A DNA stretch of 64,000 nucleotides from a virus. The notes beneath the pieces are model-generated. The model worked only from the letters and a program-made list of their open reading frames with translations, had not been told where the DNA came from and did not search any database. The translations under genes were made by a program, and so were the position numbers. Of the stretch, positions 1 to 64,000 are shown in pieces (within the stretch, counting starts at the first letter, position 1; every line of letters begins with the position of its first letter). The DNA lies in the IMG/VR virus record IMGVR_UViG_3300032285_000892, positions 55,149-119,148 of that record; one strand, written 5' to 3'.

Positions 1-2
1 AA

Positions 3-1025
3 GCTAGGTATGACCAAAGTGCTCAGAATACTACAATGCTAGATGATGTAAAAGTTGTAGCACCAATGGGCACAAGTGCACAATTTCCATCTCCTACAGA
101 TGAGGAAGGTAACTACTATATGCCTATAAGTGAACCCAATGGTTCTGGATTAGTTGATCCTAGAAATGCTGGATGGGATGGTACTGATGAATATCAATAT
201 AAATACCCATCTAATGATTCTAATCAAAAGCCTACTGTTCCTACTTCTAAAACTAATAATTGGGGAAATGTATTAAATTCTGCATTATCTTCAGTGGCAC
301 CGTTCTTCCGTCCAGGTGTAGGTAAACCTTTGGATCCTTCACAATTAATGGGAGAAATGTATGCATTAGGTAATAATCAAATTGAGCCAGTACAAGCTCA
401 ATTATATAGCCCAATGTTACAAGCTCAACCATATAGAGTTAGCTTGCAAGATCAATTAAATGAGGTGACAGCACAAACACGTGCTGCTGAGAGAATGGCA
501 CAAGGCAATCCTTCAGCATTAGCAATGATTGCTGCTCAAGGAGAACAAGCTAAGAGTAAGATATTAGGTGAGCAGTTCAGAATGAACCAAGCAGAATCAT
601 CTCGTGCTGCTGAAACTAATCGTGCACAATGGAATGATGCTCAACAAAAAAACTTAGGAATCTTAGATCAACAATACGCAAGACAAGAAGAGTCTAAGAG
701 TAAAACTAAAGCTCAAACAATTGAAGCATTGAAATCTATTTCTACTAAACAAGCTCAGAATAAGTATGAGAACTTGCAAGGAAACATTGCTGCAAACATG
801 TACAACTATAGATTTACTCCTGAAGGTGTAGCATATAACTTAAATCCTCCTGCACAATTTAATCCGTATGGTGGTGTTGGTAAAACTGGAAAAGGTCAAA
901 TTCCTGAAGGCATGTCTCCGACTTGGGAATCAGATGATTCTGGAAATCCAGTATTAAGTGGATACAAGAAAAAGAAAGAAACTGCTAGAAATGGTTCTCT
1001 TGTTAAAGCATTTAAAAATCTATAA
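3..1025 (+). CDS. Putative virion/cargo protein, 5' end outside window
   Basis: The frame is open from base 3 with no stop before the first ATG at 36, so the gene very likely begins upstream of the window and only its C-terminal ~340 residues are seen. The visible part starts with a Pro/Gly/Asn-rich polar region. A helical Ala/Gln/Glu/Lys-rich stretch (about residues 140-250, counted from the ATG) with coiled-coil character follows, and the tail is short and basic. No catalytic motif is visible. It is followed by a hairpin and a promoter, so it ends a transcription unit. Its position directly before the cargo/RNAP block suggests an inner-virion or tail-associated protein as in crAss-like phages. 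That role is inferred from position only. Confidence 0.55.
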   Translation, partial: ARYDQSAQNTTMLDDVKVVAPMGTSAQFPSPTDEEGNYYMPISEPNGSGLVDPRNAGWDGTDEYQYKYPSNDSNQKPTVPTSKTNNWGNVLNSALSSVAPFFRPGVGKPLDPSQLMGEMYALGNNQIEPVQAQLYSPMLQAQPYRVSLQDQLNEVTAQTRAAERMAQGNPSALAMIAAQGEQAKSKILGEQFRMNQAESSRAAETNRAQWNDAQQKNLGILDQQYARQEESKSKTKAQTIEALKSISTKQAQNKYENLQGNIAANMYNYRFTPEGVAYNLNPPAQFNPYGGVGKTGKGQIPEGMSPTWESDDSGNPVLSGYKKKKETARNGSLVKAFKNL

Positions 1026-1035
1026 CTGAATTGAT

Positions 1036-1074
1036 TATACAAGATTACTAAGTTTTGTTAGTCTTCATTGTATA
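1036..1074 (+). terminator. Hairpin between two late genes
   Basis: TATACAA (1036-1042) pairs with TTGTATA (1068-1074), enclosing a second stem ACTAA/TTAGT. There is no strong U-run, only an AT-rich stretch, so termination or RNA processing is inferred. The 3' arm contains the TTG of the promoter for the next gene. Confidence 0.45.
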
Positions 1075-1097
1075 TGTAATATTTTAAATTATATTTG
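1068..1097 (+). promoter_or_regulatory. Bacteroidota-type promoter for cargo/RNAP operon
   Basis: TTG (1068-1070), 19 bases, then TATATTTG (1090-1097) fit the Bacteroidota sigma pattern TTG-N19/20-TAnnTTTG. The ATG at 1114 lies 17 bases downstream, giving a very short leader. No Shine-Dalgarno is visible. Confidence 0.7.
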
Positions 1098-1113
1098 TTA
1101 ATTATACTAACTC

Positions 1114-3915
1114 ATGGCTTCATTTACAGATTCCATATCGCAATTCAACCCCTACATACAACAGCTTCCTGTTGATATGATGACAAAGGTGGGCATGTAT
1201 AAACAAGCTCAGTACGATCAGGGTGTGCAAAAAATTCAAGGATATATTGATAACATCTCAGGATTAGATATTTCTAGACCTATTGATTCTCAATACTTAA
1301 ATTCTAAGCTTAATGAATTAGGCGGTAAATTAAGAACAGTTGCTGCTGGAGATTTTTCAAATCAGCAATTAGTCAACTCTGTTGGTGGTATGGCCGCACA
1401 GGTTATTAAAGATCCTCATATTCAATCTGCTGTATATTCAACTTCTAATATTAAAAAACAAGAAGAGGTAATGGATAAAGCTAGACAGAAAGGTGAACTA
1501 GCTCCAGAGAATGAAGACTTATATAATACAGAAAGAAACAAGTATTTAAATTCTACAGATTTAGGTGCAAAGTTTGATGGTAAATATATTCCTTATGTAG
1601 ATGTATATAAGATCTTAAAAGAAGTTGCTGCAGATACAGGCATTGATGAGAGCATTATTCCACAGTTATTTGAAACAGATCGTAAAGGTGAGCTTGTAAT
1701 GCAAAAGGTTAAGCAAGCTGATGGTAGTATTAAAGAACAACCCATCATGAATCCTTTAATGGCAGAGAAACATCTTAAAGGTAAGTCTCCTGAGAAGATC
1801 TATCAAGCATTTGAGAACGCATTAACTCCTGCTGCAAGAAGACAATTAGCTATTACAGGTATATATAAAAACAAAAGTTTAACTCCTGAACAACTTGTTC
1901 CTAGAGCTGCTGTTAAATACAATAAACATATTCAAGAAGTTTCATCTGAGATTGATCAAATCAAACTAGCATTATATAATGAGGATAATGGTGATGATAA
2001 AAACTTAACAAAAGTACAAGATCTTGCTGAAGCATATCAGAATAGTAATAAGGTATTAGATAAACTTATTAGTGAAAGAGATAAAAATACTAACATTGAT
2101 TATGTTACTAAAAATGCTGATGCTGTAAGAGCTGATCTTTATAGCACTGATTATCTACAAGGCATTGCTAATCAAATGAAGAGTGTTGCTTCATGGACTG
2201 AATACAAAGTTAGTCCATTGCATACTATTCAAAACGATAATGATAACTTAGCTTTAAGAATTGAAGAAAAAGAAATAAGTATTAATCAATTCAATTACAA
2301 AAAACGTAGAGATATAATTGCTGATGAAAAATGGGCAGCAGAATATTATGCTAAGACTGGAATGACTCCTGATCAAGCAGCAAGACAAGCTGCAGGATTA
2401 GGTGCGCCAGGTACTATTTCAAAACCTTTAGTTATTGAAGGAAATGAAATTGGTATCAAACATGATTTTGAAAATGATTTTACAAATGATGTAGTTGCAA
2501 CAAATCAACTTGGTTTACAATTAACAAAAGAATTTTATAAACAAGCTTTTCCTAATTTAAGTGATTCAGAAGTAGATAAAAAGATGTATAAAGATGCTGC
2601 TGCATCTGGTCAATCACTTGATCCAAATTCTGGAAAACAAAATTCCATGACTACTTTTTATGCTAATAAAATGTTAGCTAAGTGGCAAAATCAAAAAGGA
2701 GGTATTCCTAAGAACATGCTTGAGTCAGTAAATGACTATAGTCAATTAGTTAAATCAGTTGCTGACAAAGGTAATTATATTCGAACTGTAGAAAAAAGAG
2801 CTCTTGAAGAAGCCAAGGCGTCAGGTATTGATGTTGAAAGTTATAAAAATGCAATAGCTACTGTAAAGCCTGCTATTATGAAAATAATTGATCCTAGTAT
2901 TCCTCAAACAGGTATTGCAAAACGTAATAAATCTGTTGCATTGAGTAAAGAAGATGTAATAGATTTTACTAGAATAATTCCAGAACGCTTTAATGAGCTT
3001 GGTTCATTTACAATAGATGATGATCAAGAATCTGCTAAGAGACAAGCAATAAATAGATTAAAGTTAAAGTTTGGAGATTTAGTTTTTTATCAATTAGCAG
3101 AAGATTTAACTGGTAAAAACTTTGATCCTAATTTTAAAGAACGTCTTAAATTTAATAAAGTTGCACTACAGTCAGGAGCCAATCCTGAAATAGATAGAGT
3201 AGGAGAGATATTACATGGTTCAAAAAATCTAGCTATATCAAAAATAATAGGATCTACTTATGCTAAAGATGGTTACGTACCAGTCCCTGTATCTCATCCT
3301 ATATTATCAGGTAAAGATAATGAAGGTGTTGTAACTGCTAAGCAAGCTGCTATTATTGGTAAGTATCCAGAAGCTAATGAAATAGAAGGATATGATCAAG
3401 CAAAATATAATGAAGTGTTAGGTGGAAAAATAACAGGACGTTATGTAGATATTAATATGGTGGGGGGAGTTCCTCAATATGATATGGTAACTGTTTCTGA
3501 TAAAGGAACTGCTAAAGTTAGAATCAGTGCTGACGACTATGCATCATTAGGATATAAGCCTTATAATAAAAATGAGACTCCTACAATGTTCCTTAATCTA
3601 AATGCTACTGGAACAACTAATAAGAAACCTTCATCAGATGCTCGTACAGATCGTACTACTGCAGAGTGGGGAGTTAGTCAATTTAAAAGAACAAAGAAAT
3701 GGGATGTTGCTGGAGATATAGTTTCAGAACCAAGAAATCCTAATCTTGCTTATGTAAAGTTATATGTATCAAAAAAAGGAAGTAATGAGGTCACTCCATA
3801 TTTTATTCCAGTACAAAAGATTATAGATGGTAAATTAAATGTTGATTTGGTTAATACACCATTAACAATCACAGATGATTTTATTGATAACTTAGTAAAA
3901 CAAAATAACAAGTAA
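1114..3915 (+). CDS. Putative virion cargo protein upstream of virion RNAP
   Basis: This 933-residue soluble protein is Lys/Asp/Gln-rich and mostly helical in appearance, with no signal peptide, membrane segment or recognised enzyme motif. The N-terminus (MASFTDSISQFNPYIQQLP, then a Met/Tyr/Gln-rich helix) resembles, from memory, proteins encoded just upstream of the giant RNAP gene in crAss-like phages, which are packaged and ejected with the DNA. Its stop overlaps the RNAP gene's start (TAATG), so the two are translationally coupled. The start is supported by the promoter 17 bases upstream. The cargo role is inferred from position and general family resemblance. Confidence 0.55.
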   Translation: MASFTDSISQFNPYIQQLPVDMMTKVGMYKQAQYDQGVQKIQGYIDNISGLDISRPIDSQYLNSKLNELGGKLRTVAAGDFSNQQLVNSVGGMAAQVIKDPHIQSAVYSTSNIKKQEEVMDKARQKGELAPENEDLYNTERNKYLNSTDLGAKFDGKYIPYVDVYKILKEVAADTGIDESIIPQLFETDRKGELVMQKVKQADGSIKEQPIMNPLMAEKHLKGKSPEKIYQAFENALTPAARRQLAITGIYKNKSLTPEQLVPRAAVKYNKHIQEVSSEIDQIKLALYNEDNGDDKNLTKVQDLAEAYQNSNKVLDKLISERDKNTNIDYVTKNADAVRADLYSTDYLQGIANQMKSVASWTEYKVSPLHTIQNDNDNLALRIEEKEISINQFNYKKRRDIIADEKWAAEYYAKTGMTPDQAARQAAGLGAPGTISKPLVIEGNEIGIKHDFENDFTNDVVATNQLGLQLTKEFYKQAFPNLSDSEVDKKMYKDAAASGQSLDPNSGKQNSMTTFYANKMLAKWQNQKGGIPKNMLESVNDYSQLVKSVADKGNYIRTVEKRALEEAKASGIDVESYKNAIATVKPAIMKIIDPSIPQTGIAKRNKSVALSKEDVIDFTRIIPERFNELGSFTIDDDQESAKRQAINRLKLKFGDLVFYQLAEDLTGKNFDPNFKERLKFNKVALQSGANPEIDRVGEILHGSKNLAISKIIGSTYAKDGYVPVPVSHPILSGKDNEGVVTAKQAAIIGKYPEANEIEGYDQAKYNEVLGGKITGRYVDINMVGGVPQYDMVTVSDKGTAKVRISADDYASLGYKPYNKNETPTMFLNLNATGTTNKKPSSDARTDRTTAEWGVSQFKRTKKWDVAGDIVSEPRNPNLAYVKLYVSKKGSNEVTPYFIPVQKIIDGKLNVDLVNTPLTITDDFIDNLVKQNNK

Positions 3916-6900
3916 TGGCAGATCAATTACCAGAGCAATTAAAACCTGTAAACTTAGCGGCATACATGCCTAGTAGAGTACCAGATCTTTCTGCACTAGT
4001 ACAGAGTGGTAATGTTGGTGGAGGTGAGCCAGATTTAGATATTGCAAGTCAGTTTCAATCTCTTATATCTCAAAACTCTAGCAAAGGTAATCCTCTGCCT
4101 GTGGTCTCTGGTGGTGATGTAGATTTTTCTGGTCGTTACCCATTGTTCTATACAGATAGAGACAATGAAGAAATGTATGCTCAAGCTCAAAGCTTTGGTG
4201 AAAAAGCATACAATGGTATTGCTAAGTTTACTGGTGTCACTACAGCAGCATTTCTTAATGGTACTGTTGGAGTAGTTGATGGTATATATAGTGCTATACA
4301 TGATTGGGATGCTTCTAAGTTTTGGAAGAATGATACATCTATAGCTCTAAATGATTGGACTAAGAATATGGAAGATTCTTACGCACATTATAAAACATTG
4401 CGTGAGAGAAACGGTAACTGGTGGGAGCCTGAGAATTTATTCACAGGTAATATGTTCTTTGATAATATTGTAAAGAATTTAGGATACACTGTAGGTTCTA
4501 TGGGAGCTGGAGTTGTCTGGGGAGGAGCATTGGGTCTTATTGGTAAAGCTGCAAAGTTATCTGCATATGGTACTGAAGCTGCTTCTATAGCAGATAGTAT
4601 TATTGCTGAAGGTGCTATGACAGGAGATGCAGCATCTATTGCTTCTAGTTCAGCCAAACTTGATGGAGCATTATCTAGTTTCCAAGCTAAGCTTGGTAAA
4701 GCTATGTTAGGATCAAATAGAGCAATAGTTGCTGCTACAGGTACTGCTGGTGAAGCAGGCTTTGAAGCATTGAATAACTCTCAAGAATTCAGACAAAGAA
4801 TGATTGATCAATTTAAAGCTACTCATGGTTATTCTCCTACAGAAGAAGATTTAAAAACAATTGATCAGTATGCTACTAGTGTTGGTAACTATAGCTGGTT
4901 AGCTAATTCAGCTTTGTTAACTGCTACTAACTATATCCAACTTCCTAAGATATTCTCATCTACATTCAAAGGTGAAAGATCTATTGCCAACACAATGCTC
5001 AGTGAAGGTAAGTGGGTATCTTCTTTAGCTGATAAAGGTATTGGAAAGTTTGCAACTAAGGCAAAGAACGTTGCTGGTTTATTCTTTGCTAAATCAGAAG
5101 CATTTGAAGAAGGTGCACAGTTTGCTATTCAAACTGGTACACAAAATTACTTTGATAAAAAATACAAAGGTGAAGGTGCATCTATTCTTAATGATGCAAT
5201 TGGACATGGTATTAAAGAAGCAGTAAGCACAGATGAAGGTTTATTAAATATCTTTCTTGGTGGTTTCTCTGGAGGTATGTCCATGGCTTATGGTAATATC
5301 AAACAAAGAGGAGTAACAGGATATGGTGGTCAAGAAGCTAAACTTAGAAACGAAGCTCTTGGTGCTTGGAAAGATTCAATGCTTACTGATAAACTTAAAG
5401 CATCTGTCAATGATATCAGGATTGCTGAAGCTGTACAAGAAGAAAGGAAGCAGGCTATTATTGATAACGACATTCAATTAGCTAAAGATAAAGAGTTTGA
5501 TTACGCACATACATTTATCAGATCTCGTTTGAGATATGGTGCTAAAGAAGCTATCGATGCAGAAATTGCTGACTTAAAGCAACGTGCTATAACTGATTTC
5601 ATCAAGTTACAGACAGAAGGTATAGCTGCTAATACAGATACAAAAGAAGCATTCTTAAATCGTTTAGAAACAGTTCAGCAACAAGCTAATGATGCTGCTA
5701 AGTTAAAAGAAGCTCTTGATGTTAAATACAAAGGCATTGTTGATCCTACTACAGGCAAACGTGCATACTCAGATGCTACTCTTGAGAAGTTATTATATGC
5801 TGGATCTAAGATCTCAGATTACAATAGACGTATCCCTCAACTAGATCAATCATTAGCTTCTTATGGAATCAGTACAACTGATGCATTAACTGAAGTGGTA
5901 GATACAGGAACTCTTTCTAAGGAAACTCAGGATGAGGTAATGAATGCTATTCAATCATTAACTAAATCTGGTATAGATTCTGATATTCAAGATACACTTA
6001 CTACAGACTTCAACGACATGATGAAGCTTGGTGTATTAAGAAAGAAGTTCTTAGAAGAATACAACAACCTTAAAACTACTCCTGAGAAGTTTGATAAACT
6101 AGATGAGAAGGCTGAAGAAGATAATAAGCCAGTAGATGAGAATGCTCCTAAAGAAGTTGTAACATACAAGAACGAAGAAGGAGAAGATGCTACACTTGAT
6201 ACTAATGAAGAGTATTACATTGGTACAGAAGCTAAGAACCGTAAAGATAAAACTGTTTATAGCTTCAAGAAGTTTACAGTATTGGGTGAGAATGAAGACG
6301 GTACCATTAAGGTTAAGACTGACGAAGGCGAAATAAAAAGTATTGACAAATCTTGGTTTACTGATAATGGTAAATACTTAGGTAAGACTAGTGATGTTAA
6401 AGCTGATCCAAAGAAAAGATTCTTTTTAAATAATAGAAACACTGTTTACACTTTTAACTTTGGTAAAGATAAAGGTGGAGAAGTAAATGGACGATTGAGA
6501 TATTCTGAGAAAGAAGGAGTATTAGAATTTGTTTATCTAGATAAGAAAGGAAAAGAAAGATCTCTTGAAGTTACAGGTGATCAGTTTACACCTAAGCCAG
6601 GATATAAGCAAGCAATCATTCGTGCAACAGCAGTAATGTCCCCATTACAAAAAGCTTCAGAAGAAGAGTTCATTGCAGATTCTAAAAACGATCCTCGTGT
6701 ATTAGAAAAAATTGCAAAACGTGCTGCCTTGTTAGAGACATTCTTTGATGAGATGGCTGAGAATCTTGCTAAGACTAAACGTATGGTTGAGTCTAAGAAA
6801 AGAGAACTCAACAAAACAGTAGAGAAGATCAAAGGTTTAAGAAAAACAGTGGAGGGCCCTGAGGCAATCACTGCTAAAACTAAACGGATTAAAGCTACTG

Positions 6901-9900
6901 TTCACACTGCTATTCAAAACATTGCATCCTTAACAAAGATGCAAGATCAGTTAAATGACGAGATCAAAAGTCTTGAAGCAGAACAAGAGCAATTAGAAAT
7001 CAATCTTGAGTATGTAACTGACTTAGCTTCTAGGTTAGATGAAATGCCAGCAGATCTTACTAAGTTCTATGCTGTTGTTAGACAAGAACGCAATGCATTA
7101 AAAGAAACCATATTAGAAAAAGGTAAGTTGATGAACGCTCTCCATAGAGTTATGGAGAACTTAGAATCTGCTCTTCAAAGCTTGATTAATCAAGTGATGG
7201 ATTTGATTGGTGGTTTTGAAACTAAGTATCCTGGCTTACCAATGAGTGCAAGTCAGATCAGTGAGTTCTTAACATACTTTAAAGGTAAGCCTTGGGAAAG
7301 ACCTTCCTTCATGAGCGTACATCCTGAGCTTATTCCTGACTTACAAGAACTAGATGCAGAGGTTGCACAAATTGATGAGATACAGATTACTCCTAAACAA
7401 GCTGCTATTGATAAAACATTAGAAGACATTATTACTTTAGAAGAGGAACTCACTCAATTAGATAAACAATTAAAAGCTGTTAGTGAAGTAGATACAAGAC
7501 TTAGAAAGATCTATGATGAGTATGTAGCTGGAATAAAGGAGACTGAAGACATCAAGAAAAACAAGGAGTTAAAAGAACAGGCTTTAGGAACTATTGATAA
7601 TAGTTTAGCTAATGTTCAATATGATAGAGCGTATAACCCTAGTAGTAAAAAAGCTACTGCAGTTATTCCTAATGCTACAATTGCTCCTTCTGAAGAATCT
7701 GAAGGTAAGCCATTAGCTGAACATCATTTACGTGCTAACTTGTTTGGTGCTAAGCTAGAAAATCTTCCTAATAGAGGAAACATTCAAGCTGTATATGTAA
7801 CTAAAGGTAATGAAGCTGAGTTAGGATTACCTGGCTTAATGGATGATCTTAAAGGAGACGCTGAAGGATTCTCTTCTAGTGATACTATTGCAATTGTAAT
7901 GGTACAGATGGTAGATGGTAAACCACGTCCTGTAGGAATTGATGGTGAAGTATTAGAAACTCCTAGCTTTGAGAATGCTATCTTCCAAGTAAAACCCACT
8001 GCTGAAAAGCTTGGTGATTTGTTTAGAGATGAGAAAGAAGGTGGCCCAACTAAAGATCAAAAGGATTTTATTGTTAATGAATACAGAGCTTGGAGAAAAG
8101 AAACTTTAGCAAATCCTTCATTAACTGCTTATCCTGTTGATGCATCGTTTGGTATTCCTGTACGTGAATCTTCATTAGATAGTGAACAAAACAAAGTGAT
8201 TGATTACACTGCTTCTACAGACGTAGTGTCTGCAGGACTTGTTGCTTCTAATGATAAGAAGAATGATCTTTCTACTAAGCAATTAGTCACTGTACCTACA
8301 ACAGAAGGCACGTTAAACCAAGGAACAACTAGCTATGCTAATCCAGTTGGTAGACCATTCTTGACTCTACCTAATGGTAATGTACCATTGAAAAATAGAA
8401 ACCTTACTAAGGCTGAAGCTGAGACAATCTATCAAGCTCTATTAAGACTTGCTATGCTTAAAAACTTCAAGTCTGATGAGGCTGTTAGATTAATGGACTG
8501 GTTGAGAACTATTGTATATTGGGGAGTTCCTAAAAACAATCCAGGATACAGCAGCTTATTCTTTAATGTTAAAGAAGATGGTACGTTAGCATTGTTTATC
8601 TCTGGTAAGGGAACAAACATTCCTTTCACTACATCTTCTATCAAATCTAATAAAGATAATCTATTAACTCTTCTAGGAGGTATGTATAACAATACCAATT
8701 CTAGATTAGTAGATAATGAAGAAGACTATAGAAAACCTTATGAGGAGATTGTATCTGTCTCTGAGGATGGCACTGTTCAATCTGTAACATGGAAGAACTA
8801 CCAAACCTATCTATTGTCTCCTAAGAATCCTGATGGATCAATTCGTAAGAATATTCCTCTAACAGTAGCAATGCATCCTATCACAGGAGAGAATGATACA
8901 AACAGAGAAGGTATTTACTTTATTGTAAATAGTAATGCTGATAGATATGCTATTCCTGATGTTCCTGCTGTATCGGCAGCACTAACTCCTATTGCTTCTA
9001 CAAGAGTACTAGGTGCAACACCAGTTGCACAACAAGCACCTGCACCAGCTGCACAACCTGCTACTCAATACAAGTTTGATGGTGAAACAGAGAACACAGC
9101 AATGGTTCATGGCAAGCCTGTTAAGTTTATTATAGATGCGGCTAAGTTTGATGATGAAGGATTTGTTAGTTTAGATATTGATAAGTCTGCTGCTGTAGCT
9201 ATTGGTAAAGCTATTGGCTCACAAGATGCTGATGAAATTGAGGCAGAAGCTGGTAATACAATCTATGCTGCTATCTATAAAGAATTAAAAGCTGCACAAG
9301 CTCCTGCTCCTGTAGTATCTACACCAGTTGCTGATGTAGCAGCTGCACCAGTTGTACAAACACCTGCTGCTTCTACAGATGCTAGTGCTGATACAATGGC
9401 TAAGATTAAAGCTATGCAGGGTGGAGCTATTCCTAATGAGTTCCGTGTAGCTATTAATAACTCTAATCAGAAAAGATTTGAGAGAGAAGATTGGAAGAAG
9501 TTTGAGAACTGGTTAAAGACTACGTTCCCTAATGTTCCTGTGTATCGTGTTAAGAATGTAATTCAAGCAACTAATGGTCAACAGGCTTGGGGTATGTTTA
9601 AGAATGGTGCCATCTATGTATATGAGAATGCTGAGGTTGGTACAGGATACCATGAAGTATTTGAGGCTGTATGGAAGATGTTCTCTGATAAAGATGAACG
9701 TGCTAATGTAATTAACGAATTCAAACAAAGAAGTGGAACATTCACTGATCGTCCTAGTGGAAGAACAGTTAACTATAAAGATGCTACAGATCAAGAGATC
9801 AAAGAACAATTAGCTGAAGAGTTTAGAGATTATGTATTAAAAGGTAAGATACCTGCTAAGCCTACACAAGGAAGACCGTTCATTGTTAAACTATTTGCTG

Positions 9901-12900
9901 ATTTAGTAAACTTCATCAAAGAATTCTTTACAGGAAAGAAAGCAGAGATTAATACAGCAAACTTATTTGATAAGATTGGTAGAGGATATTATAAACAATA
10001 TTCTCCGTATGAATCCAAACTTGCCTTTGCCAAAGAAGGAATCATTGATATAGAAGATGCGTATGCTGATTCTGAAAGTGACTTCCGTGTAGCTGGATTT
10101 ACAAGTGGTCAAGAGCATGATGTCATGCAAGAGATGACTTACTTAACTCTAGCTGAGCTTACAACTACTAACAAATCTTTATTCAATATCTCCGACACTG
10201 TATTCAAGAAAGATGAGCATTACAATAAGTTAAAGACTTATATGCTTACCACTCTTGCTAATGCTATTCAAGTAGTACAAGAAGATACAACCAAAGGAGA
10301 TAAGGAAAAACAAACTGATATTGATAACTATGCTGCATTGTTTGAGAACATTGATAACCAATGGCCTGCATTAGTTCAAAGACATGCTGAGTATCTAGTT
10401 CCTTACAATGTTGAGTTTGATGAGAATGATCATATTACATTAAAGGATGAAGACAACTCTGGTAAAGAATTGTATCAAGATGCTAATAAGATTGATGCAT
10501 TTAGAAAAGCAAACTCTGCTGTTAAGTTATTGTTGTCAACAATCCCAAGAGTAGATACAACAGGTAAACCTACGTTATCTTCTATTGGTGGACACACCCT
10601 TATTCCTTATTCTGAAATTAGTGTTTCATTAATGAATAAGATTGCTTCTTCTCGCACTGTAGATCAGATGGTTCAGAGGATTGCAGATATGGCTAAGAAT
10701 GACATCAAGTATAAAGTGTTGTACCAACGTATCACTAGATCTAAAGCATATCCTAATGGTGATGATTATACAAATCCTAGATTCAGTCTTAATCAACTTG
10801 GCGAAGAGCATGAGGTACGTTTAATTAATACACTATGGCGTACGTTTAAGAAAAACAATCCAGAGGTATTAAATCTTTATGTATTAGATAATGGTGAGGT
10901 TCAAGTAGGTGATTCTAATTTCACTACTGCTTCAGCACAAGTGTTTAATGATTTCCAAGAAAGCATTGTTGAGTCTGTTAGAAATAATAAGAGTCCGTTC
11001 TTTGTTTACTCTGCTGAAGCTAGAGGTTACATTGGTGTTGCAGGATCTGCTAGTAAGCCCTTGAGTAGTACTGCTGCTAGGGTTAAGTTCTTAAAAGATT
11101 TAGGTATATCATTCACTGCTAAAGAAATAGATAAGCTTGCTTCAAAAAAGGATTTTACAAGATTTAATAAAGCTGTAGATGGTATTCGTACCAGTATCAA
11201 TGAGGCAGATAAGATTGCTACAATTAGTGGTAAGACTGTTGACATTACAGGTAGATTAAAACAATTAGCTGAGATAAGAGCTAAGATTGATAACCCTGAG
11301 TTTAGTAGCACGTACTTTAATATTAATGGTGAGCGTGTACAAGTGTTTATTGGTACTAATGCCAACAGTGATTTGTATGATGCTTTAGCTAATATTGATA
11401 ACTTGAATGACTTAAAAGGTTCACAATACGGATACCTTACTACAGATTCATTTGTAAAAGGTTCAGTGAAACTGAATGCTATGTTTGATCCTGAAACTGG
11501 AGAACGTATTGAAGGAGCACAACAGTTATTAAAGAGTACCTACGCTGATGGTACAGTTAACTCTGCTAAGGGTAAGAGAAAGTCTTCTTCTAAGTTAACA
11601 TATAAAGAACGTCTTGTTCAACAAATGAACATGATGTTAGAAGGATATTATCCTAACCTTGTTCCTGGAGATGCTTCTATGGAGCAAATGGTATACATGG
11701 GTAATGAGTTCTCTGCAAAAGATATGGCAAACTTTGAGAACAAGATCATGCCTGTCTTTAGAGATTACTTCTTAAGTGAAGTGAATCTATCTAAAGAAGA
11801 TCGTCCTGTAGTTAGAGGAAATACAACAGACTTACGTTTCTTCAAACCTATCTTAGCTGATAATAATGCTAAGACTGAAGAAGAACGTAACTCTTTACAT
11901 ACTGATATAGTTAAAGCTATTAAAGAAGGTGGTAGTGCAGAAAGTATCTACAAATCATTTGATAGCAGAATAACAAAAGCAGTGAAGGACTTCATTACTT
12001 CTGAGAGTGGCAATCTTCAGGACTTATTAGAGTTCTACGGCATCTTAACTGAAGAAGAAGGAAGCTATAACTTTGAGAACATTGCTATTGGTAAAGATCT
12101 CAATACAGATGAGATGAACAGACAAGTACAAGCAATTGCTGTCAACTTCATGATTAATAATATTGAACTTCATAAGTTATTATACTCTGATCCATATCAG
12201 TATCTAGATGAGTTAAAGCGTATCAAGAACTTCATTTCTCCAAGACAGTCTATCATTAGTCAGTCTCCAGCAATGAACTCTGCTATGGATAACGTTTACA
12301 ATAAAAGATATAGTAAGGAAGTAGATAAAGATGGTAACCTTATAGATATTGGTAATACTAATTTCTTAAAGGATTCATTTACATCCATCACTCTTTCTGA
12401 TGTAAATGCTGTTGATCCAAAGTTAAAAGGATACATAGAAGAAGCTTACAAAGAGACTGACGGTGGTGGTGTCATCATGTATAAGGCTTATCGTAACTTC
12501 CGTATTCGTGCTGGAGAATGGAATGATCTAGAAGAGAAGCAGTATCGTTATGATATTGCTTGGGAGAAGATGGACAAAGGATTGTTTGATCAGATGTCTG
12601 ATTATGAGCAAGAGTTATTAAATGAAGGTAATCCTCAAGTGAAGAGTGCTTACACGCCTATCAAACCTATTGTATCTGGTAACAAAGCTAACGGTAGAGA
12701 TTACAATGATGTAATGCTTGATAAGTTTGCCCTTTATCCTTTATCTTACAGAATTCAAAAAGAAATTAATAGTACATCTAATGCTATCAAGTTGTATGAC
12801 AAGATGCAGAAAGAGAATATTGACTATGCTGTATTCAGTAGTAGTAGAAAGGTAGGAGCTGAAGAGACAAATGATTTGTACAATCCTGAAACTGGAGACT

Positions 12901-15900
12901 TTGTTAACGAGCCATTCAAAGGATTAATCGAAGTTCCATTTGCCATCATGAGTATTCAATCTGAGGTTCCTTCTAAGGACACTGCAGACATCACTCGTGG
13001 TTCTCAAGTAACTAAGTTAATCACTCTTGACTTAATGCAAGCAGGTGTTCCTGTAGACTTTAAGTCTAATGTAAAAGACTTTGCAAAAAGATATGAAGCT
13101 TGGTACAACCTATCAGATGCTGAAAGAATGAAACAATCTGAGTTATACACTGAGATTGTTAATAATCAAAAATATCTTGAGCTTATCATGGAGAACGGAT
13201 TTAATGTTCTATTAGATAAGTTAGGTATTACAGTTACTAAGACTGGAGCTTACAAGATATCAGATGTTGCAAAGCTAGAGAAAACTCTTCGTGATGAAAT
13301 GTTGAAGAGAGAGATCAATGATAACATTTCAGATGCTTTAACTGGATTCTTAAATGGTGATGTTGTTCTTGAGGCTACTCCTGCTTACCAACAAATCAGA
13401 AACATTTTATACTCTATTGCAGATAAGAATGTAATGTCTCCTACAATCTCTGGAGGTATGAAGGTACAGATCTCTCCTGCATTGTTAGAGAGTGTCAAAG
13501 CCAAAGCTATAACAGATAAAAAAGGCAAGACTGCATATGTTAATGATACACTAGACTTCTATGAATTAGAAGAAGGTGGTAAGAAGATTAAGGTGTGTGA
13601 GATCTTGGTAGGTAGATGGTTCAATAGTGATATGAGTGATGAGGCATTACTTAAGTATCTAAATACCACAGATGAAGGAAAGAAAATCTTATCTGGCTTA
13701 GCATATCGTATCCCTTCACAAAAGCAGAACTCTATTGATGTATTCCGTATTAAGAAGTTTCTTCCTAAAGAGTTTGGTGACTCAGTAGTTATTCCATCAC
13801 AACTAGTAAACAAAGCAGGATCTGACTTTGACATAGATAAGTTGAACATCTACTTTAAGTCCTTGTTCATTAATCTTGAAGGTAAGCCAGAGATGTTTAA
13901 ATATCAAGGATCTGAGCAAGCTACTAAAGATTACTATGGTAACATGTTTGATACATTGATTCAAAGTAAAGAATCTAATGTACTTAAGCAATTACTAAAT
14001 CTATCTTTTAGTGAGTTTGATGATCCTGAATATGAAGCTAAGTTGCAAGATAGATTAGAAAAGATTGATAAGAGTAAGATCAATCGTGAGAACTTTATTA
14101 ACAATGCTTATAGAAGATCTCTCGAGAATGAATACATTCAGTCTTCTGAGAACCTAGCTAGTCATCCTGCTAACTTTGAGCAGTTAACTAAACCTAACTC
14201 TTCAAAAGACTTCCAAGACTTATCTATTGAAATTGTTGACAAGCTTGGTAAGAAAACTTTTGACTATTCATCTACAGGTAACATGTTAAGTATTCCGTTC
14301 ATGACTGAACTAAGACATGCTTTTGTTACAGGTAAATATGCAATTGGTATTGCTGCTCAAGCACAAACTAATCACTCATTGAATCAACGTCAACCAATGT
14401 ACATTGATCCTGAGAGAAGAAAGTTAGCTGATGAAGTTGATAGAAAATGGTTAGGTAACGGTGAGGTTAATTTTGAGCAATACAATAAGATTGACATCAA
14501 AGGTAAGATGTACCCTACTTTATCATTCATCAAGAATGCTATTGGAGAAAACATCTCTGACTTAATTAGTCAGTTTATTGATGGCTATGTAGATATCTCT
14601 AAGGGTCCTTGGATCATGGCAATGGGTGCTACACCAAACGTTGCTGGTACATGGATGTTCTTAACTAAGATTGGTGTACCTATCAAAACTGTAGGATACT
14701 TCATGAACCAACCTATTGTTCGTGATTACTTATTGTCTATTGAGAAGGCTGGTTACTCATACTTGTTTATGGATGACTTTGTTGATGCTGCTAAAGCTAA
14801 CTATAAAACATCATCTACTAATCAAATTAAAACTATTCCTTCTGAATCTGCATTAGGTAAGATGCTTGGTAATACAGAATTAACTGAAGATCAAAAAGCA
14901 GAACAACAATTCATCTTAGATGAGTTCTTGAAATATGCTAAGATGGCAGAACAGTTATTCTTAGTTGCTCAAGGATCTAACTATGATACAGCTACATTCA
15001 GCGATGGTTATTTAGTATTCAAGAAACAAATTCAATTAGAGAAAGCACAAAGATCTATTATTACATCTGTAGATGATCTATTAAAAAACTCATTCATTGG
15101 TAGACTTAAGGAGCTTACAGGCGATGTGCGTAATGCATTAGCAGAAACAGTATTAAAATCTGACGAACCATCTAGAGTGAGAGGTGTTGTACAGAAGGTA
15201 TTAAGACCTTATGTAAACATGAATGATAGAGACTTTGTTAAGGTGGCACAGACTGTTGTATCTAACTTGTTTGACTGGGCAGTACAAATTGATTCGGGAC
15301 TGAATAGCAGAATCAAGACCATCTTAATAGGTGATGAGAAGAATAAAACAGCTGTTGCAGGTGAAGTGATGAAGTATGTTAATGATATCAAGGAAGATTC
15401 AGAACATCCTTTATTTAATAACTATGCTATAGAATTGTTCTCTTCTAAGTATGCACAGTCTGAAGGTAAAGTGAACAACTTGATTGTTAAGAACAAAGAC
15501 AACCAAGTGTATAATCAGAATCAATTGATTTATGCATTTGAAGAAATCAAAGCTGACAATCCTGAGATCTATGGTAAGATGGTGAGACTTGCAGTGTTAC
15601 AATCTGGTTTAACTAACTCAGGTATATCATTTACATTCTTACTTCCTTATAAAGACTTCAAAGCAGTTTATAATAAAACCTTGTCTGTTATCGAAGAATT
15701 TGCTAACTTAGATGACTTCTATGAGATGAATGTATTTGAGAGAAACAATTGGAATAACTCAGATATGGTTCCTTATGTAAAAGCTAACTGGATTCAATCT
15801 AAGAAGACTGGTAAATTTTATTACAATCCAGGAATGTCATTTATTGACAAAGGAATTAATACTGCTATAAGACAAGGAACCGTTCCACAATTACTTCAGT

Positions 15901-16409
15901 TATCTCCATATGGAGCAGCTGCTGATAAAGATGTTATTGTTTACTCATGGGAAGAGGGAACTAAGAATGAGAAGAAAGCAATGAGAGCTGCTAATGATTA
16001 CTCTTACATCAAGAAAGGATTATTTAAAAGAGTATATCAAGGTGGCACACCATTAATTCATACATACACAAGTTCTGATGGAACTGTTAGAGAGAACTAT
16101 GTATACAAGATGATGAACGCATGGGGTCAAGCAATGAATGCTAATGAGTTCTACATTGGACCAAGAGCTTCAGTAATTGAGAATGGATTTGAGAAAGTAT
16201 TTGCATCCACTACAGTTATCGAACCGTCTAAAGGAATCTTCTTCACTAATGTAACTAGTGATGAGGTGAGTGACGATCCAGTAGTTAGCTTATACAACAA
16301 CACTCCATTGCCTACAGCTACTAATGAATTGATTGAAAATCCTGTTAAAGAAGGACAAACTGAAGACTGGCAAGAAGAAGATAACACTTGCACTAACCCA
16401 ATTGGATAA
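3915..16409 (+). CDS. Giant virion protein with single-chain RNA polymerase core
   Basis: This 4,164-residue protein should transcribe phage early genes after being injected with the DNA. Order of parts: Gly/Ala-rich hydrophobic segments (about 184-215 and 446-460), possibly membrane-interacting; long charged coiled coils (about 945-1215); Pro/Ala linkers (about 1700-1718 and 1792-1822); a zincin-like segment with HEVFE at 1913-1917 and LAEEFRDYV near 1966; then the polymerase core. The core has KPIVSG at K2917 and LDKFALYPL at K2937 (candidate beta-like lysines). RIPSQ at 3265-3269 is followed 39 residues later by SDFDIDKL, with D3304, D3306 and D3308 as metal ligands. The spacing and sequence parallel the RQPTLH...ADFDGD pair of cellular beta'. 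DFDID is, as I recall, the motif of the crAss-like phi14:2 virion RNAP gp66. That protein is about half this length, so extra functions are fused here. TAATG coupling to the previous gene. Confidence 0.85.
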   Translation: MADQLPEQLKPVNLAAYMPSRVPDLSALVQSGNVGGGEPDLDIASQFQSLISQNSSKGNPLPVVSGGDVDFSGRYPLFYTDRDNEEMYAQAQSFGEKAYNGIAKFTGVTTAAFLNGTVGVVDGIYSAIHDWDASKFWKNDTSIALNDWTKNMEDSYAHYKTLRERNGNWWEPENLFTGNMFFDNIVKNLGYTVGSMGAGVVWGGALGLIGKAAKLSAYGTEAASIADSIIAEGAMTGDAASIASSSAKLDGALSSFQAKLGKAMLGSNRAIVAATGTAGEAGFEALNNSQEFRQRMIDQFKATHGYSPTEEDLKTIDQYATSVGNYSWLANSALLTATNYIQLPKIFSSTFKGERSIANTMLSEGKWVSSLADKGIGKFATKAKNVAGLFFAKSEAFEEGAQFAIQTGTQNYFDKKYKGEGASILNDAIGHGIKEAVSTDEGLLNIFLGGFSGGMSMAYGNIKQRGVTGYGGQEAKLRNEALGAWKDSMLTDKLKASVNDIRIAEAVQEERKQAIIDNDIQLAKDKEFDYAHTFIRSRLRYGAKEAIDAEIADLKQRAITDFIKLQTEGIAANTDTKEAFLNRLETVQQQANDAAKLKEALDVKYKGIVDPTTGKRAYSDATLEKLLYAGSKISDYNRRIPQLDQSLASYGISTTDALTEVVDTGTLSKETQDEVMNAIQSLTKSGIDSDIQDTLTTDFNDMMKLGVLRKKFLEEYNNLKTTPEKFDKLDEKAEEDNKPVDENAPKEVVTYKNEEGEDATLDTNEEYYIGTEAKNRKDKTVYSFKKFTVLGENEDGTIKVKTDEGEIKSIDKSWFTDNGKYLGKTSDVKADPKKRFFLNNRNTVYTFNFGKDKGGEVNGRLRYSEKEGVLEFVYLDKKGKERSLEVTGDQFTPKPGYKQAIIRATAVMSPLQKASEEEFIADSKNDPRVLEKIAKRAALLETFFDEMAENLAKTKRMVESKKRELNKTVEKIKGLRKTVEGPEAITAKTKRIKATVHTAIQNIASLTKMQDQLNDEIKSLEAEQEQLEINLEYVTDLASRLDEMPADLTKFYAVVRQERNALKETILEKGKLMNALHRVMENLESALQSLINQVMDLIGGFETKYPGLPMSASQISEFLTYFKGKPWERPSFMSVHPELIPDLQELDAEVAQIDEIQITPKQAAIDKTLEDIITLEEELTQLDKQLKAVSEVDTRLRKIYDEYVAGIKETEDIKKNKELKEQALGTIDNSLANVQYDRAYNPSSKKATAVIPNATIAPSEESEGKPLAEHHLRANLFGAKLENLPNRGNIQAVYVTKGNEAELGLPGLMDDLKGDAEGFSSSDTIAIVMVQMVDGKPRPVGIDGEVLETPSFENAIFQVKPTAEKLGDLFRDEKEGGPTKDQKDFIVNEYRAWRKETLANPSLTAYPVDASFGIPVRESSLDSEQNKVIDYTASTDVVSAGLVASNDKKNDLSTKQLVTVPTTEGTLNQGTTSYANPVGRPFLTLPNGNVPLKNRNLTKAEAETIYQALLRLAMLKNFKSDEAVRLMDWLRTIVYWGVPKNNPGYSSLFFNVKEDGTLALFISGKGTNIPFTTSSIKSNKDNLLTLLGGMYNNTNSRLVDNEEDYRKPYEEIVSVSEDGTVQSVTWKNYQTYLLSPKNPDGSIRKNIPLTVAMHPITGENDTNREGIYFIVNSNADRYAIPDVPAVSAALTPIASTRVLGATPVAQQAPAPAAQPATQYKFDGETENTAMVHGKPVKFIIDAAKFDDEGFVSLDIDKSAAVAIGKAIGSQDADEIEAEAGNTIYAAIYKELKAAQAPAPVVSTPVADVAAAPVVQTPAASTDASADTMAKIKAMQGGAIPNEFRVAINNSNQKRFEREDWKKFENWLKTTFPNVPVYRVKNVIQATNGQQAWGMFKNGAIYVYENAEVGTGYHEVFEAVWKMFSDKDERANVINEFKQRSGTFTDRPSGRTVNYKDATDQEIKEQLAEEFRDYVLKGKIPAKPTQGRPFIVKLFADLVNFIKEFFTGKKAEINTANLFDKIGRGYYKQYSPYESKLAFAKEGIIDIEDAYADSESDFRVAGFTSGQEHDVMQEMTYLTLAELTTTNKSLFNISDTVFKKDEHYNKLKTYMLTTLANAIQVVQEDTTKGDKEKQTDIDNYAALFENIDNQWPALVQRHAEYLVPYNVEFDENDHITLKDEDNSGKELYQDANKIDAFRKANSAVKLLLSTIPRVDTTGKPTLSSIGGHTLIPYSEISVSLMNKIASSRTVDQMVQRIADMAKNDIKYKVLYQRITRSKAYPNGDDYTNPRFSLNQLGEEHEVRLINTLWRTFKKNNPEVLNLYVLDNGEVQVGDSNFTTASAQVFNDFQESIVESVRNNKSPFFVYSAEARGYIGVAGSASKPLSSTAARVKFLKDLGISFTAKEIDKLASKKDFTRFNKAVDGIRTSINEADKIATISGKTVDITGRLKQLAEIRAKIDNPEFSSTYFNINGERVQVFIGTNANSDLYDALANIDNLNDLKGSQYGYLTTDSFVKGSVKLNAMFDPETGERIEGAQQLLKSTYADGTVNSAKGKRKSSSKLTYKERLVQQMNMMLEGYYPNLVPGDASMEQMVYMGNEFSAKDMANFENKIMPVFRDYFLSEVNLSKEDRPVVRGNTTDLRFFKPILADNNAKTEEERNSLHTDIVKAIKEGGSAESIYKSFDSRITKAVKDFITSESGNLQDLLEFYGILTEEEGSYNFENIAIGKDLNTDEMNRQVQAIAVNFMINNIELHKLLYSDPYQYLDELKRIKNFISPRQSIISQSPAMNSAMDNVYNKRYSKEVDKDGNLIDIGNTNFLKDSFTSITLSDVNAVDPKLKGYIEEAYKETDGGGVIMYKAYRNFRIRAGEWNDLEEKQYRYDIAWEKMDKGLFDQMSDYEQELLNEGNPQVKSAYTPIKPIVSGNKANGRDYNDVMLDKFALYPLSYRIQKEINSTSNAIKLYDKMQKENIDYAVFSSSRKVGAEETNDLYNPETGDFVNEPFKGLIEVPFAIMSIQSEVPSKDTADITRGSQVTKLITLDLMQAGVPVDFKSNVKDFAKRYEAWYNLSDAERMKQSELYTEIVNNQKYLELIMENGFNVLLDKLGITVTKTGAYKISDVAKLEKTLRDEMLKREINDNISDALTGFLNGDVVLEATPAYQQIRNILYSIADKNVMSPTISGGMKVQISPALLESVKAKAITDKKGKTAYVNDTLDFYELEEGGKKIKVCEILVGRWFNSDMSDEALLKYLNTTDEGKKILSGLAYRIPSQKQNSIDVFRIKKFLPKEFGDSVVIPSQLVNKAGSDFDIDKLNIYFKSLFINLEGKPEMFKYQGSEQATKDYYGNMFDTLIQSKESNVLKQLLNLSFSEFDDPEYEAKLQDRLEKIDKSKINRENFINNAYRRSLENEYIQSSENLASHPANFEQLTKPNSSKDFQDLSIEIVDKLGKKTFDYSSTGNMLSIPFMTELRHAFVTGKYAIGIAAQAQTNHSLNQRQPMYIDPERRKLADEVDRKWLGNGEVNFEQYNKIDIKGKMYPTLSFIKNAIGENISDLISQFIDGYVDISKGPWIMAMGATPNVAGTWMFLTKIGVPIKTVGYFMNQPIVRDYLLSIEKAGYSYLFMDDFVDAAKANYKTSSTNQIKTIPSESALGKMLGNTELTEDQKAEQQFILDEFLKYAKMAEQLFLVAQGSNYDTATFSDGYLVFKKQIQLEKAQRSIITSVDDLLKNSFIGRLKELTGDVRNALAETVLKSDEPSRVRGVVQKVLRPYVNMNDRDFVKVAQTVVSNLFDWAVQIDSGLNSRIKTILIGDEKNKTAVAGEVMKYVNDIKEDSEHPLFNNYAIELFSSKYAQSEGKVNNLIVKNKDNQVYNQNQLIYAFEEIKADNPEIYGKMVRLAVLQSGLTNSGISFTFLLPYKDFKAVYNKTLSVIEEFANLDDFYEMNVFERNNWNNSDMVPYVKANWIQSKKTGKFYYNPGMSFIDKGINTAIRQGTVPQLLQLSPYGAAADKDVIVYSWEEGTKNEKKAMRAANDYSYIKKGLFKRVYQGGTPLIHTYTSSDGTVRENYVYKMMNAWGQAMNANEFYIGPRASVIENGFEKVFASTTVIEPSKGIFFTNVTSDEVSDDPVVSLYNNTPLPTATNELIENPVKEGQTEDWQEEDNTCTNPIG

Positions 16410-16411
16410 AC

Positions 16412-19400
16412 ATGAGTACTTGTAAAGACACACAAAAGTTTAGGACATCTGAAGCATCCACTAAAGCAGCAATGCGTACACAGGGTGCTATAGATGGATT
16501 TTTGAACATACTCGATTTGGGTTTATTTAGAACGCTTAATGGTAAGTGGTCTAGAGATGCTAAGGAAAGATTCAACGTGCAAGAGATGTTATTCTTTGAA
16601 GAGGATAATGGTAGAAAAGCCAAACCTAATAAGCCAGCATTCAAACAAATTGATAATGCTAAAGGCATCTACTATCAAGAAGATGGGATGGCTCAATCAG
16701 TTGCAGACTCTCAGGTAATTGCTAATGTCAAGAAGCTTTTAGATAAGATGGGTGTGTCTATTCAGGACATATCTACTTATGCTAAGGAAGCTGGATTGGA
16801 TGTAACAGGGATCAATGGTATTGCTGATTTAACAAGAGGTATCATTGCTCTAGCTGATGGTAAAGAAGCTGCTGCTATTACAGAGGAGATGGTTCACATT
16901 GCCACTGCTATTATAGAGAAGAGAAATCCTGGAATGATTACAGAGATGATCTCTAAGATTGATCGGTTCAAGATATATAATGAAACATTAAAACAATACA
17001 AAGACAATCCTAAGTATCAACTACCTACTGGCAAACCTGACATTCGTAAGATTAAGAAGGAAGCTGTAGACAAATTAATCTCTGAGTTAATTATTAATGG
17101 TGGTAATCCGTCTGAGTCTTTCCCAGAACTTGCAGAAGATGTTGAAAGATCTACTATTCAGATCTGGTGGAACAAGATACTTGATTGGTTTAGAGGACAA
17201 TATAAAAACGCAAACATTGATATCTTTCAAGAAGCTAAGGAACAAATCTTAGAAGGAGATTTAGGAACTGTACAAGAAGCTGGTCTTGAAGGAACGTACT
17301 ATCAGTTAAGTGATGAGCAACAAAAGATTATAAACAATCTTAAAAATACAGGATTAATTAAAACAGAATCTGAAGAAAAAACAGATCCTGTTCTAATGGA
17401 TACAGAAGAAGCTACTAGCTTCTATGAAGTACAGAATGCTGAAGGTACATTAACTCGTGTTAAGAACAGGGTTACTGACTTGGTTAAAAACTATTACAAT
17501 AGTATTCCTGCATTCAGAAACAAAACTTTTACACCAGAAGAACAGAAGTTCAATGATCTTAAAAGAAGACTAGGTATTAGAGGCCATAAAGATTTTGAAT
17601 TAATCCATGGTAGATACTTTAATGAAGATGGTACAAAGAGAACAAGTCCTCTTCCACGTCCAGAAAAGTTTGATAATTTATCTGAAGACATGTACATATT
17701 GCTTGAGCAATACTACGTTGACTTAGTTAATAGTTTACCAAAGGATACAATTATTCTATCTGAGGTAAAGGTATATGATCCTAAAGCAGATAGAGCTGGT
17801 ACGATTGACTTCTTGGCTATTGATCCTACTGGTAAAGCTCACATCCTTGACTGGAAGTTTATGCAGATCAATGGTGATGATGTTGCATGGTTTAAGAAAG
17901 GAGCATATGATGTTCAGTTAGGAGAGTATAAAAAAATCCTACGTGAGAACTATGGTATCACTCAGTTTGGAATGAACAGAGCTATTCCTATCTCTATGGA
18001 ATTCCAATATCAAACTAAAGGAGATAAGTCATCACCACTAGTTCTTAAGAGTATTGCTATTGGAAGTGTTGATAAGTCTAAGTCTGTACCGTTATATCTA
18101 CAACCTGTACCTGAATCAAGTGAGTCTACAGGGTTTGCAGAACTAGATACATTGGTTAGTAAGTTGACAGCATTACTTAATGACTTAAGCAATGTAAGAT
18201 CTAAGACTGAAGACGAGCGTGAGTTCAAGATTGAATCTTTAAACACTCTTAGAAAAGCTATTAGACTTCTTCAAGTGACACAAGATAGGCAACCTTTGAT
18301 TCATGCAATTGAAGTAATGCGTCAAGAAGGAGAGCAGATCACAGATGATTACAAGATGATCTATGATAAGATGCCTGCTAAGTCTACTGATGTAGATAAT
18401 GCATCTTTATCTGACTTTGCTAATAAGATGAATGACTATATCAAGAACTCTGATATATTTGCAAACATTGGAGATCAGATTGGACATCTCATCTATACTG
18501 AAGACATGGATGCTTTAGCTAAAACTAAAGAGGAGAAAGCATTAGTTGAAAGTAGAAAAAGCACATTAAAGAACTTAGAAGCTGAATCTAAGAAAATTAG
18601 AATGTCTAAGACTGACATCATTGAATCAGCTAAGAAGTTCAATGATAAGTTTGTAGGACAGAGAAATAACATTACTGGTATTCTTAAACCTGAAGCTGTT
18701 GTAAAAGGATTAGTTTCTTGGTTTAGAGGAGTATCTGAATTAAGTTCTGCTTCTTTGAATGCATTGTATTCATTATATTCTAAAGGAGTGAGTGAAGCAA
18801 ATGCTAATGCGTTAGTTAATGTCAATAAGATAATGGACATTAGAACTAAGCTATTAGAAAGAGGTGGTGATATAAGAGCAATGGTTCGTCAGATCTATCA
18901 GTCAGATGAGAAAGGTGGATTAGTTAATAAACTTATCCGTAAGTATTCTAAAGATTTCTATTCTGAAGTTGATGAGAATGCTAAGAAAGATACAGGTAAG
19001 AAAGACTGGTTAAAGAGTAATGTTGATATTGAAGCTTATAAAGAAGCAGCAAGCAAAAGACTAGAACAAGATATTGCTAGAGTTAAAGCTGGTAAGTATC
19101 CTAAGGGTCAAGAGGAAGAAATCATTGAAGACCTTATTCTAAAGAAGCAACGTTTCTATGATATTGAGCGTGAGGACTTTAATGGTTGGAAGAATCCTTT
19201 ATTAAAGAAATTCCCTAAAGAAAAATGGTTATCAGAAGAATACAAAAAGATATCTAAGGATAAAGAATTGTTTGAGTTATATAACTTCATTGTTGAATTC
19301 AATGAACAGAAAGCTCAACCTTCTGGATACTTAGCTAACCAGACAGCATCTACATTCTTACCTTTCATTAGAAAGAGTATGGCTGAGCAAATCTCTTTTG

Positions 19401-21424
19401 ACTTTAATCTATCAGCACTACTTAACTTCTCAGACAATCTTAAAGCAAGAGTGGATGATGTAGGTTATCAGAATGTTAGTGAGATTGATGGACAGGTACA
19501 ACACGCTGTACCTAAATACTATACCACTGACTTTAGTAAAACTGATACAGGAGTAAATGATTACTCTGATGTAAGTGAAGACTTATTTGCTAACATGATT
19601 CTTTATGTTAAGCAAGTAGAGAAGTATGTACAGATGACAGAGATCGAAGGTCAAGTTAACTTGATGAAGACTCTGGAAGAGATGAAGGATCACTTAGATA
19701 CAAGTAAGTGGGGTGGTGTTATCTTAAAGAATGGTAAGACTCAAGAGATTAGAGGCAATAGTGAGAATGCTAAATTGTTTGATGACTTTAGAAGAGCATT
19801 ACTATATGAGGAGAAGTATCCATTAACAGACACTGATGTTAACTTTAACATTAAAAATAATGTTAAGAAGTTAGTTAATGGAATGACTGGTAGAGAGACA
19901 TTCAAGATTGATGAGAACGAGAGTGGTATATCAATGATGAAAACCATTGATGCTGTTAATAGAGGATTTCAATTAAAAACATTAGGATTAGAAATCATTC
20001 CTGGTGTAGTTAACTGGTTTGGTACAAACGTACAGTTGTCTGCTCAATCAGGAAACTACTTTAAAGCAAGAGAGATTCTTGAGAATCAATCTAAGCTTAT
20101 CGCTCAAGCATTTGAGAGTAAGGATGATGAGGAAATGTTTGTACAATTAGTCAATACATTCATGCCATTTAAAGATGACCCTGTTGGAGAACTTTACAAG
20201 AAAGCTGGTATGACTACTCTTACTCGTGGTAATCTAGGAGACATGTTAATGTTCTTCATGAGAAAACCAGAACAAGCTCTTGAGAAAACGGTATTTATGA
20301 CATTGTTAGATAATACAATGGTTGTTGATGGTAACATTGTTAGTATTAGAGAATATGTAAAAGCTAAGCGTGAAGGTCAAAGATTTAATTCTTCTAGCTC
20401 ATATAAATCTTCTAAGCAAGAAATTGAGAAGGAGATAGAGGAATTAAAGAAGACTAAGTCTATTAGTGCTACTAAAAAGCTAGTGGATGGTAAACTTGTT
20501 ATTCCTGGACTAAACTTAAACAATAGAGAAGAGATATTACGATTAACAGATCTTACAAGACGTATATCTAGAAATGCAACTGGAGGTATGTCAGATGGTG
20601 ACTTGAACCGTGCAGGAATGAACATCTGGACATCTAGTATGTTGATCTTTAAGAAATGGATTCCTAAGCTAGCTGATACACGTTTCTCTGAATTCAGAAA
20701 GGTGGGAGATGATTTCTCTGTACGTATTGATGATGCAGGTGAAGTGAGTGGACAGAAATATGATGTAGGTCGTATTAGACTACTTGCAGAAATCTTAATG
20801 GATAGTATCAGTAAAAGACAAATGAATATTGTGAACATTCTAAATATGAATGAAGACGGTATTGTTTATCTTGATCAACTATACGAACGTTATCAGAAAG
20901 AGTACGAAGCTAGAACAGGAGAGAAATTAAACATGACTCCTGACCAATTCAAAGATATGATTATAAACAACGTTCGTAATCAAATGAAAGAGATTGGTAT
21001 TCTTGTTAGTTTAGTTGCTGCTACAATTGCATCAGGTTATATGGCTCCAGATGACGATGATGACAGAGCTGCTAAGAATGCTTTCCGTTTTGCTCAAAGA
21101 ACAATGGATAAGTTTGTTAGTGAACTTTCATTCTTCTATAATCCATTTGAATTAGAGAAGATGCTTAGTGGAAACATGTTCCCTGCTATTGGTTTGATTA
21201 CAGATATTCAAAAGTTCATGTCTAATTTCTATAGTGAAATTACAGGATATGATTTTTCTGATAATACAGATACTCCTGAAGATGTTAGAAAGAAAGCTAA
21301 GCCTATTAAGTATTTAGCAAAGCTATTTCCAGGATCTAAAGCTTGGTTAACATATGGTGCTATGGTTAGTCCTGAGTTTGCTAAAGAGTATGATATTACA
21401 ATACAAGCCGAAAGCAATAGGTAA
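16412..21424 (+). CDS. Giant virion protein with zincin-like segment and PD-(D/E)XK nuclease
   Basis: This 1,670-residue protein follows the RNAP gene after 2 bases and is probably co-packaged. A zincin-like helix carries EEMVH at residues 158-162. It is followed by a helical region ending in an FQEAKEQIL motif and a YYQLS motif that I associate with crAss-like giant proteins. A RecB/Cas4-like PD-(D/E)XK core spans about 440-520: E451, D466 in GTIDF, D480-W-K482, then Q502-LGEY506, which matches the QxxxY helix of that family. The rest is Lys/Glu-rich helix of unknown role. One hydrophobic helix (about 1527-1545) lies before an acidic DDDDD run and the C-terminus. Nuclease fold assignment is strong; its job (host DNA degradation, genome release or processing) is inference. 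Confidence 0.75.
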   Translation: MSTCKDTQKFRTSEASTKAAMRTQGAIDGFLNILDLGLFRTLNGKWSRDAKERFNVQEMLFFEEDNGRKAKPNKPAFKQIDNAKGIYYQEDGMAQSVADSQVIANVKKLLDKMGVSIQDISTYAKEAGLDVTGINGIADLTRGIIALADGKEAAAITEEMVHIATAIIEKRNPGMITEMISKIDRFKIYNETLKQYKDNPKYQLPTGKPDIRKIKKEAVDKLISELIINGGNPSESFPELAEDVERSTIQIWWNKILDWFRGQYKNANIDIFQEAKEQILEGDLGTVQEAGLEGTYYQLSDEQQKIINNLKNTGLIKTESEEKTDPVLMDTEEATSFYEVQNAEGTLTRVKNRVTDLVKNYYNSIPAFRNKTFTPEEQKFNDLKRRLGIRGHKDFELIHGRYFNEDGTKRTSPLPRPEKFDNLSEDMYILLEQYYVDLVNSLPKDTIILSEVKVYDPKADRAGTIDFLAIDPTGKAHILDWKFMQINGDDVAWFKKGAYDVQLGEYKKILRENYGITQFGMNRAIPISMEFQYQTKGDKSSPLVLKSIAIGSVDKSKSVPLYLQPVPESSESTGFAELDTLVSKLTALLNDLSNVRSKTEDEREFKIESLNTLRKAIRLLQVTQDRQPLIHAIEVMRQEGEQITDDYKMIYDKMPAKSTDVDNASLSDFANKMNDYIKNSDIFANIGDQIGHLIYTEDMDALAKTKEEKALVESRKSTLKNLEAESKKIRMSKTDIIESAKKFNDKFVGQRNNITGILKPEAVVKGLVSWFRGVSELSSASLNALYSLYSKGVSEANANALVNVNKIMDIRTKLLERGGDIRAMVRQIYQSDEKGGLVNKLIRKYSKDFYSEVDENAKKDTGKKDWLKSNVDIEAYKEAASKRLEQDIARVKAGKYPKGQEEEIIEDLILKKQRFYDIEREDFNGWKNPLLKKFPKEKWLSEEYKKISKDKELFELYNFIVEFNEQKAQPSGYLANQTASTFLPFIRKSMAEQISFDFNLSALLNFSDNLKARVDDVGYQNVSEIDGQVQHAVPKYYTTDFSKTDTGVNDYSDVSEDLFANMILYVKQVEKYVQMTEIEGQVNLMKTLEEMKDHLDTSKWGGVILKNGKTQEIRGNSENAKLFDDFRRALLYEEKYPLTDTDVNFNIKNNVKKLVNGMTGRETFKIDENESGISMMKTIDAVNRGFQLKTLGLEIIPGVVNWFGTNVQLSAQSGNYFKAREILENQSKLIAQAFESKDDEEMFVQLVNTFMPFKDDPVGELYKKAGMTTLTRGNLGDMLMFFMRKPEQALEKTVFMTLLDNTMVVDGNIVSIREYVKAKREGQRFNSSSSYKSSKQEIEKEIEELKKTKSISATKKLVDGKLVIPGLNLNNREEILRLTDLTRRISRNATGGMSDGDLNRAGMNIWTSSMLIFKKWIPKLADTRFSEFRKVGDDFSVRIDDAGEVSGQKYDVGRIRLLAEILMDSISKRQMNIVNILNMNEDGIVYLDQLYERYQKEYEARTGEKLNMTPDQFKDMIINNVRNQMKEIGILVSLVAATIASGYMAPDDDDDRAAKNAFRFAQRTMDKFVSELSFFYNPFELEKMLSGNMFPAIGLITDIQKFMSNFYSEITGYDFSDNTDTPEDVRKKAKPIKYLAKLFPGSKAWLTYGAMVSPEFAKEYDITIQAESNR

Positions 21425-21451
21425 TAGCTATATTATGTAGTATAGTTTATA

Positions 21452-21514
21452 GGCTACATTAACAACTAAAATTATTTAACTATTTTTACTACCATTTGGT
21501 TACTCTATGTAGCC
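21452..21514 (+). other. Inverted repeat in the 124-base gap before the collagen-like fibre gene
   Basis: GGCTACAT (21452-21459) and ATGTAGCC (21507-21514) are perfect complements separated by 47 bases. They lie between the giant-protein operon and the fibre gene. No clean TAnnTTTG promoter is seen here. The repeat may form an RNA structure or be an operator; neither can be decided from sequence. Confidence 0.35.
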
Positions 21515-21548
21515 ATTTGGTATGTAAGAAATTTACAAATATCTCACT

Positions 21549-24500
21549 ATGGACGTATCTTGTTCAACCTTTGAATGTCCCATTATATTAAACTCCCAAT
21601 GCGTATTTTACGAAGGGAGAAATTTAGTATACACAGGTGTTAATACTAATGATAACTTAGAAGTAGTTATACAGAAGATTGATGCAGCGTTTGGTGACGC
21701 TATGGTGGGATATATATTCTACAATGGTGTTGAACAATTAGCACCAGGAGATCCTGTAGGACTTGGTGGATCATTAAGTCATGATACAACAATATCAGGA
21801 AACTATAAATTAACTCTTGAAGGTCCTATACAATCAGCAGCATTTATTACTGCAGGTGGTACAAACCATCAAGTGGTATTAGGAGATGGTACATTAGGTA
21901 ACTTTGATACAGGAACTTCTGGTACTACAGGTACAAGCGGTACAAATGGTACAAGTGGAACAGCTGGTAGTTCAGGTACTTCTGCAACAAGTGGTAGACA
22001 AGGATCATCAGGAACATCTGGTAGTTCAGGATCTACAGGTACAAGTGCTTCTTCAGGTAGAAGTGGAAGCTCTGGAACATCTGGCTCTAGTGCATCATCA
22101 GGATCTAGTGGATCTTCAGGTAGTTCAGGATCTAGTGGATCTAGTGCATCATCTGGTACAAGTGCATCTTCTGGAACATCAGGAAGAACAGGTACTGCAG
22201 GTACTTCAGGATCATCTGGAGCAGCAGGAGATAGATTTAGAACATTCTCAACAGATACTCTTACATTAGGAGACGGTGGTAACTTGACTGTTGAGATAGG
22301 GTTAGCATATACACCTGGTCAGTTATTATTAATTTCACATGATTATAATAACTATCAAGAATGTCAACTTGTTAGTTATGATAGTGCCACTGGGGTGATG
22401 ACATTCTTAGCACCTCAACCAGATAATGTTGTTGGTTCAGGTACATATAGTGTTTGGACTGTTAACTTAGGAGGTGCTGCAGGTGGTGATGGTTCATCAG
22501 GTACTAGTGGATCTTCAGGAAGAGATGGAACTAGTGGTATAAATGGTACTTCAGGAACTAATGGTACAACAGGTACCTCAGGTAGAAGTGGTACTAATGG
22601 AACAACAGGTACAAGTGCTACATCTGGTACTAACGGAACATCTGGAAGAAATGGTACTTCAGGTACAACAGGAACTAGTGGTACTAACGGTACTTCAGGT
22701 ACTTCAGGATCAGCTGGTACTAACGGTACTTCTGCTTCTTCAGGTACTTCTGGTACAAGTGCAAGTTCAGGAACTAATGGTACAGCAGGTACTTCAGGAG
22801 CTAATGGAACAAGTGGTACTAGTGGATCGTCAGGTTCATCTGGTTCGTCAGGGTCTAGTGGATCTTCTGGCTCTAGTGGAAGTTCAGGAATTAGTGGTAA
22901 TGCTGGAACAAGTGGTTCATCAGGAACAAGTGCAAGAAATGGTACATCAGGAATAGATGGTTCATCAGGTGTATCGGGTACATCTGGATTAACAGGAACA
23001 TCAGGAGTATCAGGAACTGATGGTAGTTCTGGTACAAGTTCAACTTCAGGTACAAGTGGATCTTCAGGAACGTCAGGTTCAAATGGAACATCAGGAACTT
23101 CTGCATCTAGTGGTACTTCAGGAGAATCAGGTACTATGGGAACTAGTGGAACTTCTGGATCAAGTGGAAGTTCAGGCTCAAGTGCAACTGCAGGTACTAC
23201 TGGAACTAGTGGTACTACTGGAACTAGTGGTACAAGTGGAGCAGGTGGTGCTACAGGTACAGGAGGTACTTCAGGTACATCTGCCACAAGTGGTATATCA
23301 GGTATATCTGGTGGACAGGTATATTACATGAATCAATCTATCAATACATCATCTGCTTTTGGTAGCCCTACATATAAACAATTAAGTAGCACTCCTTCAG
23401 GAGCCGCACAACAAACTGTCACTACAACAGTACCAAGTAACACAACACAAACATTAGCAACTTTTGCTACAGATAGTAATGTTCCAGGAATTGCATCTCT
23501 CCCTGGTGGTAACTGGGGAGTTACAGCTCACTTCTTATCAAACACTAGTAATTCAGATTGGAACATCTATTATGAAGTATGGAAATACACAGTAGGAGGA
23601 ACATCCACATTATTAGGAACCACTAATGATGTATTGATTACATTAAATACCACTGTAGTTCAACAAGTGTATGCTGATACATTTATACCAGCTCAATCAT
23701 TAAACATAACAGATAGAATTTATGTTAACGTTGTTGCAATCAATTCTAGCAATCAGCCACATACTTTAATATTCTATACAGAGGGTACAAGTTACTATTC
23801 ATACGTACAAACAACATTCAATGCCCCTTCAGGAACATCAGGATCATCTGGTAGTTCTGGAACTTCTAGCACTTCAGGAACCAATGGTACAAGTGGTGTA
23901 AGTGGATCATCAGGTATTTCAGGTACTAATGGTACATCAGCATCTAGTGGTACAACTGGTACATCAGGTACCTCAGCAAGTTCTGGTTCATCAGGATCAT
24001 CAGGATCAAGTGCAACTAGTGGTACATCGGCTACAAGCGGTATATCAGGTGTAGAGGGAACAAGTGGTACATCTGCAAGTTCTGGTACATCAGCATCTTC
24101 AGGTACTTCTGGATCTACAGGTACATCAGGTTCTTCAGGATCAAGTGCAAGTAGTGGAACTAGTGGAACTAGTGGAAGTGATGGATCAAGTGGAGCAAGT
24201 GGTACTTCTGGTTCTTCTGGAACATCATCTACTAGTGGAGCTGATGGTACAAGTGGTACTTCTGGTTCTTCTGGTGTAAGTGGTGGTACAGGATCTACAG
24301 GTACTGCAGGAACCACTGGAACTAGTGGTACAACTGGTACAAGTGGAGTGAGCGGTACTAATGGTACTAGTGGTGCAGGAGGAGCAGGTGGTACTAATGG
24401 TACATCAGCTACTTCAGGTACATCAGCTACTTCAGGTACAAATGGTACCTCAGGTGCTGGTGGTGCAGCAGGAACAAGTGGTACAAATGGAACAACTGGT

Positions 24501-27500
24501 ACTTCAGGTACCAATGGAACTTCTGGAGCAGGCGGTGCAGCAGGAACATCAGGAACTAATGGCACAACTGGTACATCAGGTACTAACGGTACATCTGGTG
24601 CAGGTGGTGCAGCAGGTACCTCAGGTACAAATGGAACAAGTGGTGTTGCTGGAACTAGTGGAACAAATGGTACTTCTGGTGTAGGAGGAGCTGCTGGTAC
24701 ATCAGGTACCTCTGGTACAAACGGTACTAGTGCTACATCAGGTACCAATGGTACATCGGGTGCTGGTGGTGCAGCAGGAACTAGTGGTACAAACGGTACT
24801 AGTGCTACATCAGGTACCAATGGTACATCGGGTGCTGGTGGTGCTGCTGGTACATCTGGTACAAACGGAACTTCAGGTACAAACGGAACTTCAGGTACTG
24901 CAGGTGTAGGTTATGCTAACATTACATCAACAACATCTGCAACACCTGCATCAACTGGTACGATCACTCTAACAACAAATTCTCAGGGAGCATTTGTTAC
25001 AGGAAATAGAGTAAGAGCAGTCAATACTGTATCCAATTTATTTGAGGGTATTGTAACTATTACAGGTGGTACTTCATTTGCTATTGCAGCAGATTATAAC
25101 CTTGGTACAACCACTGCAACCTCTTGGACAATAAGCTTAGCAGGTGTTAGAGGAGTAGCAGGTACTGCAGGAACAAGTGGTACATCTGGTACCAATGGAA
25201 CATCAGGTGCTGGTGGTGCTGCTGGAACTGCTGGAACTAGTGGAACATCTGGTACTAATGGTACATCTGGTGCTGGAGGTGCAGCAGGTACAAGTGGTAC
25301 AAATGGTACTAGTGCTACGTCTGGTACAAACGGAACATCAGGTGCAGGAGGAGCTGCTGGTACCTCTGGTACAAATGGTACAAGTGCCACATCAGGAACC
25401 AATGGTACTTCTGGTGCTGGTGGTGCTGCTGGAACAAGTGGTACATCTGGTACTAATGGAACTTCTGCTTCGTCAGGTACATCAGGTACAAACGGAACGT
25501 CTGGTATAGCAGGTACTTCAGGAACCAATGGTACTTCTGGAATTTCTGGTACATCAGGTGCAGGTGGTGCTACTGGTACTGGTGGTACTGGTGGTACATC
25601 AGGTACAAATGGAACTAGCGGTGCTGGTGGTGCTGCAGGTACTTCAGGAACAAACGGTACATCAGGAATAACTGGTACATCAGGTACCAATGGTACATCG
25701 GGTGCTGGAGGTGCAGCAGGAACTAGTGGTACAAATGGAACATCAGGAGCTGGTGGTACTGGTGGTACTGGCGGAACGTCTGGTACTAATGGTACATCAG
25801 GTGTAGGATATGCTAATATTACATCAACTACATCAGCTACACCAGCCTCAACAGGTACAATAACATTAACTACAAACTCTCAAGGTGCGTTTGTTACAGG
25901 CGATAGAGTGAGAGCTATTAATACAGCAGCTAACTTATTTGAAGGGATTGTTACAATCACAGGTGGTACATCTTTTGCTATTGCTGCTGACTATAATTTA
26001 GGTACTACTACTGCTACATCCTGGACTATTACTTTAGCAGGTGTCAGAGGAATTGCAGGTACTTCAGGTACTGCAGGTACAAATGGTACATCAGGTGTAA
26101 GTGGTACATCTGGTGCAAGTGGTGCTGGTGGAACTGGTGGTACAAATGGTACGTCTGGTACAACAGGAACATCAGGAACAAACGGTACGTCAGGAGCTGG
26201 CGGTGCTGCTGGTACAAGCGGTACAAATGGTACAAGCGGTATTGCTGGTACCTCTGGAACAAGTGGTACATCAGGTGGTGGTGGAGCTGCTGGTACATCA
26301 GGTACAAATGGAACATCAGGAATAACTGGTACATCTGGTACAAACGGAACATCTGGTGCTGGAGGAGCTGCTGGTACAAGTGGAACATCAGCTACTAATG
26401 GAACTTCAGGTACATCAGGTGGTGGTGGAGCAGCAGGTACAAGTGGTACAAACGGTACAACTGGTACTTCAGGTGCTGGTGGTACTGGTGGGACTAGTGG
26501 TACAAGTGCTACAAGTGGTACATCAGGATTTGGTGGAACTGGTGGAACTAATGGTACAAGTGGTACAACAGGAACAAATGGTTCAAATGGTACCTCTGGA
26601 ACTAATGGTACAACAGGTACATCAGGAACTTCAAGTACTAGTGGTACTAATGGTACTTCTGGTGCTGGAGGAGCAACTGGTACTGGTGGTACATCAGGTA
26701 CAAACGGTACTAGTGGTGCAAGTGGTACATCAGGAATTAATGGTACCTCAGGACTTAATGGTACATCAGGAGTTAGTGGAGCACAAGGAACAGGTGGAGC
26801 TAACGGTACATCAGGACTTAGTGGTACCTCAGGAGTCAGTGGTACATCAGGTACAAGTTCTGCTATTAGAACTATACAAGTGTTCACTGCTACATCAGGA
26901 CAAAGTGTATTTACTATTAGTGGTGGATATACTCCTGGTCAGATAGATATGTATGTTAATGGTGTTAAACTGACAGCTGCTGAATATGATGCAACTAGTG
27001 GAACAACAGTAACTATAACAAGTGGTGTGATCCTTAATGATATTGTAGAAGCTTATATGTTCCAATCATTGATTGGATATATGGCTAACACTGCAACATC
27101 AGGTACATCAGGATCTAGTGGTAATGGTACAAACGGAACTTCTGGTACTACTTTTGGTACAGCAGGAACGTCTGGTGTTAGTGGTAATGGTACAGGAGGT
27201 ACTTCAGGTACTAATGGTACATCAGGAGCAAATGGTACCTTTGGAACTAGTGGTACCAATGGTACCAACGGTACAGCTGGAACATCTGGATCTAGTGGTC
27301 TATCTGTAGCATTTGCTGCTGGTGGTGTTACAAGTACAGGTGTATCTACTCTTGTATTCTCTAATGCTAATGGTGTATCATTTGGTATAAACAGTAACAC
27401 TATTACAGCGTCAGCTGCTGGTGGTGGAGCTGGTGTTCAGTCTTATTATGAGAATATGCCAGTACTTCCAGGTACTGCAGTTATACAATTAGCTGGAGCT

Positions 27501-28217
27501 GCCTCTAATTATTTTCAACCATTTAACCTTCCTTACGACGTAAGTGCTTCTTATGTTAGAATGCCTGTGCAGATGTCATTCTCTTCATTGACAGCAGCTA
27601 CTGGTAATAGTACTCTATCTTATGCATATAGTCAATCTCAGACTATGTATTTTAATATTTACACAATGGGTACAGGTGCAAGTTCCGAATCTTTAGGGTT
27701 ATATACTCAAGCTACAGCAAGTATGGCATATGCTTTTAGTTTAAGTTATAATGCAACCAATGCTCAGACAATAAGACATAGTTTAAGTTATCCTGTTATT
27801 GGAGGATCTGCAACAGCATCTGCAAGTACACAATCTGCTACAGCTCAAATGTATATGGGAACTGGAGATTTAACTGCATTTTCTGGATTTAAACATTTTG
27901 ATATTCCTTTTGCTGCATCATTGCCATTAGGAGATTATTGGATGGGTATTCAAAGAAGTACACAATCATCTGCATCTACACAAGTAAGTTCTGCTGTAAG
28001 TGCTGCTACTTTCCAATTTTTCAACATAGGTGTATCTCAACAGAATGCTGCGTATAACTTAATGGGTACAACTGCTTCTACTAACCCAATTCAGTTAGGA
28101 GTAGGAGTTTATTCAGCAAGTGCTGTAGGTGCAACAAGTGCTTCAGTAGGTTTAAGTCAAATATCAACAGCAGCATCTAACTTAAGATTCCCTTTCCAGT
28201 TAATAAGACTAGCATAA
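21549..28217 (+). CDS. Giant collagen-like tail fibre protein
   Basis: This 2,222-residue protein is presumably a trimeric adhesion fibre. A ~120-residue N-terminal virion-attachment domain is followed by six Gly-X-Y collagen-like runs: about residues 124-227, 306-587, 760-1118, 1200-1418, 1500-1772 and 1850-1917. They are built almost only from Gly, Thr, Ser, Ala and Asn and lack Pro. Globular inserts separate them: 228-305, 588-759, two near-identical ~81-residue domains (about 1119-1199 and 1419-1499) and 1773-1849. A Ser/Ala/Tyr-rich globular tip occupies 1918-2222. The X-Y positions are dense in Ser and Thr, making it a plausible substrate for the many glycosyltransferases nearby (inference). 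The start ATG follows a 124-base intergenic gap. Long antisense open frames across the repeats are artefacts of the repeat composition. Confidence 0.85.
24713..24845 (+). repeat. Recent 72-bp tandem duplication in collagen-like region
   Basis: Bases 24713-24773 recur at 24785-24845 with no visible difference over about 60 bases, giving a 72-bp (24-codon) period. Most other repeats in this gene vary at synonymous positions, so this copy looks recent. Confidence 0.75.
24905..25148 (+). repeat. Duplicated fibre insert domain, copy 1
   Basis: This segment encodes an ~81-residue beta-rich domain starting [14 protein letters not shown] and ending in LAGVRG. Its partner is at 25803-26048. The two differ at only a few amino acids but at many third-codon positions. 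Confidence 0.8.
25803..26048 (+). repeat. Duplicated fibre insert domain, copy 2
   Basis: Second copy of the domain at 24905-25148. Replacements include N/D in the VTG(N/D)RVRA motif and V/I/A changes just after it. Extensive synonymous change implies an old duplication under protein-level constraint. Confidence 0.8.
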
Positions 28218-28223
28218 TATTAT

Positions 28224-28254
28224 TTGAATAATTGGAAACAATTGTCTATCTTAG
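28224..28254 (+). promoter_or_regulatory. Near-consensus Bacteroidota-type promoter
   Basis: TTG (28224-28226), 20 bases, then TATCTTAG (28247-28254), which has one mismatch to TAnnTTTG. The ATG at 28270 begins 16 bases after it. Confidence 0.4.
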
Positions 28255-28269
28255 TTGCAAACTAAATAT

Positions 28270-28992
28270 ATGAGTGATATAAAGCCACAAATTGTAATGC
28301 ATGGGTTCGAAGGTTTTCACAACGAACAACGTTATGAAGACCTTGCCCAAAAGAATGTTTACAGGGACTTATCTACAATCTGTATTGTACCAACCAGAGG
28401 AATGATTTCTGCTAAGGTGGTTCAATCGTGGATGGGACTAATGTCATCAATGAACCAAAAGTTCATAAGGATGTTTGCAATCGGTATGGAAGTGGGTGCT
28501 GCCTATAGTCAAACTATAGAACAGATACTTCTACATCCAGAACTTTCTAAATGGAAATACATCTTGACTCTAGAGGAAGACAATTGTCCTCCACCAGATG
28601 GATTGATTAAGTTGTATGAACATATGGATGAGTATGATGCCATTGGTGGATTGTATTGGACTAAAGGTATAGAAGGTAAACCAATGTGTTACGGAAATCC
28701 TAAAGTGTTTCCAGTAAACTTTGTGCCATTTATGCCTGATCCTGATACGGTTACAAGATGTAACGGATTAGGAATGGGTTTTACTCTATTCAAACTAGAT
28801 ATGTTTAAGAACCCTAAGATGCCTAAACCTTTCTTTGAAACAGTTCAAAGATATACAGAAGGTAAAGGAGTGGAAGGATACACACAGGACCTAAAGTTCT
28901 TTGAAGAGGCAGGTAAACTTGGATATAAGTTTGCATGTGACTCAAGAGTAAAGGTAGGTCACTATGATGTGAATGAAGATCAAATGTGGTAA
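28270..28992 (+). CDS. GT-A-fold glycosyltransferase-like protein
   Basis: This ~240-residue protein resembles phage GT2-like glycosyltransferases. A beta-alpha N-terminus (TICIVPTRG) is followed near residue 100 by an acidic EEDN motif before PPPDG, in the position of the DxD nucleotide-sugar/metal site. A conserved GMGFTLF segment comes later. The reading frame extends to a TTG at 28255, but the ATG at 28270 is preferred: it sits 16 bases after a near-consensus promoter and avoids a rare start. It lies between two fibre genes and next to a methyltransferase, which suggests modification of fibre or host glycans. The sugar and acceptor cannot be read from sequence. Confidence 0.7.
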   Translation: MSDIKPQIVMHGFEGFHNEQRYEDLAQKNVYRDLSTICIVPTRGMISAKVVQSWMGLMSSMNQKFIRMFAIGMEVGAAYSQTIEQILLHPELSKWKYILTLEEDNCPPPDGLIKLYEHMDEYDAIGGLYWTKGIEGKPMCYGNPKVFPVNFVPFMPDPDTVTRCNGLGMGFTLFKLDMFKNPKMPKPFFETVQRYTEGKGVEGYTQDLKFFEEAGKLGYKFACDSRVKVGHYDVNEDQMW

Positions 28993-29010
28993 ACCAACAA
29001 ATATAAACCA

Positions 29011-29586
29011 ATGAATGAACAATTAGAAGAAGTTATTGCAGTTGATTTAGGCTGCGGACAAAACAAAGCAACTATAGAGTTCTTTACAAACAATATGCAA
29101 GTCACTCCCACTAAAGTGATTGGTTTGGATATAGCTAACTGTGAAGGCGTAGATATTGTACACGACTTAACTGTATTTCCATATCCTATTGAGGATGAAT
29201 CAGTTGACGCAATACATACATCTCATTTCATAGAACACTTAGATGGGTTTGAGAGAATGAAGTTCTTTGATGAGTGCTATAGGATATTGAAGAAAGGCGG
29301 AAAGATTAGAGCTATCCATCCTTATTACAAATCTGTAAGAGCTATTCAAGATCCCACACATAAGTTTCCACCTATTGGTGAGACATCTTATTTGTATTGG
29401 GATAAGAATTGGAGAGAAGTCAACAAGCTTGACCATTATCCTATTAAGTGTGACTTTGAATTTAATATTTTTTATACTTGGCAAGACCCAAGTATACCAA
29501 ACAAGAATGAAGAAACAAGGAATTTCAGTATTGATAAATACTGGAATGTTGTGGCTGATATGATTGTCGATTTAAAGAAACGATAA
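29011..29586 (+). CDS. Class I SAM-dependent methyltransferase
   Basis: This 191-residue protein has motif I DLGCG (about 12-16), an acidic residue after the second strand (GLDIAN), and HFIEHL followed by a YRILKKGGK segment. This is the layout of Methyltransf_11-type enzymes. It follows the glycosyltransferase by 18 bases and precedes a fibre gene, so sugar methylation is the likely role (inference). No membrane segment. Confidence 0.8.
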   Translation: MNEQLEEVIAVDLGCGQNKATIEFFTNNMQVTPTKVIGLDIANCEGVDIVHDLTVFPYPIEDESVDAIHTSHFIEHLDGFERMKFFDECYRILKKGGKIRAIHPYYKSVRAIQDPTHKFPPIGETSYLYWDKNWREVNKLDHYPIKCDFEFNIFYTWQDPSIPNKNEETRNFSIDKYWNVVADMIVDLKKR

Positions 29587-29619
29587 TAAGATTACCAGAA
29601 ACAGATATAATTTTAGAAC

Positions 29620-32367
29620 ATGACTAAGAATAAAGATTTAGCGGAATTAATCAATTACGTTACAGTTGATACCTCAGCTGGTACTCAGGTACAGTTGGCA
29701 GGTAGTGTAAAGCAAACATCTGTAACCTCTGCTATGTTAAAAGCAAACTCTACAGGAGTACTTGTAGCTGCTACTGCTGGTACAGATTATCTTACGTCTG
29801 TTGGTATATCTAATTTAACTGCTACAGGAACTCCTTCTTCCACCACATATCTTCGTGGTGACAACACATGGGCTTCAGTATCTGGTGCTAGTGGTGTTAC
29901 ACTAGATACAGTTCAAACCATCACTGCACAAAAAACATTTCAAAGTCCAAGTGATGCTCCAGTTGCTGCAGGTGCTGAATTATTATCTACTGCTACTGCA
30001 GCTACAGGATGGACTGGAACAGCCTGGGCTACTGGTTTTACACACTCATCAGGAACAACAGTACAAACATTAAACTTTACACCAAGTACACTAACTGTTT
30101 ATAAAGTTGTTATAACCTGTAGTGGTTATAGTGGTAGTGGTACATGTCAAGTGAACGTAGGTAGTTTAGTTACAACTATAAGTGGAAATGGAACTACTAC
30201 CATATATCATTATCCAACAGCAACTACAACAAACAACTTAACTCCTACTACTGCTTTTGTAGGTACGATTGTATTAAGTATCAAGGTTGCTACAGCAAGT
30301 GTCCCTCCTGTCATTGTATCAAACTTAGCAAGTACAAGTCTAATTGAATTCAGAAATGCAAGAAGTCAAGGTGGATCAAATAGTATGTACATTGGATACA
30401 ACAGTGGTGCATTTGGCTATCAAGCTGGTACCAATATTGGAATTGGTGAATCCTCGTTATACAATAACATTAGTGGAACCTTTAATATTGCAATAGGTGA
30501 AAGAGCGTTGTATGGGGGACAAGGCGGTGTAACACAACAATACAATACTGCTATTGGATACTATTCACTGACGGCTTCTATTTCAGCAGCTAACTCTGTT
30601 GCTATTGGAGCTAATAGTATGCAAACTATAACAACAGGAAGTTTTAATGTAGGCATAGGTTCATTAGTAATGCAAAATGCAAATAGTACATCTAATAATG
30701 TTGCTATAGGATATTATGCATTTGCAAATAATACAAGTGGAGGAAACAACACTGCAATTGGTTTTCAAGCTGGATCTTATATATCAGGAGGTGTTACTGT
30801 TGCTGCAACTAATACTAACTCGATATATATTGGATATGCTGCGTATCCTCTTGCAAGTGGGCAGACTAATCAAATTGTAATTGGAACAAGTGCAGTGGGG
30901 CTAGGTTCTAATACAACCGTACTTGGAAATAGTTCTACTGTTGATACAGCAATTTACGGTAACCTTCTTTTAGGTAGTACCACTACAGGAGCATCATATA
31001 AGTTGAATGTAACTGGACAATCAATTGTTAGAGGAAATTCATCAGGAGAAACTCCTACAGTAACAAATACAGTAGCAACTGGTTGGGCGACAGGGGTTAC
31101 TGGTTGGACAGGCACTTATCCAAACTGGACAGTTGCAATTAGTGCAGGTACAATGACTAATAGTACCGTTGCAACAGTTGATGTACTTTATACAGTAGTT
31201 GTTACAGCAACGGTCACTAGTACTCCAAAAAGTATGGATATTATTATTGGTGGTAATGTATTAACACTTAATTTTCCAGTAGGAACATCCACTCAATATG
31301 CTGGTGCAATTGCAATTGCTGCTGGTACATTATCTATTATTACCAATGGAACTTTTAGTGGAACAATTTCTGCTTTTACTGTAGGAGCAAGAAGTAATAC
31401 ATTGAGTCCTATTATATCATTTACTTCTTCAGCAGGATTAAATCCTATTGAAATAAGAACAGATGCAGCAAGTGCTGCAGACAATATAGCAATAGGATAT
31501 CAAGCAGGACAAACGATTCTGACTGCTAATCAAACTGTTGCATTAGGATCATATGCTTTATCATCAAATCAGATTGCAGACGGATGTACTGCAATTGGAT
31601 ATGGTTCTCAACAATCTAATACTGGTGGAATTTATAATACTTCATTAGGAGCAATTGCATTACAATCAAATATTCAAGGTCGTGAAAATACTGCAATTGG
31701 ATGGAGTGCTGGAACTACTACAAAAGGAAATTATGGTACTTTTGTTGGAAGTCAAGCAGGATATTATATAAATACTGGAGATTATAATACTGCTGTTGGA
31801 AATCAAGCTATGCTTGGAGATACAATAACATCTGTTACAGGACTACATAATACTAGTATTGGAGCTTTTTCATTAACTGCTATTACAACAGCTTCATATA
31901 ATACAGTTTCTGGATCTAGTGCACTTCAAAATCTTGTTACTGGAGACAATAATATTGGAATAGGATATCTAGCAGGTTCACTTACCTCTGGTTCAGCAGC
32001 TAATGTAACAAATGCTAGTAATTCTATTTTTATTGGATGGAGTGCATTTCCTCTTGGAAACTCACAAACTAACCAAATTGTTATTGGATATGGTAGTGTT
32101 GGACTTGGTTCTAACACAACTGTAATTGGTAATAGTTCAACTACGTTAGCGTTGATTTATGGAGTACATATAATTGGAGGAACAAGTGCTAATGCAGCAG
32201 CACAATTACAGATTGACTCTACAACTAAGGGTGTGCTATTCCCAAGAATGACTACCACACAAAAGAATGCTATTGGAACACCTCCTGCTGGATTAGTTAT
32301 TTATGACACAACATTAAACAAGCTTTGTGTATATACAACTGCTTGGCAAACTATAACATCAGCATAA
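29620..32367 (+). CDS. Tail fibre with YadA-head-like repeats
   Basis: This 915-residue fibre has an N-terminal attachment region (1-110) containing the fibre motif YLRGDNTW. Two large repeats follow, each a beta-sandwich-like domain plus a run of about 14-20-residue NTAIGYxAG / NVAIGxxA units (about 255-440 and 625-860). That unit is typical of the left-handed beta-roll of trimeric autotransporter (YadA/Hep_Hag) heads. Both repeats end in a matching block (TNQIVIG...GLGSNTTV(L/I)GNSST), so the gene arose by internal duplication. The C-terminus (LQIDSTTKGVLFPRMT ... WQTITSA) is a common phage fibre tip. It has no signal peptide or membrane anchor, consistent with a virion protein rather than a secreted adhesin. 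Confidence 0.85.
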   Translation: MTKNKDLAELINYVTVDTSAGTQVQLAGSVKQTSVTSAMLKANSTGVLVAATAGTDYLTSVGISNLTATGTPSSTTYLRGDNTWASVSGASGVTLDTVQTITAQKTFQSPSDAPVAAGAELLSTATAATGWTGTAWATGFTHSSGTTVQTLNFTPSTLTVYKVVITCSGYSGSGTCQVNVGSLVTTISGNGTTTIYHYPTATTTNNLTPTTAFVGTIVLSIKVATASVPPVIVSNLASTSLIEFRNARSQGGSNSMYIGYNSGAFGYQAGTNIGIGESSLYNNISGTFNIAIGERALYGGQGGVTQQYNTAIGYYSLTASISAANSVAIGANSMQTITTGSFNVGIGSLVMQNANSTSNNVAIGYYAFANNTSGGNNTAIGFQAGSYISGGVTVAATNTNSIYIGYAAYPLASGQTNQIVIGTSAVGLGSNTTVLGNSSTVDTAIYGNLLLGSTTTGASYKLNVTGQSIVRGNSSGETPTVTNTVATGWATGVTGWTGTYPNWTVAISAGTMTNSTVATVDVLYTVVVTATVTSTPKSMDIIIGGNVLTLNFPVGTSTQYAGAIAIAAGTLSIITNGTFSGTISAFTVGARSNTLSPIISFTSSAGLNPIEIRTDAASAADNIAIGYQAGQTILTANQTVALGSYALSSNQIADGCTAIGYGSQQSNTGGIYNTSLGAIALQSNIQGRENTAIGWSAGTTTKGNYGTFVGSQAGYYINTGDYNTAVGNQAMLGDTITSVTGLHNTSIGAFSLTAITTASYNTVSGSSALQNLVTGDNNIGIGYLAGSLTSGSAANVTNASNSIFIGWSAFPLGNSQTNQIVIGYGSVGLGSNTTVIGNSSTTLALIYGVHIIGGTSANAAAQLQIDSTTKGVLFPRMTTTQKNAIGTPPAGLVIYDTTLNKLCVYTTAWQTITSA

Positions 32368-32382
32368 TAAATAATAAATAAT

Positions 32383-32697
32383 ATGAATACTTACGAATGG
32401 ATTATTTCAAAATTAGAAGTTATGCCTCAAGTTGGTAGTATAAATGATTATGTTGTTCGTTGCCATTGGAAATATGTAGCAACAGATGGTACAATAACAA
32501 AAGAAGAATATGGGTTGCAAGCATTTGAACCAGACCCTGCTCAACAAAATTATGTTCCATATGAGTCTTTAACAAAAGAAGTTGTAGAGGGATGGTTAAA
32601 TAGTTCTATAAATGTAGAAGCAATGAAAGCATCATTAGATGGTAAGATTCAAGATGAATTACAACCATCTATTGTTAGTTTACCTATTCCTTGGTAA
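32383..32697 (+). CDS. Small conserved phage protein, DUF7936-like
   Basis: This 104-residue protein shows a pattern I associate with DUF7936 phage proteins: YEWIISKLEVMP, HWKYVATDGT, a YGLQAFEPD segment, VPYESLTKE and a terminal PIPW. It closely follows the YadA-like fibre, suggesting a tail or chaperone role, but none is established. The ATG follows an AT-only spacer with no Shine-Dalgarno. Confidence 0.65.
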   Translation: MNTYEWIISKLEVMPQVGSINDYVVRCHWKYVATDGTITKEEYGLQAFEPDPAQQNYVPYESLTKEVVEGWLNSSINVEAMKASLDGKIQDELQPSIVSLPIPW

Positions 32698-32701
32698 CGT
32701 A

Positions 32702-32732
32702 TTGCAAATATTTAAAACATTATATACATTTG
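32702..32732 (+). promoter_or_regulatory. Bacteroidota-type promoter
   Basis: TTG (32702-32704), 20 bases, TACATTTG (32725-32732). It supports the ATG at 32754, 22 bases downstream, over an earlier in-frame start at 32691 that overlaps the previous gene. Confidence 0.65.
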
Positions 32733-32753
32733 CATAAACTAACAGACATTATT

Positions 32754-33023
32754 ATGAAATTAAATTTTAACTTCAACTTGGTTAACCTAGATGGTATAGA
32801 GATCGAGAATGCTAATGCAGGAAAAGTATTAGCAAACGCACTAGTTCAACAACCTAAAGGAGATGCTCTTAAAATATGGGAAATATCATTAGCTCTCAAC
32901 AAGGGAGAGATTGTTGATTTAGATTCTTCTGATCAAGAACTTATTAAAAACTTCATTAGAGAGACTGACGCAATTAATATTATTGCTAAGGGTCAAATCC
33001 TAACTGTTTTTAATAAAGGGTAG
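32754..33023 (+). CDS. Small hypothetical phage protein
   Basis: This 89-residue soluble protein begins MKLNFNFNLVNLDGIEIEN and continues with a helix and an acidic C-terminal half. Short proteins with a similar opening occur near fibre or tail genes in many phages, but I know no function. The start is set by the promoter at 32702-32732. Its last 24 bases overlap, tail to tail, the end of the minus-strand glycosyltransferase gene. Confidence 0.65.
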   Translation: MKLNFNFNLVNLDGIEIENANAGKVLANALVQQPKGDALKIWEISLALNKGEIVDLDSSDQELIKNFIRETDAINIIAKGQILTVFNKG

Positions 33024-34070
33024 TTTAACCATTACATCTTCTACGGAGATACTCTTATGGCATTCAAACTGTCTAGGAGTATCTTCGTGTTCAGGACACC
33101 AGTTCCAATTACCCTTATCAAATCTGAATTTAGGGTTATTCCAACATCCATTACATACACTTCTGTTTTCTATACGGATGCATTCAAACTCGTGATTAGC
33201 TTCTGTAAAGTTAGCTATCATTACAACAATAGTTTCTAATGCCCAGGCCAACCAGCTAATACCACTACTTAGTCCTATGTAGAAGTCACATCCATTAAGA
33301 TGATTAATGACGCTCTCTAGAGATGTATCTTCTAGTTTCTCTGCACCATAATCATCTGCCTCTTGTGATAATTCAATCACTCTATATCCTTGATCTTTTA
33401 GCCTACGTATAAGTTCTGGCCACTTATCCCAATGTTTGCATTGAGATGTACTTTTTGTAGATATACAGATATACTTTTCATCTTCCAGTAATAATCCTGG
33501 TAGATCAATTATCCTTGGTCTCATCTCCTTGTATGGTAGATGTAGAATATTACATGCGGCTTTCTGTAATGGTATCGTTACAGGATTAACAGGTTCTTTA
33601 TTACTATCCCAATGCCATCCTAAGTCTGGCATAGCTACAATATCATATACCACCTGCCCTGGTTGAACAAACTCAAGTTCAGGATACATACTTTCAAACA
33701 AGAAGTTCTTGAATGTGCTCACGATAACATCGCACTGATACTTCTTTTTGAACTCTAAACAATATGGCATCCATGCAATAGTATCTCCTAAGGAGCTGCT
33801 ACCAAATGCAATGAACACACGTTTATCTTTAAGATGTTGTAAGAAGCTTATGCGACGTTTCAATACACCCTTACTGTTCCTAGCTTCCAAAAAGAAGTTA
33901 CCAATGTAACGTATAGGAAACTTCATCCATGTATTCTTACTAAGAGTTGTACTATAGTGTTCTTTACGTTCACCATCAATCTCTTCAACAAATGTACATG
34001 TATAATCTTCATCACAGTCTGTAATTTCAAAGTACAAACCATCAATGTTATGGAAGTTATAATTAAACAT
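33000..34070 (-). CDS. TibC/BAHT-like (GT9) protein O-heptosyltransferase homologue
   Basis: This 356-residue protein matches the pattern of autotransporter heptosyltransferases, which put heptose on Ser hydroxyls of adhesin passenger domains. The N-terminal beta-rich part is followed by FIAFGSSSLGDTIAWMPY (GT9 nucleotide-sugar site), ICISTKSTSQCKHWDKW, and YIGLSSGISWLAWAL. The C-terminal finger has four cysteines (C306, C309, C325, C337) ending in RQFECHKSI. TibC-type enzymes bind iron through a four-cysteine finger of this kind. It is the last gene of the 40-33 kb cassette and overlaps the preceding gene by 8 bases. The phage's Ser/Thr-rich fibres are natural candidate acceptors (inference). 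Confidence 0.75.
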   Translation of the reverse strand: MFNYNFHNIDGLYFEITDCDEDYTCTFVEEIDGERKEHYSTTLSKNTWMKFPIRYIGNFFLEARNSKGVLKRRISFLQHLKDKRVFIAFGSSSLGDTIAWMPYCLEFKKKYQCDVIVSTFKNFLFESMYPELEFVQPGQVVYDIVAMPDLGWHWDSNKEPVNPVTIPLQKAACNILHLPYKEMRPRIIDLPGLLLEDEKYICISTKSTSQCKHWDKWPELIRRLKDQGYRVIELSQEADDYGAEKLEDTSLESVINHLNGCDFYIGLSSGISWLAWALETIVVMIANFTEANHEFECIRIENRSVCNGCWNNPKFRFDKGNWNWCPEHEDTPRQFECHKSISVEDVMVKLPFIKNS

Positions 34071-35763
34071 ATGTTTCTATATAAGCTTTAGTTGTATCTT
34101 CACTTGTCCATCTCTTATTAATAATTCCTGCAGCATCGTACATCTTCTTTAATTGCTTACATATCACACTCCAATCATACTCTTCACGATGTTCTAGTTG
34201 ATCAGTGTAATATTTAAACCACCCTCTATCTAATGTTGCTAGTCCTTTTCTTGCTTCCATTTCTGTTACTTCTGACATTCTATACATACCAGGAACCTCT
34301 GCATTACATGTACCAACAATTGGTAATCCACAACTCATTGCTTCTAGAATGGCTAGGTTAGGATGGCCATACTCTAAGAATGATGGAGCCATGAATATAC
34401 TATGTGTTTGATAAAGCTCTAGTGTTTCTGCATCTGTAGGATTTGTACACTTTAAAGTTAACTTTTCATAGTCTAATAGATCTGGATGACCCTTAAAAAA
34501 CTCTAGGTTATTCTCAGGACCTGCAATAGTAATAGGTAACTTAAACCACTTAGCTGCAGCTATTGCTATCCTGAATCCTTTACGATCAATAGTGCTATCA
34601 CCTGCTAGTCCATTGTTACAGATCATTAATAGCTTCTTATCTTCACGCACATCTGGTAGAATAGGTTTGAAGAATTCTGTATCTACTCCATGAGATAGGA
34701 AGAATAACTTATCCGTATCATCAAAGTAATTAATGATGTGTTTACTATGACATATAGAAAACACAGATCCTTTGATAGCTGCTAGATTATTGTGGTATAC
34801 GCCACTGTCCTTCCCATAGTATTCAGCATGATGATCATGTAGAGAGTATACATATGGTATACCTTTGGCTAACATGTCAAGAGCTGTATTAGCCATATGA
34901 CAATGCACGAGTTGGTTCTCTTGCTTTGTTACTTCATTCCATTGTTGTATCTCTACATCTACGCCAAGTCTTCTAAGTCTATCTGTATATGACCAGATGA
35001 TACGTTCTACAGCTCCCCAACCATTAGGTGGGATAGTGATTAGGCCAGTGGCCACTTGTACTATCTTATATTTCATTTCTTTATTAATTTTCATTTCCCA
35101 TTTGTCTAGATATTTTTGTTCTCCTTGTCGCATTTTAATAATTGCAGAATCATTAAGATTTACTATGTTTAATGATTTAAGATGACTAACTAATGAATGT
35201 CTTACTAATGCATGCTTTATGCCTTTACTCTCTATTACTCTAGCATAGTCATTGTCCTGATAGTACATATCAAAGTTTTCATCCCAAGGACATACTAGAT
35301 CAAATACTCTTTTAGTCATTACAAAACACCAGCCACCTAAGAACTCTGTAACTTTATAACTTTCATAGTATGTATCATCACCATACATAAAATGATGGTC
35401 ATAGAATCTAGCATACAGTATAGGATCTCTAGGCGTGAATGATTCAATGTCTGGTCTTTCAGTATGTACATTTACAATCTCAGTGAACCAATTCTTTTCA
35501 AACAATAGATCATTGTTTATAATAACCACCCAGTCATTACTACAATACCTACTTGCTATATTGATATATTTATTATATCCAAAAGGTTCTTTTGAGATAA
35601 CGTAGCTATCTACATATTTAGAATAGTCCCAAGTCTCTCCTGATTCTACTAATATAATGTTAAATTTATGAGCCTTATCCGTATAGCGTAATGTGAACAA
35701 TGTTCTACATACCATCTCATAAGTTTCTGCATCTGTTTTAGTAAGACAAATTACATCTACCAT
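34063..35763 (-). CDS. Bifunctional GT2-GT4 glycosyltransferase
   Basis: This 566-residue protein fuses two glycosyltransferase folds. Residues 1-~225 are GT-A/GT2-like: VICLTKTD, then VVIINNDLLFEKNWF with the acidic NND metal site. Residues ~230-566 are GT-B/GT4-like: PPNGWGAVERII near its start, a glycine-rich CNNGLAGDSTIDRKG loop, and FLEYGHPNLAILEAMSCG, the E-x7-E-type donor-sugar motif. Five bases separate it from the upstream gene and it overlaps the next one, so it sits within one operon. Fusion implies two successive sugar additions on the same acceptor. Confidence 0.8.
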   Translation of the reverse strand: MVDVICLTKTDAETYEMVCRTLFTLRYTDKAHKFNIILVESGETWDYSKYVDSYVISKEPFGYNKYINIASRYCSNDWVVIINNDLLFEKNWFTEIVNVHTERPDIESFTPRDPILYARFYDHHFMYGDDTYYESYKVTEFLGGWCFVMTKRVFDLVCPWDENFDMYYQDNDYARVIESKGIKHALVRHSLVSHLKSLNIVNLNDSAIIKMRQGEQKYLDKWEMKINKEMKYKIVQVATGLITIPPNGWGAVERIIWSYTDRLRRLGVDVEIQQWNEVTKQENQLVHCHMANTALDMLAKGIPYVYSLHDHHAEYYGKDSGVYHNNLAAIKGSVFSICHSKHIINYFDDTDKLFFLSHGVDTEFFKPILPDVREDKKLLMICNNGLAGDSTIDRKGFRIAIAAAKWFKLPITIAGPENNLEFFKGHPDLLDYEKLTLKCTNPTDAETLELYQTHSIFMAPSFLEYGHPNLAILEAMSCGLPIVGTCNAEVPGMYRMSEVTEMEARKGLATLDRGWFKYYTDQLEHREEYDWSVICKQLKKMYDAAGIINKRWTSEDTTKAYIETYV

Positions 35764-35768
35764 ATATA

Positions 35769-38396
35769 TTACTTTCTAAATGTTTTAAACTGCTGATCTA
35801 TTAATGAGTAACCATCTGCTTGTGTAGTGATACGATTGTGTACAATGCCCATCTCATATCCACTACCACGAAAAATGTTATTAAAATAAATATCTGCAGC
35901 ATCCCAAGGATGTGTTCTTAGTTTATCTTTTAAATAGTTCTTAACAAACTTAGGGAACATAATACATTGCATACCTATAAGATGGTTTGTAACATACATG
36001 TCTTCATTCACTTCTTTCACTACAGGACTCTGTGGCCAGCCAAAGTCTAAGGTATCTTTGTCACCAAATGACATGAATCCTATATTATTAGCTTCTAGCT
36101 TTGTGGCACATTCTTCCACCATGTAAACAAATTTGTTTACATCTACCTCAATTATGCAATCTCCTTCACACACTATTAGATAATCACATTCACTAAACTC
36201 ACCTAGGATAGCTTCTTTGAAGGCTGAATAGCAACCGTAGTGTGCTGGCGTAAGAGCTGTGCTTCTTTCTCTGACTGTAGCTTCATCGAATAACTCCATA
36301 GAGACTGCTTGTGGCCTGTTACAGTTATGGATGGGTGGGAGGCTACGATAAGGCTCGTTCGTGTGCAAGATGTACTCCCATCCATAATCTTGTACTTGCT
36401 CCAACGACGCTCTTGATAATTGTTCTCTGTCATCATTTAATGTAGTTTGTATGTGTACTAATTTAATCTTTGGTCTATTTGTTTTAGGAGCTGGTTCAGA
36501 TCCTGTTAATATCTTTATAGTTCCTTTTATATCGTTTACAGAAAACTCTCTTGTGGTTTGGTTTTCCACCAACTCTAAACTCACTGTAACAATATCATCA
36601 TCTAGTCGTAGATATGATTCTTTATACTTAAGATCTAGCTCTCTTGAGAACTCTCTCTTATTATTTAACAATCTCATCTTGTAGTAAGGAACAGTCTCAT
36701 TGTATGTATAGAAATAGAAGTAGTTACGATTGTCTTCTTCACATCTAACAATACCTATGTACTCACTATTAGAAGACTTGCCTTCGCCTGTATGTACTAA
36801 GAATGTTTCCTCTTCAGGATGTTCTACCCATATACCATCTGTTCTCTCTACCTTCTTCATCATGTAATCTTCTAAGAAGTTATGACATCCTATATACTCA
36901 CATAATGAATTGTATTGTTCAGGTGTACGTACATCATCTAATAATTTACTAATAAAGTTTGTATTAAAGAACATACAATTAGTTTGTATACCTTTACCAA
37001 ATGGCGTATTCAATGTAGCTAATACAGCTTTCCATTCTTCATCTAACTTATTAAAGTTATTATTGATGACATTAAAATCTCTTTCATCTATTACATGATC
37101 AAATGTTACATAGAACATCTTAGTAAAACCAAACACTTTAGCTGCTTTACCTGCATTAATTAAATTAGTTAGTACTGTTAATGACTGATTGGTAGGTCCT
37201 TCAATGCGCATCTCTACACTATAGTCTTCCTGACTGCGAGTGAATCTATTATAGTAGCTATGATGTGTCAAAGGATTATGCTCATCATAAATGTAGTAGT
37301 CTACCAGCTTCTGTACATCAGGATTTACAGGATAATGACTTACTAACATAATTGGTCTACCTAACTTCCTAGCGCTTTCTATACATGCAATAGTTAAGTT
37401 TTCTCTAATCTTAGTATCAGGATATGTTCCTATAACGATTAGTTCTTTATTAATTAATTCTAAGTTTAATATTTCTTTCATAGCAGCTATATCATTACTA
37501 ACGTTACCAGTTAAATAGGTGACGTCATCATAATCATTATACTTATTACAATACACATCTAGGTTGTACATCATCTTAGGTAGATCAGGATAGCATAATG
37601 CTTCTTTGATTGCAATAGGGTTAAGCTCTTTGTTACCTCTATCTCCTTTAGATGGAAATAAGAACATGTCAGACTCACTCACCCATTTACTTACTACATC
37701 TATTTCTCCATGAACTAAACAGTTGTCTGGTAGATCTTTCATTAATGGTTTCCAGTAGCTTTCAAAGTTACCAGCTTGATTACCTAAGAAGTGAAACTTT
37801 ATATTATAGTCTACAAGATGCTTAGCCATCTCAATAGCATAGCCTTGGTTTTTACGTTGTGTCCACAATCCTACAATTACTACATGTTTATAATCTCTTT
37901 GTTCTGGATAACGTACAATAGTATCTACAGGATACTCAATAACACGCATTGGTACTTCTAGATGAGCATACTTGAATACATTGTATGCACTAACAAACAC
38001 AAACTCATCTGGCATCCATCTCTTATGATCAGGATTGAATGAGCTATCATGTGTAGTTTCTACAATACGATAGGTTCTATCTCCACTGTACACTTCTCTG
38101 GTAAGATCATTGTCCATGAACATCTCTGGAAACTCTTCCATAGAGATGACATCAGGATTAAAGATTTCAATAAAATCTAAAAGCTCTCCCTTGTTATCTC
38201 CTAATGATTTAAAATTATCACCAAGGATATCAATCACCTTGTTGCGCTGTACTACATACTTCCATGCAATGAATGCATACTCAACTACCATGATATCAAA
38301 ATGATCCTTGAGTAGTTCTACTTTATTTAAAGTTACCTGTGGCGCTCCTCCTGTAGAGAAATGAGGAGATACTATTAAGAGCCTTTTTCGTGACAT
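35769..38396 (-). CDS. Multidomain glycosyltransferase (GT4 plus GT25-like)
   Basis: This 875-residue protein has at least three parts. N-terminal GT-B/GT4-like domain (1-~310): LLIVSPHFSTGGAP, IVGLWTQRKNQGYAIEMAKHL-type donor loop, LFPSKGDRGNKELNPIAIKEAL. A middle region (~310-640) starts with a nucleotide-sugar-like ELIVIGTYPDTKIRENL and resembles glycosyltransferase-associated domains without a clear catalytic motif. The C-terminal domain (~650-875) has ALTPAHYGCYSAFKEAIL and LIVCEGDC, the layout of GT25 LPS beta-glycosyltransferases, where EDD-type acids bind metal. It overlaps the upstream GT9 gene by 22 bases. Acceptor unknown. Confidence 0.75.
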   Translation of the reverse strand: MSRKRLLIVSPHFSTGGAPQVTLNKVELLKDHFDIMVVEYAFIAWKYVVQRNKVIDILGDNFKSLGDNKGELLDFIEIFNPDVISMEEFPEMFMDNDLTREVYSGDRTYRIVETTHDSSFNPDHKRWMPDEFVFVSAYNVFKYAHLEVPMRVIEYPVDTIVRYPEQRDYKHVVIVGLWTQRKNQGYAIEMAKHLVDYNIKFHFLGNQAGNFESYWKPLMKDLPDNCLVHGEIDVVSKWVSESDMFLFPSKGDRGNKELNPIAIKEALCYPDLPKMMYNLDVYCNKYNDYDDVTYLTGNVSNDIAAMKEILNLELINKELIVIGTYPDTKIRENLTIACIESARKLGRPIMLVSHYPVNPDVQKLVDYYIYDEHNPLTHHSYYNRFTRSQEDYSVEMRIEGPTNQSLTVLTNLINAGKAAKVFGFTKMFYVTFDHVIDERDFNVINNNFNKLDEEWKAVLATLNTPFGKGIQTNCMFFNTNFISKLLDDVRTPEQYNSLCEYIGCHNFLEDYMMKKVERTDGIWVEHPEEETFLVHTGEGKSSNSEYIGIVRCEEDNRNYFYFYTYNETVPYYKMRLLNNKREFSRELDLKYKESYLRLDDDIVTVSLELVENQTTREFSVNDIKGTIKILTGSEPAPKTNRPKIKLVHIQTTLNDDREQLSRASLEQVQDYGWEYILHTNEPYRSLPPIHNCNRPQAVSMELFDEATVRERSTALTPAHYGCYSAFKEAILGEFSECDYLIVCEGDCIIEVDVNKFVYMVEECATKLEANNIGFMSFGDKDTLDFGWPQSPVVKEVNEDMYVTNHLIGMQCIMFPKFVKNYLKDKLRTHPWDAADIYFNNIFRGSGYEMGIVHNRITTQADGYSLIDQQFKTFRK

Positions 38397-39331
38397 GTTA
38401 TTGTTTTTGCAAGGTTATACACTCTATCTACGTCTGGTTGACACTCAAACGTTTCTTTGTTTTCTAAACATCCAATGAGTGGCTGCACATAATCTATAGT
38501 GGGCCAATACTCAAGGGCGTACTTCATATTGGAGCAGCAATGTAGATCACACGATCCCTCTACATAGTGGTATCGATACGTCTGACCATTGGCCCTATAA
38601 GGTATTCTAAATTCAGGAGATAGTGCAGATCCTAGATGAATGATCTCACTGCGTGTTGTACCTGCTAGATGTAGCAGTCCGCTATCCATTGTAATAAAAC
38701 ATGAAGCTTTGTTGATGAGGTGCCAGCAATCAGATATACTGGTCTTGTTCATTAGGTTCATACCTAATGGTATTTCAAAATTGAATGCAGGTTTTTCTAC
38801 ATTAAAGAACCCAGTCTCACTACTATCCTTACCTATACTGATGACATGTATACCTGCAGCATTAAGCTTCTCTGTTAAATCCATCCACTTATCTGCTGGC
38901 CATGTTCTATTAGCCCATGTGGTTACAGGATGTATCAATACATAATGTTCAGGGAGTTCCATCTCAAAGTCTGTGAGAGGAATGTAATCACATTTCATCT
39001 CACTCTTACGTAACATAAATCCTAAATGTATAGCATGGAACTGACGTATGTCCATGGTATTATGCTTCATCTCTACACCACGCTCATCTTTCTTACCTAC
39101 CAGATAGAAAGAGTTATGCATGATATAATTATCATTGAAGTAACCCCAGTCAATTGATGTATGTTTATAACTAGCCTCTACGTATGGTAGTTTCTTGAAC
39201 AACTCTGGCATAGGACTCACCACAGTTATCTTCTTTCCGTATGATTCAGCTAGCTTTCTTATCGTAGGCGTTGCACAGATAAGATCACCTAGAGCAGGAC
39301 ATTCACTAAGATTAAGACAAACAGGTTTCAT
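38375..39331 (-). CDS. GT9 heptosyltransferase-like glycosyltransferase
   Basis: This 318-residue protein has the GT9 layout: CPALGDLICATPTIRKLAE at the N-terminus (like GDxxxxTPxLxxL of WaaC/WaaF), a central VLIHPVTTWANRTWPADKW donor-site motif, and ITMDSGLLHLAGTTRSEIIHLG, matching the DSGxxHxA signature. A Cys-rich C-terminus follows. GT9 enzymes transfer ADP-heptose to LPS or proteins. It starts 4 bases into the end of the upstream FkbM gene (ATGA-type overlap) and overlaps the next gene. Confidence 0.8.
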   Translation of the reverse strand: MKPVCLNLSECPALGDLICATPTIRKLAESYGKKITVVSPMPELFKKLPYVEASYKHTSIDWGYFNDNYIMHNSFYLVGKKDERGVEMKHNTMDIRQFHAIHLGFMLRKSEMKCDYIPLTDFEMELPEHYVLIHPVTTWANRTWPADKWMDLTEKLNAAGIHVISIGKDSSETGFFNVEKPAFNFEIPLGMNLMNKTSISDCWHLINKASCFITMDSGLLHLAGTTRSEIIHLGSALSPEFRIPYRANGQTYRYHYVEGSCDLHCCSNMKYALEYWPTIDYVQPLIGCLENKETFECQPDVDRVYNLAKTITCHEKGS

Positions 39332-39972
39332 GATTTTCTCATTAAGAAGTCAACTGTCTCATCGTTTCTCTCAATTATTTCATATCCTAATCCTGTTAGA
39401 AAATTCACTGCAGTGTTTGTATTATCTTCTAACCAGATAAGTGGTGCATCTCTATCAATCAACTTTAACATACCTTCAAATGCAGACATCTCATGACCTT
39501 CTATATCTATCTTAATGAATTCAACATGCTCATCTAAATGAAGATCATCTAAAGCTAAGACTATATTTCTATTATGTCCATATTGAACAATTCTTACAAC
39601 ACCACTATTTGAGTAATGTCCATCATCAAAATGCACAAGGGATGTTCTACTACCTACACCTACATTAAGTGCGGCTACATCAGAATACCTATCTGTATTC
39701 TGTTTTAATAAAGCAAAGTTTTCTGGATGAATTTCAAAAGCTATGATATTTAGCTCAGGAAAGTGGTGTTTGAATTGTACACAATGTGCACCTATGTTAG
39801 CACCAATGTCTAACATTAGTCCTGTAGAAGGGAAATGATGTTTCCATCTATTGAATATTTCAAATTCCCAAAAGTTATTATACTTAACTATATCGTCTGA
39901 TATAAACTCAGGACCCTCAAAAATAATCATAGGGTTACCTTGTATACTAGTAAGTCTAGTTCCTCTTCTCAT
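39328..39972 (-). CDS. FkbM-family methyltransferase
   Basis: This 214-residue protein carries FkbM signatures: LMLDIGANIGAHCVQF (SAM site), IIAFEIHPENFALLKQN, and FIKIDIEGHEMSAFEGM. Such enzymes O-methylate sugars or other metabolites. The frame extends to 40020 but that would cross both divergent promoters; the ATG at 39972 lies 18 bases after TAACTTTG and is preferred. First gene of the five-gene glycan cassette that runs to 33000. Confidence 0.85.
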   Translation of the reverse strand: MRRGTRLTSIQGNPMIIFEGPEFISDDIVKYNNFWEFEIFNRWKHHFPSTGLMLDIGANIGAHCVQFKHHFPELNIIAFEIHPENFALLKQNTDRYSDVAALNVGVGSRTSLVHFDDGHYSNSGVVRIVQYGHNRNIVLALDDLHLDEHVEFIKIDIEGHEMSAFEGMLKLIDRDAPLIWLEDNTNTAVNFLTGLGYEIIERNDETVDFLMRKS

Positions 39973-39976
39973 GTAT

Positions 39977-40007
39977 TTGTTGGTTTGGTCAAAGTTAAAT
40001 ATATTTG
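39977..40007 (+). promoter_or_regulatory. Divergent promoter, plus-strand arm
   Basis: TTG (39977-39979), 20 bases, TATATTTG (40000-40007); the gene starts at 40024. It interlocks with the minus-strand promoter at 39990-40020. Confidence 0.75.
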
Positions 40008-40020
40008 TATAAAAAAACAA
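39990..40020 (-). promoter_or_regulatory. Divergent promoter, minus-strand arm
   Basis: On the minus strand: TTG (40020-40018), 20 bases, TAACTTTG (39997-39990), with the FkbM ATG 18 bases further. It shares most of its length with the plus-strand promoter, so the two polymerases cannot bind together. Confidence 0.7.
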
Positions 40021-40023
40021 GAC

Positions 40024-40392
40024 ATGTATATAGAAGTTAGTACAGGAGAAGTAGCTGATAAGATCAGCATCCTAGTTATTAAGAATGAGAAGATCACTGA
40101 TGAAACTAAGCTAGCTAATGTTCAGAAAGAACTCAGTGCATTGATTGAACTGTTTCCTGCAGAGATACTAATTGACAAGCTGTATAATGAATTATGTCAT
40201 GTAAACATTCAACTCTGGCATATAGAAGATGCTATTAGAGAGAAGGAAAGATTACGTGAATTTGATGAAGAATTCATCAAGCTTGCACGAGATGTTTACT
40301 TTACGAACGATCGAAGAGCTGCTATTAAAAAAGAAATAAATATTAAGTACGGATCTGATTTTGTAGAAGAAAAATCATATAAAGTATATTAA
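40024..40392 (+). CDS. DUF6165-like protein
   Basis: This 122-residue protein begins YIEVSTGEVADKISILVIK and ends in DVYFTNDRRAAIKKEIN and GSDFVEEKSYKVY. I associate this pattern with DUF6165, a small helical family often encoded among LPS and glycan genes. No enzyme activity is known to me. The frame is open back to 39940, but the promoter ending at 40007 makes the ATG at 40024 the better start. It shares the divergent control region with the glycan cassette, which fits a linked role. Confidence 0.75.
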   Translation: MYIEVSTGEVADKISILVIKNEKITDETKLANVQKELSALIELFPAEILIDKLYNELCHVNIQLWHIEDAIREKERLREFDEEFIKLARDVYFTNDRRAAIKKEINIKYGSDFVEEKSYKVY

Positions 40393-40404
40393 TTAAAAAT
40401 TTAT

Positions 40405-40435
40405 TTGCATAAGTGATAAGAATTACAGATATTTG
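40405..40435 (+). promoter_or_regulatory. Near-consensus promoter before structured leader
   Basis: TTG (40405-40407), 20 bases, GATATTTG (40428-40435), one base off TAnnTTTG. Transcription would start around 40442, just before a strong hairpin and about 145 bases before the first lysis-cassette gene. Confidence 0.45.
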
Positions 40436-40445
40436 TTACAACAGT

Positions 40446-40500
40446 ACTTACCACGCTTAAGTTATCAACTGCGTACCAGGGTAAGTCTTTTGCTTTTTTA
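40446..40500 (+). ncRNA. Structured RNA hairpin with U-tract (attenuator, terminator or small RNA)
   Basis: ACTTACC ACGC (40446-40456) pairs with GCGT (40471-40474) and GGTAAGT (40480-40486). Inside, AGTT/AACT (40460-40463 with 40467-40470) closes a 3-base loop. The stem totals 15 pairs with bulges TTA and ACCAG, and is followed by CTTTTGCTTTTTT. This could be the terminator of the DUF6165 gene, a short RNA of about 55 bases, or an attenuator for lysis genes. Confidence 0.5.
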
Positions 40501-40526
40501 CACTTCATGAATTTTTTTGTTAACTA

Positions 40527-40572
40527 AATAGCATCTCAATCCTTCTAAAGGGTAGGGATGTTATTGTTTTTT
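40527..40572 (+). terminator. Second hairpin and U-tract before the lysis cassette
   Basis: AATAGCATC (40527-40535) pairs with GATGTTATT (40557-40565, one G-U pair), with CCTT/AAGG inside. The RNA then runs into GTTTTTT. It ends 13 bases before the ATG at 40585, so lysis genes need readthrough or melting of this hairpin. Confidence 0.6.
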
Positions 40573-40584
40573 CTACTATGCGCA

Positions 40585-40878
40585 ATGGCTAATTTTACTT
40601 ACGATCAATTTAAAAGCTGGTTATTTCCAGCGTTAATATCCGCATTGGGTATGATGATTTGGAATGACGTTAATGAAATAAAAGCTGATGTAAAAGCTTT
40701 GATGGCTCAATCAAATATAGATAAGACACGTATAGATAACCTAGAACGTGAGGTATATAAGACTACAACATATAAAGTACCTTTTCCTATTGATTTCCCT
40801 CCTAAAGATTTAAAGATTAGGCCAGTTGCAATAATGAATAGAGATGAAGATGAAGACGTGGATAGTCAAGATATTTAA
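40585..40878 (+). CDS. Small single-span membrane protein of lysis cassette
   Basis: This 97-residue protein has a hydrophobic N-terminal segment (about residues 11-27, LFPALISALGMMIW), then a charged helix with coiled-coil character, then a Pro-rich acidic tail. This is a holin- or pinholin-partner-like layout, but no family is recognised. The ATG at 40585 is preferred to one at 40558, which lies inside the terminator hairpin. It overlaps the next membrane protein by 35 bases and is three genes from the endolysin. Confidence 0.55.
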   Translation: MANFTYDQFKSWLFPALISALGMMIWNDVNEIKADVKALMAQSNIDKTRIDNLEREVYKTTTYKVPFPIDFPPKDLKIRPVAIMNRDEDEDVDSQDI

Positions 40879-41116
40879 GTATATAGAGAACATGTGGATA
40901 GGTAAGGATGGTAAGCCGTCTATCCGTAGAGTGTTCGCTATTGCATTGGTTACAGATTTTATTAACAATACTAATTACGCAATACATAAATGGGAAGTAG
41001 GTAAGTCATATGCAGATGTGGCTATGCTATTAGGAATAGAAGCAGGACTTATTGCTGCACTACTTACACTAACTACATATTCAACAACAATTAAACAACC
41101 AACAATTACAGAATGA
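40844..41116 (+). CDS. Putative holin
   Basis: This 90-residue protein has a basic N-terminus, a first weakly hydrophobic segment (about 30-40, RRVFAIALVTDF) and a strong hydrophobic helix (about 58-76, VAMLLGIEAGLIAALLTLT) with a short polar tail. This fits a small holin with two membrane segments. It lies in a run of overlapping genes leading to an M15 endolysin. An alternative start is the ATG at 40850. No sequence family recognised; the call rests on topology and position. Confidence 0.55.
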   Translation: MKMKTWIVKIFKYIENMWIGKDGKPSIRRVFAIALVTDFINNTNYAIHKWEVGKSYADVAMLLGIEAGLIAALLTLTTYSTTIKQPTITE

Positions 41117-41748
41117 GAAATTACCAAATTAAAAACTATGTAACGATAGGTATAATAGGAGTGCTTATGGCAATCATCATCATGCAAAGAGCATGTACTC
41201 CTAGTGTAGACACCACAAAAAAAGACACAGTGGTAGTAACAAAGATAGTTTATGTACCAGTACATGACACAGTCTACACAGATCCTAAGATAGTAACAAG
41301 AGTAGTTCCTGGTAAAGTTCTACCTCCACAGTATCTACCTGATACAAACTATGTAGCTCTAAAGAAACAATACCAACGACTTGTTATTGAGCATCTATCT
41401 AAGAATGTATATGAGGATAAGTTAAACTTAGATACATTAGGTAATATCATTATACATGACACTACACAGTTTAATAGGTTGGGTAAAAGAAGTTATGAGC
41501 TCAATCTACGTATTCCTAAAAGAATTGACTCTGTATATGTAACCAATACTATCCTTGCTCCACCAACACGCCAGGTGTATTTAGGAATAGGTGCTAACGC
41601 TACACAAACATTAGGTACAATAGGACTACGAGCTTCATTGCTGTATAAAGATAAGAAAGATAATATCTTTAGTCCTAGTGTAATGATTAATACTAACGGT
41701 GGTATTATATACGGTATAGATACATATTTTAAAATAAAGCTACGATGA
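41113..41748 (+). CDS. Membrane-anchored envelope protein, spanin candidate
   Basis: This 211-residue protein has an N-terminal membrane helix (about 9-25, YVTIGIIGVLMAIIIM) followed at once by RACTPS, then a Thr/Val-rich periplasmic stretch (DTVVVTKIVYVPVHDTVY). Its C-terminus looks like a few amphipathic beta strands (VYLGIGANATQTLG ... IDTYFKIKL), suggesting outer-membrane contact. A protein joining inner and outer membrane next to a holin candidate and endolysin suggests a unimolecular spanin. That is inference. ATGA overlaps with both neighbours. Confidence 0.5.
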   Translation: MRNYQIKNYVTIGIIGVLMAIIIMQRACTPSVDTTKKDTVVVTKIVYVPVHDTVYTDPKIVTRVVPGKVLPPQYLPDTNYVALKKQYQRLVIEHLSKNVYEDKLNLDTLGNIIIHDTTQFNRLGKRSYELNLRIPKRIDSVYVTNTILAPPTRQVYLGIGANATQTLGTIGLRASLLYKDKKDNIFSPSVMINTNGGIIYGIDTYFKIKLR

Positions 41749-41909
41749 AAAAAATAATTGATTTTGTTAAAGGATTGTTTTGCAAAGATTGTGGTATCAA
41801 AGCACAAATTGTTATCAAACCTTCTGAAGAGAAAAAAGAAGCTATTGCAAAAAAGAAAAACTTAGAAAAGCTAGCAACAGCAGTTAAGAAAAAGAATAAT
41901 GGTAAGTAG
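41745..41909 (+). CDS. Small basic hypothetical protein
   Basis: This 54-residue frame starts MKKIIDFVKGLFCKDCGIK, contains a CKDC pair and ends in a Lys-rich helix. It overlaps the previous gene by an ATGA junction and the endolysin start by 11 bases, which supports it as a real coupled gene. No function known. Confidence 0.55.
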   Translation: MKKIIDFVKGLFCKDCGIKAQIVIKPSEEKKEAIAKKKNLEKLATAVKKKNNGK

Positions 41910-42327
41910 CACACAAGCATTAAAAAAGTATGGACAGCCCGATCTTCTTGCTACACAAAACAAGAACATGTTGTTGTGGGATGTTCCTACAGAATTAGAA
42001 ATAGGTGTAATACCTAAGAAGATATTTTGTAATAAAGATATGGTGGAGCCTTTGACACAGGCGTTCAAAAATCTTATAGAGACAGGGCATGTAAAAGAGC
42101 TTAAGACATGGGATGGATGTTTTAATATTCGTAAAATGCGTGGGCTATCATCTATGTCATTACACTCATGGGGTATTGCTATTGATGTCAATGCCTTTGA
42201 GAATCAACTTAATCAAGTACCCAAGCTTTCATCTGGGTTTGTTAAATGTTTTACAGATGCAGGCTTTGATTGGGGTGGAGAATGGGAGAGAATGGATGGT
42301 ATGCACTTTCAACTTAAAAATATATAA
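41899..42327 (+). CDS. M15-family endolysin (L-Ala-D-Glu or D-Ala-D-Ala peptidase)
   Basis: This 142-residue single-domain enzyme should cleave peptide cross-links of peptidoglycan. Zinc ligands of the M15/VanY family are visible: SLHSWGIAIDVNA with H89 and D96 (SxHxxGxAxD), and DGMHFQ with H136. It has no signal peptide, so export would depend on the holin. The size matches compact phage M15_4 endolysins. It is the last gene of the lysis cassette. Confidence 0.85.
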   Translation: MVSSTQALKKYGQPDLLATQNKNMLLWDVPTELEIGVIPKKIFCNKDMVEPLTQAFKNLIETGHVKELKTWDGCFNIRKMRGLSSMSLHSWGIAIDVNAFENQLNQVPKLSSGFVKCFTDAGFDWGGEWERMDGMHFQLKNI

Positions 42328-42329
42328 TA

Positions 42330-42947
42330 ATGATACAAAACTTTCCTCGTCCAGTAAATCCTAAGATCAATAAACAAACTGATGATCAGATTGCTAAGGT
42401 GGGACAATTGAACCAATTGGTTAGAGACATTAACCAACTAGATGTAACATCTTCATCTCCTACAGGTATTCCATTTGATTGGTATCCACCTGCTGGATTA
42501 ACTACAGCTGGTCCTAAGTTTACATATACAGATGGCGTAGAGCTCATCTCATATCATATCAAAGGCATACAGTTAATCACTAGTCCCGATTCAGATTTCC
42601 AAGAGTATTTGTGTACATTAAATTTTACAGAAGGTGGAATGGGTAGTCCTGGTATTTTTCCAGGAAGTATTACAGGAATGTTTCAAGTAACTATAGATGG
42701 TGAGGTTATATCTACTCCATTAGCACACGCTGGAATATTAGATAATAATGGAGCCCCTTCGTCTGTATTTGAATTAAAGCTTAGTCTACTTCCTTATAAT
42801 GATAACCCTCAACCAGACGGTTCATTTAATTATGCTCTTGTAATTCATGGTAATACAGATGGTGGTGTAGTGAACGGACTAGTTTGTTATGATTATGAAT
42901 TATTAATTCCAAACTTTATTACGCCTCCAACTATTTTCCAAGACTAA
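42330..42947 (+). CDS. Small fibre or tail-tip protein, anchor module A
   Basis: This 205-residue beta-rich protein has an N-terminal helix module (FPRPVNPKINKQ ... AKVGQLNQLVRDIN) that recurs in the protein at 43275. A beta-sandwich-like domain with many Gly/Pro turns follows. The shared N-terminus suggests a common virion docking point with different distal domains. No enzymatic motif. It starts 2 bases after the endolysin stop. Confidence 0.6.
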   Translation: MIQNFPRPVNPKINKQTDDQIAKVGQLNQLVRDINQLDVTSSSPTGIPFDWYPPAGLTTAGPKFTYTDGVELISYHIKGIQLITSPDSDFQEYLCTLNFTEGGMGSPGIFPGSITGMFQVTIDGEVISTPLAHAGILDNNGAPSSVFELKLSLLPYNDNPQPDGSFNYALVIHGNTDGGVVNGLVCYDYELLIPNFITPPTIFQD

Positions 42948-42948
42948 T

Positions 42949-43041
42949 ATGGCATATCCATTCAACCCAGAGAACGCTCCTGTAACAGGAACCTCTCCAC
43001 AAGTTCAAGCAATTATTCAAGCTATTAAAGATAAGAAATAA
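42949..43041 (+). CDS. Micro-ORF, 30 residues
   Basis: ATG at 42949, 1 base after the previous stop, encodes MAYPFNPENAPVTGTS followed by a short helix. Its stop overlaps the next ATG (TAATG). The tight coupling on both sides is the only evidence that it is expressed. Confidence 0.45.
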   Translation: MAYPFNPENAPVTGTSPQVQAIIQAIKDKK

Positions 43042-43172
43042 TGGCAAAGGCAAAAGGCTCTACAGAATCTAAGAAGATTGTGTTTGGTGTGAGACGTAAA
43101 GGTAAGCATCAAAAGACATTTGGCCCCAAAGCTACTCCTAGTAAGAAAAAGTATAGAGGACAAGGACGATAA
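43041..43172 (+). CDS. Tiny very basic protein, 43 residues
   Basis: Starts MAKAKGSTESKKIVFGVRRK and is about one third Lys/Arg. It resembles in style the tiny basic proteins at 48.8-51.2 kb and may bind nucleic acid or be packaged (inference). It is followed by a hairpin at 43176. Confidence 0.5.
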   Translation: MAKAKGSTESKKIVFGVRRKGKHQKTFGPKATPSKKKYRGQGR

Positions 43173-43175
43173 TAC

Positions 43176-43208
43176 ATTAGTATAACTAACTTAGTTAGAG
43201 TTACTAAT
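43176..43208 (+). terminator. Hairpin after the small-protein run
   Basis: ATTAGTA (43176-43182) pairs with TACTAAT (43202-43208) and CTAAC (43186-43190) with GTTAG (43194-43198), with a 3x3 internal loop. Only a weak T-rich stretch follows. Terminator or processing role inferred. Confidence 0.5.
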
Positions 43209-43262
43209 GCAAATCATTAATCTATATTTTAACAATCCTAACAGAGTTTGTTAAAACAATAA

Positions 43263-43270
43263 TATATTTG
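43263..43270 (+). promoter_or_regulatory. TAnnTTTG element very close to the start codon
   Basis: TATATTTG ends only 4 bases before the ATG at 43275. No TTG lies at the usual distance. If it is a -7 element, the mRNA would be leaderless or nearly so. Confidence 0.4.
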
Positions 43271-43274
43271 TTAT

Positions 43275-45317
43275 ATGATACCTTATTTTACACCTTCCAC
43301 AGCAAGAAGAGATATCGGTAGACTCGTAGGAGATGCTGAACTTGCAAAGCTAGCAAACCTTAATAAGCTTATTGAGGATATAAATGCTATTGTGGCAATT
43401 GGTGGAACAAGTGGTACATCAGGTGGTGGTTCAGGTGGGTCAAGTACATCTGGTACATCTGGAATAAGTGGAGGAACAGGATCTGCTGGTACTAATGGAA
43501 CTTCAGGAATAAGCGGTGGTATAGGATCTGCTGGATCTGCTGGTACAGCAGGTACATCTGGTACAAGTCCTAATCCTGGTATAGGTCCCACAGTTACATA
43601 TACTGTTGGAGGAACTCTTGAAGAAATGACTCTTGGTTTTACTTTATTTGTAAACCCTAGTGATATTCCTATTTCAAATTCTACTAAAACTGTAGCAAGT
43701 ACATACGGTGCGGTTATTAATATACCTAGTGAGAATAATACAGTTAATACGTCACTTACATCTATTAATTTTCCAGATGCAGTATTGCTTGGAAGTATTA
43801 GTATTCCAGGAAGTAGTAGTTTAAATTTAGTGGGATTTCCTGTATTAACTAAAGTACTTGGTGGACAATTTAGTATAACTGCTTACGAGAACGGAAGTCA
43901 TATTATACCTATCAATGCACCTTTATTAGACTATATTGCAGGGGATATTAATTTTTATTATGTAGAATTTGATTTTCCTTTATTAACAGGTATGGATGGG
44001 CATTTGTTTATAAAGGGCAAACCTTCTGATATTAATTTTCCTGCATTAACAAGTATTGGTGATTATGTAGAAATAAGGAATTGTGCAAGTAATTCAAGTA
44101 TTAGTTTTCCTTTAATAACTTCTCTATCTACAAAGAATGCTGGTACTGACAAACCATGTTTCTCATTAAATGACTCTACTAATGTAACTAATTTAGATTT
44201 TCCATTATTAGTTACAACTACAGCTCCGTCATATGGTTTTGGTACTAATAGTTTTCAGATTGAATATTCTAGACTAGATAGTTTAAATCTTCCATTGTTA
44301 GAATCAACTAGTAACTTTATGCTAAATCACGTTACTGGACTAACAACATTAGATCTTCCTTCATTAGTAACTTGTGGAATAGATGCAGATACATTTACAA
44401 TAGATACTTGTTCTGATTTAACTACTATCAATATACCATCGCTCATACATATAAGAGCTATGAGTATTTATTATTGTGATGCATTAACGTCATTTAGTGC
44501 ACCATTAATAGACAATGCAACTAATGGTGGTATATCTATTACAGGTTGTAACAGTTTAACTTCTGTAAGTCTTCCTAATTATACAAATGCTGGCCAACTT
44601 AATTTAGTTAACTTACCTGCTTTTACAACATTAACATTAAGTAATACACTTTGGCCAGGAAAGGTATACATGAATGGTCTTCCTAATTTTACAACAGGTA
44701 CATTTCCTAATAATTATATTACCGTAGAAATTGGTGATGATTCTGGTTCTACTGGAATAACAAATTTAAATGCTCCTAATGCTACTGATTTAATCTGGCA
44801 AGATTATAGAGGAACTAGTTATCCTACGCCTTTGATATCTGCATCAGCACCTTTAGCAACACGTATATATTTCCGTACATCTAATGAAGGTCAATCACCA
44901 ACGCTTTCAGATTTTACAAGTGTTAATTTTCCTAGCGTAACTTATTTCGAGAGGCTAAAGATACGGTACAGTCAAATAACTACAGTAGATGTTTCAACAG
45001 TTGTCACTTATGATTCAGCAAACAGTATAGAATTACATAATAATCCTTATTTAACATCAGCAATCATAGGTGTTATTGGTACATTAAAAACTATAGGGGG
45101 TTCTACTGTATATTTAAGCAATAATGCATTAACAGAAACTTGTGTAAATAATGTATTAGCATTACTAGTTAGTCTAGATGGCACAAATGGAACAACAGAA
45201 TTTGGTTCTGGCAAAACCTTAGAGTTACAAGGAGGAACTAATGCTGCTCCAACAGGACAAGGAATTTTAGATGTAGCAACACTTCAAGCAAGAGGTTGCA
45301 CAGTAACAACAAACTAA
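43275..45317 (+). CDS. Fibre/adhesin with collagen-like stalk and leucine-rich-type solenoid
   Basis: This 680-residue protein has three parts. Residues 1-40 carry anchor module A (AKLANLNKLIEDIN), shared with the protein at 42330. Residues ~45-97 are a Gly-Thr-Ser/Gly-Ser-Ala collagen-like stalk. From ~100 to the end are irregular ~22-26-residue beta repeats with recurring (L/I)xxLxxPxL cores (LNLPLLES, LDLPSLVTC, INIPSLIHI, VSLPNYTNA), like BspA-type leucine-rich solenoids. Such solenoids bind surface ligands. No signal peptide, consistent with a virion protein. The C-terminal half has a late capping repeat ending near TTEFGSGKTLELQGG. Confidence 0.75.
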   Translation: MIPYFTPSTARRDIGRLVGDAELAKLANLNKLIEDINAIVAIGGTSGTSGGGSGGSSTSGTSGISGGTGSAGTNGTSGISGGIGSAGSAGTAGTSGTSPNPGIGPTVTYTVGGTLEEMTLGFTLFVNPSDIPISNSTKTVASTYGAVINIPSENNTVNTSLTSINFPDAVLLGSISIPGSSSLNLVGFPVLTKVLGGQFSITAYENGSHIIPINAPLLDYIAGDINFYYVEFDFPLLTGMDGHLFIKGKPSDINFPALTSIGDYVEIRNCASNSSISFPLITSLSTKNAGTDKPCFSLNDSTNVTNLDFPLLVTTTAPSYGFGTNSFQIEYSRLDSLNLPLLESTSNFMLNHVTGLTTLDLPSLVTCGIDADTFTIDTCSDLTTINIPSLIHIRAMSIYYCDALTSFSAPLIDNATNGGISITGCNSLTSVSLPNYTNAGQLNLVNLPAFTTLTLSNTLWPGKVYMNGLPNFTTGTFPNNYITVEIGDDSGSTGITNLNAPNATDLIWQDYRGTSYPTPLISASAPLATRIYFRTSNEGQSPTLSDFTSVNFPSVTYFERLKIRYSQITTVDVSTVVTYDSANSIELHNNPYLTSAIIGVIGTLKTIGGSTVYLSNNALTETCVNNVLALLVSLDGTNGTTEFGSGKTLELQGGTNAAPTGQGILDVATLQARGCTVTTN

Positions 45318-45329
45318 TTAATTAATAAC

Positions 45330-45848
45330 ATGGCTATACCATCTAAACAAACAGGTTGGGGAACAGAAGAAAATCTGTTGTGGCAGATCTCTAAACAATT
45401 GGAAGGTCTGACAGGCGTTGCAGCTAACATTGCTGGATATGTTCCTCCTGTTGCGCAATCATTTAATCCAGGGTTTACAGATGTTTCTGGAACATTAGCT
45501 GGTGTTACAGCAACCGCGTCATACACTATGATAACACCAAAGATTTGCTATTTTAGAATATACGTAGACTTTTCTGGTTGTACAAACTTTGGTACCTTAC
45601 AGTATCAATTTACCTTACCTTTTCCATCTGCTCAAACAATGCGTCAAGCTGATGGTTCATTACATCAAGTAACAGGATCTGCATTATATCACGTTGCTGG
45701 TATAACAGATATAGCAGTTAGTACAACTATTCATAAATTATATTACTCAGGAAGTACAACAGATCTAGCTTGGAAGTATAATACACCAGTGGGTGCTACA
45801 ACTGTAACTAGTCATTTTGATCTTTCAGGTACATACGAAATCGCTTAA
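45330..45848 (+). CDS. Short fibre protein, anchor module B
   Basis: This 172-residue protein begins MAIPSKQTGWGTEENLLWQI, a module shared with the next gene. A beta-rich distal domain follows, with Tyr/Phe/Thr-rich strands and a terminal SHFDLSGTYEIA strand. This small tail-tip or fibre domain has no catalytic motif. It starts 12 bases after the leucine-rich fibre gene. Confidence 0.65.
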   Translation: MAIPSKQTGWGTEENLLWQISKQLEGLTGVAANIAGYVPPVAQSFNPGFTDVSGTLAGVTATASYTMITPKICYFRIYVDFSGCTNFGTLQYQFTLPFPSAQTMRQADGSLHQVTGSALYHVAGITDIAVSTTIHKLYYSGSTTDLAWKYNTPVGATTVTSHFDLSGTYEIA

Positions 45849-45852
45849 TAAC

Positions 45853-46245
45853 ATGGCTATACCTTCAAAACAGATAGGGCAACCGTCTAGTACTAAAGCA
45901 GGATTACTCTGGCAGATCTCTAAGCAATTAGAAAGATTAACACGTGTATTATATAATGTTAATTATTCTGTTACTGCAAATAGTCAATCATTATCTTTCC
46001 CTATAAACTACACAAGTCTAATTACTAGGTGTAACGGAAGTAATGTAGGAAATTATATATATACAAGTGTGCCTGTTAATAATATATCTGAGGTAGTAAC
46101 ATTGTTTAATAACAATTTAGAAGCTCGGTTATTAGGAACATATAGTGCATTAGGAGAAGATGTCTTAGTGTTAACTACTACACCTACTATTAAAAATGCA
46201 CTTTGTCCTACAGGAGTATTATCATTATATGTGTTTAATGATTAA
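45853..46245 (+). CDS. Short fibre protein, anchor module B, different distal domain
   Basis: This 130-residue protein starts MAIPSKQIGQPSSTKAGLLW and continues QISKQLERLT, matching residues 1-28 of its upstream neighbour. The rest is unrelated beta-rich sequence. The frame is open from 45817, but the ATG at 45853 aligns with the start of the homologous module and leaves 4 bases after the preceding stop. Confidence 0.65.
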   Translation: MAIPSKQIGQPSSTKAGLLWQISKQLERLTRVLYNVNYSVTANSQSLSFPINYTSLITRCNGSNVGNYIYTSVPVNNISEVVTLFNNNLEARLLGTYSALGEDVLVLTTTPTIKNALCPTGVLSLYVFND

Positions 46246-46274
46246 GAATTAAAAAAACCAACAACTAACTACAT

Positions 46275-47291
46275 ATGAGGGAATTAAAGTTTATCTGTGC
46301 ACAGCCAGATGATACGTATTATACGTGGCAGGTGCATTTATGGATTGAGAGTCTTAGAAATATAGGACACTCAGACAAAGCAATCGTTCTTATCTTTATT
46401 CCTAACTTCAGGGAGAAGAATGAGAAATGGCAACAGGTAATAGATCTATATCCAGAAACAGAATTTGTATTCTATAAGGATGTAGATGGTGTAAGTAATA
46501 AGCTAGGAGTTTACATTCCTGTTCTTAGGCCGTATGTGCTGATGAGATACTTCTACGAACATCCAGAGATGAAAGAGAAAGCAGTATTCTATTGCGACTC
46601 TGACGTAGTCTTTACAGATAAATTTAATGTTGATACATTTATTGATGATGATGTAAATTATTTATCAGATACAAACAGTTACATCAACGCCTCATATTTT
46701 GATAGTAAAATTCATCAAGTGCTTCCTGATAAGTTGGAAGCATATAAAAAGATAGATGTTCTAGCACAAGCTACAGAGATGTGTGATATCACACGCCAAA
46801 TAGCAGAAGCAAACAACGATCATTCTGGTGGTGCTCAGTATTTGTTAAAGAACATTGATGGAGCATTCTGGGAAAAAGTATTAAGAGATTGTATTTCAAT
46901 ACGTACGTATTTACAAAACATCAATCGTTTATACTTCAAAGATGAGAATAGTGGTTTCCAGAGTTGGTGTGCAGACATGTGGGCAGTTTTATGGGCTCTT
47001 TGGTTTAGAGGTGCTGAAACGAAGAATATTCCTGAGTTGGAATTCTCGTGGAGCTCAGATCCTATTGACAAAGTCCACAGGTTAGGTATTCTACACAATG
47101 CAGGAATAGTTAGTAATGACATGGGTGATTACCCAGCATTCTACAAAGGACATTATCACATGGGTAAAGATCCTATGTTAGACGCTCATTTAGAATATGT
47201 CTATAATGATGATAGAGCAAAACAAAAAGGAACACATTATTACGTTGAACAATTAATTAAATTAAAACAAAAGTATAAATTAAACTATTAA
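46275..47291 (+). CDS. GT-A glycosyltransferase with DSD motif
   Basis: This 338-residue protein has a beta-alpha nucleotide-sugar domain and the metal-binding DxD site at D108-S-D110 (VFYCDSDVVF), preceded by LGVYIPVLRPYVLMRYF. Later conserved-looking parts are NDHSGGAQYLL and LHNAGI, typical of GT8/GT2-like phage enzymes. No membrane segment. It is placed between fibre genes and a Thr-rich protein that could be an acceptor (inference). Confidence 0.75.
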   Translation: MRELKFICAQPDDTYYTWQVHLWIESLRNIGHSDKAIVLIFIPNFREKNEKWQQVIDLYPETEFVFYKDVDGVSNKLGVYIPVLRPYVLMRYFYEHPEMKEKAVFYCDSDVVFTDKFNVDTFIDDDVNYLSDTNSYINASYFDSKIHQVLPDKLEAYKKIDVLAQATEMCDITRQIAEANNDHSGGAQYLLKNIDGAFWEKVLRDCISIRTYLQNINRLYFKDENSGFQSWCADMWAVLWALWFRGAETKNIPELEFSWSSDPIDKVHRLGILHNAGIVSNDMGDYPAFYKGHYHMGKDPMLDAHLEYVYNDDRAKQKGTHYYVEQLIKLKQKYKLNY

Positions 47292-47296
47292 CAAAA

Positions 47297-47794
47297 ATGG
47301 CAAATCAGAAGAAATTAAAAGCATTTGTTCGCTTCGATGGAAGCGGAAGAGTTGTCTCAGACAGCCTTATTCTGAGAAAGAATAAACCTAAAGTGGGTAG
47401 ATGGCAAGAGATACAAGGGTATGCGTGTTGCAATGGCGTTACACTTACTACTACAGTAGCTACTACTATTACTAACTTCCAAGTTAAGTTGTTCTGTGGA
47501 GGAACATTAACTGAAACATTAATTTCAGGACAAAACTCTTCATCAGTAGCAGATTTAGTTACTAAGTTGAATGCAACCTATTCTTTATTAGGAGTATTCT
47601 CTACAACAGGTGGAACAAATCTTACACTTGTAATGACAGGTTCTCAAGTTCAGGCTATTTGCCCTAACTCAGCTCCAACATTTACAGTTACAGCAGTTCC
47701 TCCAGTTACTACAACTACTACAACAACTAGAGCTACTACGACTACAACTACAACTAGGGCTGCTACAACCACAACTACTACAACTATAGTATAA
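47297..47794 (+). CDS. Virion surface protein with poly-Thr tail
   Basis: This 165-residue protein has an N-terminal phage module (KLKAFVRFDGSGRVVSDSLI, then a KPKVGRWQEI segment), which I recall at the front of small structural proteins in Bacteroidota phages. A beta-rich domain follows. The last ~30 residues are almost only Thr broken by RA, RAA and IV. Such tails look mucin-like and could carry O-glycans; a glycosyltransferase gene lies 5 bases upstream. Stop and next ATG overlap (TAATG). Confidence 0.6.
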   Translation: MANQKKLKAFVRFDGSGRVVSDSLILRKNKPKVGRWQEIQGYACCNGVTLTTTVATTITNFQVKLFCGGTLTETLISGQNSSSVADLVTKLNATYSLLGVFSTTGGTNLTLVMTGSQVQAICPNSAPTFTVTAVPPVTTTTTTTRATTTTTTTRAATTTTTTTIV

Positions 47795-48213
47795 TGGCTA
47801 AGTCACTATTTCCAGAAGAAATGTTAGAAGCTAAAAGCAATAGTCTCACACTAGAGACTATTGCTGGAAAGCTATCTTACTTCTATGAAGAATTACATCT
47901 GTTACATTTTCAAACTACATCATATGCTGAGCATCAAGCTCTAGGTATTATATATGATAAGGTGGGAGATTTTCAAGATGAAATTATTGAGAAGATCATG
48001 GGCTATTCAGGTAAGAGAGTTAGAGCATACAGAATTGATGCTTTAAAAGATTACTCTGGAGGTATGCCAAATCAAGTGGTAAAAGAACTAGTAGCTTTTG
48101 CTAAAGATCTTGAAGAGTTTGGAGAAGCTAATAACATGCCAGATATAGAAAACATTGCTCAATCCTTATCAGGAGAAGCGGCACAAACTTTATATCGCTT
48201 AACCTTGTCTTAA
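47794..48213 (+). CDS. Ferritin-like helical protein, DUF5856-like
   Basis: This 139-residue all-helical protein has LSYFYEELHLLHFQTTSYAE followed by LGIIYDKVGDFQDEIIEKIMG. This resembles the first two helices of Dps/ferritin folds and the DUF5856 family of phage proteins. The acidic and His residues (ExxH) could bind metal but the full di-iron set is not evident. Role unknown; coupled by TAATG overlaps on both sides. Confidence 0.55.
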   Translation: MAKSLFPEEMLEAKSNSLTLETIAGKLSYFYEELHLLHFQTTSYAEHQALGIIYDKVGDFQDEIIEKIMGYSGKRVRAYRIDALKDYSGGMPNQVVKELVAFAKDLEEFGEANNMPDIENIAQSLSGEAAQTLYRLTLS

Positions 48214-48497
48214 TGCAAGTAGAGAAGAGATTCTTTCCCAAAATAATGTCAGATAACGATGAGATATATTTCTCACATCTTGAAGGCATTATAGATAGCG
48301 TTGATGAGCTATCCACCATGGAGGTGGTAAAACATCCTAAACACTATTCATTCAGGATTGCACCTTCTCTACCTAAATATACAAACATGTTAATAGAGGA
48401 GCTTTTTAAGTTCCATAATAGATTTCACATTAAACTAAACATGTCCAAGAGCATTAAAACAAATGCTGTTATTTCTTTTGAAATAACAATGGGATAA
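48213..48497 (+). CDS. Small hypothetical protein
   Basis: This 94-residue soluble protein contains VVKHPKHYSFRIAPSLPKY and a helical centre (MLIEELFKFHNRFH). It is not recognised. The ATG overlaps the stop of the ferritin-like gene. Its coding end overlaps the promoter of the next operon. Confidence 0.55.
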   Translation: MQVEKRFFPKIMSDNDEIYFSHLEGIIDSVDELSTMEVVKHPKHYSFRIAPSLPKYTNMLIEELFKFHNRFHIKLNMSKSIKTNAVISFEITMG

Positions 48498-48507
48498 TTT
48501 ATATTTG
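48478..48507 (+). promoter_or_regulatory. Bacteroidota-type promoter for basic-protein cluster
   Basis: TTG (48478-48480), 19 bases, TATATTTG (48500-48507). The ATG at 48532 is 25 bases downstream. Confidence 0.7.
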
Positions 48508-48531
48508 TAACAAACCAAAATAATTACAATC

Positions 48532-48795
48532 ATGCAAATAGTTAAAGACGAGGAACAAACCTCAGCAACAGAAGTACCTCAATACGATCCTAGAAAGAAA
48601 TACACCTGGTCTCCAGACACACAGTTTGTACTTTCTGGAAATGAATTCGGTATATTATTAAACTCATTACGTCAAATTGTTTCTACAAGAGAAGCACAGG
48701 CTATCTTAAGAGCAGCTGATGCAGCTGATGTCATAGAAAACCTAATGTCACAAGGTGTAGCAAACGGAGATATTTTAGAACACCCAGAACAATAA
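48532..48795 (+). CDS. Small hypothetical protein
   Basis: This 87-residue acidic protein has a YDPRKKYTWSPDTQFVLSG segment, a helix FGILLNSLRQIVST and an Ala-rich second helix. It resembles, in general style, short phage proteins that begin with TWxxDTxFxLSGxEF. No function is known to me. First gene of the cluster transcribed from the promoter at 48478. Confidence 0.6.
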   Translation: MQIVKDEEQTSATEVPQYDPRKKYTWSPDTQFVLSGNEFGILLNSLRQIVSTREAQAILRAADAADVIENLMSQGVANGDILEHPEQ

Positions 48796-48800
48796 ATAAA

Positions 48801-48986
48801 ATGGCAACAGCAAAGAAATCAGGAGGAAGCTTAACAGGAATGAAAGCTTCTGACAAACGTGTAGGACCTGTAGATCCTAAAGGTGCTTGGACAAAAGTTC
48901 AAGAGAAGACTTTAGCTGGTGCTAAAGGTAAAGCTACATTAAAAAAAGATAAGCAACTTGGTGCTACCAAGATGGGCAAGAAGTAA
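48801..48986 (+). CDS. Tiny basic protein, 61 residues
   Basis: Lys/Gly/Ala-rich with few hydrophobic residues, hence probably disordered alone. Stop and next ATG overlap (TAATG). Probably packaged or nucleic-acid-binding by composition only. Confidence 0.5.
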   Translation: MATAKKSGGSLTGMKASDKRVGPVDPKGAWTKVQEKTLAGAKGKATLKKDKQLGATKMGKK

Positions 48987-49186
48987 TGATCTTCGAACCT
49001 GCTAACAGAATAGATGTCATCACTCCTAAAGGTGATGGCATCATTTGGTTAGTTACAGAGTACGGTCACGAAACAGACACAATTTATACCATTATCATTA
49101 ATGCCACTGGGGAGCTCTGGCAATTTACTCATAAAGATATTATAGTAAAACCCAACTTAACATTCAGAAGAAATGGCAAAGGATAA
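48986..49186 (+). CDS. Small beta-rich hypothetical protein
   Basis: This 66-residue protein alternates beta strands and turns (IDVITPKGDGIIWLVTEYG, then LWQFTHKDIIV) in an SH3-like pattern. It is the only acidic-to-neutral globular member of this cluster. Its 3' end overlaps the next gene by 14 bases. Confidence 0.55.
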   Translation: MIFEPANRIDVITPKGDGIIWLVTEYGHETDTIYTIIINATGELWQFTHKDIIVKPNLTFRRNGKG

Positions 49187-49325
49187 GAATTGGATTCAAA
49201 AGGCAGTAAACCCAAAACATAAGGGCTTCTGTACTCCTATGACTAAAGCTACATGCACTCCAAAACGCAAGGCATTAGCTAAAACTTTTAAAGCAATGGG
49301 CAGAGCTCGTAAAGCTGGTAAATAA
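49173..49325 (+). CDS. Tiny basic Cys-containing protein, 50 residues
   Basis: MAKDKNWIQKAVNPKHKG is followed by FCTPMTKATCTPKRKALAK and an Ala/Lys/Arg tail. Proteins of this pattern occur in many crAss-like and other phages as far as I recall, without known function. The two Cys residues might bind metal. It begins inside the end of the previous gene and ends 1 base before the next ATG. Confidence 0.65.
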   Translation: MAKDKNWIQKAVNPKHKGFCTPMTKATCTPKRKALAKTFKAMGRARKAGK

Positions 49326-49326
49326 A

Positions 49327-49653
49327 ATGGCTATCACACCTGTACCTAATGGACATCTCATCAAGAAAGATGGAACATCATTAAAGAATGGTGGCAAGCT
49401 AAAGGCTATTGTTAAAGCTGGTGGTCAAACACATAAGGTATTTAAAAAGAAAGTTGATAGGGGCATAGGAGATAAGGGAGATATAGTATTAGATCACATA
49501 GGTGGTCCTTCTGCAGGTAAGTGGGATAAGATTAATCTCACAAACATGTCAAAAGCTAAAACTGTTAAACAAGGTGTTGCTTCTGTAAAGAAGTGGCACA
49601 AAAATCATCCTGAATATGGCAAAAAGTCCAGCATGGCAAAGAAAGGAAGGTAA
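49327..49653 (+). CDS. Small basic hypothetical protein
   Basis: This 108-residue Lys/Gly-rich protein has a beta-like core (LKAIVKAGGQTHKVFKKKV), a helix VKQGVASVKKWHKNHPEYG and a basic tail. Unrecognised. It overlaps the DUF6321-like gene by 38 bases in another frame. Confidence 0.55.
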   Translation: MAITPVPNGHLIKKDGTSLKNGGKLKAIVKAGGQTHKVFKKKVDRGIGDKGDIVLDHIGGPSAGKWDKINLTNMSKAKTVKQGVASVKKWHKNHPEYGKKSSMAKKGR

Positions 49654-49861
49654 AAGTCCTTCTGGTGGCCTAAACGCAAAAGGACGTGCATCCCTTAAGG
49701 CTGCAGGTCACGACATTAAAGCCCCTCAACCTGGTGGAGGTCCTCGCAAGAAATCATTCTGTGCTAGGATGTCAGGTATGAAGAAGAAACTAACTAGCTC
49801 TAAGACAGCTAACGATCCTAATTCACGTATCAATAAATCACTTAGAAAATGGAAATGCTAA
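49616..49861 (+). CDS. DUF6321-like small basic protein
   Basis: This 81-residue protein has the pattern KSPAWQRKEGKSPSGGLN, PRKKSFCARMSGMKKKL and NDPNSRINKSLRKWKC. It closely matches my memory of DUF6321, a short conserved family of phages including marine ones. Function unknown; strongly basic, so DNA binding or packaging is plausible. It overlaps both neighbours. Confidence 0.75.
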   Translation: MAKSPAWQRKEGKSPSGGLNAKGRASLKAAGHDIKAPQPGGGPRKKSFCARMSGMKKKLTSSKTANDPNSRINKSLRKWKC

Positions 49862-49995
49862 AACGTAAAGACGGTTCTACATCTAAACGTGGATTGTGGG
49901 ATAATATCCGTGCTAACAAAGGTTCAGGTAAGAAGCCTACAGCTGCTATGTTAAAGCAGGAGAAAAAGATTAAAGCTCAAACTAAGAAGAAGTAA
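49849..49995 (+). CDS. Tiny basic protein, 48 residues
   Basis: Begins MEMLKRKDGSTSKRGLWDNI and ends in a Lys-rich helix. The start overlaps the end of the DUF6321-like gene by 13 bases; a second ATG two codons on is an alternative start. The KRGLWDNIR motif recurs, as far as I recall, in small phage proteins near DUF6321. No function known. Confidence 0.6.
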   Translation: MEMLKRKDGSTSKRGLWDNIRANKGSGKKPTAAMLKQEKKIKAQTKKK

Positions 49996-50005
49996 AATAT
50001 ATTAA

Positions 50006-50692
50006 ATGGAACTTAAAAAAGTTCATATAGCTACTGCAAATTTTGGTAGACCAAACGCAGCTGATGTTGTAAATATGGTTGAACAAGATACAGAACACAG
50101 TATAACTACCATTGCATATACAGATAGTAATTCTAAATATAGTCGTGAGTTAGCACTACATCCTAGATTAAAGGGTAAAATCCCTAGAATGTTAGAATGG
50201 ATGAATATTGATGCTGATTTCTACATATGGATGGATTCAAATTTTAAAATAACTTCTCCTTTATTCATTGAAGAAATGATTAAGGCGCTTGGTAATTATG
50301 ATATTTGTTTACATCCTCATGAACATAGAAGTTCTATTTTAGAAGAAGGAAAATTTGTACATCATCATCTTATAAATAATGAAGATGAGTTTGCTCATAA
50401 GTATTTAGTTGATAGATATAAAGGAGAGCCAATAATGGATCAAGTAGAGTCATATTTACTTGATGACTCTTTTCAAGATTTAAATTTGTTTTCTACAGGA
50501 TTTTTTATCTTTAACAAAAGGATTATAGAGAACAAGAATTATAATTTAATGACGGATTGGTTCTTTCATAACTGTTACTGGACAGTGCAAGATCAATTAT
50601 CACTTCCGTATTTATTACATAAGCATAATATTAACTATACAACTTTTCCGTATAATGTTTATAGTAATCCATACGCACAGTATGTTTGGTAA
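50006..50692 (+). CDS. Glycosyltransferase-like protein, DUF616-type
   Basis: This 228-residue protein has a GT-A-like pattern: VHIATANFGRPN, LEWMNIDADFYIWMDSNFKI (acidic D-S-N metal site) and a late LFSTGFFIFNKR followed by WFFHNCYWTVQDQLSLPYLL. It resembles the DUF616 group of putative glycosyltransferases. It sits alone within the basic-protein cluster, 10 bases after the previous stop. Confidence 0.65.
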   Translation: MELKKVHIATANFGRPNAADVVNMVEQDTEHSITTIAYTDSNSKYSRELALHPRLKGKIPRMLEWMNIDADFYIWMDSNFKITSPLFIEEMIKALGNYDICLHPHEHRSSILEEGKFVHHHLINNEDEFAHKYLVDRYKGEPIMDQVESYLLDDSFQDLNLFSTGFFIFNKRIIENKNYNLMTDWFFHNCYWTVQDQLSLPYLLHKHNINYTTFPYNVYSNPYAQYVW

Positions 50693-50722
50693 ATAAAATT
50701 ATTAACTTTAAAAAAAATAACA

Positions 50723-51085
50723 ATGGCAAAGATGATGAAAAAAGCTGCACTAGGTGCAATGATGAAACCTAAACCTAAAGGTAAAGGATTACCTCCAGCA
50801 GGTCAACAACGTCCTGTAGACTTTGAACCTAAGTCTAAATATCCTGTTACAAAAAATGGTGGGGATAACTACGATGAGACCATCAAGCTTGACAAAGAGC
50901 GTAAAGCAAAAGGTATTATGAAAATGGGTGGTAAATTAAAGAAAGCTAAAGCTGGTGGAAGTTTTCCAGACCTTAATAAAGATGGTAAAATCTCTCAAGC
51001 TGATGTTTTAATAGGAAAAGGTGTTCTTCCTAAAAAGGCTAAGTCTGGTGCTTCTATGAAAAAATGTAAATATGGCTGCCACTAA
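50723..51085 (+). CDS. Small basic protein with EF-hand-like calcium loop
   Basis: This 120-residue protein has a Lys/Met/Pro-rich N-terminus and an EF-hand/dockerin-type loop DLNKDGKISQAD starting at D83 (ligand positions D1, N3, D5, K7, S9 and D12). A Lys/Cys/Gly/His tail follows. Calcium binding is inferred from the loop alone. Its C-terminal CKYGCH may add a metal site. It overlaps the next small gene by 14 bases. Confidence 0.55.
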   Translation: MAKMMKKAALGAMMKPKPKGKGLPPAGQQRPVDFEPKSKYPVTKNGGDNYDETIKLDKERKAKGIMKMGGKLKKAKAGGSFPDLNKDGKISQADVLIGKGVLPKKAKSGASMKKCKYGCH

Positions 51086-51242
51086 AAAGAAAAAGCCTGT
51101 GCTAAAAATGCACAAGCCTGCAAAAGCTCCTAAGATATCTCCTCCTAAACCAGCTGATGCTAATTTTATGAGGGAAGCTGACGTGCCTTCAAGATTAAAA
51201 AGCCCTATGCTTCCTATGAAGCAAAAAAGATTAAGTAAATAA
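51072..51242 (+). CDS. Tiny basic protein, last gene of the late block
   Basis: 56 residues: MAATKKKKPVLKMHKPAKA, then Pro-rich and Met/Arg-containing sequence. It is out of frame with the overlapping upstream gene and ends 37 bases before the terminator. No family recognised. Confidence 0.45.
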   Translation: MAATKKKKPVLKMHKPAKAPKISPPKPADANFMREADVPSRLKSPMLPMKQKRLSK

Positions 51243-51279
51243 TTTGTTCATTTCATAATTGTGATTCATTTCGTTAAGT

Positions 51280-51311
51280 AAAAAGGAGACCATTGGCCTC
51301 CTTTTTCTTTT
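51280..51311. terminator. Bidirectional terminator between convergent blocks
   Basis: AAAAAGGAG (51280-51288) pairs with CTCCTTTTT (51298-51306), with CC/GG inside the loop, and CTTTTT follows. The A-run on the left gives a U-tract for minus-strand transcripts too. It separates the plus-strand late block from the minus-strand block. Confidence 0.85.
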
Positions 51312-51958
51312 TACAATCCTAAGAATGATTTATATGAAGATGAATGTGACGCATGTTCTATATAATACTTGAATTCTTTATCTTTATCGTATTCTTCTGG
51401 AGTGTATTCCCAAGGATAATGTCTAGCTGTATAGGGATTTATTGTACTAGCTCCTCCTATATAATAATGATGGAATTTATATAGTGCAAATGTTGTATCT
51501 GTAGGAACATCAAGTGCTACATCTTGTTCTATTCTAGAGTTTTCCCATCTAGTTTTTTCATATCCTTGCATATGATTATAATATCTAGAATACTCAGTAA
51601 CTCTTTTCCAATCTAAACCCAGTCCTATCTTATCTAAATCTAAACTTTTTAGTTTGTCTAGTAGATATAGAAGAGTATCACTAGGTGTATCATCTAGTCC
51701 AAGATCTGAATCTGTAACTATATAATATTCACAATTTAATGAATCTACTACTCCTGAAACCCAAGGACCTCCGTGACCTAAGTTAGTAGCCTTGTGTATC
51801 TTACAAGGGCTTGTTTCATACCAATCTAATAAAGGTGGATATGTTGATCCATTATCTACAATAATAACATCACCTACTCCTTCATATGTTTGAATTTTTT
51901 CAACCATAGCTTTTGGCCAGGTAAACAAATCTCTGTTATTAATTACAACTGGTATCAT
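51311..51958 (-). CDS. GT2-like glycosyltransferase
   Basis: This 215-residue protein has the GT-A opening IPVVINNRDLFTW, then DVIIVDNGSTYPPLL (nucleotide site) and YYIVTDSDLGLDD with the DSD metal motif near residue 85. The C-terminal HHYYIGGASTINPYTARHYP segment is typical of phage GT2-like enzymes that end without membrane helices. Last gene of the minus operon; 4-base overlap with the methyltransferase. Confidence 0.8.
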   Translation of the reverse strand: MIPVVINNRDLFTWPKAMVEKIQTYEGVGDVIIVDNGSTYPPLLDWYETSPCKIHKATNLGHGGPWVSGVVDSLNCEYYIVTDSDLGLDDTPSDTLLYLLDKLKSLDLDKIGLGLDWKRVTEYSRYYNHMQGYEKTRWENSRIEQDVALDVPTDTTFALYKFHHYYIGGASTINPYTARHYPWEYTPEEYDKDKEFKYYIEHASHSSSYKSFLGL

Positions 51959-52500
51959 TTATGTATAACTAATAATTTCTTATCACATAACCATTCAATG
52001 TTTTGATATGATTTATTAGATAAGATACTCATTATATCATCGTATGTCTTATCTACTTCAGCATGACCTGCATGAAGATCTTCTATAAAATAATAACCTC
52101 CTTTTGTAAGGCGGTCGTAAAGTATCTTAAATGAGTTAACAATATCTGAACGATTGTGGCTACCATCATCTATAATGAAATCTGGAGTTCCTGATTTCTC
52201 TAGTACGGTATTTAAAAAAACTTCATCTGATTGATCGCCTATATATATTTTGATGTTATCTGTTTCATTAACATATTTATATACATTAGTATCAATATCT
52301 ATAGCATGAATATTTAGTTGTGGGTTATAATCATTCCACATACGTAATGAATCACCATGCCATATTCCTATTTCTAATAGAGTGAACTTACCTGTTTCAG
52401 GAATATAAAAATCATACTGTTCAGTATATCCATGCTTTTCGTAATGTTCTGTACCTTTATCTACTTTATGTAGATTAGCAATTTGTGTAAGTCTTCTCAT
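51955..52500 (-). CDS. SAM-dependent methyltransferase, macrocin/cephalosporin O-MT type
   Basis: This 181-residue protein carries FTLLEIGIWHGDSLRMW (SAM site), NIHAIDIDTN (ribose-binding acid), PDFIIDDGSHNRSDIVNSF (a metal-binding DDGSH motif known from MycE/CmcI-like enzymes) and LTKGGYYFIEDLHAGH. Likely methylates a sugar added by the flanking GT2 genes (inference). Overlaps both neighbours. Confidence 0.8.
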   Translation of the reverse strand: MRRLTQIANLHKVDKGTEHYEKHGYTEQYDFYIPETGKFTLLEIGIWHGDSLRMWNDYNPQLNIHAIDIDTNVYKYVNETDNIKIYIGDQSDEVFLNTVLEKSGTPDFIIDDGSHNRSDIVNSFKILYDRLTKGGYYFIEDLHAGHAEVDKTYDDIMSILSNKSYQNIEWLCDKKLLVIHK

Positions 52501-53066
52501 TAGTTATGTACAAATAATATTTTTTCAATCTTTAAATTAGGTTCTTGTGGAAATTTTGTAAGATAATCTAATATGTAATAACCATCAGCGTCATATCTTT
52601 TACCTAATTCTATTTGTTTAGCAATATCATTTCTTGTAGCAAATGCTCCCATATCTATTTGATTATTACCTAATCTAGAATCAAAAAACTGATAGTCAAA
52701 ATGAGAATGTACCATGTTCCAATAAATAAGACCTGGTTTATTTTTAGAAGCTTTGTCTAATTCATCTACAAAATTAGGAGTGTAATAATTATCATCTCCT
52801 GTCATGATGATATATTCTGCCTCACTCATTTGTTTACCCACTTCTCTAGGAGTGTGTCCTAAATCATTATATCTTCTGTCAAGGAATGTATATTTAATTC
52901 TAGGATCATTAAATTGATTAATCATATTAACAATATCATCATTATGAGTATCATCTATTACAATATTAGCAGCCCAGTCTTTATTATACTGAGCTACTAA
53001 TGATGCAATTGTACACCTTAATAAATCAATTCTATCATATGTAGGAATTATAAAGTCTACTTTCAT
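52500..53066 (-). CDS. GT2 glycosyltransferase
   Basis: This 188-residue GT-A enzyme starts VDFIIPTYDRIDLLRCTIAS and has WAANIVIDDTHNDDI and YIIMTGDDNYYTP, with the GDD metal site near residue 95. It is compact, lacking C-terminal extensions. TAATG coupling to the methyltransferase and ATGA coupling upstream. Confidence 0.8.
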   Translation of the reverse strand: MKVDFIIPTYDRIDLLRCTIASLVAQYNKDWAANIVIDDTHNDDIVNMINQFNDPRIKYTFLDRRYNDLGHTPREVGKQMSEAEYIIMTGDDNYYTPNFVDELDKASKNKPGLIYWNMVHSHFDYQFFDSRLGNNQIDMGAFATRNDIAKQIELGKRYDADGYYILDYLTKFPQEPNLKIEKILFVHN

Positions 53067-53818
53067 TTACTTATATGATCTTTAAGCAATTGTTGATAAT
53101 CTATATTCCAATGAGGATTAATGATAATTTCTCCAGTGGGTATATTTCCTAACTCTCTTTCTGATTCTACATGAGCAGAATGTCTTTGAATAGCATTAGG
53201 TCTTTCTCCATCGTCAGTACCCTGACCACTCATATGATAACCTCTACCTCCCCACATATAAAACCAACTCACTTCTTCATTAGATGGGTATGCTACGATC
53301 ATTGGTTTAGCACCTTGTCTGTAAATAATTTGGTTAACAAATGTAGTATCGTATCCAGCATTCTCAAGAGGATGTCCTCCTAACTCTTCCCAGATCTTTT
53401 TAGTATACACTATACCTGAGTTACCAAGTCCTGTTAACTCATGTATATTACCACCATTAACTAACGCACCGTTTCCCCACAATAAAAGTTCTCCTTCTTC
53501 TGTAAAGTACTTAGCAATATTAGAAAGATGATTTGGCAAAGCTATATCATCATCATCCCATACAGCAATTAGTTCTCCTGAACATTGTTCTAATGTAAAG
53601 TTTTCCTTTTCACCTATGGTGAGAAATGTCTCTTCTAGATTGATTATCTTGATTTCTGGATGATCATATGATAACTTTTGTAGAGGATAGTCATTAACAA
53701 TAATTAACTCTTTCTGTCCAGCATAATCTTGCTTTAAGAAAGACTCTACTGCCTCTTCTAGAAAATGCAATCTACCATAGGTGATACATTTACATGATAT
53801 GAAAGGAAGACGTTCCAT
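53063..53818 (-). CDS. GT2 glycosyltransferase
   Basis: This 251-residue protein has PFISCKCITYGRLHFLEEAV, ELIIVNDYPLQKL and LIAVWDDDDIALPNHL (DDD metal site near residue 95), all GT2 hallmarks. The HVESERELGNIP tail may form the acceptor side. The frame allows an upstream TTG, but the ATG at 53818 overlaps the co-chaperonin stop as TAATG, a junction repeated many times in this genome, and is preferred. Confidence 0.8.
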   Translation of the reverse strand: MERLPFISCKCITYGRLHFLEEAVESFLKQDYAGQKELIIVNDYPLQKLSYDHPEIKIINLEETFLTIGEKENFTLEQCSGELIAVWDDDDIALPNHLSNIAKYFTEEGELLLWGNGALVNGGNIHELTGLGNSGIVYTKKIWEELGGHPLENAGYDTTFVNQIIYRQGAKPMIVAYPSNEEVSWFYMWGGRGYHMSGQGTDDGERPNAIQRHSAHVESERELGNIPTGEIIINPHWNIDYQQLLKDHISK

Positions 53819-54105
53819 TACCAAACAAGGATTACATCAAATGGAGATACTAATAACTTGTTCTCTCCATTGATAGGAATCACTGGTGCTTTACCTAAAG
53901 ATGATGGATCTACCAAGATCTCATCTCCTGCTTTAATGTCTGTAATAAGATCACCTACAGCATACACAGTGAGCTTGTTAAGCTTTTGCATCATCTCTTT
54001 CTCAAGAGCTTCTTTTGTGTTCTCATCCACAATAAGTTTACCTTCGTCTTTCTTGGGAAGGTCTAGCAATATTCTATTGCCACGTAATAATTTAAAGTCT
54101 GCCAT
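53818..54105 (-). CDS. GroES-like co-chaperonin
   Basis: This 95-residue protein has the GroES beta-barrel layout: LLRGNRILLDLPKKDEGKLI, a mobile-loop region, KLTVYAVGDLITDIKAGDEI, VDPSSLG, and a final KLLVSPFDVILVW strand. It would cap host GroEL during folding of phage proteins, like T4 gp31 or RB49 CocO. The mobile loop (residues ~25-42) is Glu/Lys-rich and lacks an obvious GGI/L tripeptide apart from KLIVDE, so GroEL contact differs or is lost. Confidence 0.7.
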   Translation of the reverse strand: MADFKLLRGNRILLDLPKKDEGKLIVDENTKEALEKEMMQKLNKLTVYAVGDLITDIKAGDEILVDPSSLGKAPVIPINGENKLLVSPFDVILVW

Positions 54106-54383
54106 TATGCTATCTCAGTTAAGTTTTTAAATCTTAGCATGTCTTCACCTGTTAAGTGAATTTCTGATTGATACACATCACGTTTACGTGTTACGCCAAT
54201 CATCTTGTTGGTTTTAGTATTGATGTTAGGTGTCTCAATAACACGCTCATGGATGTCATCTAATAATACTAAGAGATCATCAGCATCCATCTGTACTGTA
54301 CGAATCACTTTGTTGATGTTAAAAGAGTCAATGAAGTGACTACCGTTCTCCTCTTTACGACTGTAAAAAAATTGATTTGTCAT
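54105..54383 (-). CDS. Small hypothetical protein
   Basis: This 92-residue soluble protein has the acidic helix MDADDLLVLLDDIHERV and a C-terminal strand-helix. Unrecognised. It is coupled by TAATG and ATGA overlaps within the minus operon. Confidence 0.6.
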   Translation of the reverse strand: MTNQFFYSRKEENGSHFIDSFNINKVIRTVQMDADDLLVLLDDIHERVIETPNINTKTNKMIGVTRKRDVYQSEIHLTGEDMLRFKNLTEIA

Positions 54384-54790
54384 TGGTTTAATTGGTTTAA
54401 TAAATGAATACGTCTTTTATTAACTTCTTCATACTTATATATGTCTGCTTCGACATTAGTATGCTCATCCAAAGTTAATAAAATAATATTAGATTTATTA
54501 TACGCAAGCTCAGGATATTTTTCTTTAGGAAGGATATGATGAAAGAATGTTGATAATGGCTCAGATCCTAGATAGTCACCGCTTACTTCTGAGTAGTGTT
54601 TACGCTCTTTCCAGATCTCTAAAAAAAAGTTTCTCATTGTCTCTATCTTAGTCTTCTGTACAAACATATCACGCTTAGCTACAAGAAGTCCACCACGCTT
54701 AGGAGTGATAGGTTTACGCTTGATGTGACTCAAGCATAAACCCTTTCCCCATATACGATTCTCACAACCCTCTACACTACACGTCTTCAC
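54380..54790 (-). CDS. HNH-type nuclease-like protein with zinc finger
   Basis: This 136-residue protein starts with a zinc-finger-like motif (C3, C8, WGKGLCLSHI: C-x4-C...C-x2-H). It then has FHHILPKEKYPELAYNKSNI followed by LLTLDEHTNVE, the layout of NinG/HNH-type endonucleases (H, N and a final H). Probable DNA processing in replication or recombination. Overlaps both neighbours. Confidence 0.65.
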   Translation of the reverse strand: MKTCSVEGCENRIWGKGLCLSHIKRKPITPKRGGLLVAKRDMFVQKTKIETMRNFFLEIWKERKHYSEVSGDYLGSEPLSTFFHHILPKEKYPELAYNKSNIILLTLDEHTNVEADIYKYEEVNKRRIHLLNQLNQ

Positions 54791-55061
54791 AATCTTCTTC
54801 TTCTACTAGGTTACTTATTTCTCTATTTATATACCAGATGGCCTTTTTAAGGTCTTGATTAGCACTACCTTTCTTATTAGATCTAAGTATATACTTGATA
54901 GCATTGCCTAGAGAGAATCCTAAGTCATAGTTTTCAATGATATCTATAACTTCCATACCACCACTACCCTGATAATGATCAGGATGATTAACCATCTCTC
55001 TTTTTTGTATATCTTTCATAATTTTTCGTGCTCCGTATGGATCATTTTCCTGTGCTACCAT
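54777..55061 (-). CDS. DUF3310-like protein
   Basis: This 94-residue protein contains VNHPDHYQGSGGMEVIDIIE and LGNAIKYILRSNKKG followed by LKKAIWYINREI, the DUF3310 pattern common in phages and related to T7 gp1.7-type nucleotide-metabolism proteins. The ATG at 55061 overlaps dut by 20 bases. An internal Met 14 codons later (55019) would avoid overlap and is an alternative. Confidence 0.85.
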   Translation of the reverse strand: MVAQENDPYGARKIMKDIQKREMVNHPDHYQGSGGMEVIDIIENYDLGFSLGNAIKYILRSNKKGSANQDLKKAIWYINREISNLVEEEDCEDV

Positions 55062-55473
55062 GTCCTTCTGTTCCTCTTTGTGTTTCTGATAATTCTTCTA
55101 CTTCTGTATACTGTACTAATGGTACAGGCATGATTACTAACTGAGCAATACGATCACCCACTGAATAAACTCCTCTTTTACCCAATTGTCCCCATTTCAT
55201 ATTAAATGTAACCATGATCTCGCCTCTGTATCCACTATCAATAACACCAACAGAATTGGCCATAACCAAGTCTGTATTTCTTATAGAGGAACGTGGAAAC
55301 ACAAGTCCCACCATTCCCTCAGGTATTTCTACAGCAATTCCTGTACCATATATCATTTGATCATCTCCATGTATGGTAATTGATGTAGCTGTAAGATCTG
55401 CACCTGCATCTCCTGGTTTGCCAAACTTAGGCTTCTGTGCTTCCTGCACTAACTTCTTGAATTGAATCTTCAT
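55042..55473 (-). CDS. dut: dUTPase
   Basis: This 143-residue trimeric-type dUTPase hydrolyses dUTP to dUMP and PPi, limiting uracil in phage DNA and feeding dTMP synthesis. All five motifs are visible: I PGDAGADL, II PRSSIR, III GVIDSGYRGEI, IV GDRIAQLVI and V RGTEGHGSTGK. In motif V the usual RGxxGFGSTG has His in place of Phe. The start lies 47 bases inside the end of recA. Confidence 0.95.
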   Translation of the reverse strand: MKIQFKKLVQEAQKPKFGKPGDAGADLTATSITIHGDDQMIYGTGIAVEIPEGMVGLVFPRSSIRNTDLVMANSVGVIDSGYRGEIMVTFNMKWGQLGKRGVYSVGDRIAQLVIMPVPLVQYTEVEELSETQRGTEGHGSTGK

Positions 55474-56491
55474 TTTCTGTTTCGTTTATAATTTCTGTAT
55501 TTTTAATAGCATCAACAATATCCTGACGTAGTTTATCAAAGAACTCTTCATTGTCTTCTAGTAACAGTCTGAATTCATCTGTTGAATACTTTGTCTCATT
55601 GTAAGTGATAGTCTTACCATACTTACGTAAGATCTCAAAATCACTACCTAGTGTCATAATCTCATTGAATGTATCAATACCTGTACCAAACACGATCTCA
55701 AAGTCCACTGCTTTGAATGGAGGAGCCATCTTGTTCTTAATAGTCTTGATCTTAGTGACATTACCATAAGCTTCTGTACCTTCCTTAGCAAGAGTCTTGC
55801 TCACCTCTACACGAACGTCTGCATAGAACTTTAATGCATGCCCTCCCTGGGTTGTACGAGGATCACCAAACATCATACCAATCTTCTCACGATACTGACT
55901 CACTACAATAACACAAGTTTGATGTTTAGATAGCATACCTTTAAGCTTAGGATATACATCACTATTAAGCTTAGCCTTTCTACCAATAGAGCTATCACCT
56001 ACGTCACCATCTAATACCTTCTTAGGAATCAACGATGAGTCTGAGTCAATGATAACTAAATCAATCTCTCCAGTGCTTATCATATCCATTGCAATTTGAA
56101 AACCCTCCTCGCCACATGATGGCTGAGCAATTAACATGTTTGCAATATCTACACCTAATGCAGTGAAGTAATTAGGATCAACAGCATGCTCGCCATCTAT
56201 ATATAAGACTTTGCCATTTGCCTTCTGACAGTTAGCAACAGCATGACCACAGATAGTAGATTTACCACTACCCTCCCAGCCAACAAGCTCATACAATTTA
56301 CCTTTAACAAAACCTCCCACGCCTAGAGCGACGTGATCAAATGCAATAGATCCTGTAGAAATAAGATCATAGTCATTGTGATTCTTATCACCTAATGATA
56401 AGATTGTACCCTCACCATATTTTTTATTGAGCGCATCTAGTGCCTCCTGGAATTTGGATTTTCCAGTGTTAACGTCTTGCTTTTTTGCCAT
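55427..56491 (-). CDS. recA: RecA recombinase
   Basis: This ~354-residue strand-exchange ATPase has a Walker A-like GWEGSGKST, catalytic Glu in YIDGEHAVDP, Walker B LVIIDSDSSL, L1/L2 region around QYREKIGMMFGDPRTTQGGH and a Lys-rich segment near TIKNKMAPPF. It supports recombination-dependent replication and repair. The P-loop departs from bacterial GPESSGKT. The C-terminus is short and acidic. A GTG 7 codons upstream is open, but the ATG at 56491 (MAKKQDV) is preferred. It is preceded by a terminator. Confidence 0.9.
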   Translation of the reverse strand: MAKKQDVNTGKSKFQEALDALNKKYGEGTILSLGDKNHNDYDLISTGSIAFDHVALGVGGFVKGKLYELVGWEGSGKSTICGHAVANCQKANGKVLYIDGEHAVDPNYFTALGVDIANMLIAQPSCGEEGFQIAMDMISTGEIDLVIIDSDSSLIPKKVLDGDVGDSSIGRKAKLNSDVYPKLKGMLSKHQTCVIVVSQYREKIGMMFGDPRTTQGGHALKFYADVRVEVSKTLAKEGTEAYGNVTKIKTIKNKMAPPFKAVDFEIVFGTGIDTFNEIMTLGSDFEILRKYGKTITYNETKYSTDEFRLLLEDNEEFFDKLRQDIVDAIKNTEIINETENEDSIQEVSAGSTEA

Positions 56492-56533
56492 TTCATTATG
56501 TTTTTTGTTCACTTAAATTTACGAATAATTGAT

Positions 56534-56574
56534 GAAAAAAGAAATAGCCTAGACGTAAAACACCTAGGCTATTT
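56534..56574 (-). terminator. Rho-independent terminator after the RNR genes
   Basis: AAATAGCCTAG (56542-56552) and CTAGGCTATTT (56564-56574) form a perfect 11-bp stem with an 11-base loop. On the minus strand the hairpin is followed by CTTTTTT. recA, 43 bases beyond, must then use its own promoter or readthrough. Confidence 0.85.
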
Positions 56575-56594
56575 GTACCAAACACAATTTAAAT

Positions 56595-56741
56595 TTAACA
56601 CAACGTTAAATCTTTATTGCCCTTAATCCACTTAGGAATATAAGGACAATTTTTACATTTGTTACCGCAGCATTTGCCTCGACTTGCTAAGAATTCCTTA
56701 GACAAGCTCGCAGGCACCTCCTCCACAGGCAACTGATTCAT
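56595..56741 (-). CDS. Small Cys-rich protein, DUF5522-like
   Basis: This 48-residue frame (start ATG 56741, alternative 56786) ends with RGKCCGNKCKNCPYIP, a CCx3Cx2CPY cluster like that of DUF5522, a tiny family of probable metal-binding proteins. It overlaps the last 44 bases of the class II ribonucleotide reductase in another frame. That reductase also ends in redox cysteines, so a reductant or metal link is possible (inference). Confidence 0.6.
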   Translation of the reverse strand: MNQLPVEEVPASLSKEFLASRGKCCGNKCKNCPYIPKWIKGNKDLTLC

Positions 56742-58632
56742 TAAAGTTAACTTCGTCTTCAACTTCTTTAATTTTAGTGATATCAATCTCTTTTAATTCA
56801 CTTATTAGTGAATTGTATTTCTCTTCAGTGATGTCCTCAAAAGGAGCTTGCTGATATGTTCCACCCCAATAAGGTAGTACAGATAAACCATTATAGAACT
56901 CACGGTTCTCCCACATCCATTCACCTACAACTTCCCACTCATCTAGTGTACCATCTTCAGATACTTTGTAGACAGAATCATTTGGTGGAAAAGCTCCCAT
57001 AGGACTAAACTCAGTATACTTTCTAGTACTATCTATAGAAATAGTAGCAGATACATTATGAGTGTTCTCACCATTAACGTGTCCTGAACCAATCCAGTTG
57101 GTAGAGAAATGTTTAACTCTCTCTAGTGTATCAATAGCACTTTCTGTACGTAAGATAGATCCTTCTGGTGCTTTTACTGGAATACGTACACATACAGTAT
57201 CTGTAGGGCGTAACACATCATCTTCACATAGCTCAGGATGATTAGCCATTAGATACTGTGCAATGTCTTCATTCTTGTTGAAACGCATTGTACGTAAATA
57301 GTAATCATTATGCCAAGCATGGATACCAGATGCTGTTCCCAACACTAAAGATGTAGTACCTGAAGGTTTAACACACGTGATACGTGCTGCTTCATTGATA
57401 CCTGTCTTCTCTGTGATTAGTTGATTCACCTTCTTAGCAATGTGTGCTGCTACTTCTAGTTTATACTTCATGATTTCTCCTGAACCAATACCAGTCATAC
57501 CAATACCTAACAATGCATCCTTCTGTGTAGTTGCAGCCCAGATAGGACGCAAATAATGAAAGTTTGTAAACCCTGCTTGTAATGTACCAAAGAATGATGC
57601 TGCAGCTACACGCTCATTAAGATCGTCCTGACTAGTCACATCACTAACATTTACCTCACATAGATTACAGAATTGATATGGGCGTAATGCAATCTCACAA
57701 CATGGATTAGTTCCCCAGTCTAAGTTGTTACTCCAATACAATCCTGGTTCTCCTGAACCTGATGCTTCTACACGTTTCCATAATTCCATAAACTGCTCTT
57801 CCGTCACTTCTCCACGAGGTAACACTGCAGAGTTATTAGAACGACCACGTTGCTCATTAAGCTCCCACCAGTTGCCATACTTGCATGTAATCATCTCTTC
57901 ATCAAAGTAATCAAACAAACAGATCATAGCGCTTCTACGAATACCACCAGCTAACACTGAGTTAGCGATGTGACATAGGATATCATGACATTCTAGAGGA
58001 GATAATGTCTCACCTGGATGCTTTCTATCTAAGATGGCCTGAACGTGCGTAAGGCAAAGCTTGAGAGGTTCTGGGCCTGGTGCTTTACCACCTGCTGTTA
58101 CAAGACGTGCACCTTTCTCACGAATAGCACGGAAATCAAACTTAGGCATGAATCCACCTTCAAGATAAGCTTTCATCAATACCTTTACAGCATCAGCCCA
58201 GCCCATGATACTATCCTCTACAAGGTAGGTGCGAGCTTTGCCTGGTTTAGTGATGTCTGGTAGTTCACTTACGTGATGTGATTGTACTGAGTATCCTACG
58301 CCTGTACCTCCTAACAATAAGAACATTGTCTCAGAGAATGAATGAATACTATCGATTGGTAAGAAACAACAGTTGTAGATACGTGCGTTGTTTACTTCAG
58401 CTGCAGGACCTGCAAACTGTAATGCTCTCATAGAAGGTAAGACCTTCTTGTTACGAATCATTAAGATGTTACTAGAGATGGCTTCTTTCAAGTATGGATA
58501 TTTCTTAACCATCATTGCCTCGTAGCGATCTACAATTTCATCCCATGTTTCTCTTCTGTTTAGTTCAGGGATGTACTTGGCGTACTTGCTGAACACTGTA
58601 ATTTTACTCAAGGCTTCTAATCCTAAATCCAT
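56698..58632 (-). CDS. nrdJ: Adenosylcobalamin-dependent (class II) ribonucleotide reductase
   Basis: This 644-residue enzyme reduces ribonucleotides for phage DNA synthesis without oxygen dependence. Hallmarks: MRALQFAGPA; NARIYNCCFLPID (first redox Cys); LLGGTGVGYSVQ; IANSVLAGGIRRSAM; TNPCCEIALRPYQFCNLCEVN (thiyl-radical Cys and the NxCxE triad); CVKPSGTTSLVLGTASGIH; and a C-terminal redox tail ACGGGACELV. The monomeric RTPR-like layout, with no ATP-cone, points to class II. Shorter than the ~740-residue Lactobacillus enzyme. Cobalamin must come from the host. The promoter at 58671-58701 supports the ATG at 58632. Confidence 0.9.
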   Translation of the reverse strand: MDLGLEALSKITVFSKYAKYIPELNRRETWDEIVDRYEAMMVKKYPYLKEAISSNILMIRNKKVLPSMRALQFAGPAAEVNNARIYNCCFLPIDSIHSFSETMFLLLGGTGVGYSVQSHHVSELPDITKPGKARTYLVEDSIMGWADAVKVLMKAYLEGGFMPKFDFRAIREKGARLVTAGGKAPGPEPLKLCLTHVQAILDRKHPGETLSPLECHDILCHIANSVLAGGIRRSAMICLFDYFDEEMITCKYGNWWELNEQRGRSNNSAVLPRGEVTEEQFMELWKRVEASGSGEPGLYWSNNLDWGTNPCCEIALRPYQFCNLCEVNVSDVTSQDDLNERVAAASFFGTLQAGFTNFHYLRPIWAATTQKDALLGIGMTGIGSGEIMKYKLEVAAHIAKKVNQLITEKTGINEAARITCVKPSGTTSLVLGTASGIHAWHNDYYLRTMRFNKNEDIAQYLMANHPELCEDDVLRPTDTVCVRIPVKAPEGSILRTESAIDTLERVKHFSTNWIGSGHVNGENTHNVSATISIDSTRKYTEFSPMGAFPPNDSVYKVSEDGTLDEWEVVGEWMWENREFYNGLSVLPYWGGTYQQAPFEDITEEKYNSLISELKEIDITKIKEVEDEVNFNESVACGGGACELV

Positions 58633-58663
58633 ATAGTTGATTATTTTAAATGTTGAAAATTAA

Positions 58664-58691
58664 AGGGCTACAAATGTAACTTCGTAGCCCT
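58664..58691 (-). terminator. Terminator-like hairpin before nrdJ
   Basis: AGGGCTAC (58664-58671) pairs with GTAGCCCT (58684-58691); minus-strand RNA then continues UUUAAUUUUC. It ends the unit upstream. The loop contains the -7 element of the nrdJ promoter. Confidence 0.6.
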
Positions 58692-58701
58692 CAATAATCA
58701 A
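58671..58701 (-). promoter_or_regulatory. Bacteroidota-type promoter for nrdJ
   Basis: On the minus strand: TTG (58701-58699), 20 bases, TACATTTG (58678-58671), then the ATG 39 bases later. It is embedded in the hairpin at 58664-58691. Confidence 0.65.
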
Positions 58702-58720
58702 CTAATTGCAAAAATTAAGT

Positions 58721-59128
58721 TTAACCATTTTCCTTAGTACTAACTGATTTAGTTAGTTGTTCTTCAAGTAGATCTATTGCGATATCTACAGCAAATTTTT
58801 CAGAATCTTTTCTGCGTGAGGATGTTGTACCACCCATCTCTCCATTAATTATAGGAACAAACTGTCCTGTCATTGGTAGCTCAGGCATAAAGGTCATCTC
58901 GATAATGATATCATGCTCATCAAAGAAATAAAACAATGATGCTGGATTTGATTCAGTCACAGCTACAATAGTGTCATCGATATGAGCAGAGCCGTGCTCT
59001 TTTACCATTTGCTTGAATTCATCAGTAACATCATTTGTGTTATTGATTGATTCTTCTAACTTGTTTACGTAATACGTTCTTAATGCATCTAATACATTAG
59101 GATACTTTTGTAATTCTTCTAGTGTCAT
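58721..59128 (-). CDS. Hypothetical protein
   Basis: This 135-residue soluble protein has an acidic N-terminal helix (LEELQKYPNVLDALRTYYV), a beta centre (DDTIVAVTESN, ASLFYFFDEHDIIIEMTF) and a C-terminal helix. No family recognised. It is the last gene of its operon, just before the terminator at 58664, and overlaps the upstream gene by 4 bases. Confidence 0.6.
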   Translation of the reverse strand: MTLEELQKYPNVLDALRTYYVNKLEESINNTNDVTDEFKQMVKEHGSAHIDDTIVAVTESNPASLFYFFDEHDIIIEMTFMPELPMTGQFVPIINGEMGGTTSSRRKDSEKFAVDIAIDLLEEQLTKSVSTKENG

Positions 59129-59682
59129 ACTAATTCTTGTTGTTTTATTTTGTCTAAATTTAATGTTTCTAATACTTCATCAAAACCGTCCCATACTTCC
59201 ATATCTTCTGTGAATTCTATATCTAGTCTATTTTCCCAGTAGTCAAGCATGTCCACAGTCTTTTTGAATATTCTGTACTGTAAAGATATTTCATCTCTAT
59301 GTAAACCATCTTTTATAACTTTTAAGACTTTAGGAAATTGTTCCTGAAACTCTTTAGAAGTTTGAGAATATTTACCTTCTTTAATTAAAAGAAAATCTTT
59401 CTTCCATTTCTTATTTAATGTATATACAACAACTACAAAACCATCTTCATAATCATAATCATCTAGTAAAGATTTTGTTCTTGTTGCTTCATTATCTAAG
59501 AAGTCTCTAAACCTGTCTATATTATCTGGTTTAAATAAGAGATATACAGCATCTTTATACTGTACATCTCTTCTCATATCACTTATATAACCATTTATAT
59601 ATCCATTATCTTTAAGTTTGTCTCGATCAATCTTAAGAGTGGGAACAATAAATATACTAGTCACTGTTCTTTTTACATTCAT
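59125..59682 (-). CDS. Hypothetical protein
   Basis: This 185-residue charged, soluble protein starts with a VTSIFIVPTLKI strand and is rich in Asp/Lys/Tyr. A FVVVVYTLNKKWKKDFLLIK hairpin lies in the middle and helices at the end. Not recognised. It lies directly after the PD-(D/E)XK nuclease with coupled start and stop, so a recombination or replication role is possible. Confidence 0.6.
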   Translation of the reverse strand: MNVKRTVTSIFIVPTLKIDRDKLKDNGYINGYISDMRRDVQYKDAVYLLFKPDNIDRFRDFLDNEATRTKSLLDDYDYEDGFVVVVYTLNKKWKKDFLLIKEGKYSQTSKEFQEQFPKVLKVIKDGLHRDEISLQYRIFKKTVDMLDYWENRLDIEFTEDMEVWDGFDEVLETLNLDKIKQQELV

Positions 59683-60728
59683 TAGCCTTTAACGTTTACA
59701 ATACCACCATTTAAATAATTCTTTCGAGATATGTTCCACTTGTCATTTTCAATGGCCCATTTTAAATCATCAATTGTTTCTAATACGCCTGGATACTTAT
59801 ATCCTCGTAGTTCAAAACCATCTCTAGCATTCTTCATGTCTTCTGTATCTAGTGTATAGATGAGAGGACTAAGATAGTTAGTGCTATCGCAGACAATAAA
59901 TCTAGGATACTCAACTTTATATCCTTGTTCTACTAGTTCATTGAAATGAAAATGACCTGCATGCCAATACAAAAATGCCTGGATGTAAGCTCTTCTATAA
60001 AGATAATATTCTTTGTAGAAACCTTCAACACTCCAAGTACATTTTAAATCATAAATCTGAATACTTTTATTCTTGTGATCTACAATGACTTTATCCATCA
60101 TAGACTTAAACTTATGACTATGTACTTGATAACCTTCTACCTGTAGTTGATTATACACATCAATATCAACTGTCTTTGTTTGATTGACAATTGCTGCAGT
60201 GATAGAATTATTTTGCAACTCCTCTACAATGCGCTCTGCGTTGGTTACATCTTTTATAGATACAACTGTCAAGCCTTGTGTTCTAACTGTCATGATCTCA
60301 TCAAAATACACTTCTGCTTCTGAGCCAATAAACTTCTTCATTACAGCATCATAAGTAATCTTGAATCCAGAATCTTTATATGCATCTAAGCATACATCAC
60401 CAAACTCACGAGTGATTGTACCGTCTTCACTAACAGCTGCTCTCATATGTTTATATAGAGCCTCTACAAAATCTAACATCAAACCTGTTGGTGCAGATTC
60501 ACACACAGATGGAAAGAACTTGTCATCAAACAATTCTGGTTCCATCAACTTAGTCTCAACAATCCTACCCATAGTGGCAGCTTTTGTCTCATCGTCTTCA
60601 ATCTTCTCTCCTAGTACATATTTACGATAGTACTTCTTGCGGTCCATTGAAAACTCTTTTAGACTAGAAGAGCTATCCATTACGATAGCTCTATAACTTG
60701 CTTCTGTTTTTAATTCTCCCTTTATCAT
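59682..60728 (-). CDS. PD-(D/E)XK (RecB/Cas4-like) nuclease
   Basis: This 348-residue protein has SSLKEFSMDRKKYYRKYV at the front (the SxLxxF helix of the family), MGRIVETKLMEPELFDDKF, the catalytic D212 (MMDKVIVD), D227-L-K229 (IYDLKC) and a later RRAYIQAFLYWHA helix. This matches phage exonucleases related to RecB/YqaJ, used in recombination and DNA end resection. RecA is encoded in the same block. The cluster has the typical spacing of 15 residues between D and the DxK. Confidence 0.8.
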   Translation of the reverse strand: MIKGELKTEASYRAIVMDSSSSLKEFSMDRKKYYRKYVLGEKIEDDETKAATMGRIVETKLMEPELFDDKFFPSVCESAPTGLMLDFVEALYKHMRAAVSEDGTITREFGDVCLDAYKDSGFKITYDAVMKKFIGSEAEVYFDEIMTVRTQGLTVVSIKDVTNAERIVEELQNNSITAAIVNQTKTVDIDVYNQLQVEGYQVHSHKFKSMMDKVIVDHKNKSIQIYDLKCTWSVEGFYKEYYLYRRAYIQAFLYWHAGHFHFNELVEQGYKVEYPRFIVCDSTNYLSPLIYTLDTEDMKNARDGFELRGYKYPGVLETIDDLKWAIENDKWNISRKNYLNGGIVNVKG

Positions 60729-60997
60729 TTTTCGTTTCTCATTTCTAAATATGATTCAATAATCTTGTCATTCATTCTTCTAATTTCCATAGGAACTTGT
60801 TTGAAGAACCATCTCACTTCTATCTCATACACATTCCCTGCTGGGTCTGGTGTCTGAGGATCGATGAGCCAAAACTTGTGCTCTGCACCTTCTACAGTTA
60901 CAGAACCTTCGTACCACACCTCAACTATTGAGGGCTTACGATCTATACTAACTTGCACTTGTTTTTCCACTTCTTTCGTTTTGTGTTTTAACATCAT
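60725..60997 (-). CDS. Small hypothetical protein
   Basis: This ~90-residue protein has VSIDRKPSIVEVWYEGSVTV, a beta hairpin HKFWLIDPQ and helix IRRMNDKIIESYLEM. The frame reaches a GTG at 61009, but tandem ATGs at 60997/60994 are preferred. The first ~50 bases overlap the end of the HNH gene. Unrecognised. Confidence 0.55.
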   Translation of the reverse strand: MMLKHKTKEVEKQVQVSIDRKPSIVEVWYEGSVTVEGAEHKFWLIDPQTPDPAGNVYEIEVRWFFKQVPMEIRRMNDKIIESYLEMRNEK

Positions 60998-61364
60998 GAC
61001 ACTTCTCACACATTACCTGTAAGTTCTCTTGTTCACAGAATAAACGCTCTATGAATCCTGCAAGATCTTTAGAACAAGTTAGTGTACCTGCAGGGATAAT
61101 ATGATCAACGTTAATCTGTTTCTCTGGATACCATCCTTTACACTCGTTACACTGATACTCATACTTCATTCTCTTGTTAGGACCTGTGTACGGCCTCCTG
61201 GCTTTTTGTTTACACTCAGTGATTGGCTTCCACCATCTACTCTTATTTCTAAGTGCACTGCGTATAAACGACCAGAAGGCCGACTCAGTCATTGTTCCAC
61301 TATTTCTAGTTTTAGCAACTCTTGATCTCTTAACAGGTATTTTCTTTTGTATTCTCTTAGCCAT
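60948..61364 (-). CDS. HNH endonuclease
   Basis: This 138-residue protein has a basic N-terminus and a classic HNH core: YQCNECKGWYPEKQINVDHI, IPAGTL, then LQVMCEKCHDVKTQNE. Two CxxC pairs bind structural zinc, and DH plus the final H form the ββα-metal active site. Lone HNH genes in phages act in packaging, homing or DNA degradation; no intron or terminase is seen beside it. First gene of an operon starting at the promoter 61383. Confidence 0.85.
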   Translation of the reverse strand: MAKRIQKKIPVKRSRVAKTRNSGTMTESAFWSFIRSALRNKSRWWKPITECKQKARRPYTGPNKRMKYEYQCNECKGWYPEKQINVDHIIPAGTLTCSKDLAGFIERLFCEQENLQVMCEKCHDVKTQNERSGKTSAS

Positions 61365-61382
61365 ATCTCACTTTAAGTGATA

Positions 61383-61390
61383 CAAAGCTA
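61383..61390 (-). promoter_or_regulatory. TAnnTTTG element for HNH operon
   Basis: TAGCTTTG on the minus strand, 18 bases before the ATG at 61364. No TTG is found at the usual distance, so this is weaker than the other promoters. Confidence 0.4.
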
Positions 61391-61391
61391 A

Positions 61392-62936
61392 TTAAATTTC
61401 GTTAACTCTCTTAGAAATGACATAATTCATTCTAGTAAGATTGCTAACGATATTAGTCACCTCTTCCATAGAGACGGTAGGAAAATTAACAGAATACTTC
61501 TTAGCTTCTGCTGTGAATCCCACCTTAACTTTGTTCTCAAGACCTGTCATCTCACGGATAGTAAACTCTTCATCTAACTGCATAGTATCAAAGTCTAGAT
61601 CATGAAGAAGCTTTGTAGCCTCCTCACGAGGAACAGTCATGATTGGAAGATACTCCCAACATCTACCCTTGCTTTCACCAATACCAACAACCTTCATTGG
61701 ATTGATTAACACAAGGACAGATTGATCACCACAGCCTACATAATGGATCTCATCAGATGTGAAGTGCAAACCTTCTGCACCACAATCGTCTGTATTCCAA
61801 CGACACTTAGCAGGATCCATGTTTACCACTTGTCCAATACGAATGTCAAATGTACCAGTGTGTGCATCTGTAAAACGATTCTCCTCACGATTAGGTAGAT
61901 CAAGATACAACTCTGTTAAGTTACCAATGAATTCACCATGATTTACAGCCCACGTGTTAGTGTGAGTGTATTCATCTACATCTCCTGCACCACCGCATTG
62001 TTCACATTCTATCCATTCCTCTTCACCATATGGCATACCATAATAATCACGATCTTCATCATCAGCTTCCCGTCCACCTTCTCCTAAACAGTCTGGACAT
62101 GTTGTAGTTGTATGAGTTTCGTCTTTAAATAGATCTTCATGATGTACAAGCTTGTATTGACCATCTTGTAAGAACACACCATAGTTGTCTGGACTCTTCT
62201 TCCATACAGCTTTCACTTTGTTGTAAGACTCACTGACAAACTGTACAAACTCTGTACCACCATGGATAGTGACAACGTTACGTAGAGCTGTGAAGAAACC
62301 TTGCTTGGTAATCTTAAAACTATTCTTCTTCAAGAAGTTGAATAGCTTATCGGCTACCTCAGCACGTGGATTCAAACAGCACCACATCCAGAAGTTGTAT
62401 AGAGCTGTGAAGTTATCATCATAGTCTAAGCTCACTAATGGATTGTGCTTAGATATAACCAATAAGAATTCCTCTACTAACAATGGAGGAAGACTACGGC
62501 TGATACCTTTAACATACACAGAACCATCACGCACCTCGAAGTAATCAGGATAGCTAGCAAGCTTCTTAGCACCTTCTGCTAAAGCTTTCATCTTCTCGAT
62601 CTCTTGTTCCTTTGAGCGTTTGTCATCATACACTTCTTGCACCATACAGATAGCAAACAGTTCCACTTCATTCTTTGCATTACGTGCTCTTTGGAAATCA
62701 TCAACACTAGCAGGATGCTTGCTGATAATATTCCCATCGTTTAACACAACAGTAAGCACATCATTAACAAACTTGATGTTTGAATACGGCTTATCATTTA
62801 TACCATTAGTACCAGATATACCATCAGCACCTGATGTTCCATTAGTACCAGATGGAGTGTTGTCTTTCAACAACATCTCCATAACCTTTGTGTCTCTATC
62901 AATAAGAGACTTGAAAAACTCTAAACTTGTGTTCAT
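61392..62936 (-). CDS. Unknown protein with collagen-like stretch and DnaJ-type CxxCxGxG motifs
   Basis: This 514-residue protein is unlike a fibre in most of its length. Residues ~28-45 are a short Gly-X-Y run ([16 protein letters not shown]) in the same composition as the fibre genes. The middle has CPDCLGEG at C280/C283 and CEQCGGAG at C311/C314, repeating the CxxCxGxG zinc units of DnaJ. The C-terminal part contains DIRIGQVVNMDPAKCRWN and FTSDEIHYVGCGDQSVLVLI, a pattern I have seen in large phage proteins without known function. Role unknown; DNA or protein binding through the zinc units is inference. Confidence 0.55.
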   Translation of the reverse strand: MNTSLEFFKSLIDRDTKVMEMLLKDNTPSGTNGTSGADGISGTNGINDKPYSNIKFVNDVLTVVLNDGNIISKHPASVDDFQRARNAKNEVELFAICMVQEVYDDKRSKEQEIEKMKALAEGAKKLASYPDYFEVRDGSVYVKGISRSLPPLLVEEFLLVISKHNPLVSLDYDDNFTALYNFWMWCCLNPRAEVADKLFNFLKKNSFKITKQGFFTALRNVVTIHGGTEFVQFVSESYNKVKAVWKKSPDNYGVFLQDGQYKLVHHEDLFKDETHTTTTCPDCLGEGGREADDEDRDYYGMPYGEEEWIECEQCGGAGDVDEYTHTNTWAVNHGEFIGNLTELYLDLPNREENRFTDAHTGTFDIRIGQVVNMDPAKCRWNTDDCGAEGLHFTSDEIHYVGCGDQSVLVLINPMKVVGIGESKGRCWEYLPIMTVPREEATKLLHDLDFDTMQLDEEFTIREMTGLENKVKVGFTAEAKKYSVNFPTVSMEEVTNIVSNLTRMNYVISKRVNEI

Positions 62937-62948
62937 TTTTGTGATTGT

Positions 62949-64000
62949 TTATACTATTTTATAATTACTAAGATTCATACGCATATTCTTGTAACGACAC
63001 ATATCCTTTAAGACATCCATCATCGCATTGTTATGTAACACTTGACCAGAATAACCTGTCATTGTACCACAGATCTTATTGATAAAAGTATGTTTAGATA
63101 ATAGCTTCTCCACACGAGAGAGCTTTGTAAACACCTCTAAGTCATAAAGATTGTATTTGGCTGCATGTTCTTCTAGCTTAAGCTCTTTACCAGTAGCTTC
63201 ACCTTTTGCCCATGACCAATTTCTAAGTTCATAGTATGCAGCCAACTCAGTTAGATCATCACTCAATTGTTCAGATAAGCCTGATAATCTTTTACGGCAA
63301 TTGAATGTGTTTCTATAAACTTCTCTTACACGCCCTATCAACAAAGCTGTCATCATTCTCTTAAATGGTTTGTTATGACCCTTCAGGAATGTATCTAAAG
63401 GCATAAAGTTATGAAGATTGTATATCTCCAATACCTTAATCTCTCTATCAGACATAATGACAAACTTTATCTCTCTCTCTTGTTGTTTGAACAAGCCAAA
63501 TAGATAGTCAAGCTTAGCACGATCTTCTTCCTTAGCATAAACAGTGAGCATCTTTCTCTTGTGAAGATCTTTACCATCATACACTGTAGGAACAAACTTA
63601 GCATTAGATCCTGTCTCTCTTTCTGGAGATGTAGCTTCCTTAAAATTTACATCACCCTTCTCCTTCACCTTACCATTCTTGGCAGCTTTAGGTTTAGGCT
63701 TGTAGTTCTTAAGTTTGTCTGCAACAATCCATGCTTCAGGAACATCAATAGCATCTAAGTCTATAAATCCTTTAGTGAGACCAGCTTGCAATCTTTGGAA
63801 TTCTGTGATAATAGCTCTCCATTGTGCTTTAGGATGACGATATAGCTTTAACAAGTCATGATAACAACGCATGTCTGGATTGCTAAAAGCACTATCAGTT
63901 GTCCAGTCTTTGCTCTTAGAGAACAATGTGAAAGGTTTGCTCTTTCTAATGAACTTTACACTTTGTTTTGCCCATAGCTCCTTGATGTAACGACGCTTAC
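62949..64000 (-). CDS. Unknown protein, 5' end beyond the window
   Basis: The minus-strand frame is open from 62949 to the window edge. The track-like TTG start at 63926 is not convincing because about 24 in-frame codons lie upstream (ending KSKPFTLFSKSKDW). At least 350 residues are visible: Lys-rich linker (KPKPKAAKNGKVKEKG), then a helical basic domain with NTFNCRKRLSGLSEQLSDDL and YSGQVLHNNAMMDVLKDM. No motif recognised. It precedes the zinc-motif protein by 12 bases in the same operon. Confidence 0.6.
   Translation of the reverse strand, partial: KRRYIKELWAKQSVKFIRKSKPFTLFSKSKDWTTDSAFSNPDMRCYHDLLKLYRHPKAQWRAIITEFQRLQAGLTKGFIDLDAIDVPEAWIVADKLKNYKPKPKAAKNGKVKEKGDVNFKEATSPERETGSNAKFVPTVYDGKDLHKRKMLTVYAKEEDRAKLDYLFGLFKQQEREIKFVIMSDREIKVLEIYNLHNFMPLDTFLKGHNKPFKRMMTALLIGRVREVYRNTFNCRKRLSGLSEQLSDDLTELAAYYELRNWSWAKGEATGKELKLEEHAAKYNLYDLEVFTKLSRVEKLLSKHTFINKICGTMTGYSGQVLHNNAMMDVLKDMCRYKNMRMNLSNYKIV

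What the first reader, a model, noticed from the sequence alone, without database searches (positions are those of the whole stretch)
3915..16409. 4,164-residue virion protein with a beta'-like RNA polymerase site
RIPSQ (3265-3269) and SDFDIDKL (D3304, D3306, D3308) repeat the order and spacing of the beta' RxPTLH...ADFDGD elements. Candidate beta-type lysines K2917 and K2937 lie about 370 residues before. That places a single-chain RNAP inside a protein roughly twice the length of the crAss-like phi14:2 enzyme, fused to hydrophobic and zincin-like parts.
Basis: partly seen in the sequence, partly recalled or inferred. Interest (0 to 1): 0.75.

Follow-up and report, generated by a model that had tools for sequence, protein, structure and literature searches.

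The report
Giant fused crAss-like phage RNA polymerase

Summary
Residues 2500-3640 are a single-chain two-barrel RNA polymerase homologous to phi14:2 gp66 (PDB 6VR4): a profile without phi14:2 hits 6VR4 at 3.3e-55, and an AlphaFold2 model (pLDDT 86.7) matches it with Z 22.7 over 898 residues, RDR2 and QDE-1 with Z 9.3-11.8. The record is a crassvirus. The ORF is phi14:2 gp67-type plus gp66-type in one chain with a zincin-like domain between. Five of five named Suoliviridae examined have RNAP ORFs of 4,491-5,801 aa, so the length is ordinary. By-product: a coupled switch in the zincin-like domain. HExxE pairs with Lys/Arg at residue 1963 in 56 of 56 sequences, HExxH with Glu in 17 of 21; 9 of 10 independent tree pairs agree (noticed first, tested on the same sequences). 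Virion location and early transcription are inferred by homology, not shown.

The parts
3915..16409 (+). 4,164-aa ORF: gp67-type module + zincin-like domain + two-barrel RNA polymerase (gp66-type); its ATG overlaps the stop of the upstream ORF (TAATG)
4092..6104 (+). residues 60-730: conserved N-terminal module homologous to phi14:2 gp67 and the large RNAP-associated subunit of Steigviridae (cr128_1 gp51, Bcn24_75) and of bajarodcaudo virus 1
   Evidence: profile of 60 clade rows (2 duplicates inside): cr128_1 2.5e-69, phi14:2 gp67 1.2e-21, Lbo-JY46 3.3e-80; Bcn24 and bajarodcaudo; blastp
4479..4541 (+). residues 189-209, the only segment above mean hydropathy 1.3 (weak)
9012..9464 (+). residues 1700-1850: linker rich in Ala/Pro/Thr/Ser (41% against 25% in the whole protein)
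9465..9917 (+). residues 1851-2001: zincin-like domain
   Evidence: model; fold comparison, Z 5.2-7.2; conservation
9651..9665 (+). HEVFE (1913-1917), in place of canonical HExxH
9801..9806 (+). K1963-E1964 on the following conserved helix; residue 1963 co-switches with residue 1917
9990..11411 (+). residues 2026-2499: region matching the N-terminal part of gp66 (weak)
   Evidence: Foldseek 6vr4 E 2.0e-5; VIA Z 7.9 but rmsd 18.5; split point in L046
11412..14834 (+). residues 2500-3640: two-barrel RNAP core
12663..12665 (+). K2917, invariant candidate DPBB-B lysine
12849..12851 (+). K2979 (KVGA), invariant; better second candidate than K2937
13707..13721 (+). RIPSQ (3265-3269)
13821..13844 (+). 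SDFDIDKL (3303-3310), metal-binding triad D3304/D3306/D3308
14292..14384 (+). residues 3460-3490: long helix, probably the bridge-helix region (inference); H3487 not invariant (37 of 51)
16412..21424 (+). 1,670-aa ORF, phi14:2 gp65-type RNAP-associated protein
   Evidence: profile of 57 next-ORFs (4 duplicates inside): cr108_1 4.9e-91, cr128_1 9.8e-32, cr118_1 1.7e-17, phi14:2 gp65 2.6e-7
1114..3915 (+). 933-aa upstream ORF in the cargo-gene position (position is the only ground for 'cargo'); its first 171 residues resemble a Leptolyngbya phage Lbo-JY46 ORF
   Evidence: 4.7e-21

Best explanation
The ORF encodes a Crassvirales virion RNA polymerase of the phi14:2 gp66 type (single chain, two double-psi barrels, DFDID metal triad), fused behind a gp67-type module with a zincin-like domain in between. 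Most likely mechanism: the protein is packed in the capsid together with the gp65-type neighbour; it is ejected in a partly unfolded state ahead of or with the DNA, the gp67-type half helping packaging or passage; the polymerase half refolds in the host and transcribes the early genes without host RNAP. Shown here: homology, predicted fold, active-site conservation, gene order and the fused architecture in relatives. Inferred from phi14:2 and PhicrAss001: virion packaging, ejection and early transcription.
For: tblastn of residues 2196-3395: 112 phage records, phi14:2 gp66 first by coverage (8e-13), best E 5e-21 for cr108_1. A profile of 51 clade sequences with no named crAss-like phage hits 6VR4 at 3.3e-55 and phi14:2 gp66 at 6e-59, cr118_1 4e-50, cr128_1 5e-41 (small database). 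AF2 pLDDT 86.7, pTM 0.84. Foldseek 6vr4 9.3e-33, QDE-1 1.6e-4. VIA: 6vr4 Z 22.7, rmsd 3.7, 898 aligned; RDR2/QDE-1 Z 9.3-11.8; P23-45-type RNAPs Z 7.2-7.9. DFDID, K2917 and K2979 invariant. Crassvirus hallmarks in the same record: TerL, portal, Crass_capsid 1.1e-27, CrAss_Ring_2 1.9e-16. Same order as phi14:2: gp67, gp66, gp65. Halves in one ORF in 73 of 80 related loci.
Against: No transcription, proteomics or infection data exist for this phage. The trigger-loop-like His (H3487) is Leu or Asn in 14 of 51 relatives. The C-terminal 500 residues and residues 1-1850 were not modelled. Residues 2026-2499 match gp66 only weakly (Z 7.9, rmsd 18.5).
Confidence: 0.9

Rival explanations
1. Self-processing polyprotein: the zincin-like domain at the junction cleaves the chain, so that the gp67-type half and the polymerase are separate mature subunits, as they are separate genes in phi14:2.
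For: The domain lies between the modules, next to the A/P/T/S-rich linker. 73 of 73 fused loci carry it. In L046, where the halves are separate genes, and in phi14:2 gp67 and gp66, no HExx[HE] motif was found. PMC5512222 (passages read) proposes autoprocessing for such domains and notes one in N4 vRNAP.
Against: In Bcn24 and cr128_1 the halves are separate genes and the domain is still present. phi14:2 gp65 does carry an HExxH motif elsewhere. PMC5512222 states that N4 vRNAP is packaged unprocessed. The window has HExxE, not HExxH, with Lys at 1963. The zincin fold match is modest (Z 5.2-7.2).
Confidence: 0.22
2. Metal-free or retuned zincin-like domain acting only as a structural or docking part of the fused chain.
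For: 56 of 77 clade members, including this one, have HExxE with K/R at 1963: a Glu-Lys/Arg pair in place of a His and a Glu.
Against: H1913 and E1914 are invariant in 77 of 77, which is odd for a dead site; 21 of 77 keep HExxH.
Confidence: 0.4
3. A polymerase-derived but inactive virion protein.
For: No activity has been shown for this protein.
Against: All three catalytic Asp and both candidate lysines are invariant in 51 of 51 relatives with identities down to 32%.
Confidence: 0.03
4. Chance DxDxD in an unrelated giant protein.
For: DxDxD alone is expected about once in a protein of this length and composition.
Against: 6VR4 at 3.3e-55 with a profile free of phi14:2, Z 22.7 over 898 residues.
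Confidence: 0.005

Closest known systems
Cellulophaga phage phi14:2 gp66, virion RNA polymerase (PDB 6VR4; Steigviridae)
   Same: Homologous single-chain two-barrel polymerase, same DFDID and invariant lysines, same gene order with gp67 before and gp65 after
   Different: gp66 (2,180 aa) and gp67 (1,797 aa) are separate genes in phi14:2 and no HExx[HE] motif was found in either; here one chain of 4,164 aa with a zincin-like domain between. About 22% identity.
RNAP ORFs of Suoliviridae: cr118_1 gp14 (4,946 aa), cr55_1 (4,551), cr130_1 (5,801), cr53_1 (4,645), cr4_1 (4,491)
   Same: Giant chain with zincin-like domain followed by RNAP core (5 of 5); a large ORF follows, matching the gp65-type profile in 4 of 5, not in cr130_1
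   Different: Their N-terminal part did not match the clade's N-terminal profile at E 0.01; their zincin motif is HExxH; three of them (cr130_1, cr53_1, cr4_1) show in-frame stops under table 11.
PhicrAss001 / crAssBcn24 / cr128_1 (Steigviridae) RNAP-associated proteins
   Same: N-terminal module and zincin-like domain lie together in the large 'RNA-polymerase subunit' of Bcn24 and cr128_1; in PhicrAss001, gp47, gp49 and gp50 were found in virions by mass spectrometry (PMC10172136, passages read)
   Different: Polymerase and zincin-bearing subunit are separate genes on opposite strands in Bcn24 and cr128_1.
Virus NIOZ-UU157 (unclassified)
   Same: Nearest named match of the RNAP-core model in BFVD: two fragments at 46 and 51% identity, E 5.7e-48 and 1.2e-39
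   Different: Only predicted-structure fragments were seen; its gene layout was not examined.
Coliphage N4 vRNAP gp50 (about 3,500 aa)
   Same: Giant ejected virion polymerase fused to a zincin-motif domain (PMC5512222, PMC12633501, passages read)
   Different: The polymerase is T7-like, not two-barrel, and its zincin domain follows the polymerase; an analogue, not a homologue.
Thermus phage P23-45 gp96 (tape-measure-fused two-barrel vRNAP)
   Same: Two-barrel vRNAP fused to a large virion protein; fold match Z 7.2-7.5
   Different: Different fusion partner, polymerase N-terminal, no clamp (PMC10770324, abstract and passages read).

Membership tests
Crassvirales (order) | Crassvirus major capsid protein | tested here: met
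   PF23898 at 1.1e-27; 6 of 6 related records examined also over the cut-off, 0 of 14 control genomes
Crassvirales (order) | TerL, P22-like portal and crassvirus tail ring protein in one structural block | tested here: met
   phrog_6681 and phrog_6547; P22_portal 3.8e-10, CrAss_Ring_2 1.9e-16. CrAss_Ring_1 was below its cut-off (22.9 of 27 bits). phrog_37948 is named only 'virion structural protein'; 'muzzle' is my reading
Crassvirales (order) | placement in a named family | tested here: inconclusive
   TerL nearest record Lbo-JY46, 39%; MCP nearest Lbo-JY46, 25%; that record is classified only to Caudoviricetes
crAss-like virion RNAP (phi14:2 gp66 family) | sequence homology over the polymerase core | tested here: met
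crAss-like virion RNAP (phi14:2 gp66 family) | same fold, both barrels in one chain | tested here: met
   VIA Z 22.7, rmsd 3.7, 898 residues, model 1..1129 to chain 560..1687; the barrels were not inspected in coordinates
crAss-like virion RNAP (phi14:2 gp66 family) | DxDxD triad and invariant DPBB-B lysines | tested here: met
   DFDID, K2917 and K2979; the assignment of these lysines to the barrel is inference
crAss-like virion RNAP (phi14:2 gp66 family) | packaged in the virion; [quoted passage not shown]
   no culture, proteomics or transcription data
Zincin metallopeptidases | HExxH motif | tested here: not met
   HEVFE in the window; HExxH in 21 of 77 clade members and in 8 of the 8 named crAss-like domains found by profile among 12 named records examined
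Zincin metallopeptidases | helix - three strands - HExxH helix - helix with Glu | tested here: inconclusive
   predicted order H10-20, E26-29, E43-46, E49-53, H60-73 (HEVFE), later H109-126 (E1964) in a model of pLDDT 71.6; fold matches to zincin peptidases Z 5.2-7.2, under the tool's caution level of 8; no sequence match
Zincin metallopeptidases | zinc binding and peptidase activity | not testable with these tools

The most novel reading that the evidence does not exclude
The zincin-like domain wedged between the gp67-type module and the polymerase exists in two interchangeable forms, HExxH...E and HExxE...K/R. Evolution has exchanged a metal-site His and a helix Glu for a Glu-Lys/Arg pair (or back) about ten times in one phage clade, nearly always together. 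This may be a metal site replaced by a salt bridge while H1913 and E1914 stay invariant: a natural, repeated conversion between a metallopeptidase and a metal-free or retuned form inside giant virion polymerases.
Probability: 0.4. Interest if true: 0.6.

Novelty: new member of a known kind. Interest (0 to 1): 0.36.

Why it matters
The clade supplies dozens of diverse fused sequences for studying how a giant polymerase is packed, ejected and refolded. The coupled HExxE/Lys switch gives a concrete, testable question about what the zincin-like domain does.

Tried and rejected
Single-sequence searches found nothing useful: PHROGs 0 families for this ORF, three Pfam matches below their cut-offs, PDB phmmer only ferredoxin reductases at E 0.68-0.84 and nothing for the core. 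blastn of 3.2 kb against phages gave no match. Alignment A1 contains phi14:2 gp66 itself, so its 6VR4 match is by construction and is not used as evidence; A2 (no named phage) replaces it.

Rejected: 'the length is unusual' (five of five named Suoliviridae examined have RNAP ORFs of 4.5-5.8 kaa); 'zincin-like domain only where fused' as a rule (Bcn24 and cr128_1 break it, and the 4,422-aa RNAP ORF of cr8_1 lacks it); a Pfam hit ATG17_like at 943-1105 (below cut-off, probably coiled coil). Region 1851-2498 gave no relevant solved structure by sequence and no Pfam family matched more than 2 of 52 members. The tree is a quick LG+G4 tree; the tool warns about long outgroup branches, so only within-clade comparisons are used. 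The coupled switch was seen by eye and then tested on the same sequences, so its test is not independent. Papers: Drobysheva 2021 and Yutin 2018 are not held; statements about them come from other papers or recall. Searches of the held library for a zincin in crAss-like RNAPs (6 papers listed, none on this by title and abstract start) and for HExxE (2 papers, likewise) found nothing; subscription papers are not covered.

Full report
OBSERVATION. The ORF 3915..16409 (+) encodes 4,164 residues without stops. DxDxD by itself is uninformative (mean 1.25 per shuffle; 210 of 300 shuffles have one). The ordered RxPx[QH]-(25-45)-DxDxD element appears in 0 of 300 shuffles.

SETTING. The window is positions 55149-119148 of a 119,148-base IMG/VR virus record. 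Upstream of the window the record carries a large terminase (phrog_6681, 1.3e-83), portal (phrog_6547, 2.7e-100; P22_portal 3.8e-10), Crass_capsid (1.1e-27), CrAss_Ring_2 (1.9e-16), a CrAss_Ring_1 match below its cut-off and a large virion structural protein. Six of six related records tested carry Crass_capsid above its cut-off, and none of 14 control genomes does. The nearest record in the phage collection is Leptolyngbya phage Lbo-JY46 by TerL (39%) and by capsid protein (25%). The habitat of the record is not told by the tools.

THE POLYMERASE. tblastn of residues 2196-3395 finds 112 phage records; of the 40 listed most are named crAss-like phages; phi14:2 gp66 is first by coverage (8e-13 over 732 residues) and cr108_1 has the best E (5e-21). 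The best BLAST piece aligns 2565-3604 with gp66 637-1656. RIPSQ and SDFDIDKL align with YRIPNQ and GSDFDIDK of gp66, D3304 with D1361. To avoid circularity I built an alignment (A2, 51 rows) of the window and IMG/VR relatives only. Its profile finds 6VR4 at 3.3e-55, the next chain being at 0.5, and phi14:2 gp66, cr118_1 and cr128_1 at 6e-59, 4e-50 and 5e-41 in a small database. AlphaFold2 on the same rows gives pLDDT 86.7 and pTM 0.84. Foldseek ranks 6vr4 first (9.3e-33, TM 0.66 by query) and QDE-1 next (1.6e-4). VIA gives 6vr4 Z 22.7 (rmsd 3.7, 898 residues), maize and Arabidopsis RDR2 and QDE-1 Z 9.3-11.8, P23-45-type RNAPs Z 7.2-7.9, and cellular beta' chains Z 6-7 over the region around the triad; the last two groups are under the tool's caution level of 8. 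Among predicted viral structures the best match is Virus NIOZ-UU157 (5.7e-48, 46% identity), then many crAss-like phages.

ACTIVE SITE. Across nine rows from the clade and named families (one of them a joined translation, cr108_1), D3304, D3306, D3308, K3309, R3265, P3267, K2917 and K2979 are invariant. K2937 is Lys in 7 of 9, Gln in phi14:2 and Glu in cr128_1. In 51 clade members all three lysines are invariant. So K2917 is a good candidate, and K2979 (KVGA) a better second candidate than K2937. That these are the beta-type barrel lysines is inference. H3487 is His in 37 of 51.

ARCHITECTURE. The N-terminal module (about 60-730) is homologous to phi14:2 gp67 (1.2e-21), cr128_1 gp51 (2.5e-69) and a Leptolyngbya phage protein (3.3e-80) by a profile of 60 rows. 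A linker rich in A/P/T/S (41%) spans 1700-1850, then a zincin-like domain 1851-2001, a gp66 N-terminal-like region (weak), the RNAP core, and a C-terminal region that cr108_1 matches to 3954. The next ORF is gp65-type. So the protein is phi14:2 gp67 and gp66 in one chain, in the gene order of phi14:2. Of 80 related loci examined (84 fetched dropped as duplicates), 73 have the halves in one ORF, 4 are cut by the contig end, and 3 are split or otherwise (L046, L082, L094); 57 complete fused ORFs measure 3,755-4,680 aa, median 4,219.

IS THE FUSION NEW? No. cr118_1 (4,946 aa), cr55_1 (4,551), cr130_1 (5,801), cr53_1 (4,645) and cr4_1 (4,491), all Suoliviridae, have the zincin-like domain and the RNAP core in one ORF, though their N-terminal parts did not match our profile at E 0.01. 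cr8_1 (Intestiviridae) has a 4,422-aa RNAP ORF without the domain. Of the Steigviridae examined, phi14:2, cr106_1, cr128_1 and Bcn24 have separate genes, while cr108_1 has the zincin-like domain and the RNAP in one frame up to a break at the motif. PMC10136315 (passages) speaks of RNAP genes up to about 6,000 aa and calls giant RNAPs a hallmark of the group; [quoted passage not shown] Annotation is uneven: the cr118_1 ORF is called 'exonuclease V' or 'DNA helicase'.

MECHANISM. From PhicrAss001 (PMC10172136, passages): RNAP-associated gp47, gp49 and gp50 are in the virion, probably in the capsid, and must partly unfold to leave through the tail. From PMC7886860 and PMC10136315 (passages): phi14:2 RNAP enters the host with the DNA and transcribes early genes, resistant to rifampicin. 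I infer the same for this protein. The fusion would guarantee equal copy number and ordered delivery of the two halves (inference).

ZINCIN-LIKE DOMAIN. AlphaFold (pLDDT 71.6) predicts the order helix, three strands, helix with HEVFE, and a later helix with E1964, which is the zincin layout described in PMC5512222 (passages). VIA matches zincin peptidases with Z 5.2-7.2 over about 120-150 residues, below the caution level; sequence profiles find nothing. N4 vRNAP, a T7-like enzyme, also carries a HExxH domain, so two unrelated giant virion polymerases share this kind of companion. A separate HExxH motif also occurs in gp65-type or neighbouring proteins of some named crassviruses, phi14:2 gp65 among them, but in only 1 of 57 gp65-type ORFs of this clade and not in the window's.

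COUPLED SWITCH. In 77 clade sequences (window plus 76 loci; 4 of the 80 loci do not cover or lack the domain) the motif begins HE in 77 of 77, and its fifth position is only Glu (56) or His (21). In the 52 rows of A4 the codons there are only GAA, GAG, CAT and CAC. His and Glu codons differ by two bases, and no one-step intermediate residue is seen. Residue 1963, beside the near-invariant E1964 (76 of 77, one Asp), is Lys or Arg in 56 of 56 HExxE rows (47 and 9); in HExxH rows it is Glu in 17 of 21, Lys in 2, Asn in 1 and Val in 1. Glu at both positions never occurs in the 77. Residue 1963 has the highest mutual information with 1917 (0.689 bits), but 1921 (0.615) and 1947 (0.568) follow closely, so shared ancestry contributes. 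On the RNAP-core tree, which excludes these columns, residue 1917 needs 11-12 changes and 1963 needs 9. In 10 independent pairs that differ at 1917, residue 1963 goes the same way in 9, the other way in 0 and does not differ in 1 (sign test p 0.004; 49 rows bear both traits). I noticed the pattern by eye before testing it on the same sequences. Of 12 named records examined, 8 have the domain by profile; all 8 are HExxH, seven with Glu at the 1963 position and cr130_1 with Ala. Two readings fit: a metal site replaced by an ion pair, or a retuned metal site. The invariance of H1913 and E1914 speaks against simple decay.

VERDICT. The protein is a new member of a known kind. The least expected thing is the coupled HExxE/Lys switch, which I did not find in the held library.

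Noticed in passing
window 9651-9665 and 9801-9806; 76 related loci: Coupled HExxH/Glu to HExxE/Lys-Arg switch in the zincin-like domain (17 of 21 and 56 of 56; 9 of 10 independent pairs).
   Followed up: yes
L094:1133-8254: A related RNAP ORF starts with an ART-PolyVal-like stretch (5.5e-5, 24.4 bits, below Pfam's cut-off of 31.2) where others have the zincin-like domain: possible domain swap.
   Followed up: partly
L120 (Leptolyngbya phage Lbo-JY46, 60000-109999): A phage recorded from a cyanobacterium has a capsid protein and TerL related to the window phage's, and gp67-type and gp65-type proteins, but no RNAP core was found with our profile. The search had no positive control among very divergent crassviruses, so loss is not shown.
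   Followed up: partly
L008:16365-16656; L125:17197-18092: In cr108_1 and bajarodcaudo virus 1 the RNAP ORF is interrupted at or next to the DFDID motif; in the latter an annotated endonuclease lies in the gap. This looks like a self-splicing intron, a feature reported for crAss-like phages (PMC7886860, passages).
   Followed up: no
L002 gp65 (245), L122, L124, L126, L128 next-ORFs, L125 other: A second HExxH motif (such as ILHEIMH) in gp65-type or neighbouring proteins of several named crassviruses, present in only 1 of 57 gp65-type ORFs of the window's clade.
   Followed up: partly
Virus NIOZ-UU157 (BFVD): Nearest named relative of the RNAP core (46-51% identity over fragments); [quoted passage not shown]
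   Followed up: no
window 21549-28217: A 2,222-aa ORF full of collagen-like triplets (Pfam Collagen 2.6e-101, 17 stretches; tandem repeats); another collagen-like ORF with a Peptidase_S74 domain lies at L098:3-1730.
   Followed up: no
window 34063-39331 and 53063-53824, - strand: Four glycosyltransferase-like ORFs, not checked for a role.
   Followed up: no
L102 (Chitinophaga sp. YR573, 4.83-Mb contig): A relative covering nearly the whole RNAP core (31%) lies in a bacterial chromosome-size contig, suggesting an integrated crass-like element.
   Followed up: no
L046:466-12962: One clade member has the two halves as separate overlapping genes, as in phi14:2, and lacks the zincin-like motif.
   Followed up: partly

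What the first reader, a model, noticed from the sequence alone, without database searches (positions are those of the whole stretch)
28270..53818. Phage-encoded glycan system interleaved with fibre genes
Ten glycosyltransferase genes (28270, 33000, 34063, 35769, 38375, 46275, 50006, 51311, 52500, 53063), two of them multi-domain, and three methyltransferases (29011, 39328, 51955) sit between at least six fibre genes rich in Ser, Thr and Gly. The density and placement suggest that the phage builds a methylated glycan on its own fibres. This could shield it from host defence or tune adhesion.
Basis: partly seen in the sequence, partly recalled or inferred. Interest (0 to 1): 0.85.

Follow-up and report, generated by a model that had tools for sequence, protein, structure and literature searches.

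The report
Phage sugar-coats its own virion proteins
This freshwater phage carries enzymes that most likely hang sugar chains on threonine-rich tails of its own particle proteins, and one of these enzymes occurs across unrelated phages almost only where the capsid or tail protein has such a tail, which makes phage-particle glycosylation predictable from sequence.

Summary
The window is half of a complete 119-kb aquatic crAss-like phage. Of ten claimed glycosyltransferases (GTs), six have Pfam support and two more a predicted GT-A fold; 50006 and 51311 are unconfirmed. All three methyltransferases are confirmed.

The evidence favours self-glycosylation of virion proteins, but the best-supported acceptors are mucin-like Thr/Ser tails rather than the collagen-like fibres. 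(1) GT 46275 (phrog_4417, function unknown) has a glycogenin-like fold, is in all 12 relatives, and adjoins Thr-tailed proteins. In unrelated Bacillota and Bacteroidota phages it lies beside Thr-tailed structural proteins. Among homologues of one major tail protein: tail and GT 15, neither 58, tail alone 0, GT alone 1. Capsid tails 1.5 kb away: 30/41/0/2. Six of six independent contrasts agree. (2) 33000 exceeds NCBI's cutoff for autotransporter O-heptosyltransferase (TibC; PDB match E=4e-43) and keeps the iron-finger and catalytic residues. (3) In relatives the antisense cassette is fused into one MT-GT4-TibC-like protein, and one relative adds ADP-heptose, PAPS and sulfotransferase genes. 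Six GT-poor relatives lack both GTs and Thr tracts.

No glycan was measured. Host-LPS action of some variable GTs is not excluded.

The parts
46275..47291 (+). Core GT8-like (glycogenin-fold) glycosyltransferase, phrog_4417; predicted to put the first sugar on Thr-rich virion tails
   Evidence: 12/12 relatives at 61-85% identity; AF2 pLDDT 97, Foldseek PDB top hits glycogenin E 1.5e-5, prob 1.0; D108, D110, G186-Q188 invariant in 60 sequences; linkage to Thr tails
47297..47794 (+). Anchor protein with mucin-like C-terminal tail VTTTTTTTRATTTTTTTRAATTTTTTTIV (tract nt 47705-47785); predicted acceptor
   Evidence: Sequence; its relatives are a ~47-aa anchor plus a Thr/Ser tail
33000..34070 (-). 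TibC/Aah-type protein O-heptosyltransferase homologue
   Evidence: TIGR04414 227 bits, cutoff 200; PDB 4RAP/4RB4 TibC E 4e-43; D110, T226, K230, W305 and four iron-finger Cys kept, R286 replaced
34063..35763 (-). Two-domain GT (GT2 + GT4)
   Evidence: Pfam; two separate genes in G014 and G015
35769..38396 (-). Large GT4-type enzyme, C-terminal half unassigned
   Evidence: Pfam; 50 viral loci; 39% over 94% in a 735-kb phage
38375..39331 (-). GT9 glycosyltransferase, LPS heptosyltransferase-like below curated cutoffs
39328..39972 (-). FkbM methyltransferase; start moved to ATG 39972 because the TTG at 40020 is the -33 box of a promoter
   Evidence: PF05050 1e-15, TIGR01444 68 bits, cutoff 37.7, sequence
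39990..40020 (-). Bacteroidota-type promoter TTG-N20-TAACTTTG driving the antisense cassette
   Evidence: Sequence; similar sites ahead of the cassette in G005, G008, G010; TAnnTTTG 1.22/kb upstream against 0.66/kb inside genes
28270..28992 (+). GT-A-fold protein next to the giant collagen-like fibre; candidate fibre GT
   Evidence: AF2 pLDDT 81; Foldseek top STIV A197, COLGALT1, LH3, mimivirus R699, ppGalNAcT2; -1 neighbour S/T/G-rich in 8/11 homologous loci
21549..28217 (+). 2222-aa collagen-like Gly-Thr-Ser fibre, candidate acceptor of 28270
   Evidence: Sequence
29011..29586 (+). SAM methyltransferase
   Evidence: PF08241 4e-10
29620..32367 (+). Tail-spike/virion-like protein with NTAIGY-type repeats; candidate acceptor
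   Evidence: phrog_4636 5e-27; no NCBIfam match
43275..45317 (+). Fibre with collagen-like stalk and leucine-rich-like body
   Evidence: PF01030 weak, phrog_366 weak
45330..46245 (+). Two small virion-like proteins (45330, 45817) sharing an N-terminal anchor
   Evidence: Sequence; anchor conserved, bodies swapped in relatives
53063..53824 (-). GT2 at the end of the early (replication) operon, ~60% identical in most relatives
   Evidence: PF00535 2e-12
52500..53066 (-). Variable GT2
   Evidence: PF00535 5e-10
51955..52500 (-). Methyltransferase (Methyltransf_24); a GT2-MT fusion occurs in relative G008
   Evidence: fusion
51311..51958 (-). Unconfirmed GT (DSD motif only)
   Evidence: no Pfam, PHROG or NCBIfam hit
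50006..50692 (+). Unconfirmed GT (DxN-like motif only)
   Evidence: no Pfam or PHROG hit

Best explanation
A phage-encoded virion O-glycosylation system. The core GT8-like enzyme 46275 adds a first sugar to Thr (perhaps Ser) residues in mucin-like tails of virion proteins: 47297 next door, and two proteins of the structural region left of the window (contig 32121-33263 and 39602-40654). The TibC-like protein O-glycosyltransferase 33000, with GT9, GT4 and GT2 partners of the antisense cassette and the FkbM methyltransferase, adds further sugars and caps them by methylation, either on the same tails or on beta-structured fibres. GT 28270 probably serves the adjacent collagen-like fibre. The core enzyme is constant while the extending enzymes are swapped between relatives, so particles of related phages would carry different surface glycans. 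Shown: genes, folds, conserved catalytic residues, gene linkage and co-occurrence. Inferred: enzyme activities, sugar identities, order of steps, location on the particle, and benefit (shielding, tuned adhesion or tail stability).
For: Fold: 46275 is glycogenin-like with an invariant DxD. Linkage: Thr-tract ORFs beside phrog_4417 GTs 31/124 against 0/451 at 8 or more genes away in bacterial genomes, Fisher 8e-23; in the window's lineage 75/156 at +1/+2 against 0/676 at +8 and beyond. Co-occurrence among homologues of one major tail protein: 15/58/0/1 (tail and GT / neither / tail only / GT only), p 9e-15; capsid protein 1.5 kb away 30/41/0/2, p 2e-18; tail state changed at least 8 times on the best tree (at least 6 forced by well-supported branches) and 6/6 independent pairs agree, p 0.031. 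33000 is TibC-like above the curated cutoff with catalytic and iron-finger residues kept in 12/12 (TibC data from PMC4358343). Fusion of MT, GT4 and TibC-like domains in relatives. ADP-heptose, sulfotransferase and APS-kinase genes in G008. GT-poor relatives have no Thr tracts. Thr codons are mixed, so the tracts are not a DNA microsatellite.
Against: No glycan, mass shift or enzyme activity has been measured. The sugar-contacting Arg286 of TibC is replaced in all 12, so the donor may differ from ADP-heptose. No NCBIfam match to an autotransporter target repeat in the tested fibres. The 13 lineage genomes are one clade, so their contrast with the six controls counts as about one event. 46275 structural similarity is fold-level (TM 0.45-0.59). 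Some of the loci in the capsid test are near-copies of the same phage. Tail and GT genes are neighbours, so partial co-transfer is possible.
Confidence: 0.8

Rival explanations
1. The GTs remodel host surface glycans (LPS/O-chain) to block superinfection or receptor rebinding, as proposed for pelagimyophage GTs found among tail-fibre genes.
For: Same layout of GTs in a fibre hypervariable region was read this way (PMC7029224); GT9 38375 resembles LPS heptosyltransferases; the cassette is antisense with its own host-type promoter, so it could be expressed early.
Against: 33000 is closest to a protein O-heptosyltransferase; phrog_4417 occurs in phages of Gram-positive hosts that have no LPS, beside Thr-tailed capsid/tail genes; no multi-pass membrane protein such as a flippase or GtrA in 28-54 kb apart from a doubtful 63-aa ORF.
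Confidence: 0.1
2. The GTs glycosylate phage DNA bases against restriction.
For: Known role of some phage GTs (text in PMC12619734).
Against: No thymidylate synthase/hydroxymethylase homologue in this or nine related genomes; linkage to structural genes, not to nucleotide-modification genes.
Confidence: 0.02
3. Thr tails and the phrog_4417 gene travel together by linkage only; the tails have another role (adhesion, solubility) and the GT acts elsewhere.
For: The tail is the 3' end of the gene directly upstream of the GT in many phages.
Against: The capsid protein, several genes away, bears the tail under the same condition (30/0/2/41 for both / tail only / GT only / neither); in the window's lineage tails also lie far from the GT; neighbours differ between phage groups (tail protein, capsid, small proteins) yet are Thr-tailed.
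Confidence: 0.06

Closest known systems
Mycobacteriophage virion glycosylation (Freeman et al. 2023, as described in PMC12619734)
   Same: Phage-encoded GTs; glycans on C-termini of capsid and tail-tube subunits
   Different: Here the enzymes include a GT8-like family (phrog_4417) and a TibC-like enzyme, the acceptor signature is a poly-Thr/Ser tail, and the phages infect Bacteroidota or Bacillota; the glycan is not yet shown
BAHT family autotransporter heptosyltransferases TibC/Aah (TIGR04414; PDB 4RAP, 4RB4)
   Same: 33000 scores above the curated cutoff; catalytic base, T226, K230, W305 and four iron-finger Cys kept
   Different: Phage gene in a GT cassette, sugar-contacting R286 replaced, no autotransporter target repeat found, fused to other GT domains in relatives
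Glycogenin and other GT8 enzymes
   Same: GT-A fold, DxD, protein-glucosylating enzyme is the top structural match
   Different: No sequence match to any Pfam GT family or solved structure; acceptor predicted in trans
GT-rich tail-fibre hypervariable regions of pelagimyophages (PMC7029224)
   Same: GTs and rfaE-type genes among fibre genes in aquatic phages
   Different: Read there as O-chain modification; here protein acceptors are supported

Membership tests
BAHT (TibC/Aah) protein O-heptosyltransferase | Score above NCBI equivalog cutoff TIGR04414 (200 bits) | tested here: met
   227 bits; 276 bits in the fused relative
BAHT (TibC/Aah) protein O-heptosyltransferase | Four iron-finger cysteines (339, 342, 358, 370) | tested here: met
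   12/12 sequences
BAHT (TibC/Aah) protein O-heptosyltransferase | Catalytic base D110 and T226, K230, W305 | tested here: met
   12/12 (residue roles)
BAHT (TibC/Aah) protein O-heptosyltransferase | Sugar-contacting R286 | tested here: not met
   V, I or T in 12/12; hence called TibC-like, not filed as a BAHT heptosyltransferase
BAHT (TibC/Aah) protein O-heptosyltransferase | Autotransporter target repeats nearby | tested here: not met
   No NCBIfam match in 29620, 43275, 42330, 47297 or L005:17219-19573
BAHT (TibC/Aah) protein O-heptosyltransferase | Dodecamer with beta-hairpin thumb; heptosyltransferase activity | not testable with these tools
   -
GT8 glycosyltransferase (for 46275) | GT-A fold with DxD, GT8 enzymes as nearest structures | tested here: met
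GT8 glycosyltransferase (for 46275) | Sequence match to a Pfam GT family | tested here: not met
   No Pfam hit at 0.01, no PDB sequence match; described as GT8-like
Phage virion glycosylation (mycobacteriophage type) | Phage GT gene with C-terminal tails on capsid and tail-tube proteins | tested here: met
   in Bacillota phages; tails on other virion-region proteins in the window's lineage
Phage virion glycosylation (mycobacteriophage type) | Glycan detected on virion protein | not testable with these tools
   -
O-antigen conversion (Gtr type) | Membrane flippase/GtrA and membrane GT with the GT2 | tested here: not met
   No credible multi-pass membrane protein in 28-54 kb
DNA hypermodification GT | Hydroxymethylase/thymidylate-synthase homologue | tested here: not met
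   0 of 10 genomes
Crassvirales | Related terminase, portal and capsid genes | tested here: inconclusive
   Terminase 25-39% to crAss phages, phi17:2 and Lbo-JY46; portal phrog_6547, capsid phrog_11589; formal placement not tested

The most novel reading that the evidence does not exclude
phrog_4417 is a dedicated, widespread poly-Thr O-glycosyltransferase of phage capsids and tails, and the aquatic crAss-like lineage builds on it a mucin-like coat with multi-sugar, methylated and in some members sulfated glycans on special anchor-plus-Thr-tail proteins, so that glycosylated phage particles can be predicted from sequence in Bacteroidota and Bacillota phages.
Probability: 0.55. Interest if true: 0.9.

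Novelty: new variant of a known kind. Interest (0 to 1): 0.8.

Why it matters
Glycosylation of phage particles is shown in only a few phages, mainly mycobacteriophages (own knowledge). A sequence rule (phrog_4417 GT plus Thr-rich tail on capsid or tail protein) would give a function to a GT family listed as unknown and make virion glycosylation testable in cultured Bacillus-group, Enterococcus, Lactococcus and Chryseobacterium phages, with consequences for phage adhesion, stability and antibody recognition. It also argues that GTs among fibre genes of aquatic phages should not be read by default as LPS-modifying genes.

Tried and rejected
Collagen-like Gly-X-Y content as acceptor marker: not tied to the GTs (0 triplets in G005, 20 in GT-poor cr114_1). 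DNA modification: no PF00303 in ten genomes. Sequence search of solved structures for 46275, 35769, 28255, 50006 and 51311 gave nothing useful. Profile comparison of 28255 or 46275 families with the 53063 GT2 family: no relation. Autotransporter target repeats in fibres: none. Thr tracts around the 735-kb phage homologue of 35769: none. Thr tracts as DNA microsatellite: rejected by mixed codons. Literature: no paper found that joins poly-Thr tails with phage GTs (open-access library only); Freeman 2023 itself is not held. No isolate of this lineage is known to me, so the host is inferred (Bacteroidota-type promoters and relatives).
Full report
WHAT THE WINDOW IS. The window is bases 55149-119148 of a 119,148-base virus record whose ends share a 123-base repeat, so it is probably complete. 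Terminase, portal and capsid match crAss-like and Cellulophaga podovirus families; more than 599 viral contigs encode a relative of the capsid protein and all 80 listed are at least 96% identical, so the lineage is common in aquatic metagenomes. I fetched the left half, 12 near-complete relatives and six more distant relatives.

THE OBSERVATION. Pfam supports six GTs (33000, 34063, 35769, 38375, 52500, 53063) and all three methyltransferases. 46275 and 28255 have no Pfam match but their predicted structures have GT-A folds. 50006 and 51311 stay unconfirmed. The GT layout is not chance: GTs recur at the same places in the relatives, while the six distant relatives have none by PF00535, PF01075 or phrog_4417.

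ANATOMY. (a) Core: 46275 is in 12 of 12 relatives at 61-85% identity, not far below terminase, always within small virion-like genes. (b) Antisense cassette 33000-39972: same site in 11 of 12 relatives, absent in G003. In six genomes, the window included, it is several genes; in five it is a single 1128-1165-aa protein (726 aa in G007), and in G008 this has methyltransferase, GT4 and TibC-like domains, so these enzymes probably work on one product. It has a Bacteroidota-type promoter, TTG-N20-TAACTTTG, so the TTG start of 39328-40020 is really a promoter element. (c) Early-operon end: 53063 in most relatives at about 60%, with variable partners. (d) 28270 follows the giant collagen-like fibre. 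G008 carries beside its cassette a sulfotransferase, an APS kinase and heptose-pathway homologues (HldE kinase and adenylyltransferase domains, HldD) whose best NCBIfam matches are that pathway although below equivalog cutoffs.

THE ACCEPTOR CLUE. Reading the virion-side proteins showed mucin-like Thr/Ser tracts. All 13 genomes of the lineage have 3-8 such proteins, the six distant relatives none. One tail, STTSTTTT(I/V)WPSTSTTTTL(I/L)P in most genomes, ends a 380-aa protein close behind the capsid gene in every genome; codons are mixed, so selection acts on the protein. The gene after 46275, 47297, ends in three Thr runs; its relatives are a 47-residue anchor plus, in most, a Thr/Ser tail. 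Then I looked at unrelated phages with a phrog_4417 gene: Enterococcus phiFL1A, Lactococcus 1706, Enterococcus Planchet, Lactobacillus Bacchae and Chryseobacterium MA9V-3 all have Thr-tailed proteins near it, mostly adjacent.

INDEPENDENT TESTS OF THE CLUE. These used data fetched after the idea was formed. In 62 bacterial-genome loci the immediate neighbours carry a tract in 31 of 124 slots, ORFs 8 or more genes away in 0 of 451. In Bacillota prophages the gene at -1 is a major tail protein and that at -6 the capsid protein, both ending ...TTTTTTSA or alike. I trimmed off the tails and searched for homologues of the tail-less cores. Major tail protein: tail and GT 15, neither 58, tail only 0, GT only 1 (that GT is at -5, not downstream), p 9e-15. 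Capsid protein, 1.5 kb away: 30, 41, 0 and 2, p 2e-18, some loci being near-copies. On the tree of tail-protein cores the tail state changed at least 8 times; six supported independent pairs all go the same way, p 0.031. GT-less loci have 1 tract in 783 and 0 in 1381 ORFs. Because the capsid gene is several genes away, simple hitchhiking with the tail gene does not explain this.

THE ENZYMES. 46275: AlphaFold pLDDT 97; nearest solved structures are glycogenins, which glucosylate a protein, then UGGT and LgtC. 33000: NCBI's curated model of the autotransporter O-heptosyltransferase Aah/TibC at 227 bits (cutoff 200), PDB TibC E 4e-43. TibC's catalytic base, three further residues and the four iron-finger cysteines (roles from PMC4358343) are kept in 12 of 12, but the sugar-contacting Arg286 is replaced, so I call it TibC-like and leave its donor open. 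28255: after a viral GT-A protein the nearest solved structures are collagen galactosyltransferase COLGALT1, LH3 and mimivirus R699, then polypeptide GalNAc-transferases, a fold-level likeness only; in 8 of 11 other viral loci the gene before it is S/T/G-rich, against 16 of 144 other slots, p 1e-5.

MECHANISM. Most likely: 46275 primes Thr tails of virion proteins; 33000 and its cassette partners add sugars and a methyl group on these tails or on beta-structured fibres; 28255 serves the collagen-like fibre; the swapped enzymes vary the glycan between relatives. Shown are genes, folds, residues, linkage and co-occurrence; activities, sugars, order and benefit are inferred.

RIVALS. Host-LPS modification was proposed for a similar layout in pelagimyophages (PMC7029224); it does not fit a TibC-like enzyme, nor phrog_4417 in phages of Gram-positive hosts, but some variable GTs could still do it. 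DNA modification lacks the base-modifying enzyme.

KNOWN AND NEW. Mycobacteriophages carry glycans at the C-termini of capsid and tail-tube subunits (Freeman 2023, as cited in PMC12619734). The system works like that; new are the enzyme families, the poly-Thr signature, the anchor-plus-Thr-tail proteins and the breadth across phage groups. I found no paper on poly-Thr tails with phage GTs, within an open-access library only.

Noticed in passing
L164:8910-17522 (relative G008): Sulfotransferase, APS kinase, cupin and ADP-heptose-type genes beside the GT cassette: the glycan of this relative may be sulfated and heptose-based. Proteins that look like the same sulfotransferase and kinase recur in several other relatives.
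   Followed up: partly
window 61392-62936: A protein next to an rIIA-like gene has a short collagen-like insert ([17 protein letters not shown]), odd for a protein of the replication side.
   Followed up: no
window 47794-48213: Dps/ferritin-like small protein (phrog_858, DUF5856) conserved in all relatives right after the Thr-tailed protein.
   Followed up: no
window 45330-46245 and relatives: Short N-terminal anchors are conserved while bodies are replaced, a fibre-swapping design.
   Followed up: partly
L356, L357, L359, L362, L369 (Bacteroidota chromosomes): Longer (566-590 aa) phrog_4417 relatives without Thr tracts nearby; possibly cellular protein or cell-surface GTs.
   Followed up: no
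L375-L409: Within one prophage the capsid and tail-protein tails end in the same few residues (TTSA, TAAV, TTGV), as if kept in step for one enzyme.
   Followed up: partly
PP438436 (Leptolyngbya phage Lbo-JY46): A phage assigned to a cyanobacterium is the nearest named relative by terminase (39%); the window's lineage has Bacteroidota-type promoters, so the host assignment deserves a check.
   Followed up: no
window 3915-16409: Single 4164-aa protein that diverges strongly between relatives (27-52%).
   Followed up: no

What the first reader, a model, noticed from the sequence alone, without database searches (positions are those of the whole stretch)
33000..34070. TibC/BAHT-like protein heptosyltransferase in a phage
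The enzyme keeps the GT9 site and a four-cysteine finger (C306, C309, C325, C337) seen in autotransporter heptosyltransferases, which modify Ser on beta-helical adhesins. A YadA-head-like fibre and a collagen-like fibre lie in the adjacent plus-strand block. A cellular adhesin-modifying enzyme may have been captured for phage fibres.
Basis: partly seen in the sequence, partly recalled or inferred. Interest (0 to 1): 0.7.

Follow-up and report, generated by a model that had tools for sequence, protein, structure and literature searches.

The report
Phage enzyme likely sugar-coating collagen-like fibres
A phage carries a streamlined relative of the bacterial enzymes that put heptose sugars on adhesins, and gene-neighbourhood evidence in both phages and bacteria indicates that this branch instead decorates serines in collagen-like Gly-X-Ser fibre proteins.

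Summary
ORF 33000-34070(-) is a TibC/BAHT-type GT9 protein (TIGR04414, 227 bits against a cut-off of 200; best PDB hit TibC). All four finger cysteines have TibC's exact spacing, and the model folds like TibC (Z 37.8, against 17.8 for WaaC). It does not group with LPS heptosyltransferases. The interpretation needs correcting. The enzyme lies in a large virus-only clade outside the canonical autotransporter-modifying clade. It lacks the beta-hairpin thumb that builds TibC's ring, and it lacks the adenine-contacting Arg286. The neighbourhood does not point to the YadA-like fibre. It points to Ser-rich Gly-X-Ser collagen-like proteins. Thumbless/short-thumb bacterial enzymes have such a gene within 1 kb in 13 of 17 loci (canonical: 0 of 15 rows). 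Canonical enzymes instead neighbour strand-loop-strand autotransporters (8 of 15 against 0 of 17). Among phage records, 12 of 26 with Gly-Thr-Ser collagens carry the enzyme, against 1 of 26 with Gly-Pro collagens. The window has a 2,222-aa fibre whose Gly-X-Ser runs lack Pro, near the cassette. Best reading: a collagen-directed serine O-glycosyltransferase, probably using heptose, starting glycans that neighbouring GT4/GT9 enzymes extend. Substrate and sugar are inferred; nothing was assayed.

The parts
33000..34070 (-). Thumbless TibC/BAHT-type GT9 protein O-glycosyltransferase, 356 aa, Cys4 finger C306/C309/C325/C337, catalytic D96
34063..35763 (-). GT2-GT4 protein, 566 aa; its 3' end overlaps the BAHT start by 8 bases; its GT4 half is fused to BAHT in 11 of 59 distinct viral fusions
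35769..38396 (-). GT4 plus further domains, 875 aa; its GT4 half is fused to BAHT in 43 of 59 distinct viral fusions
38375..39331 (-). Second GT9 (heptosyltransferase-like), 318 aa, conserved in most mapped cassettes
39328..40020 (-). FkbM-type methyltransferase, present in part of the relatives; TTG start as listed
21549..28217 (+). 2,222-aa collagen-like tail fibre: 369 Gly-X-Y triplets in runs of five or more, Ser in Y in 197, no Pro in these triplets; preferred candidate acceptor
29620..32367 (+).
43275..45317 (+). 680-aa fibre with a short Gly-X-Ser collagen-like stretch at its N-terminus; secondary candidate acceptor
28255..28992 (+). GT-A-like protein of unknown specificity (phrog_1574); GT-A is my reading of the sequence
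29011..29586 (+). Methyltransferase (Methyltransf_11)
40558..42327 (+). Lysis-type block on the other side of the cassette (endolysin at 41899-42327)

Best explanation
The ORF is a GT9 protein O-glycosyltransferase of a thumbless branch of the TibC/BAHT superfamily. It most likely transfers a sugar, probably heptose from host ADP-heptose, to Ser hydroxyls in Gly-X-Ser triplets of collagen-like phage tail-fibre chains, chiefly the 2,222-aa protein at 21549-28217. The second GT9 and the two GT4 enzymes of the same operon then extend that sugar, and methyltransferases may cap it. Without the hairpin thumb it should not form TibC's 12-mer ring and may work as the iron-finger back-to-back dimer, which would suit a thin extended chain better than a thick beta-helix. 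Shown: family, fold, conserved site, missing thumb, conserved cassette, gene fusions, association with Gly-X-Ser proteins. Inferred: acceptor, sugar, order of glycan assembly, oligomer, benefit to the phage.
For: Family, fold and site. Missing thumb: the TibC 252-276 stretch has 25 aa in TibC and 14 in the window, 14-16 aa in 76 of 77 main-clade viral rows, and no hairpin strands are seen there in the model. Acceptor class, bacteria: thumbless/short-thumb chromosomal loci have a Gly-X-Ser/Thr repeat gene within 1 kb in 13 of 17, canonical rows 0 of 15, p 7e-6; strand-loop-strand neighbour 0 of 17 against 8 of 15, p 6e-4. In one sampled order of 251 genomes, Ser/Thr-only Gly-X-Y runs occur in 8 of 9 genomes with a thumbless enzyme, 0 of 5 with a canonical one and 9 of 236 with none (Fisher p 7e-10 for 8 of 9 against 9 of 236). 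Acceptor class, phages: 12 of 26 Gly-Thr-Ser collagen records carry TIGR04414 against 1 of 26 Gly-Pro records (p 4e-4). That one exception also has 299 Gly-Ser/Thr matches, while 0 of 21 other Gly-Pro records do. 77 of 110 viral loci hold a (GXY)10 or longer ORF within the fetched flanks. Residue fit: TibC modifies Ser, not Thr, including Ser313 in N-S-G-G (PMC4358343 passage), and Y is mostly Ser in the associated repeats. Pathway: 59 distinct uncut viral BAHTs have a long N-terminal extension, and 55 of these 59 extensions match the window's separate cassette proteins.
Against: No biochemical data. Thumb loss is essentially one clade-level character, so the thumb-acceptor correlation may rest on few independent evolutionary events. 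14 of 26 Gly-Thr-Ser records lack the enzyme (fragments or other enzymes, undecided). 4 of 17 thumbless bacterial loci have no Gly-X-Ser gene within 1 kb: L040 and L048 are about 5 kb contigs; L034 has one 5 kb away; L439 has none in 11 kb. In G585, G642 and G003 the exact-pattern match is far from the enzyme or on another contig, though a less regular repeat lies next to it. Arg286, which contacts the ADP adenine, is replaced in 77 of 77 main-clade viral rows, so the donor may differ. No HldE domain II over cut-off in 26 phage records (3 weak hits). In the window the acceptor candidate is about 5 kb away on the opposite strand.
Confidence: 0.68

Rival explanations
1. One reading: the enzyme heptosylates Ser on the beta-helical/YadA-like fibre 29620-32367, like TibC on TibA.
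For: The fibre gene is close (29620-32367) and rich in Ser/Thr (102 S, 147 T); it matches virion structural PHROGs; enzyme fold like TibC.
Against: No TIGR04415 acceptor repeats in the fibre. A homologue was seen in only 2 of the 10 nearest loci mapped: partial in L008, and only the first 71 residues in L004. The thumb needed for TibC's ring is missing. Thumbless bacterial enzymes never neighbour strand-loop-strand autotransporters, 0 of 17.
Confidence: 0.1
2. The cassette alters host surface glycans (LPS or capsule), for example for superinfection exclusion.
For: Neighbours include a second GT9 with LPS-heptosyltransferase-like scores (42.8 bits), GT4 enzymes and a methyltransferase; one fusion carries DUF6165 and Glyco_transf_25 domains.
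Against: The BAHT member itself is far from WaaC/WaaF (tree; TIGR02193 25.7 against 185.3 bits). Association with Gly-X-Ser proteins recurs in bacteria without the rest of the cassette.
Confidence: 0.1
3. The enzyme acts on collagen-like fibres but with a different donor sugar, or as an extending rather than an initiating transferase.
For: Arg286 replaced in 77 of 77 main-clade viral rows; no HldE domain II over cut-off found in 26 phage records; the enzyme is often fused to other GTs.
Against: In gammaproteobacterial relatives the enzyme stands beside a Gly-X-Ser gene without a visible GT cassette, so it probably initiates; Asp110, Thr226, Lys230 and Trp305 equivalents are invariant in 88 of 88 viral rows.
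Confidence: 0.12

Closest known systems
TibC / AAH, bacterial autotransporter heptosyltransferases (BAHT; TIGR04414; PDB 4rap, 4rb4)
   Same: Cys4 iron-finger spacing, GT-B fold with N-terminal barrel, catalytic Asp, Thr226/Lys230/Trp305 equivalents, Ser at position 300 as in AAH
   Different: No hairpin thumb, Arg286 replaced, no TIGR04415 autotransporter partner, separate virus-only clade, relatives often fused to GT4, linked to Gly-X-Ser collagen-like proteins
Mimivirus L230 collagen hydroxylase/glucosyltransferase (PMC9614988, passages)
   Same: Virus-encoded enzyme that glycosylates a virus collagen-like protein
   Different: L230 adds glucose to hydroxylysine; here the expected acceptor is Ser, the enzyme is GT9, and the virus is a phage
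BclA / BclA3 spore collagen-like glycoproteins (PMC8968730 passages; PMC7157674 search listing and start of abstract only)
   Same: Bacterial collagen-like region carrying glycans made by a dedicated glycosyltransferase; BclA glycosylation is believed to improve the hydration network
   Different: The BclA3 enzyme SgtA is not called a BAHT/GT9 in what I saw; bacterial collagens in general favour Thr in Y, here Ser in Y and no Pro
LPS heptosyltransferases WaaC/WaaF
   Same: GT9 fold and ADP-heptose-type site
   Different: No TibC finger or barrel (family knowledge; the structural match starts at model residue 83); separate in the tree with long branches; far below the curated cut-off

Membership tests
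BAHT superfamily (TIGR04414) | Score over the curated equivalog cut-off (200 bits) | tested here: met
   227 bits
BAHT superfamily (TIGR04414) | Four finger cysteines with TibC spacing | tested here: met
   C306/C309/C325/C337, spacing 3/16/12; inter-cysteine distances not measured
BAHT superfamily (TIGR04414) | Catalytic Asp110 and Thr226, Lys230, Trp305 | tested here: met
   D96, T208, K212, W273
BAHT superfamily (TIGR04414) | GT-B fold with N-terminal beta-barrel | tested here: met
   pLDDT 92.2; aligned to TibC over model residues 1-356, Z 37.8, rmsd 2.9, 348 aligned; the Pfam TibC_1st model gave no hit at E 0.01
Canonical autotransporter-modifying BAHT (TibC/AAH type) | Beta-hairpin thumb with hydrophobic tip | tested here: not met
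   14 aa in place of 25; no hairpin strands in the model
Canonical autotransporter-modifying BAHT (TibC/AAH type) | Arg286 contacting adenine | tested here: not met
   Val in the window; T/V/A/I in 77 of 77 main-clade viral rows
Canonical autotransporter-modifying BAHT (TibC/AAH type) | Groups with TibC in a tree | tested here: not met
   TibC clade 100% SH-aLRT, window outside it in a virus clade (97%); quick tree, no bootstrap
Canonical autotransporter-modifying BAHT (TibC/AAH type) | Partner protein with strand-loop-strand acceptor repeats (TIGR04415) | tested here: not met
   None in window fibres 21549, 29620, 43275; 3 of 3 tested canonical partners positive
Canonical autotransporter-modifying BAHT (TibC/AAH type) | Iron binding, dodecamer, heptose transfer to Ser | not testable with these tools
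   needs protein
LPS heptosyltransferase (WaaC/WaaF) | Curated cut-off and phylogenetic placement | tested here: not met
   25.7 against 185.3 bits; WaaC, WaaF and the second window GT9 on a separate side, 97%

The most novel reading that the evidence does not exclude
A widespread, undescribed glycosylation module shared by phages and free-living bacteria: a thumbless TibC-type enzyme paired with a Gly-X-Ser collagen-like protein. Sugar on Y-position Ser would take the place of hydroxyproline and stabilise Pro-free collagen triple helices in phage tail fibres and bacterial surface proteins. Loss or gain of the ring-building thumb would mark the switch between collagen and beta-helix substrates.
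Probability: 0.45. Interest if true: 0.88.

Novelty: new variant of a known kind. Interest (0 to 1): 0.74.

Why it matters
It would give a Ser-directed route to collagen glycosylation, a reason why Pro-free Gly-X-Ser phage fibres could be stable, and simple two-gene bacterial pairs in which to test it. It also means that the NCBI name 'autotransporter strand-loop-strand O-heptosyltransferase' (TIGR04414, equivalog) is probably wrong about the substrate for thumbless members that pass the cut-off, including this one and the methanotroph enzymes.

Tried and rejected
LPS-type GT9: rejected by score, fold and tree. YadA-like fibre as main acceptor: kept as a rival, disfavoured. Phage-made ADP-heptose: TIGR02199 gave 0 of 26 records over cut-off and 3 weak hits; GmhA was not searched. 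Near-identical phage DNA: no match for 24 kb in the phage collection. Host of the phage: weak match of the 1,670-aa protein to crAss-like phage cr108_1 (25% identity over 25%; 'crAss-like' is recalled) and of RNR to many phages; host left undecided. The one thumb-bearing phage lineage (L021/L022) was checked for a strand-loop-strand or Gly-X-Ser partner: none in its loci and no Gly-Ser/Thr pattern in its records G712 and G713, so it neither helps nor hurts. PHROGs has no family for the BAHT protein at E 0.001. Literature: no paper joining heptosyltransferase with collagen-like proteins, or describing BAHT enzymes in phages, was seen in the listings (open-licence PMC only).

Choices that affect counts: 26 contigs of 40 kb or more from the 80 listed rows were submitted; three further ones (L171, L214, L230) were left out because they are the same contigs as BAHT loci L077, L102 and L008, and including them would give 15 of 29. 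Of 120 stretches per scan only about 80 were listed. In one search, 22 records of 40 kb or more plus 4 of 35-39 kb were used. In one search, 24 of the 33 viral loci without a collagen-like ORF were submitted (6 had the repeat elsewhere in the record) and 22 of the 26 Gly-Pro records. In one search L049 and L134 are the same locus (15 rows, 14 distinct). G643, a partial match below cut-off, was left out of the order-level comparison. Of the 9 enzyme-free genomes counted with the pattern, 2 (G459, G636) have it only in a very short frame. L028 was dropped from the residue table as too short. The sets of phages and bacteria are related sequences, so p-values are descriptive.

Full report
Check of the observation. 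The ORF at 33000-34070 on the minus strand encodes 356 aa. It scores 227 bits against TIGR04414 (cut-off 200) and only 25.7 bits against LPS heptosyltransferase I (cut-off 185.3); its best solved relative is TibC, E 3.9e-43. The record is a 119,148-base virus contig, and the window carries tail-fibre, UvsX, ribonucleotide reductase and RIIB genes.

Anatomy of the enzyme. In an alignment with TibC, the catalytic Asp110 and the donor residues Thr226, Lys230 and Trp305 are kept; Arg286 is Val and Pro300 is Ser. According to the eLife paper (PMC4358343; [quoted passage not shown] The window enzyme has 14 residues where TibC has a 25-residue thumb stretch. Over the main viral clade, 77 of 77 distinct rows keep all four Cys and the four catalytic/donor residues, 0 of 77 keep Arg286, and 76 of 77 have 14-16 residues at the thumb. 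The AlphaFold2 model (30 sequences, mean pLDDT 92.2) has no hairpin there. Its best structural match is TibC, Z 37.8 over 348 residues including the N-terminal barrel, against 17.8 for WaaC (Foldseek). Distances between the cysteines were not measured.

Relatives. A protein search of 50,697 phage records found 4 with a relative: Microcystis phage Mel-JY01 and three uncultured-phage records of 636-735 kb. The same alignment query found 19 loci in the bacterial/archaeal species set; canonical enzymes would mostly be missed by those phage-derived patterns. A direct TIGR04414 search of 398 genomes of one phylum hit 8, all matches at 484 bits or more. The tree (83 rows, quick IQ-TREE, SH-aLRT only) separates all TIGR04414-type rows from WaaC, WaaF and the window's second GT9 (97%). 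It puts TibC in a 100% clade of canonical enzymes, and the window in a 38-row virus-only clade (97%) outside it. Which way genes moved is not resolved.

Cassette. Same-strand genes, in order of transcription, are FkbM methyltransferase, second GT9, GT4-containing 875-aa protein, GT2-GT4 and BAHT. In the ten nearest loci mapped, the GT4s and BAHT recur in this order, the second GT9 in 7 of 10, on the strand opposite to the surrounding fibre and lysis genes. Of 85 distinct viral BAHTs not cut at the 5' end, 59 carry an N-terminal extension of 200 aa or more. In 55 of these 59 the extension matches one of the window's separate cassette proteins: 43 the GT4 of the 875-aa protein, 11 the GT4 of the 566-aa protein and 2 the second GT9, one counted twice. 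Ten examples also show GT25, FkbM, TylF and other methyltransferase domains. The BAHT step therefore works in one pathway with GT4 enzymes.

Acceptor: bacteria. In loci of thumbless or short-thumb bacterial enzymes, small secreted or lipoprotein-like genes made of GTSGTSG or GSSGTSG repeats lie next to the enzyme gene ('secreted' by eye from the N-termini). Systematically, 13 of 17 such chromosomal loci have a Gly-X-Ser/Thr repeat gene within 1 kb and 0 of 17 have a strand-loop-strand neighbour. Of 15 rows with canonical thumbed enzymes, 0 have a Gly-X-Ser gene and 8 have a strand-loop-strand neighbour (thumb states; Fisher p 7e-6 and 6e-4). Three canonical partners contain TIGR04415 acceptor repeats (up to 23); the window's three fibres contain none, and two thumbless partners show collagen-like matches. 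In 251 genomes of the order of Methylobacter, 15 match TIGR04414: 9 thumbless, 5 canonical, 1 partial (split by score, and by thumb where fetched). A Gly-[Ser/Thr]-[Ser/Thr] pattern translating to Ser/Thr only occurs in 8 of 9, 0 of 5, and 9 of 236 genomes without the enzyme. In five of the eight the exact-pattern match lies beside the enzyme (G502, G596, G600, G669, G676).

Acceptor: phages. 77 of 110 viral loci hold a (Gly-X-Y)10 or longer ORF within the fetched flanks, and 6 of 24 of the rest that were checked have the repeat elsewhere in the record. By a stricter Ser/Thr-in-Y rule it is 64 of 89 distinct enzymes, median distance 1.9 kb; many misses are short contigs. In a reverse test, records were drawn by DNA pattern. 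Of 26 with Gly-Thr-Ser-type collagens, 12 carry TIGR04414; of 26 with Gly-Pro-type collagens, 1 does (repeats inspected; p 4e-4). The exception also carries 299 matches to the Gly-Ser/Thr pattern, which 0 of 21 other Gly-Pro records have. TibC modifies Ser and not Thr, with one site in N-S-G-G (passage). The associated repeats have mainly Ser in Y, the Gly-Pro controls mostly other residues, often Thr or Gln.

The window's own acceptor candidate. The 2,222-aa protein at 21549-28217 has 369 triplets in runs of five or more, Ser in Y in 197, and no Pro in these triplets. A Pro-free collagen is expected to be weak, and glycosylation of BclA is believed to improve hydration of its helix (PMC8968730 passages). 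Galactosyl-threonine stabilising a worm cuticle collagen is a precedent that I recall and did not look up. Hence the proposed benefit: glycans stabilise the fibre, and may also shield it or tune host binding. This step is inference.

Donor. The phage brings no HldE domain II over cut-off (0 of 26 records, 3 weak hits), so the host would supply ADP-heptose. Because Arg286 is lost in the phage clade, another nucleotide sugar is possible.

Verdict. The protein is a member of the TIGR04414 superfamily but not of the canonical autotransporter subfamily: four of that subfamily's features were tested and not met. It works like TibC (Ser O-glycosylation by a GT9 iron-finger enzyme), but on collagen-like chains, as the best-supported reading. 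Novelty is a new variant of a known kind. The open-licence literature searches made here showed no description of it.

Noticed in passing
window 38375-39331: A second GT9, 318 aa, with LPS-heptosyltransferase-like scores below all cut-offs, conserved in most mapped cassettes; it also has several Cys near its C-terminus. Its role as a second heptose step is a guess.
   Followed up: partly
L039 997-3348: GT4-BAHT fusion in a Pacearchaeota-binned contig keeps a thumb-like insert and Arg286 but has lost the finger cysteines.
   Followed up: no
L030 2-3052: Mel-JY01 (PP395634) has an open ORF with a 447-aa Gly-X-Ser run at the start of the record, where the deposited annotation shows other ORFs.
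   Followed up: no
L021 8882-10999: A phage lineage whose BAHT keeps the thumb and Arg286 but has neither Gly-X-Ser nor strand-loop-strand genes nearby; its substrate is unknown.
   Followed up: partly
L035, L046, L050: BAHT loci in Winogradskyella, Deltaproteobacteria and Nitrosotalea bins look like phage DNA by eye (tail-type genes, Gly-X-Ser genes), so bin names may mislead.
   Followed up: no
window 16412-21421: 1,670-aa protein weakly similar to uncultured phage cr108_1 (25% over a quarter); its homologues flank the collagen-like fibre in relatives.
   Followed up: no
window 3915-16409: A single 4,164-aa ORF upstream of the fibre region.
   Followed up: no
window 46275-47291: Conserved phage protein family of unknown function, phrog_4417, that looks like a GT-A transferase by eye.
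   Followed up: no
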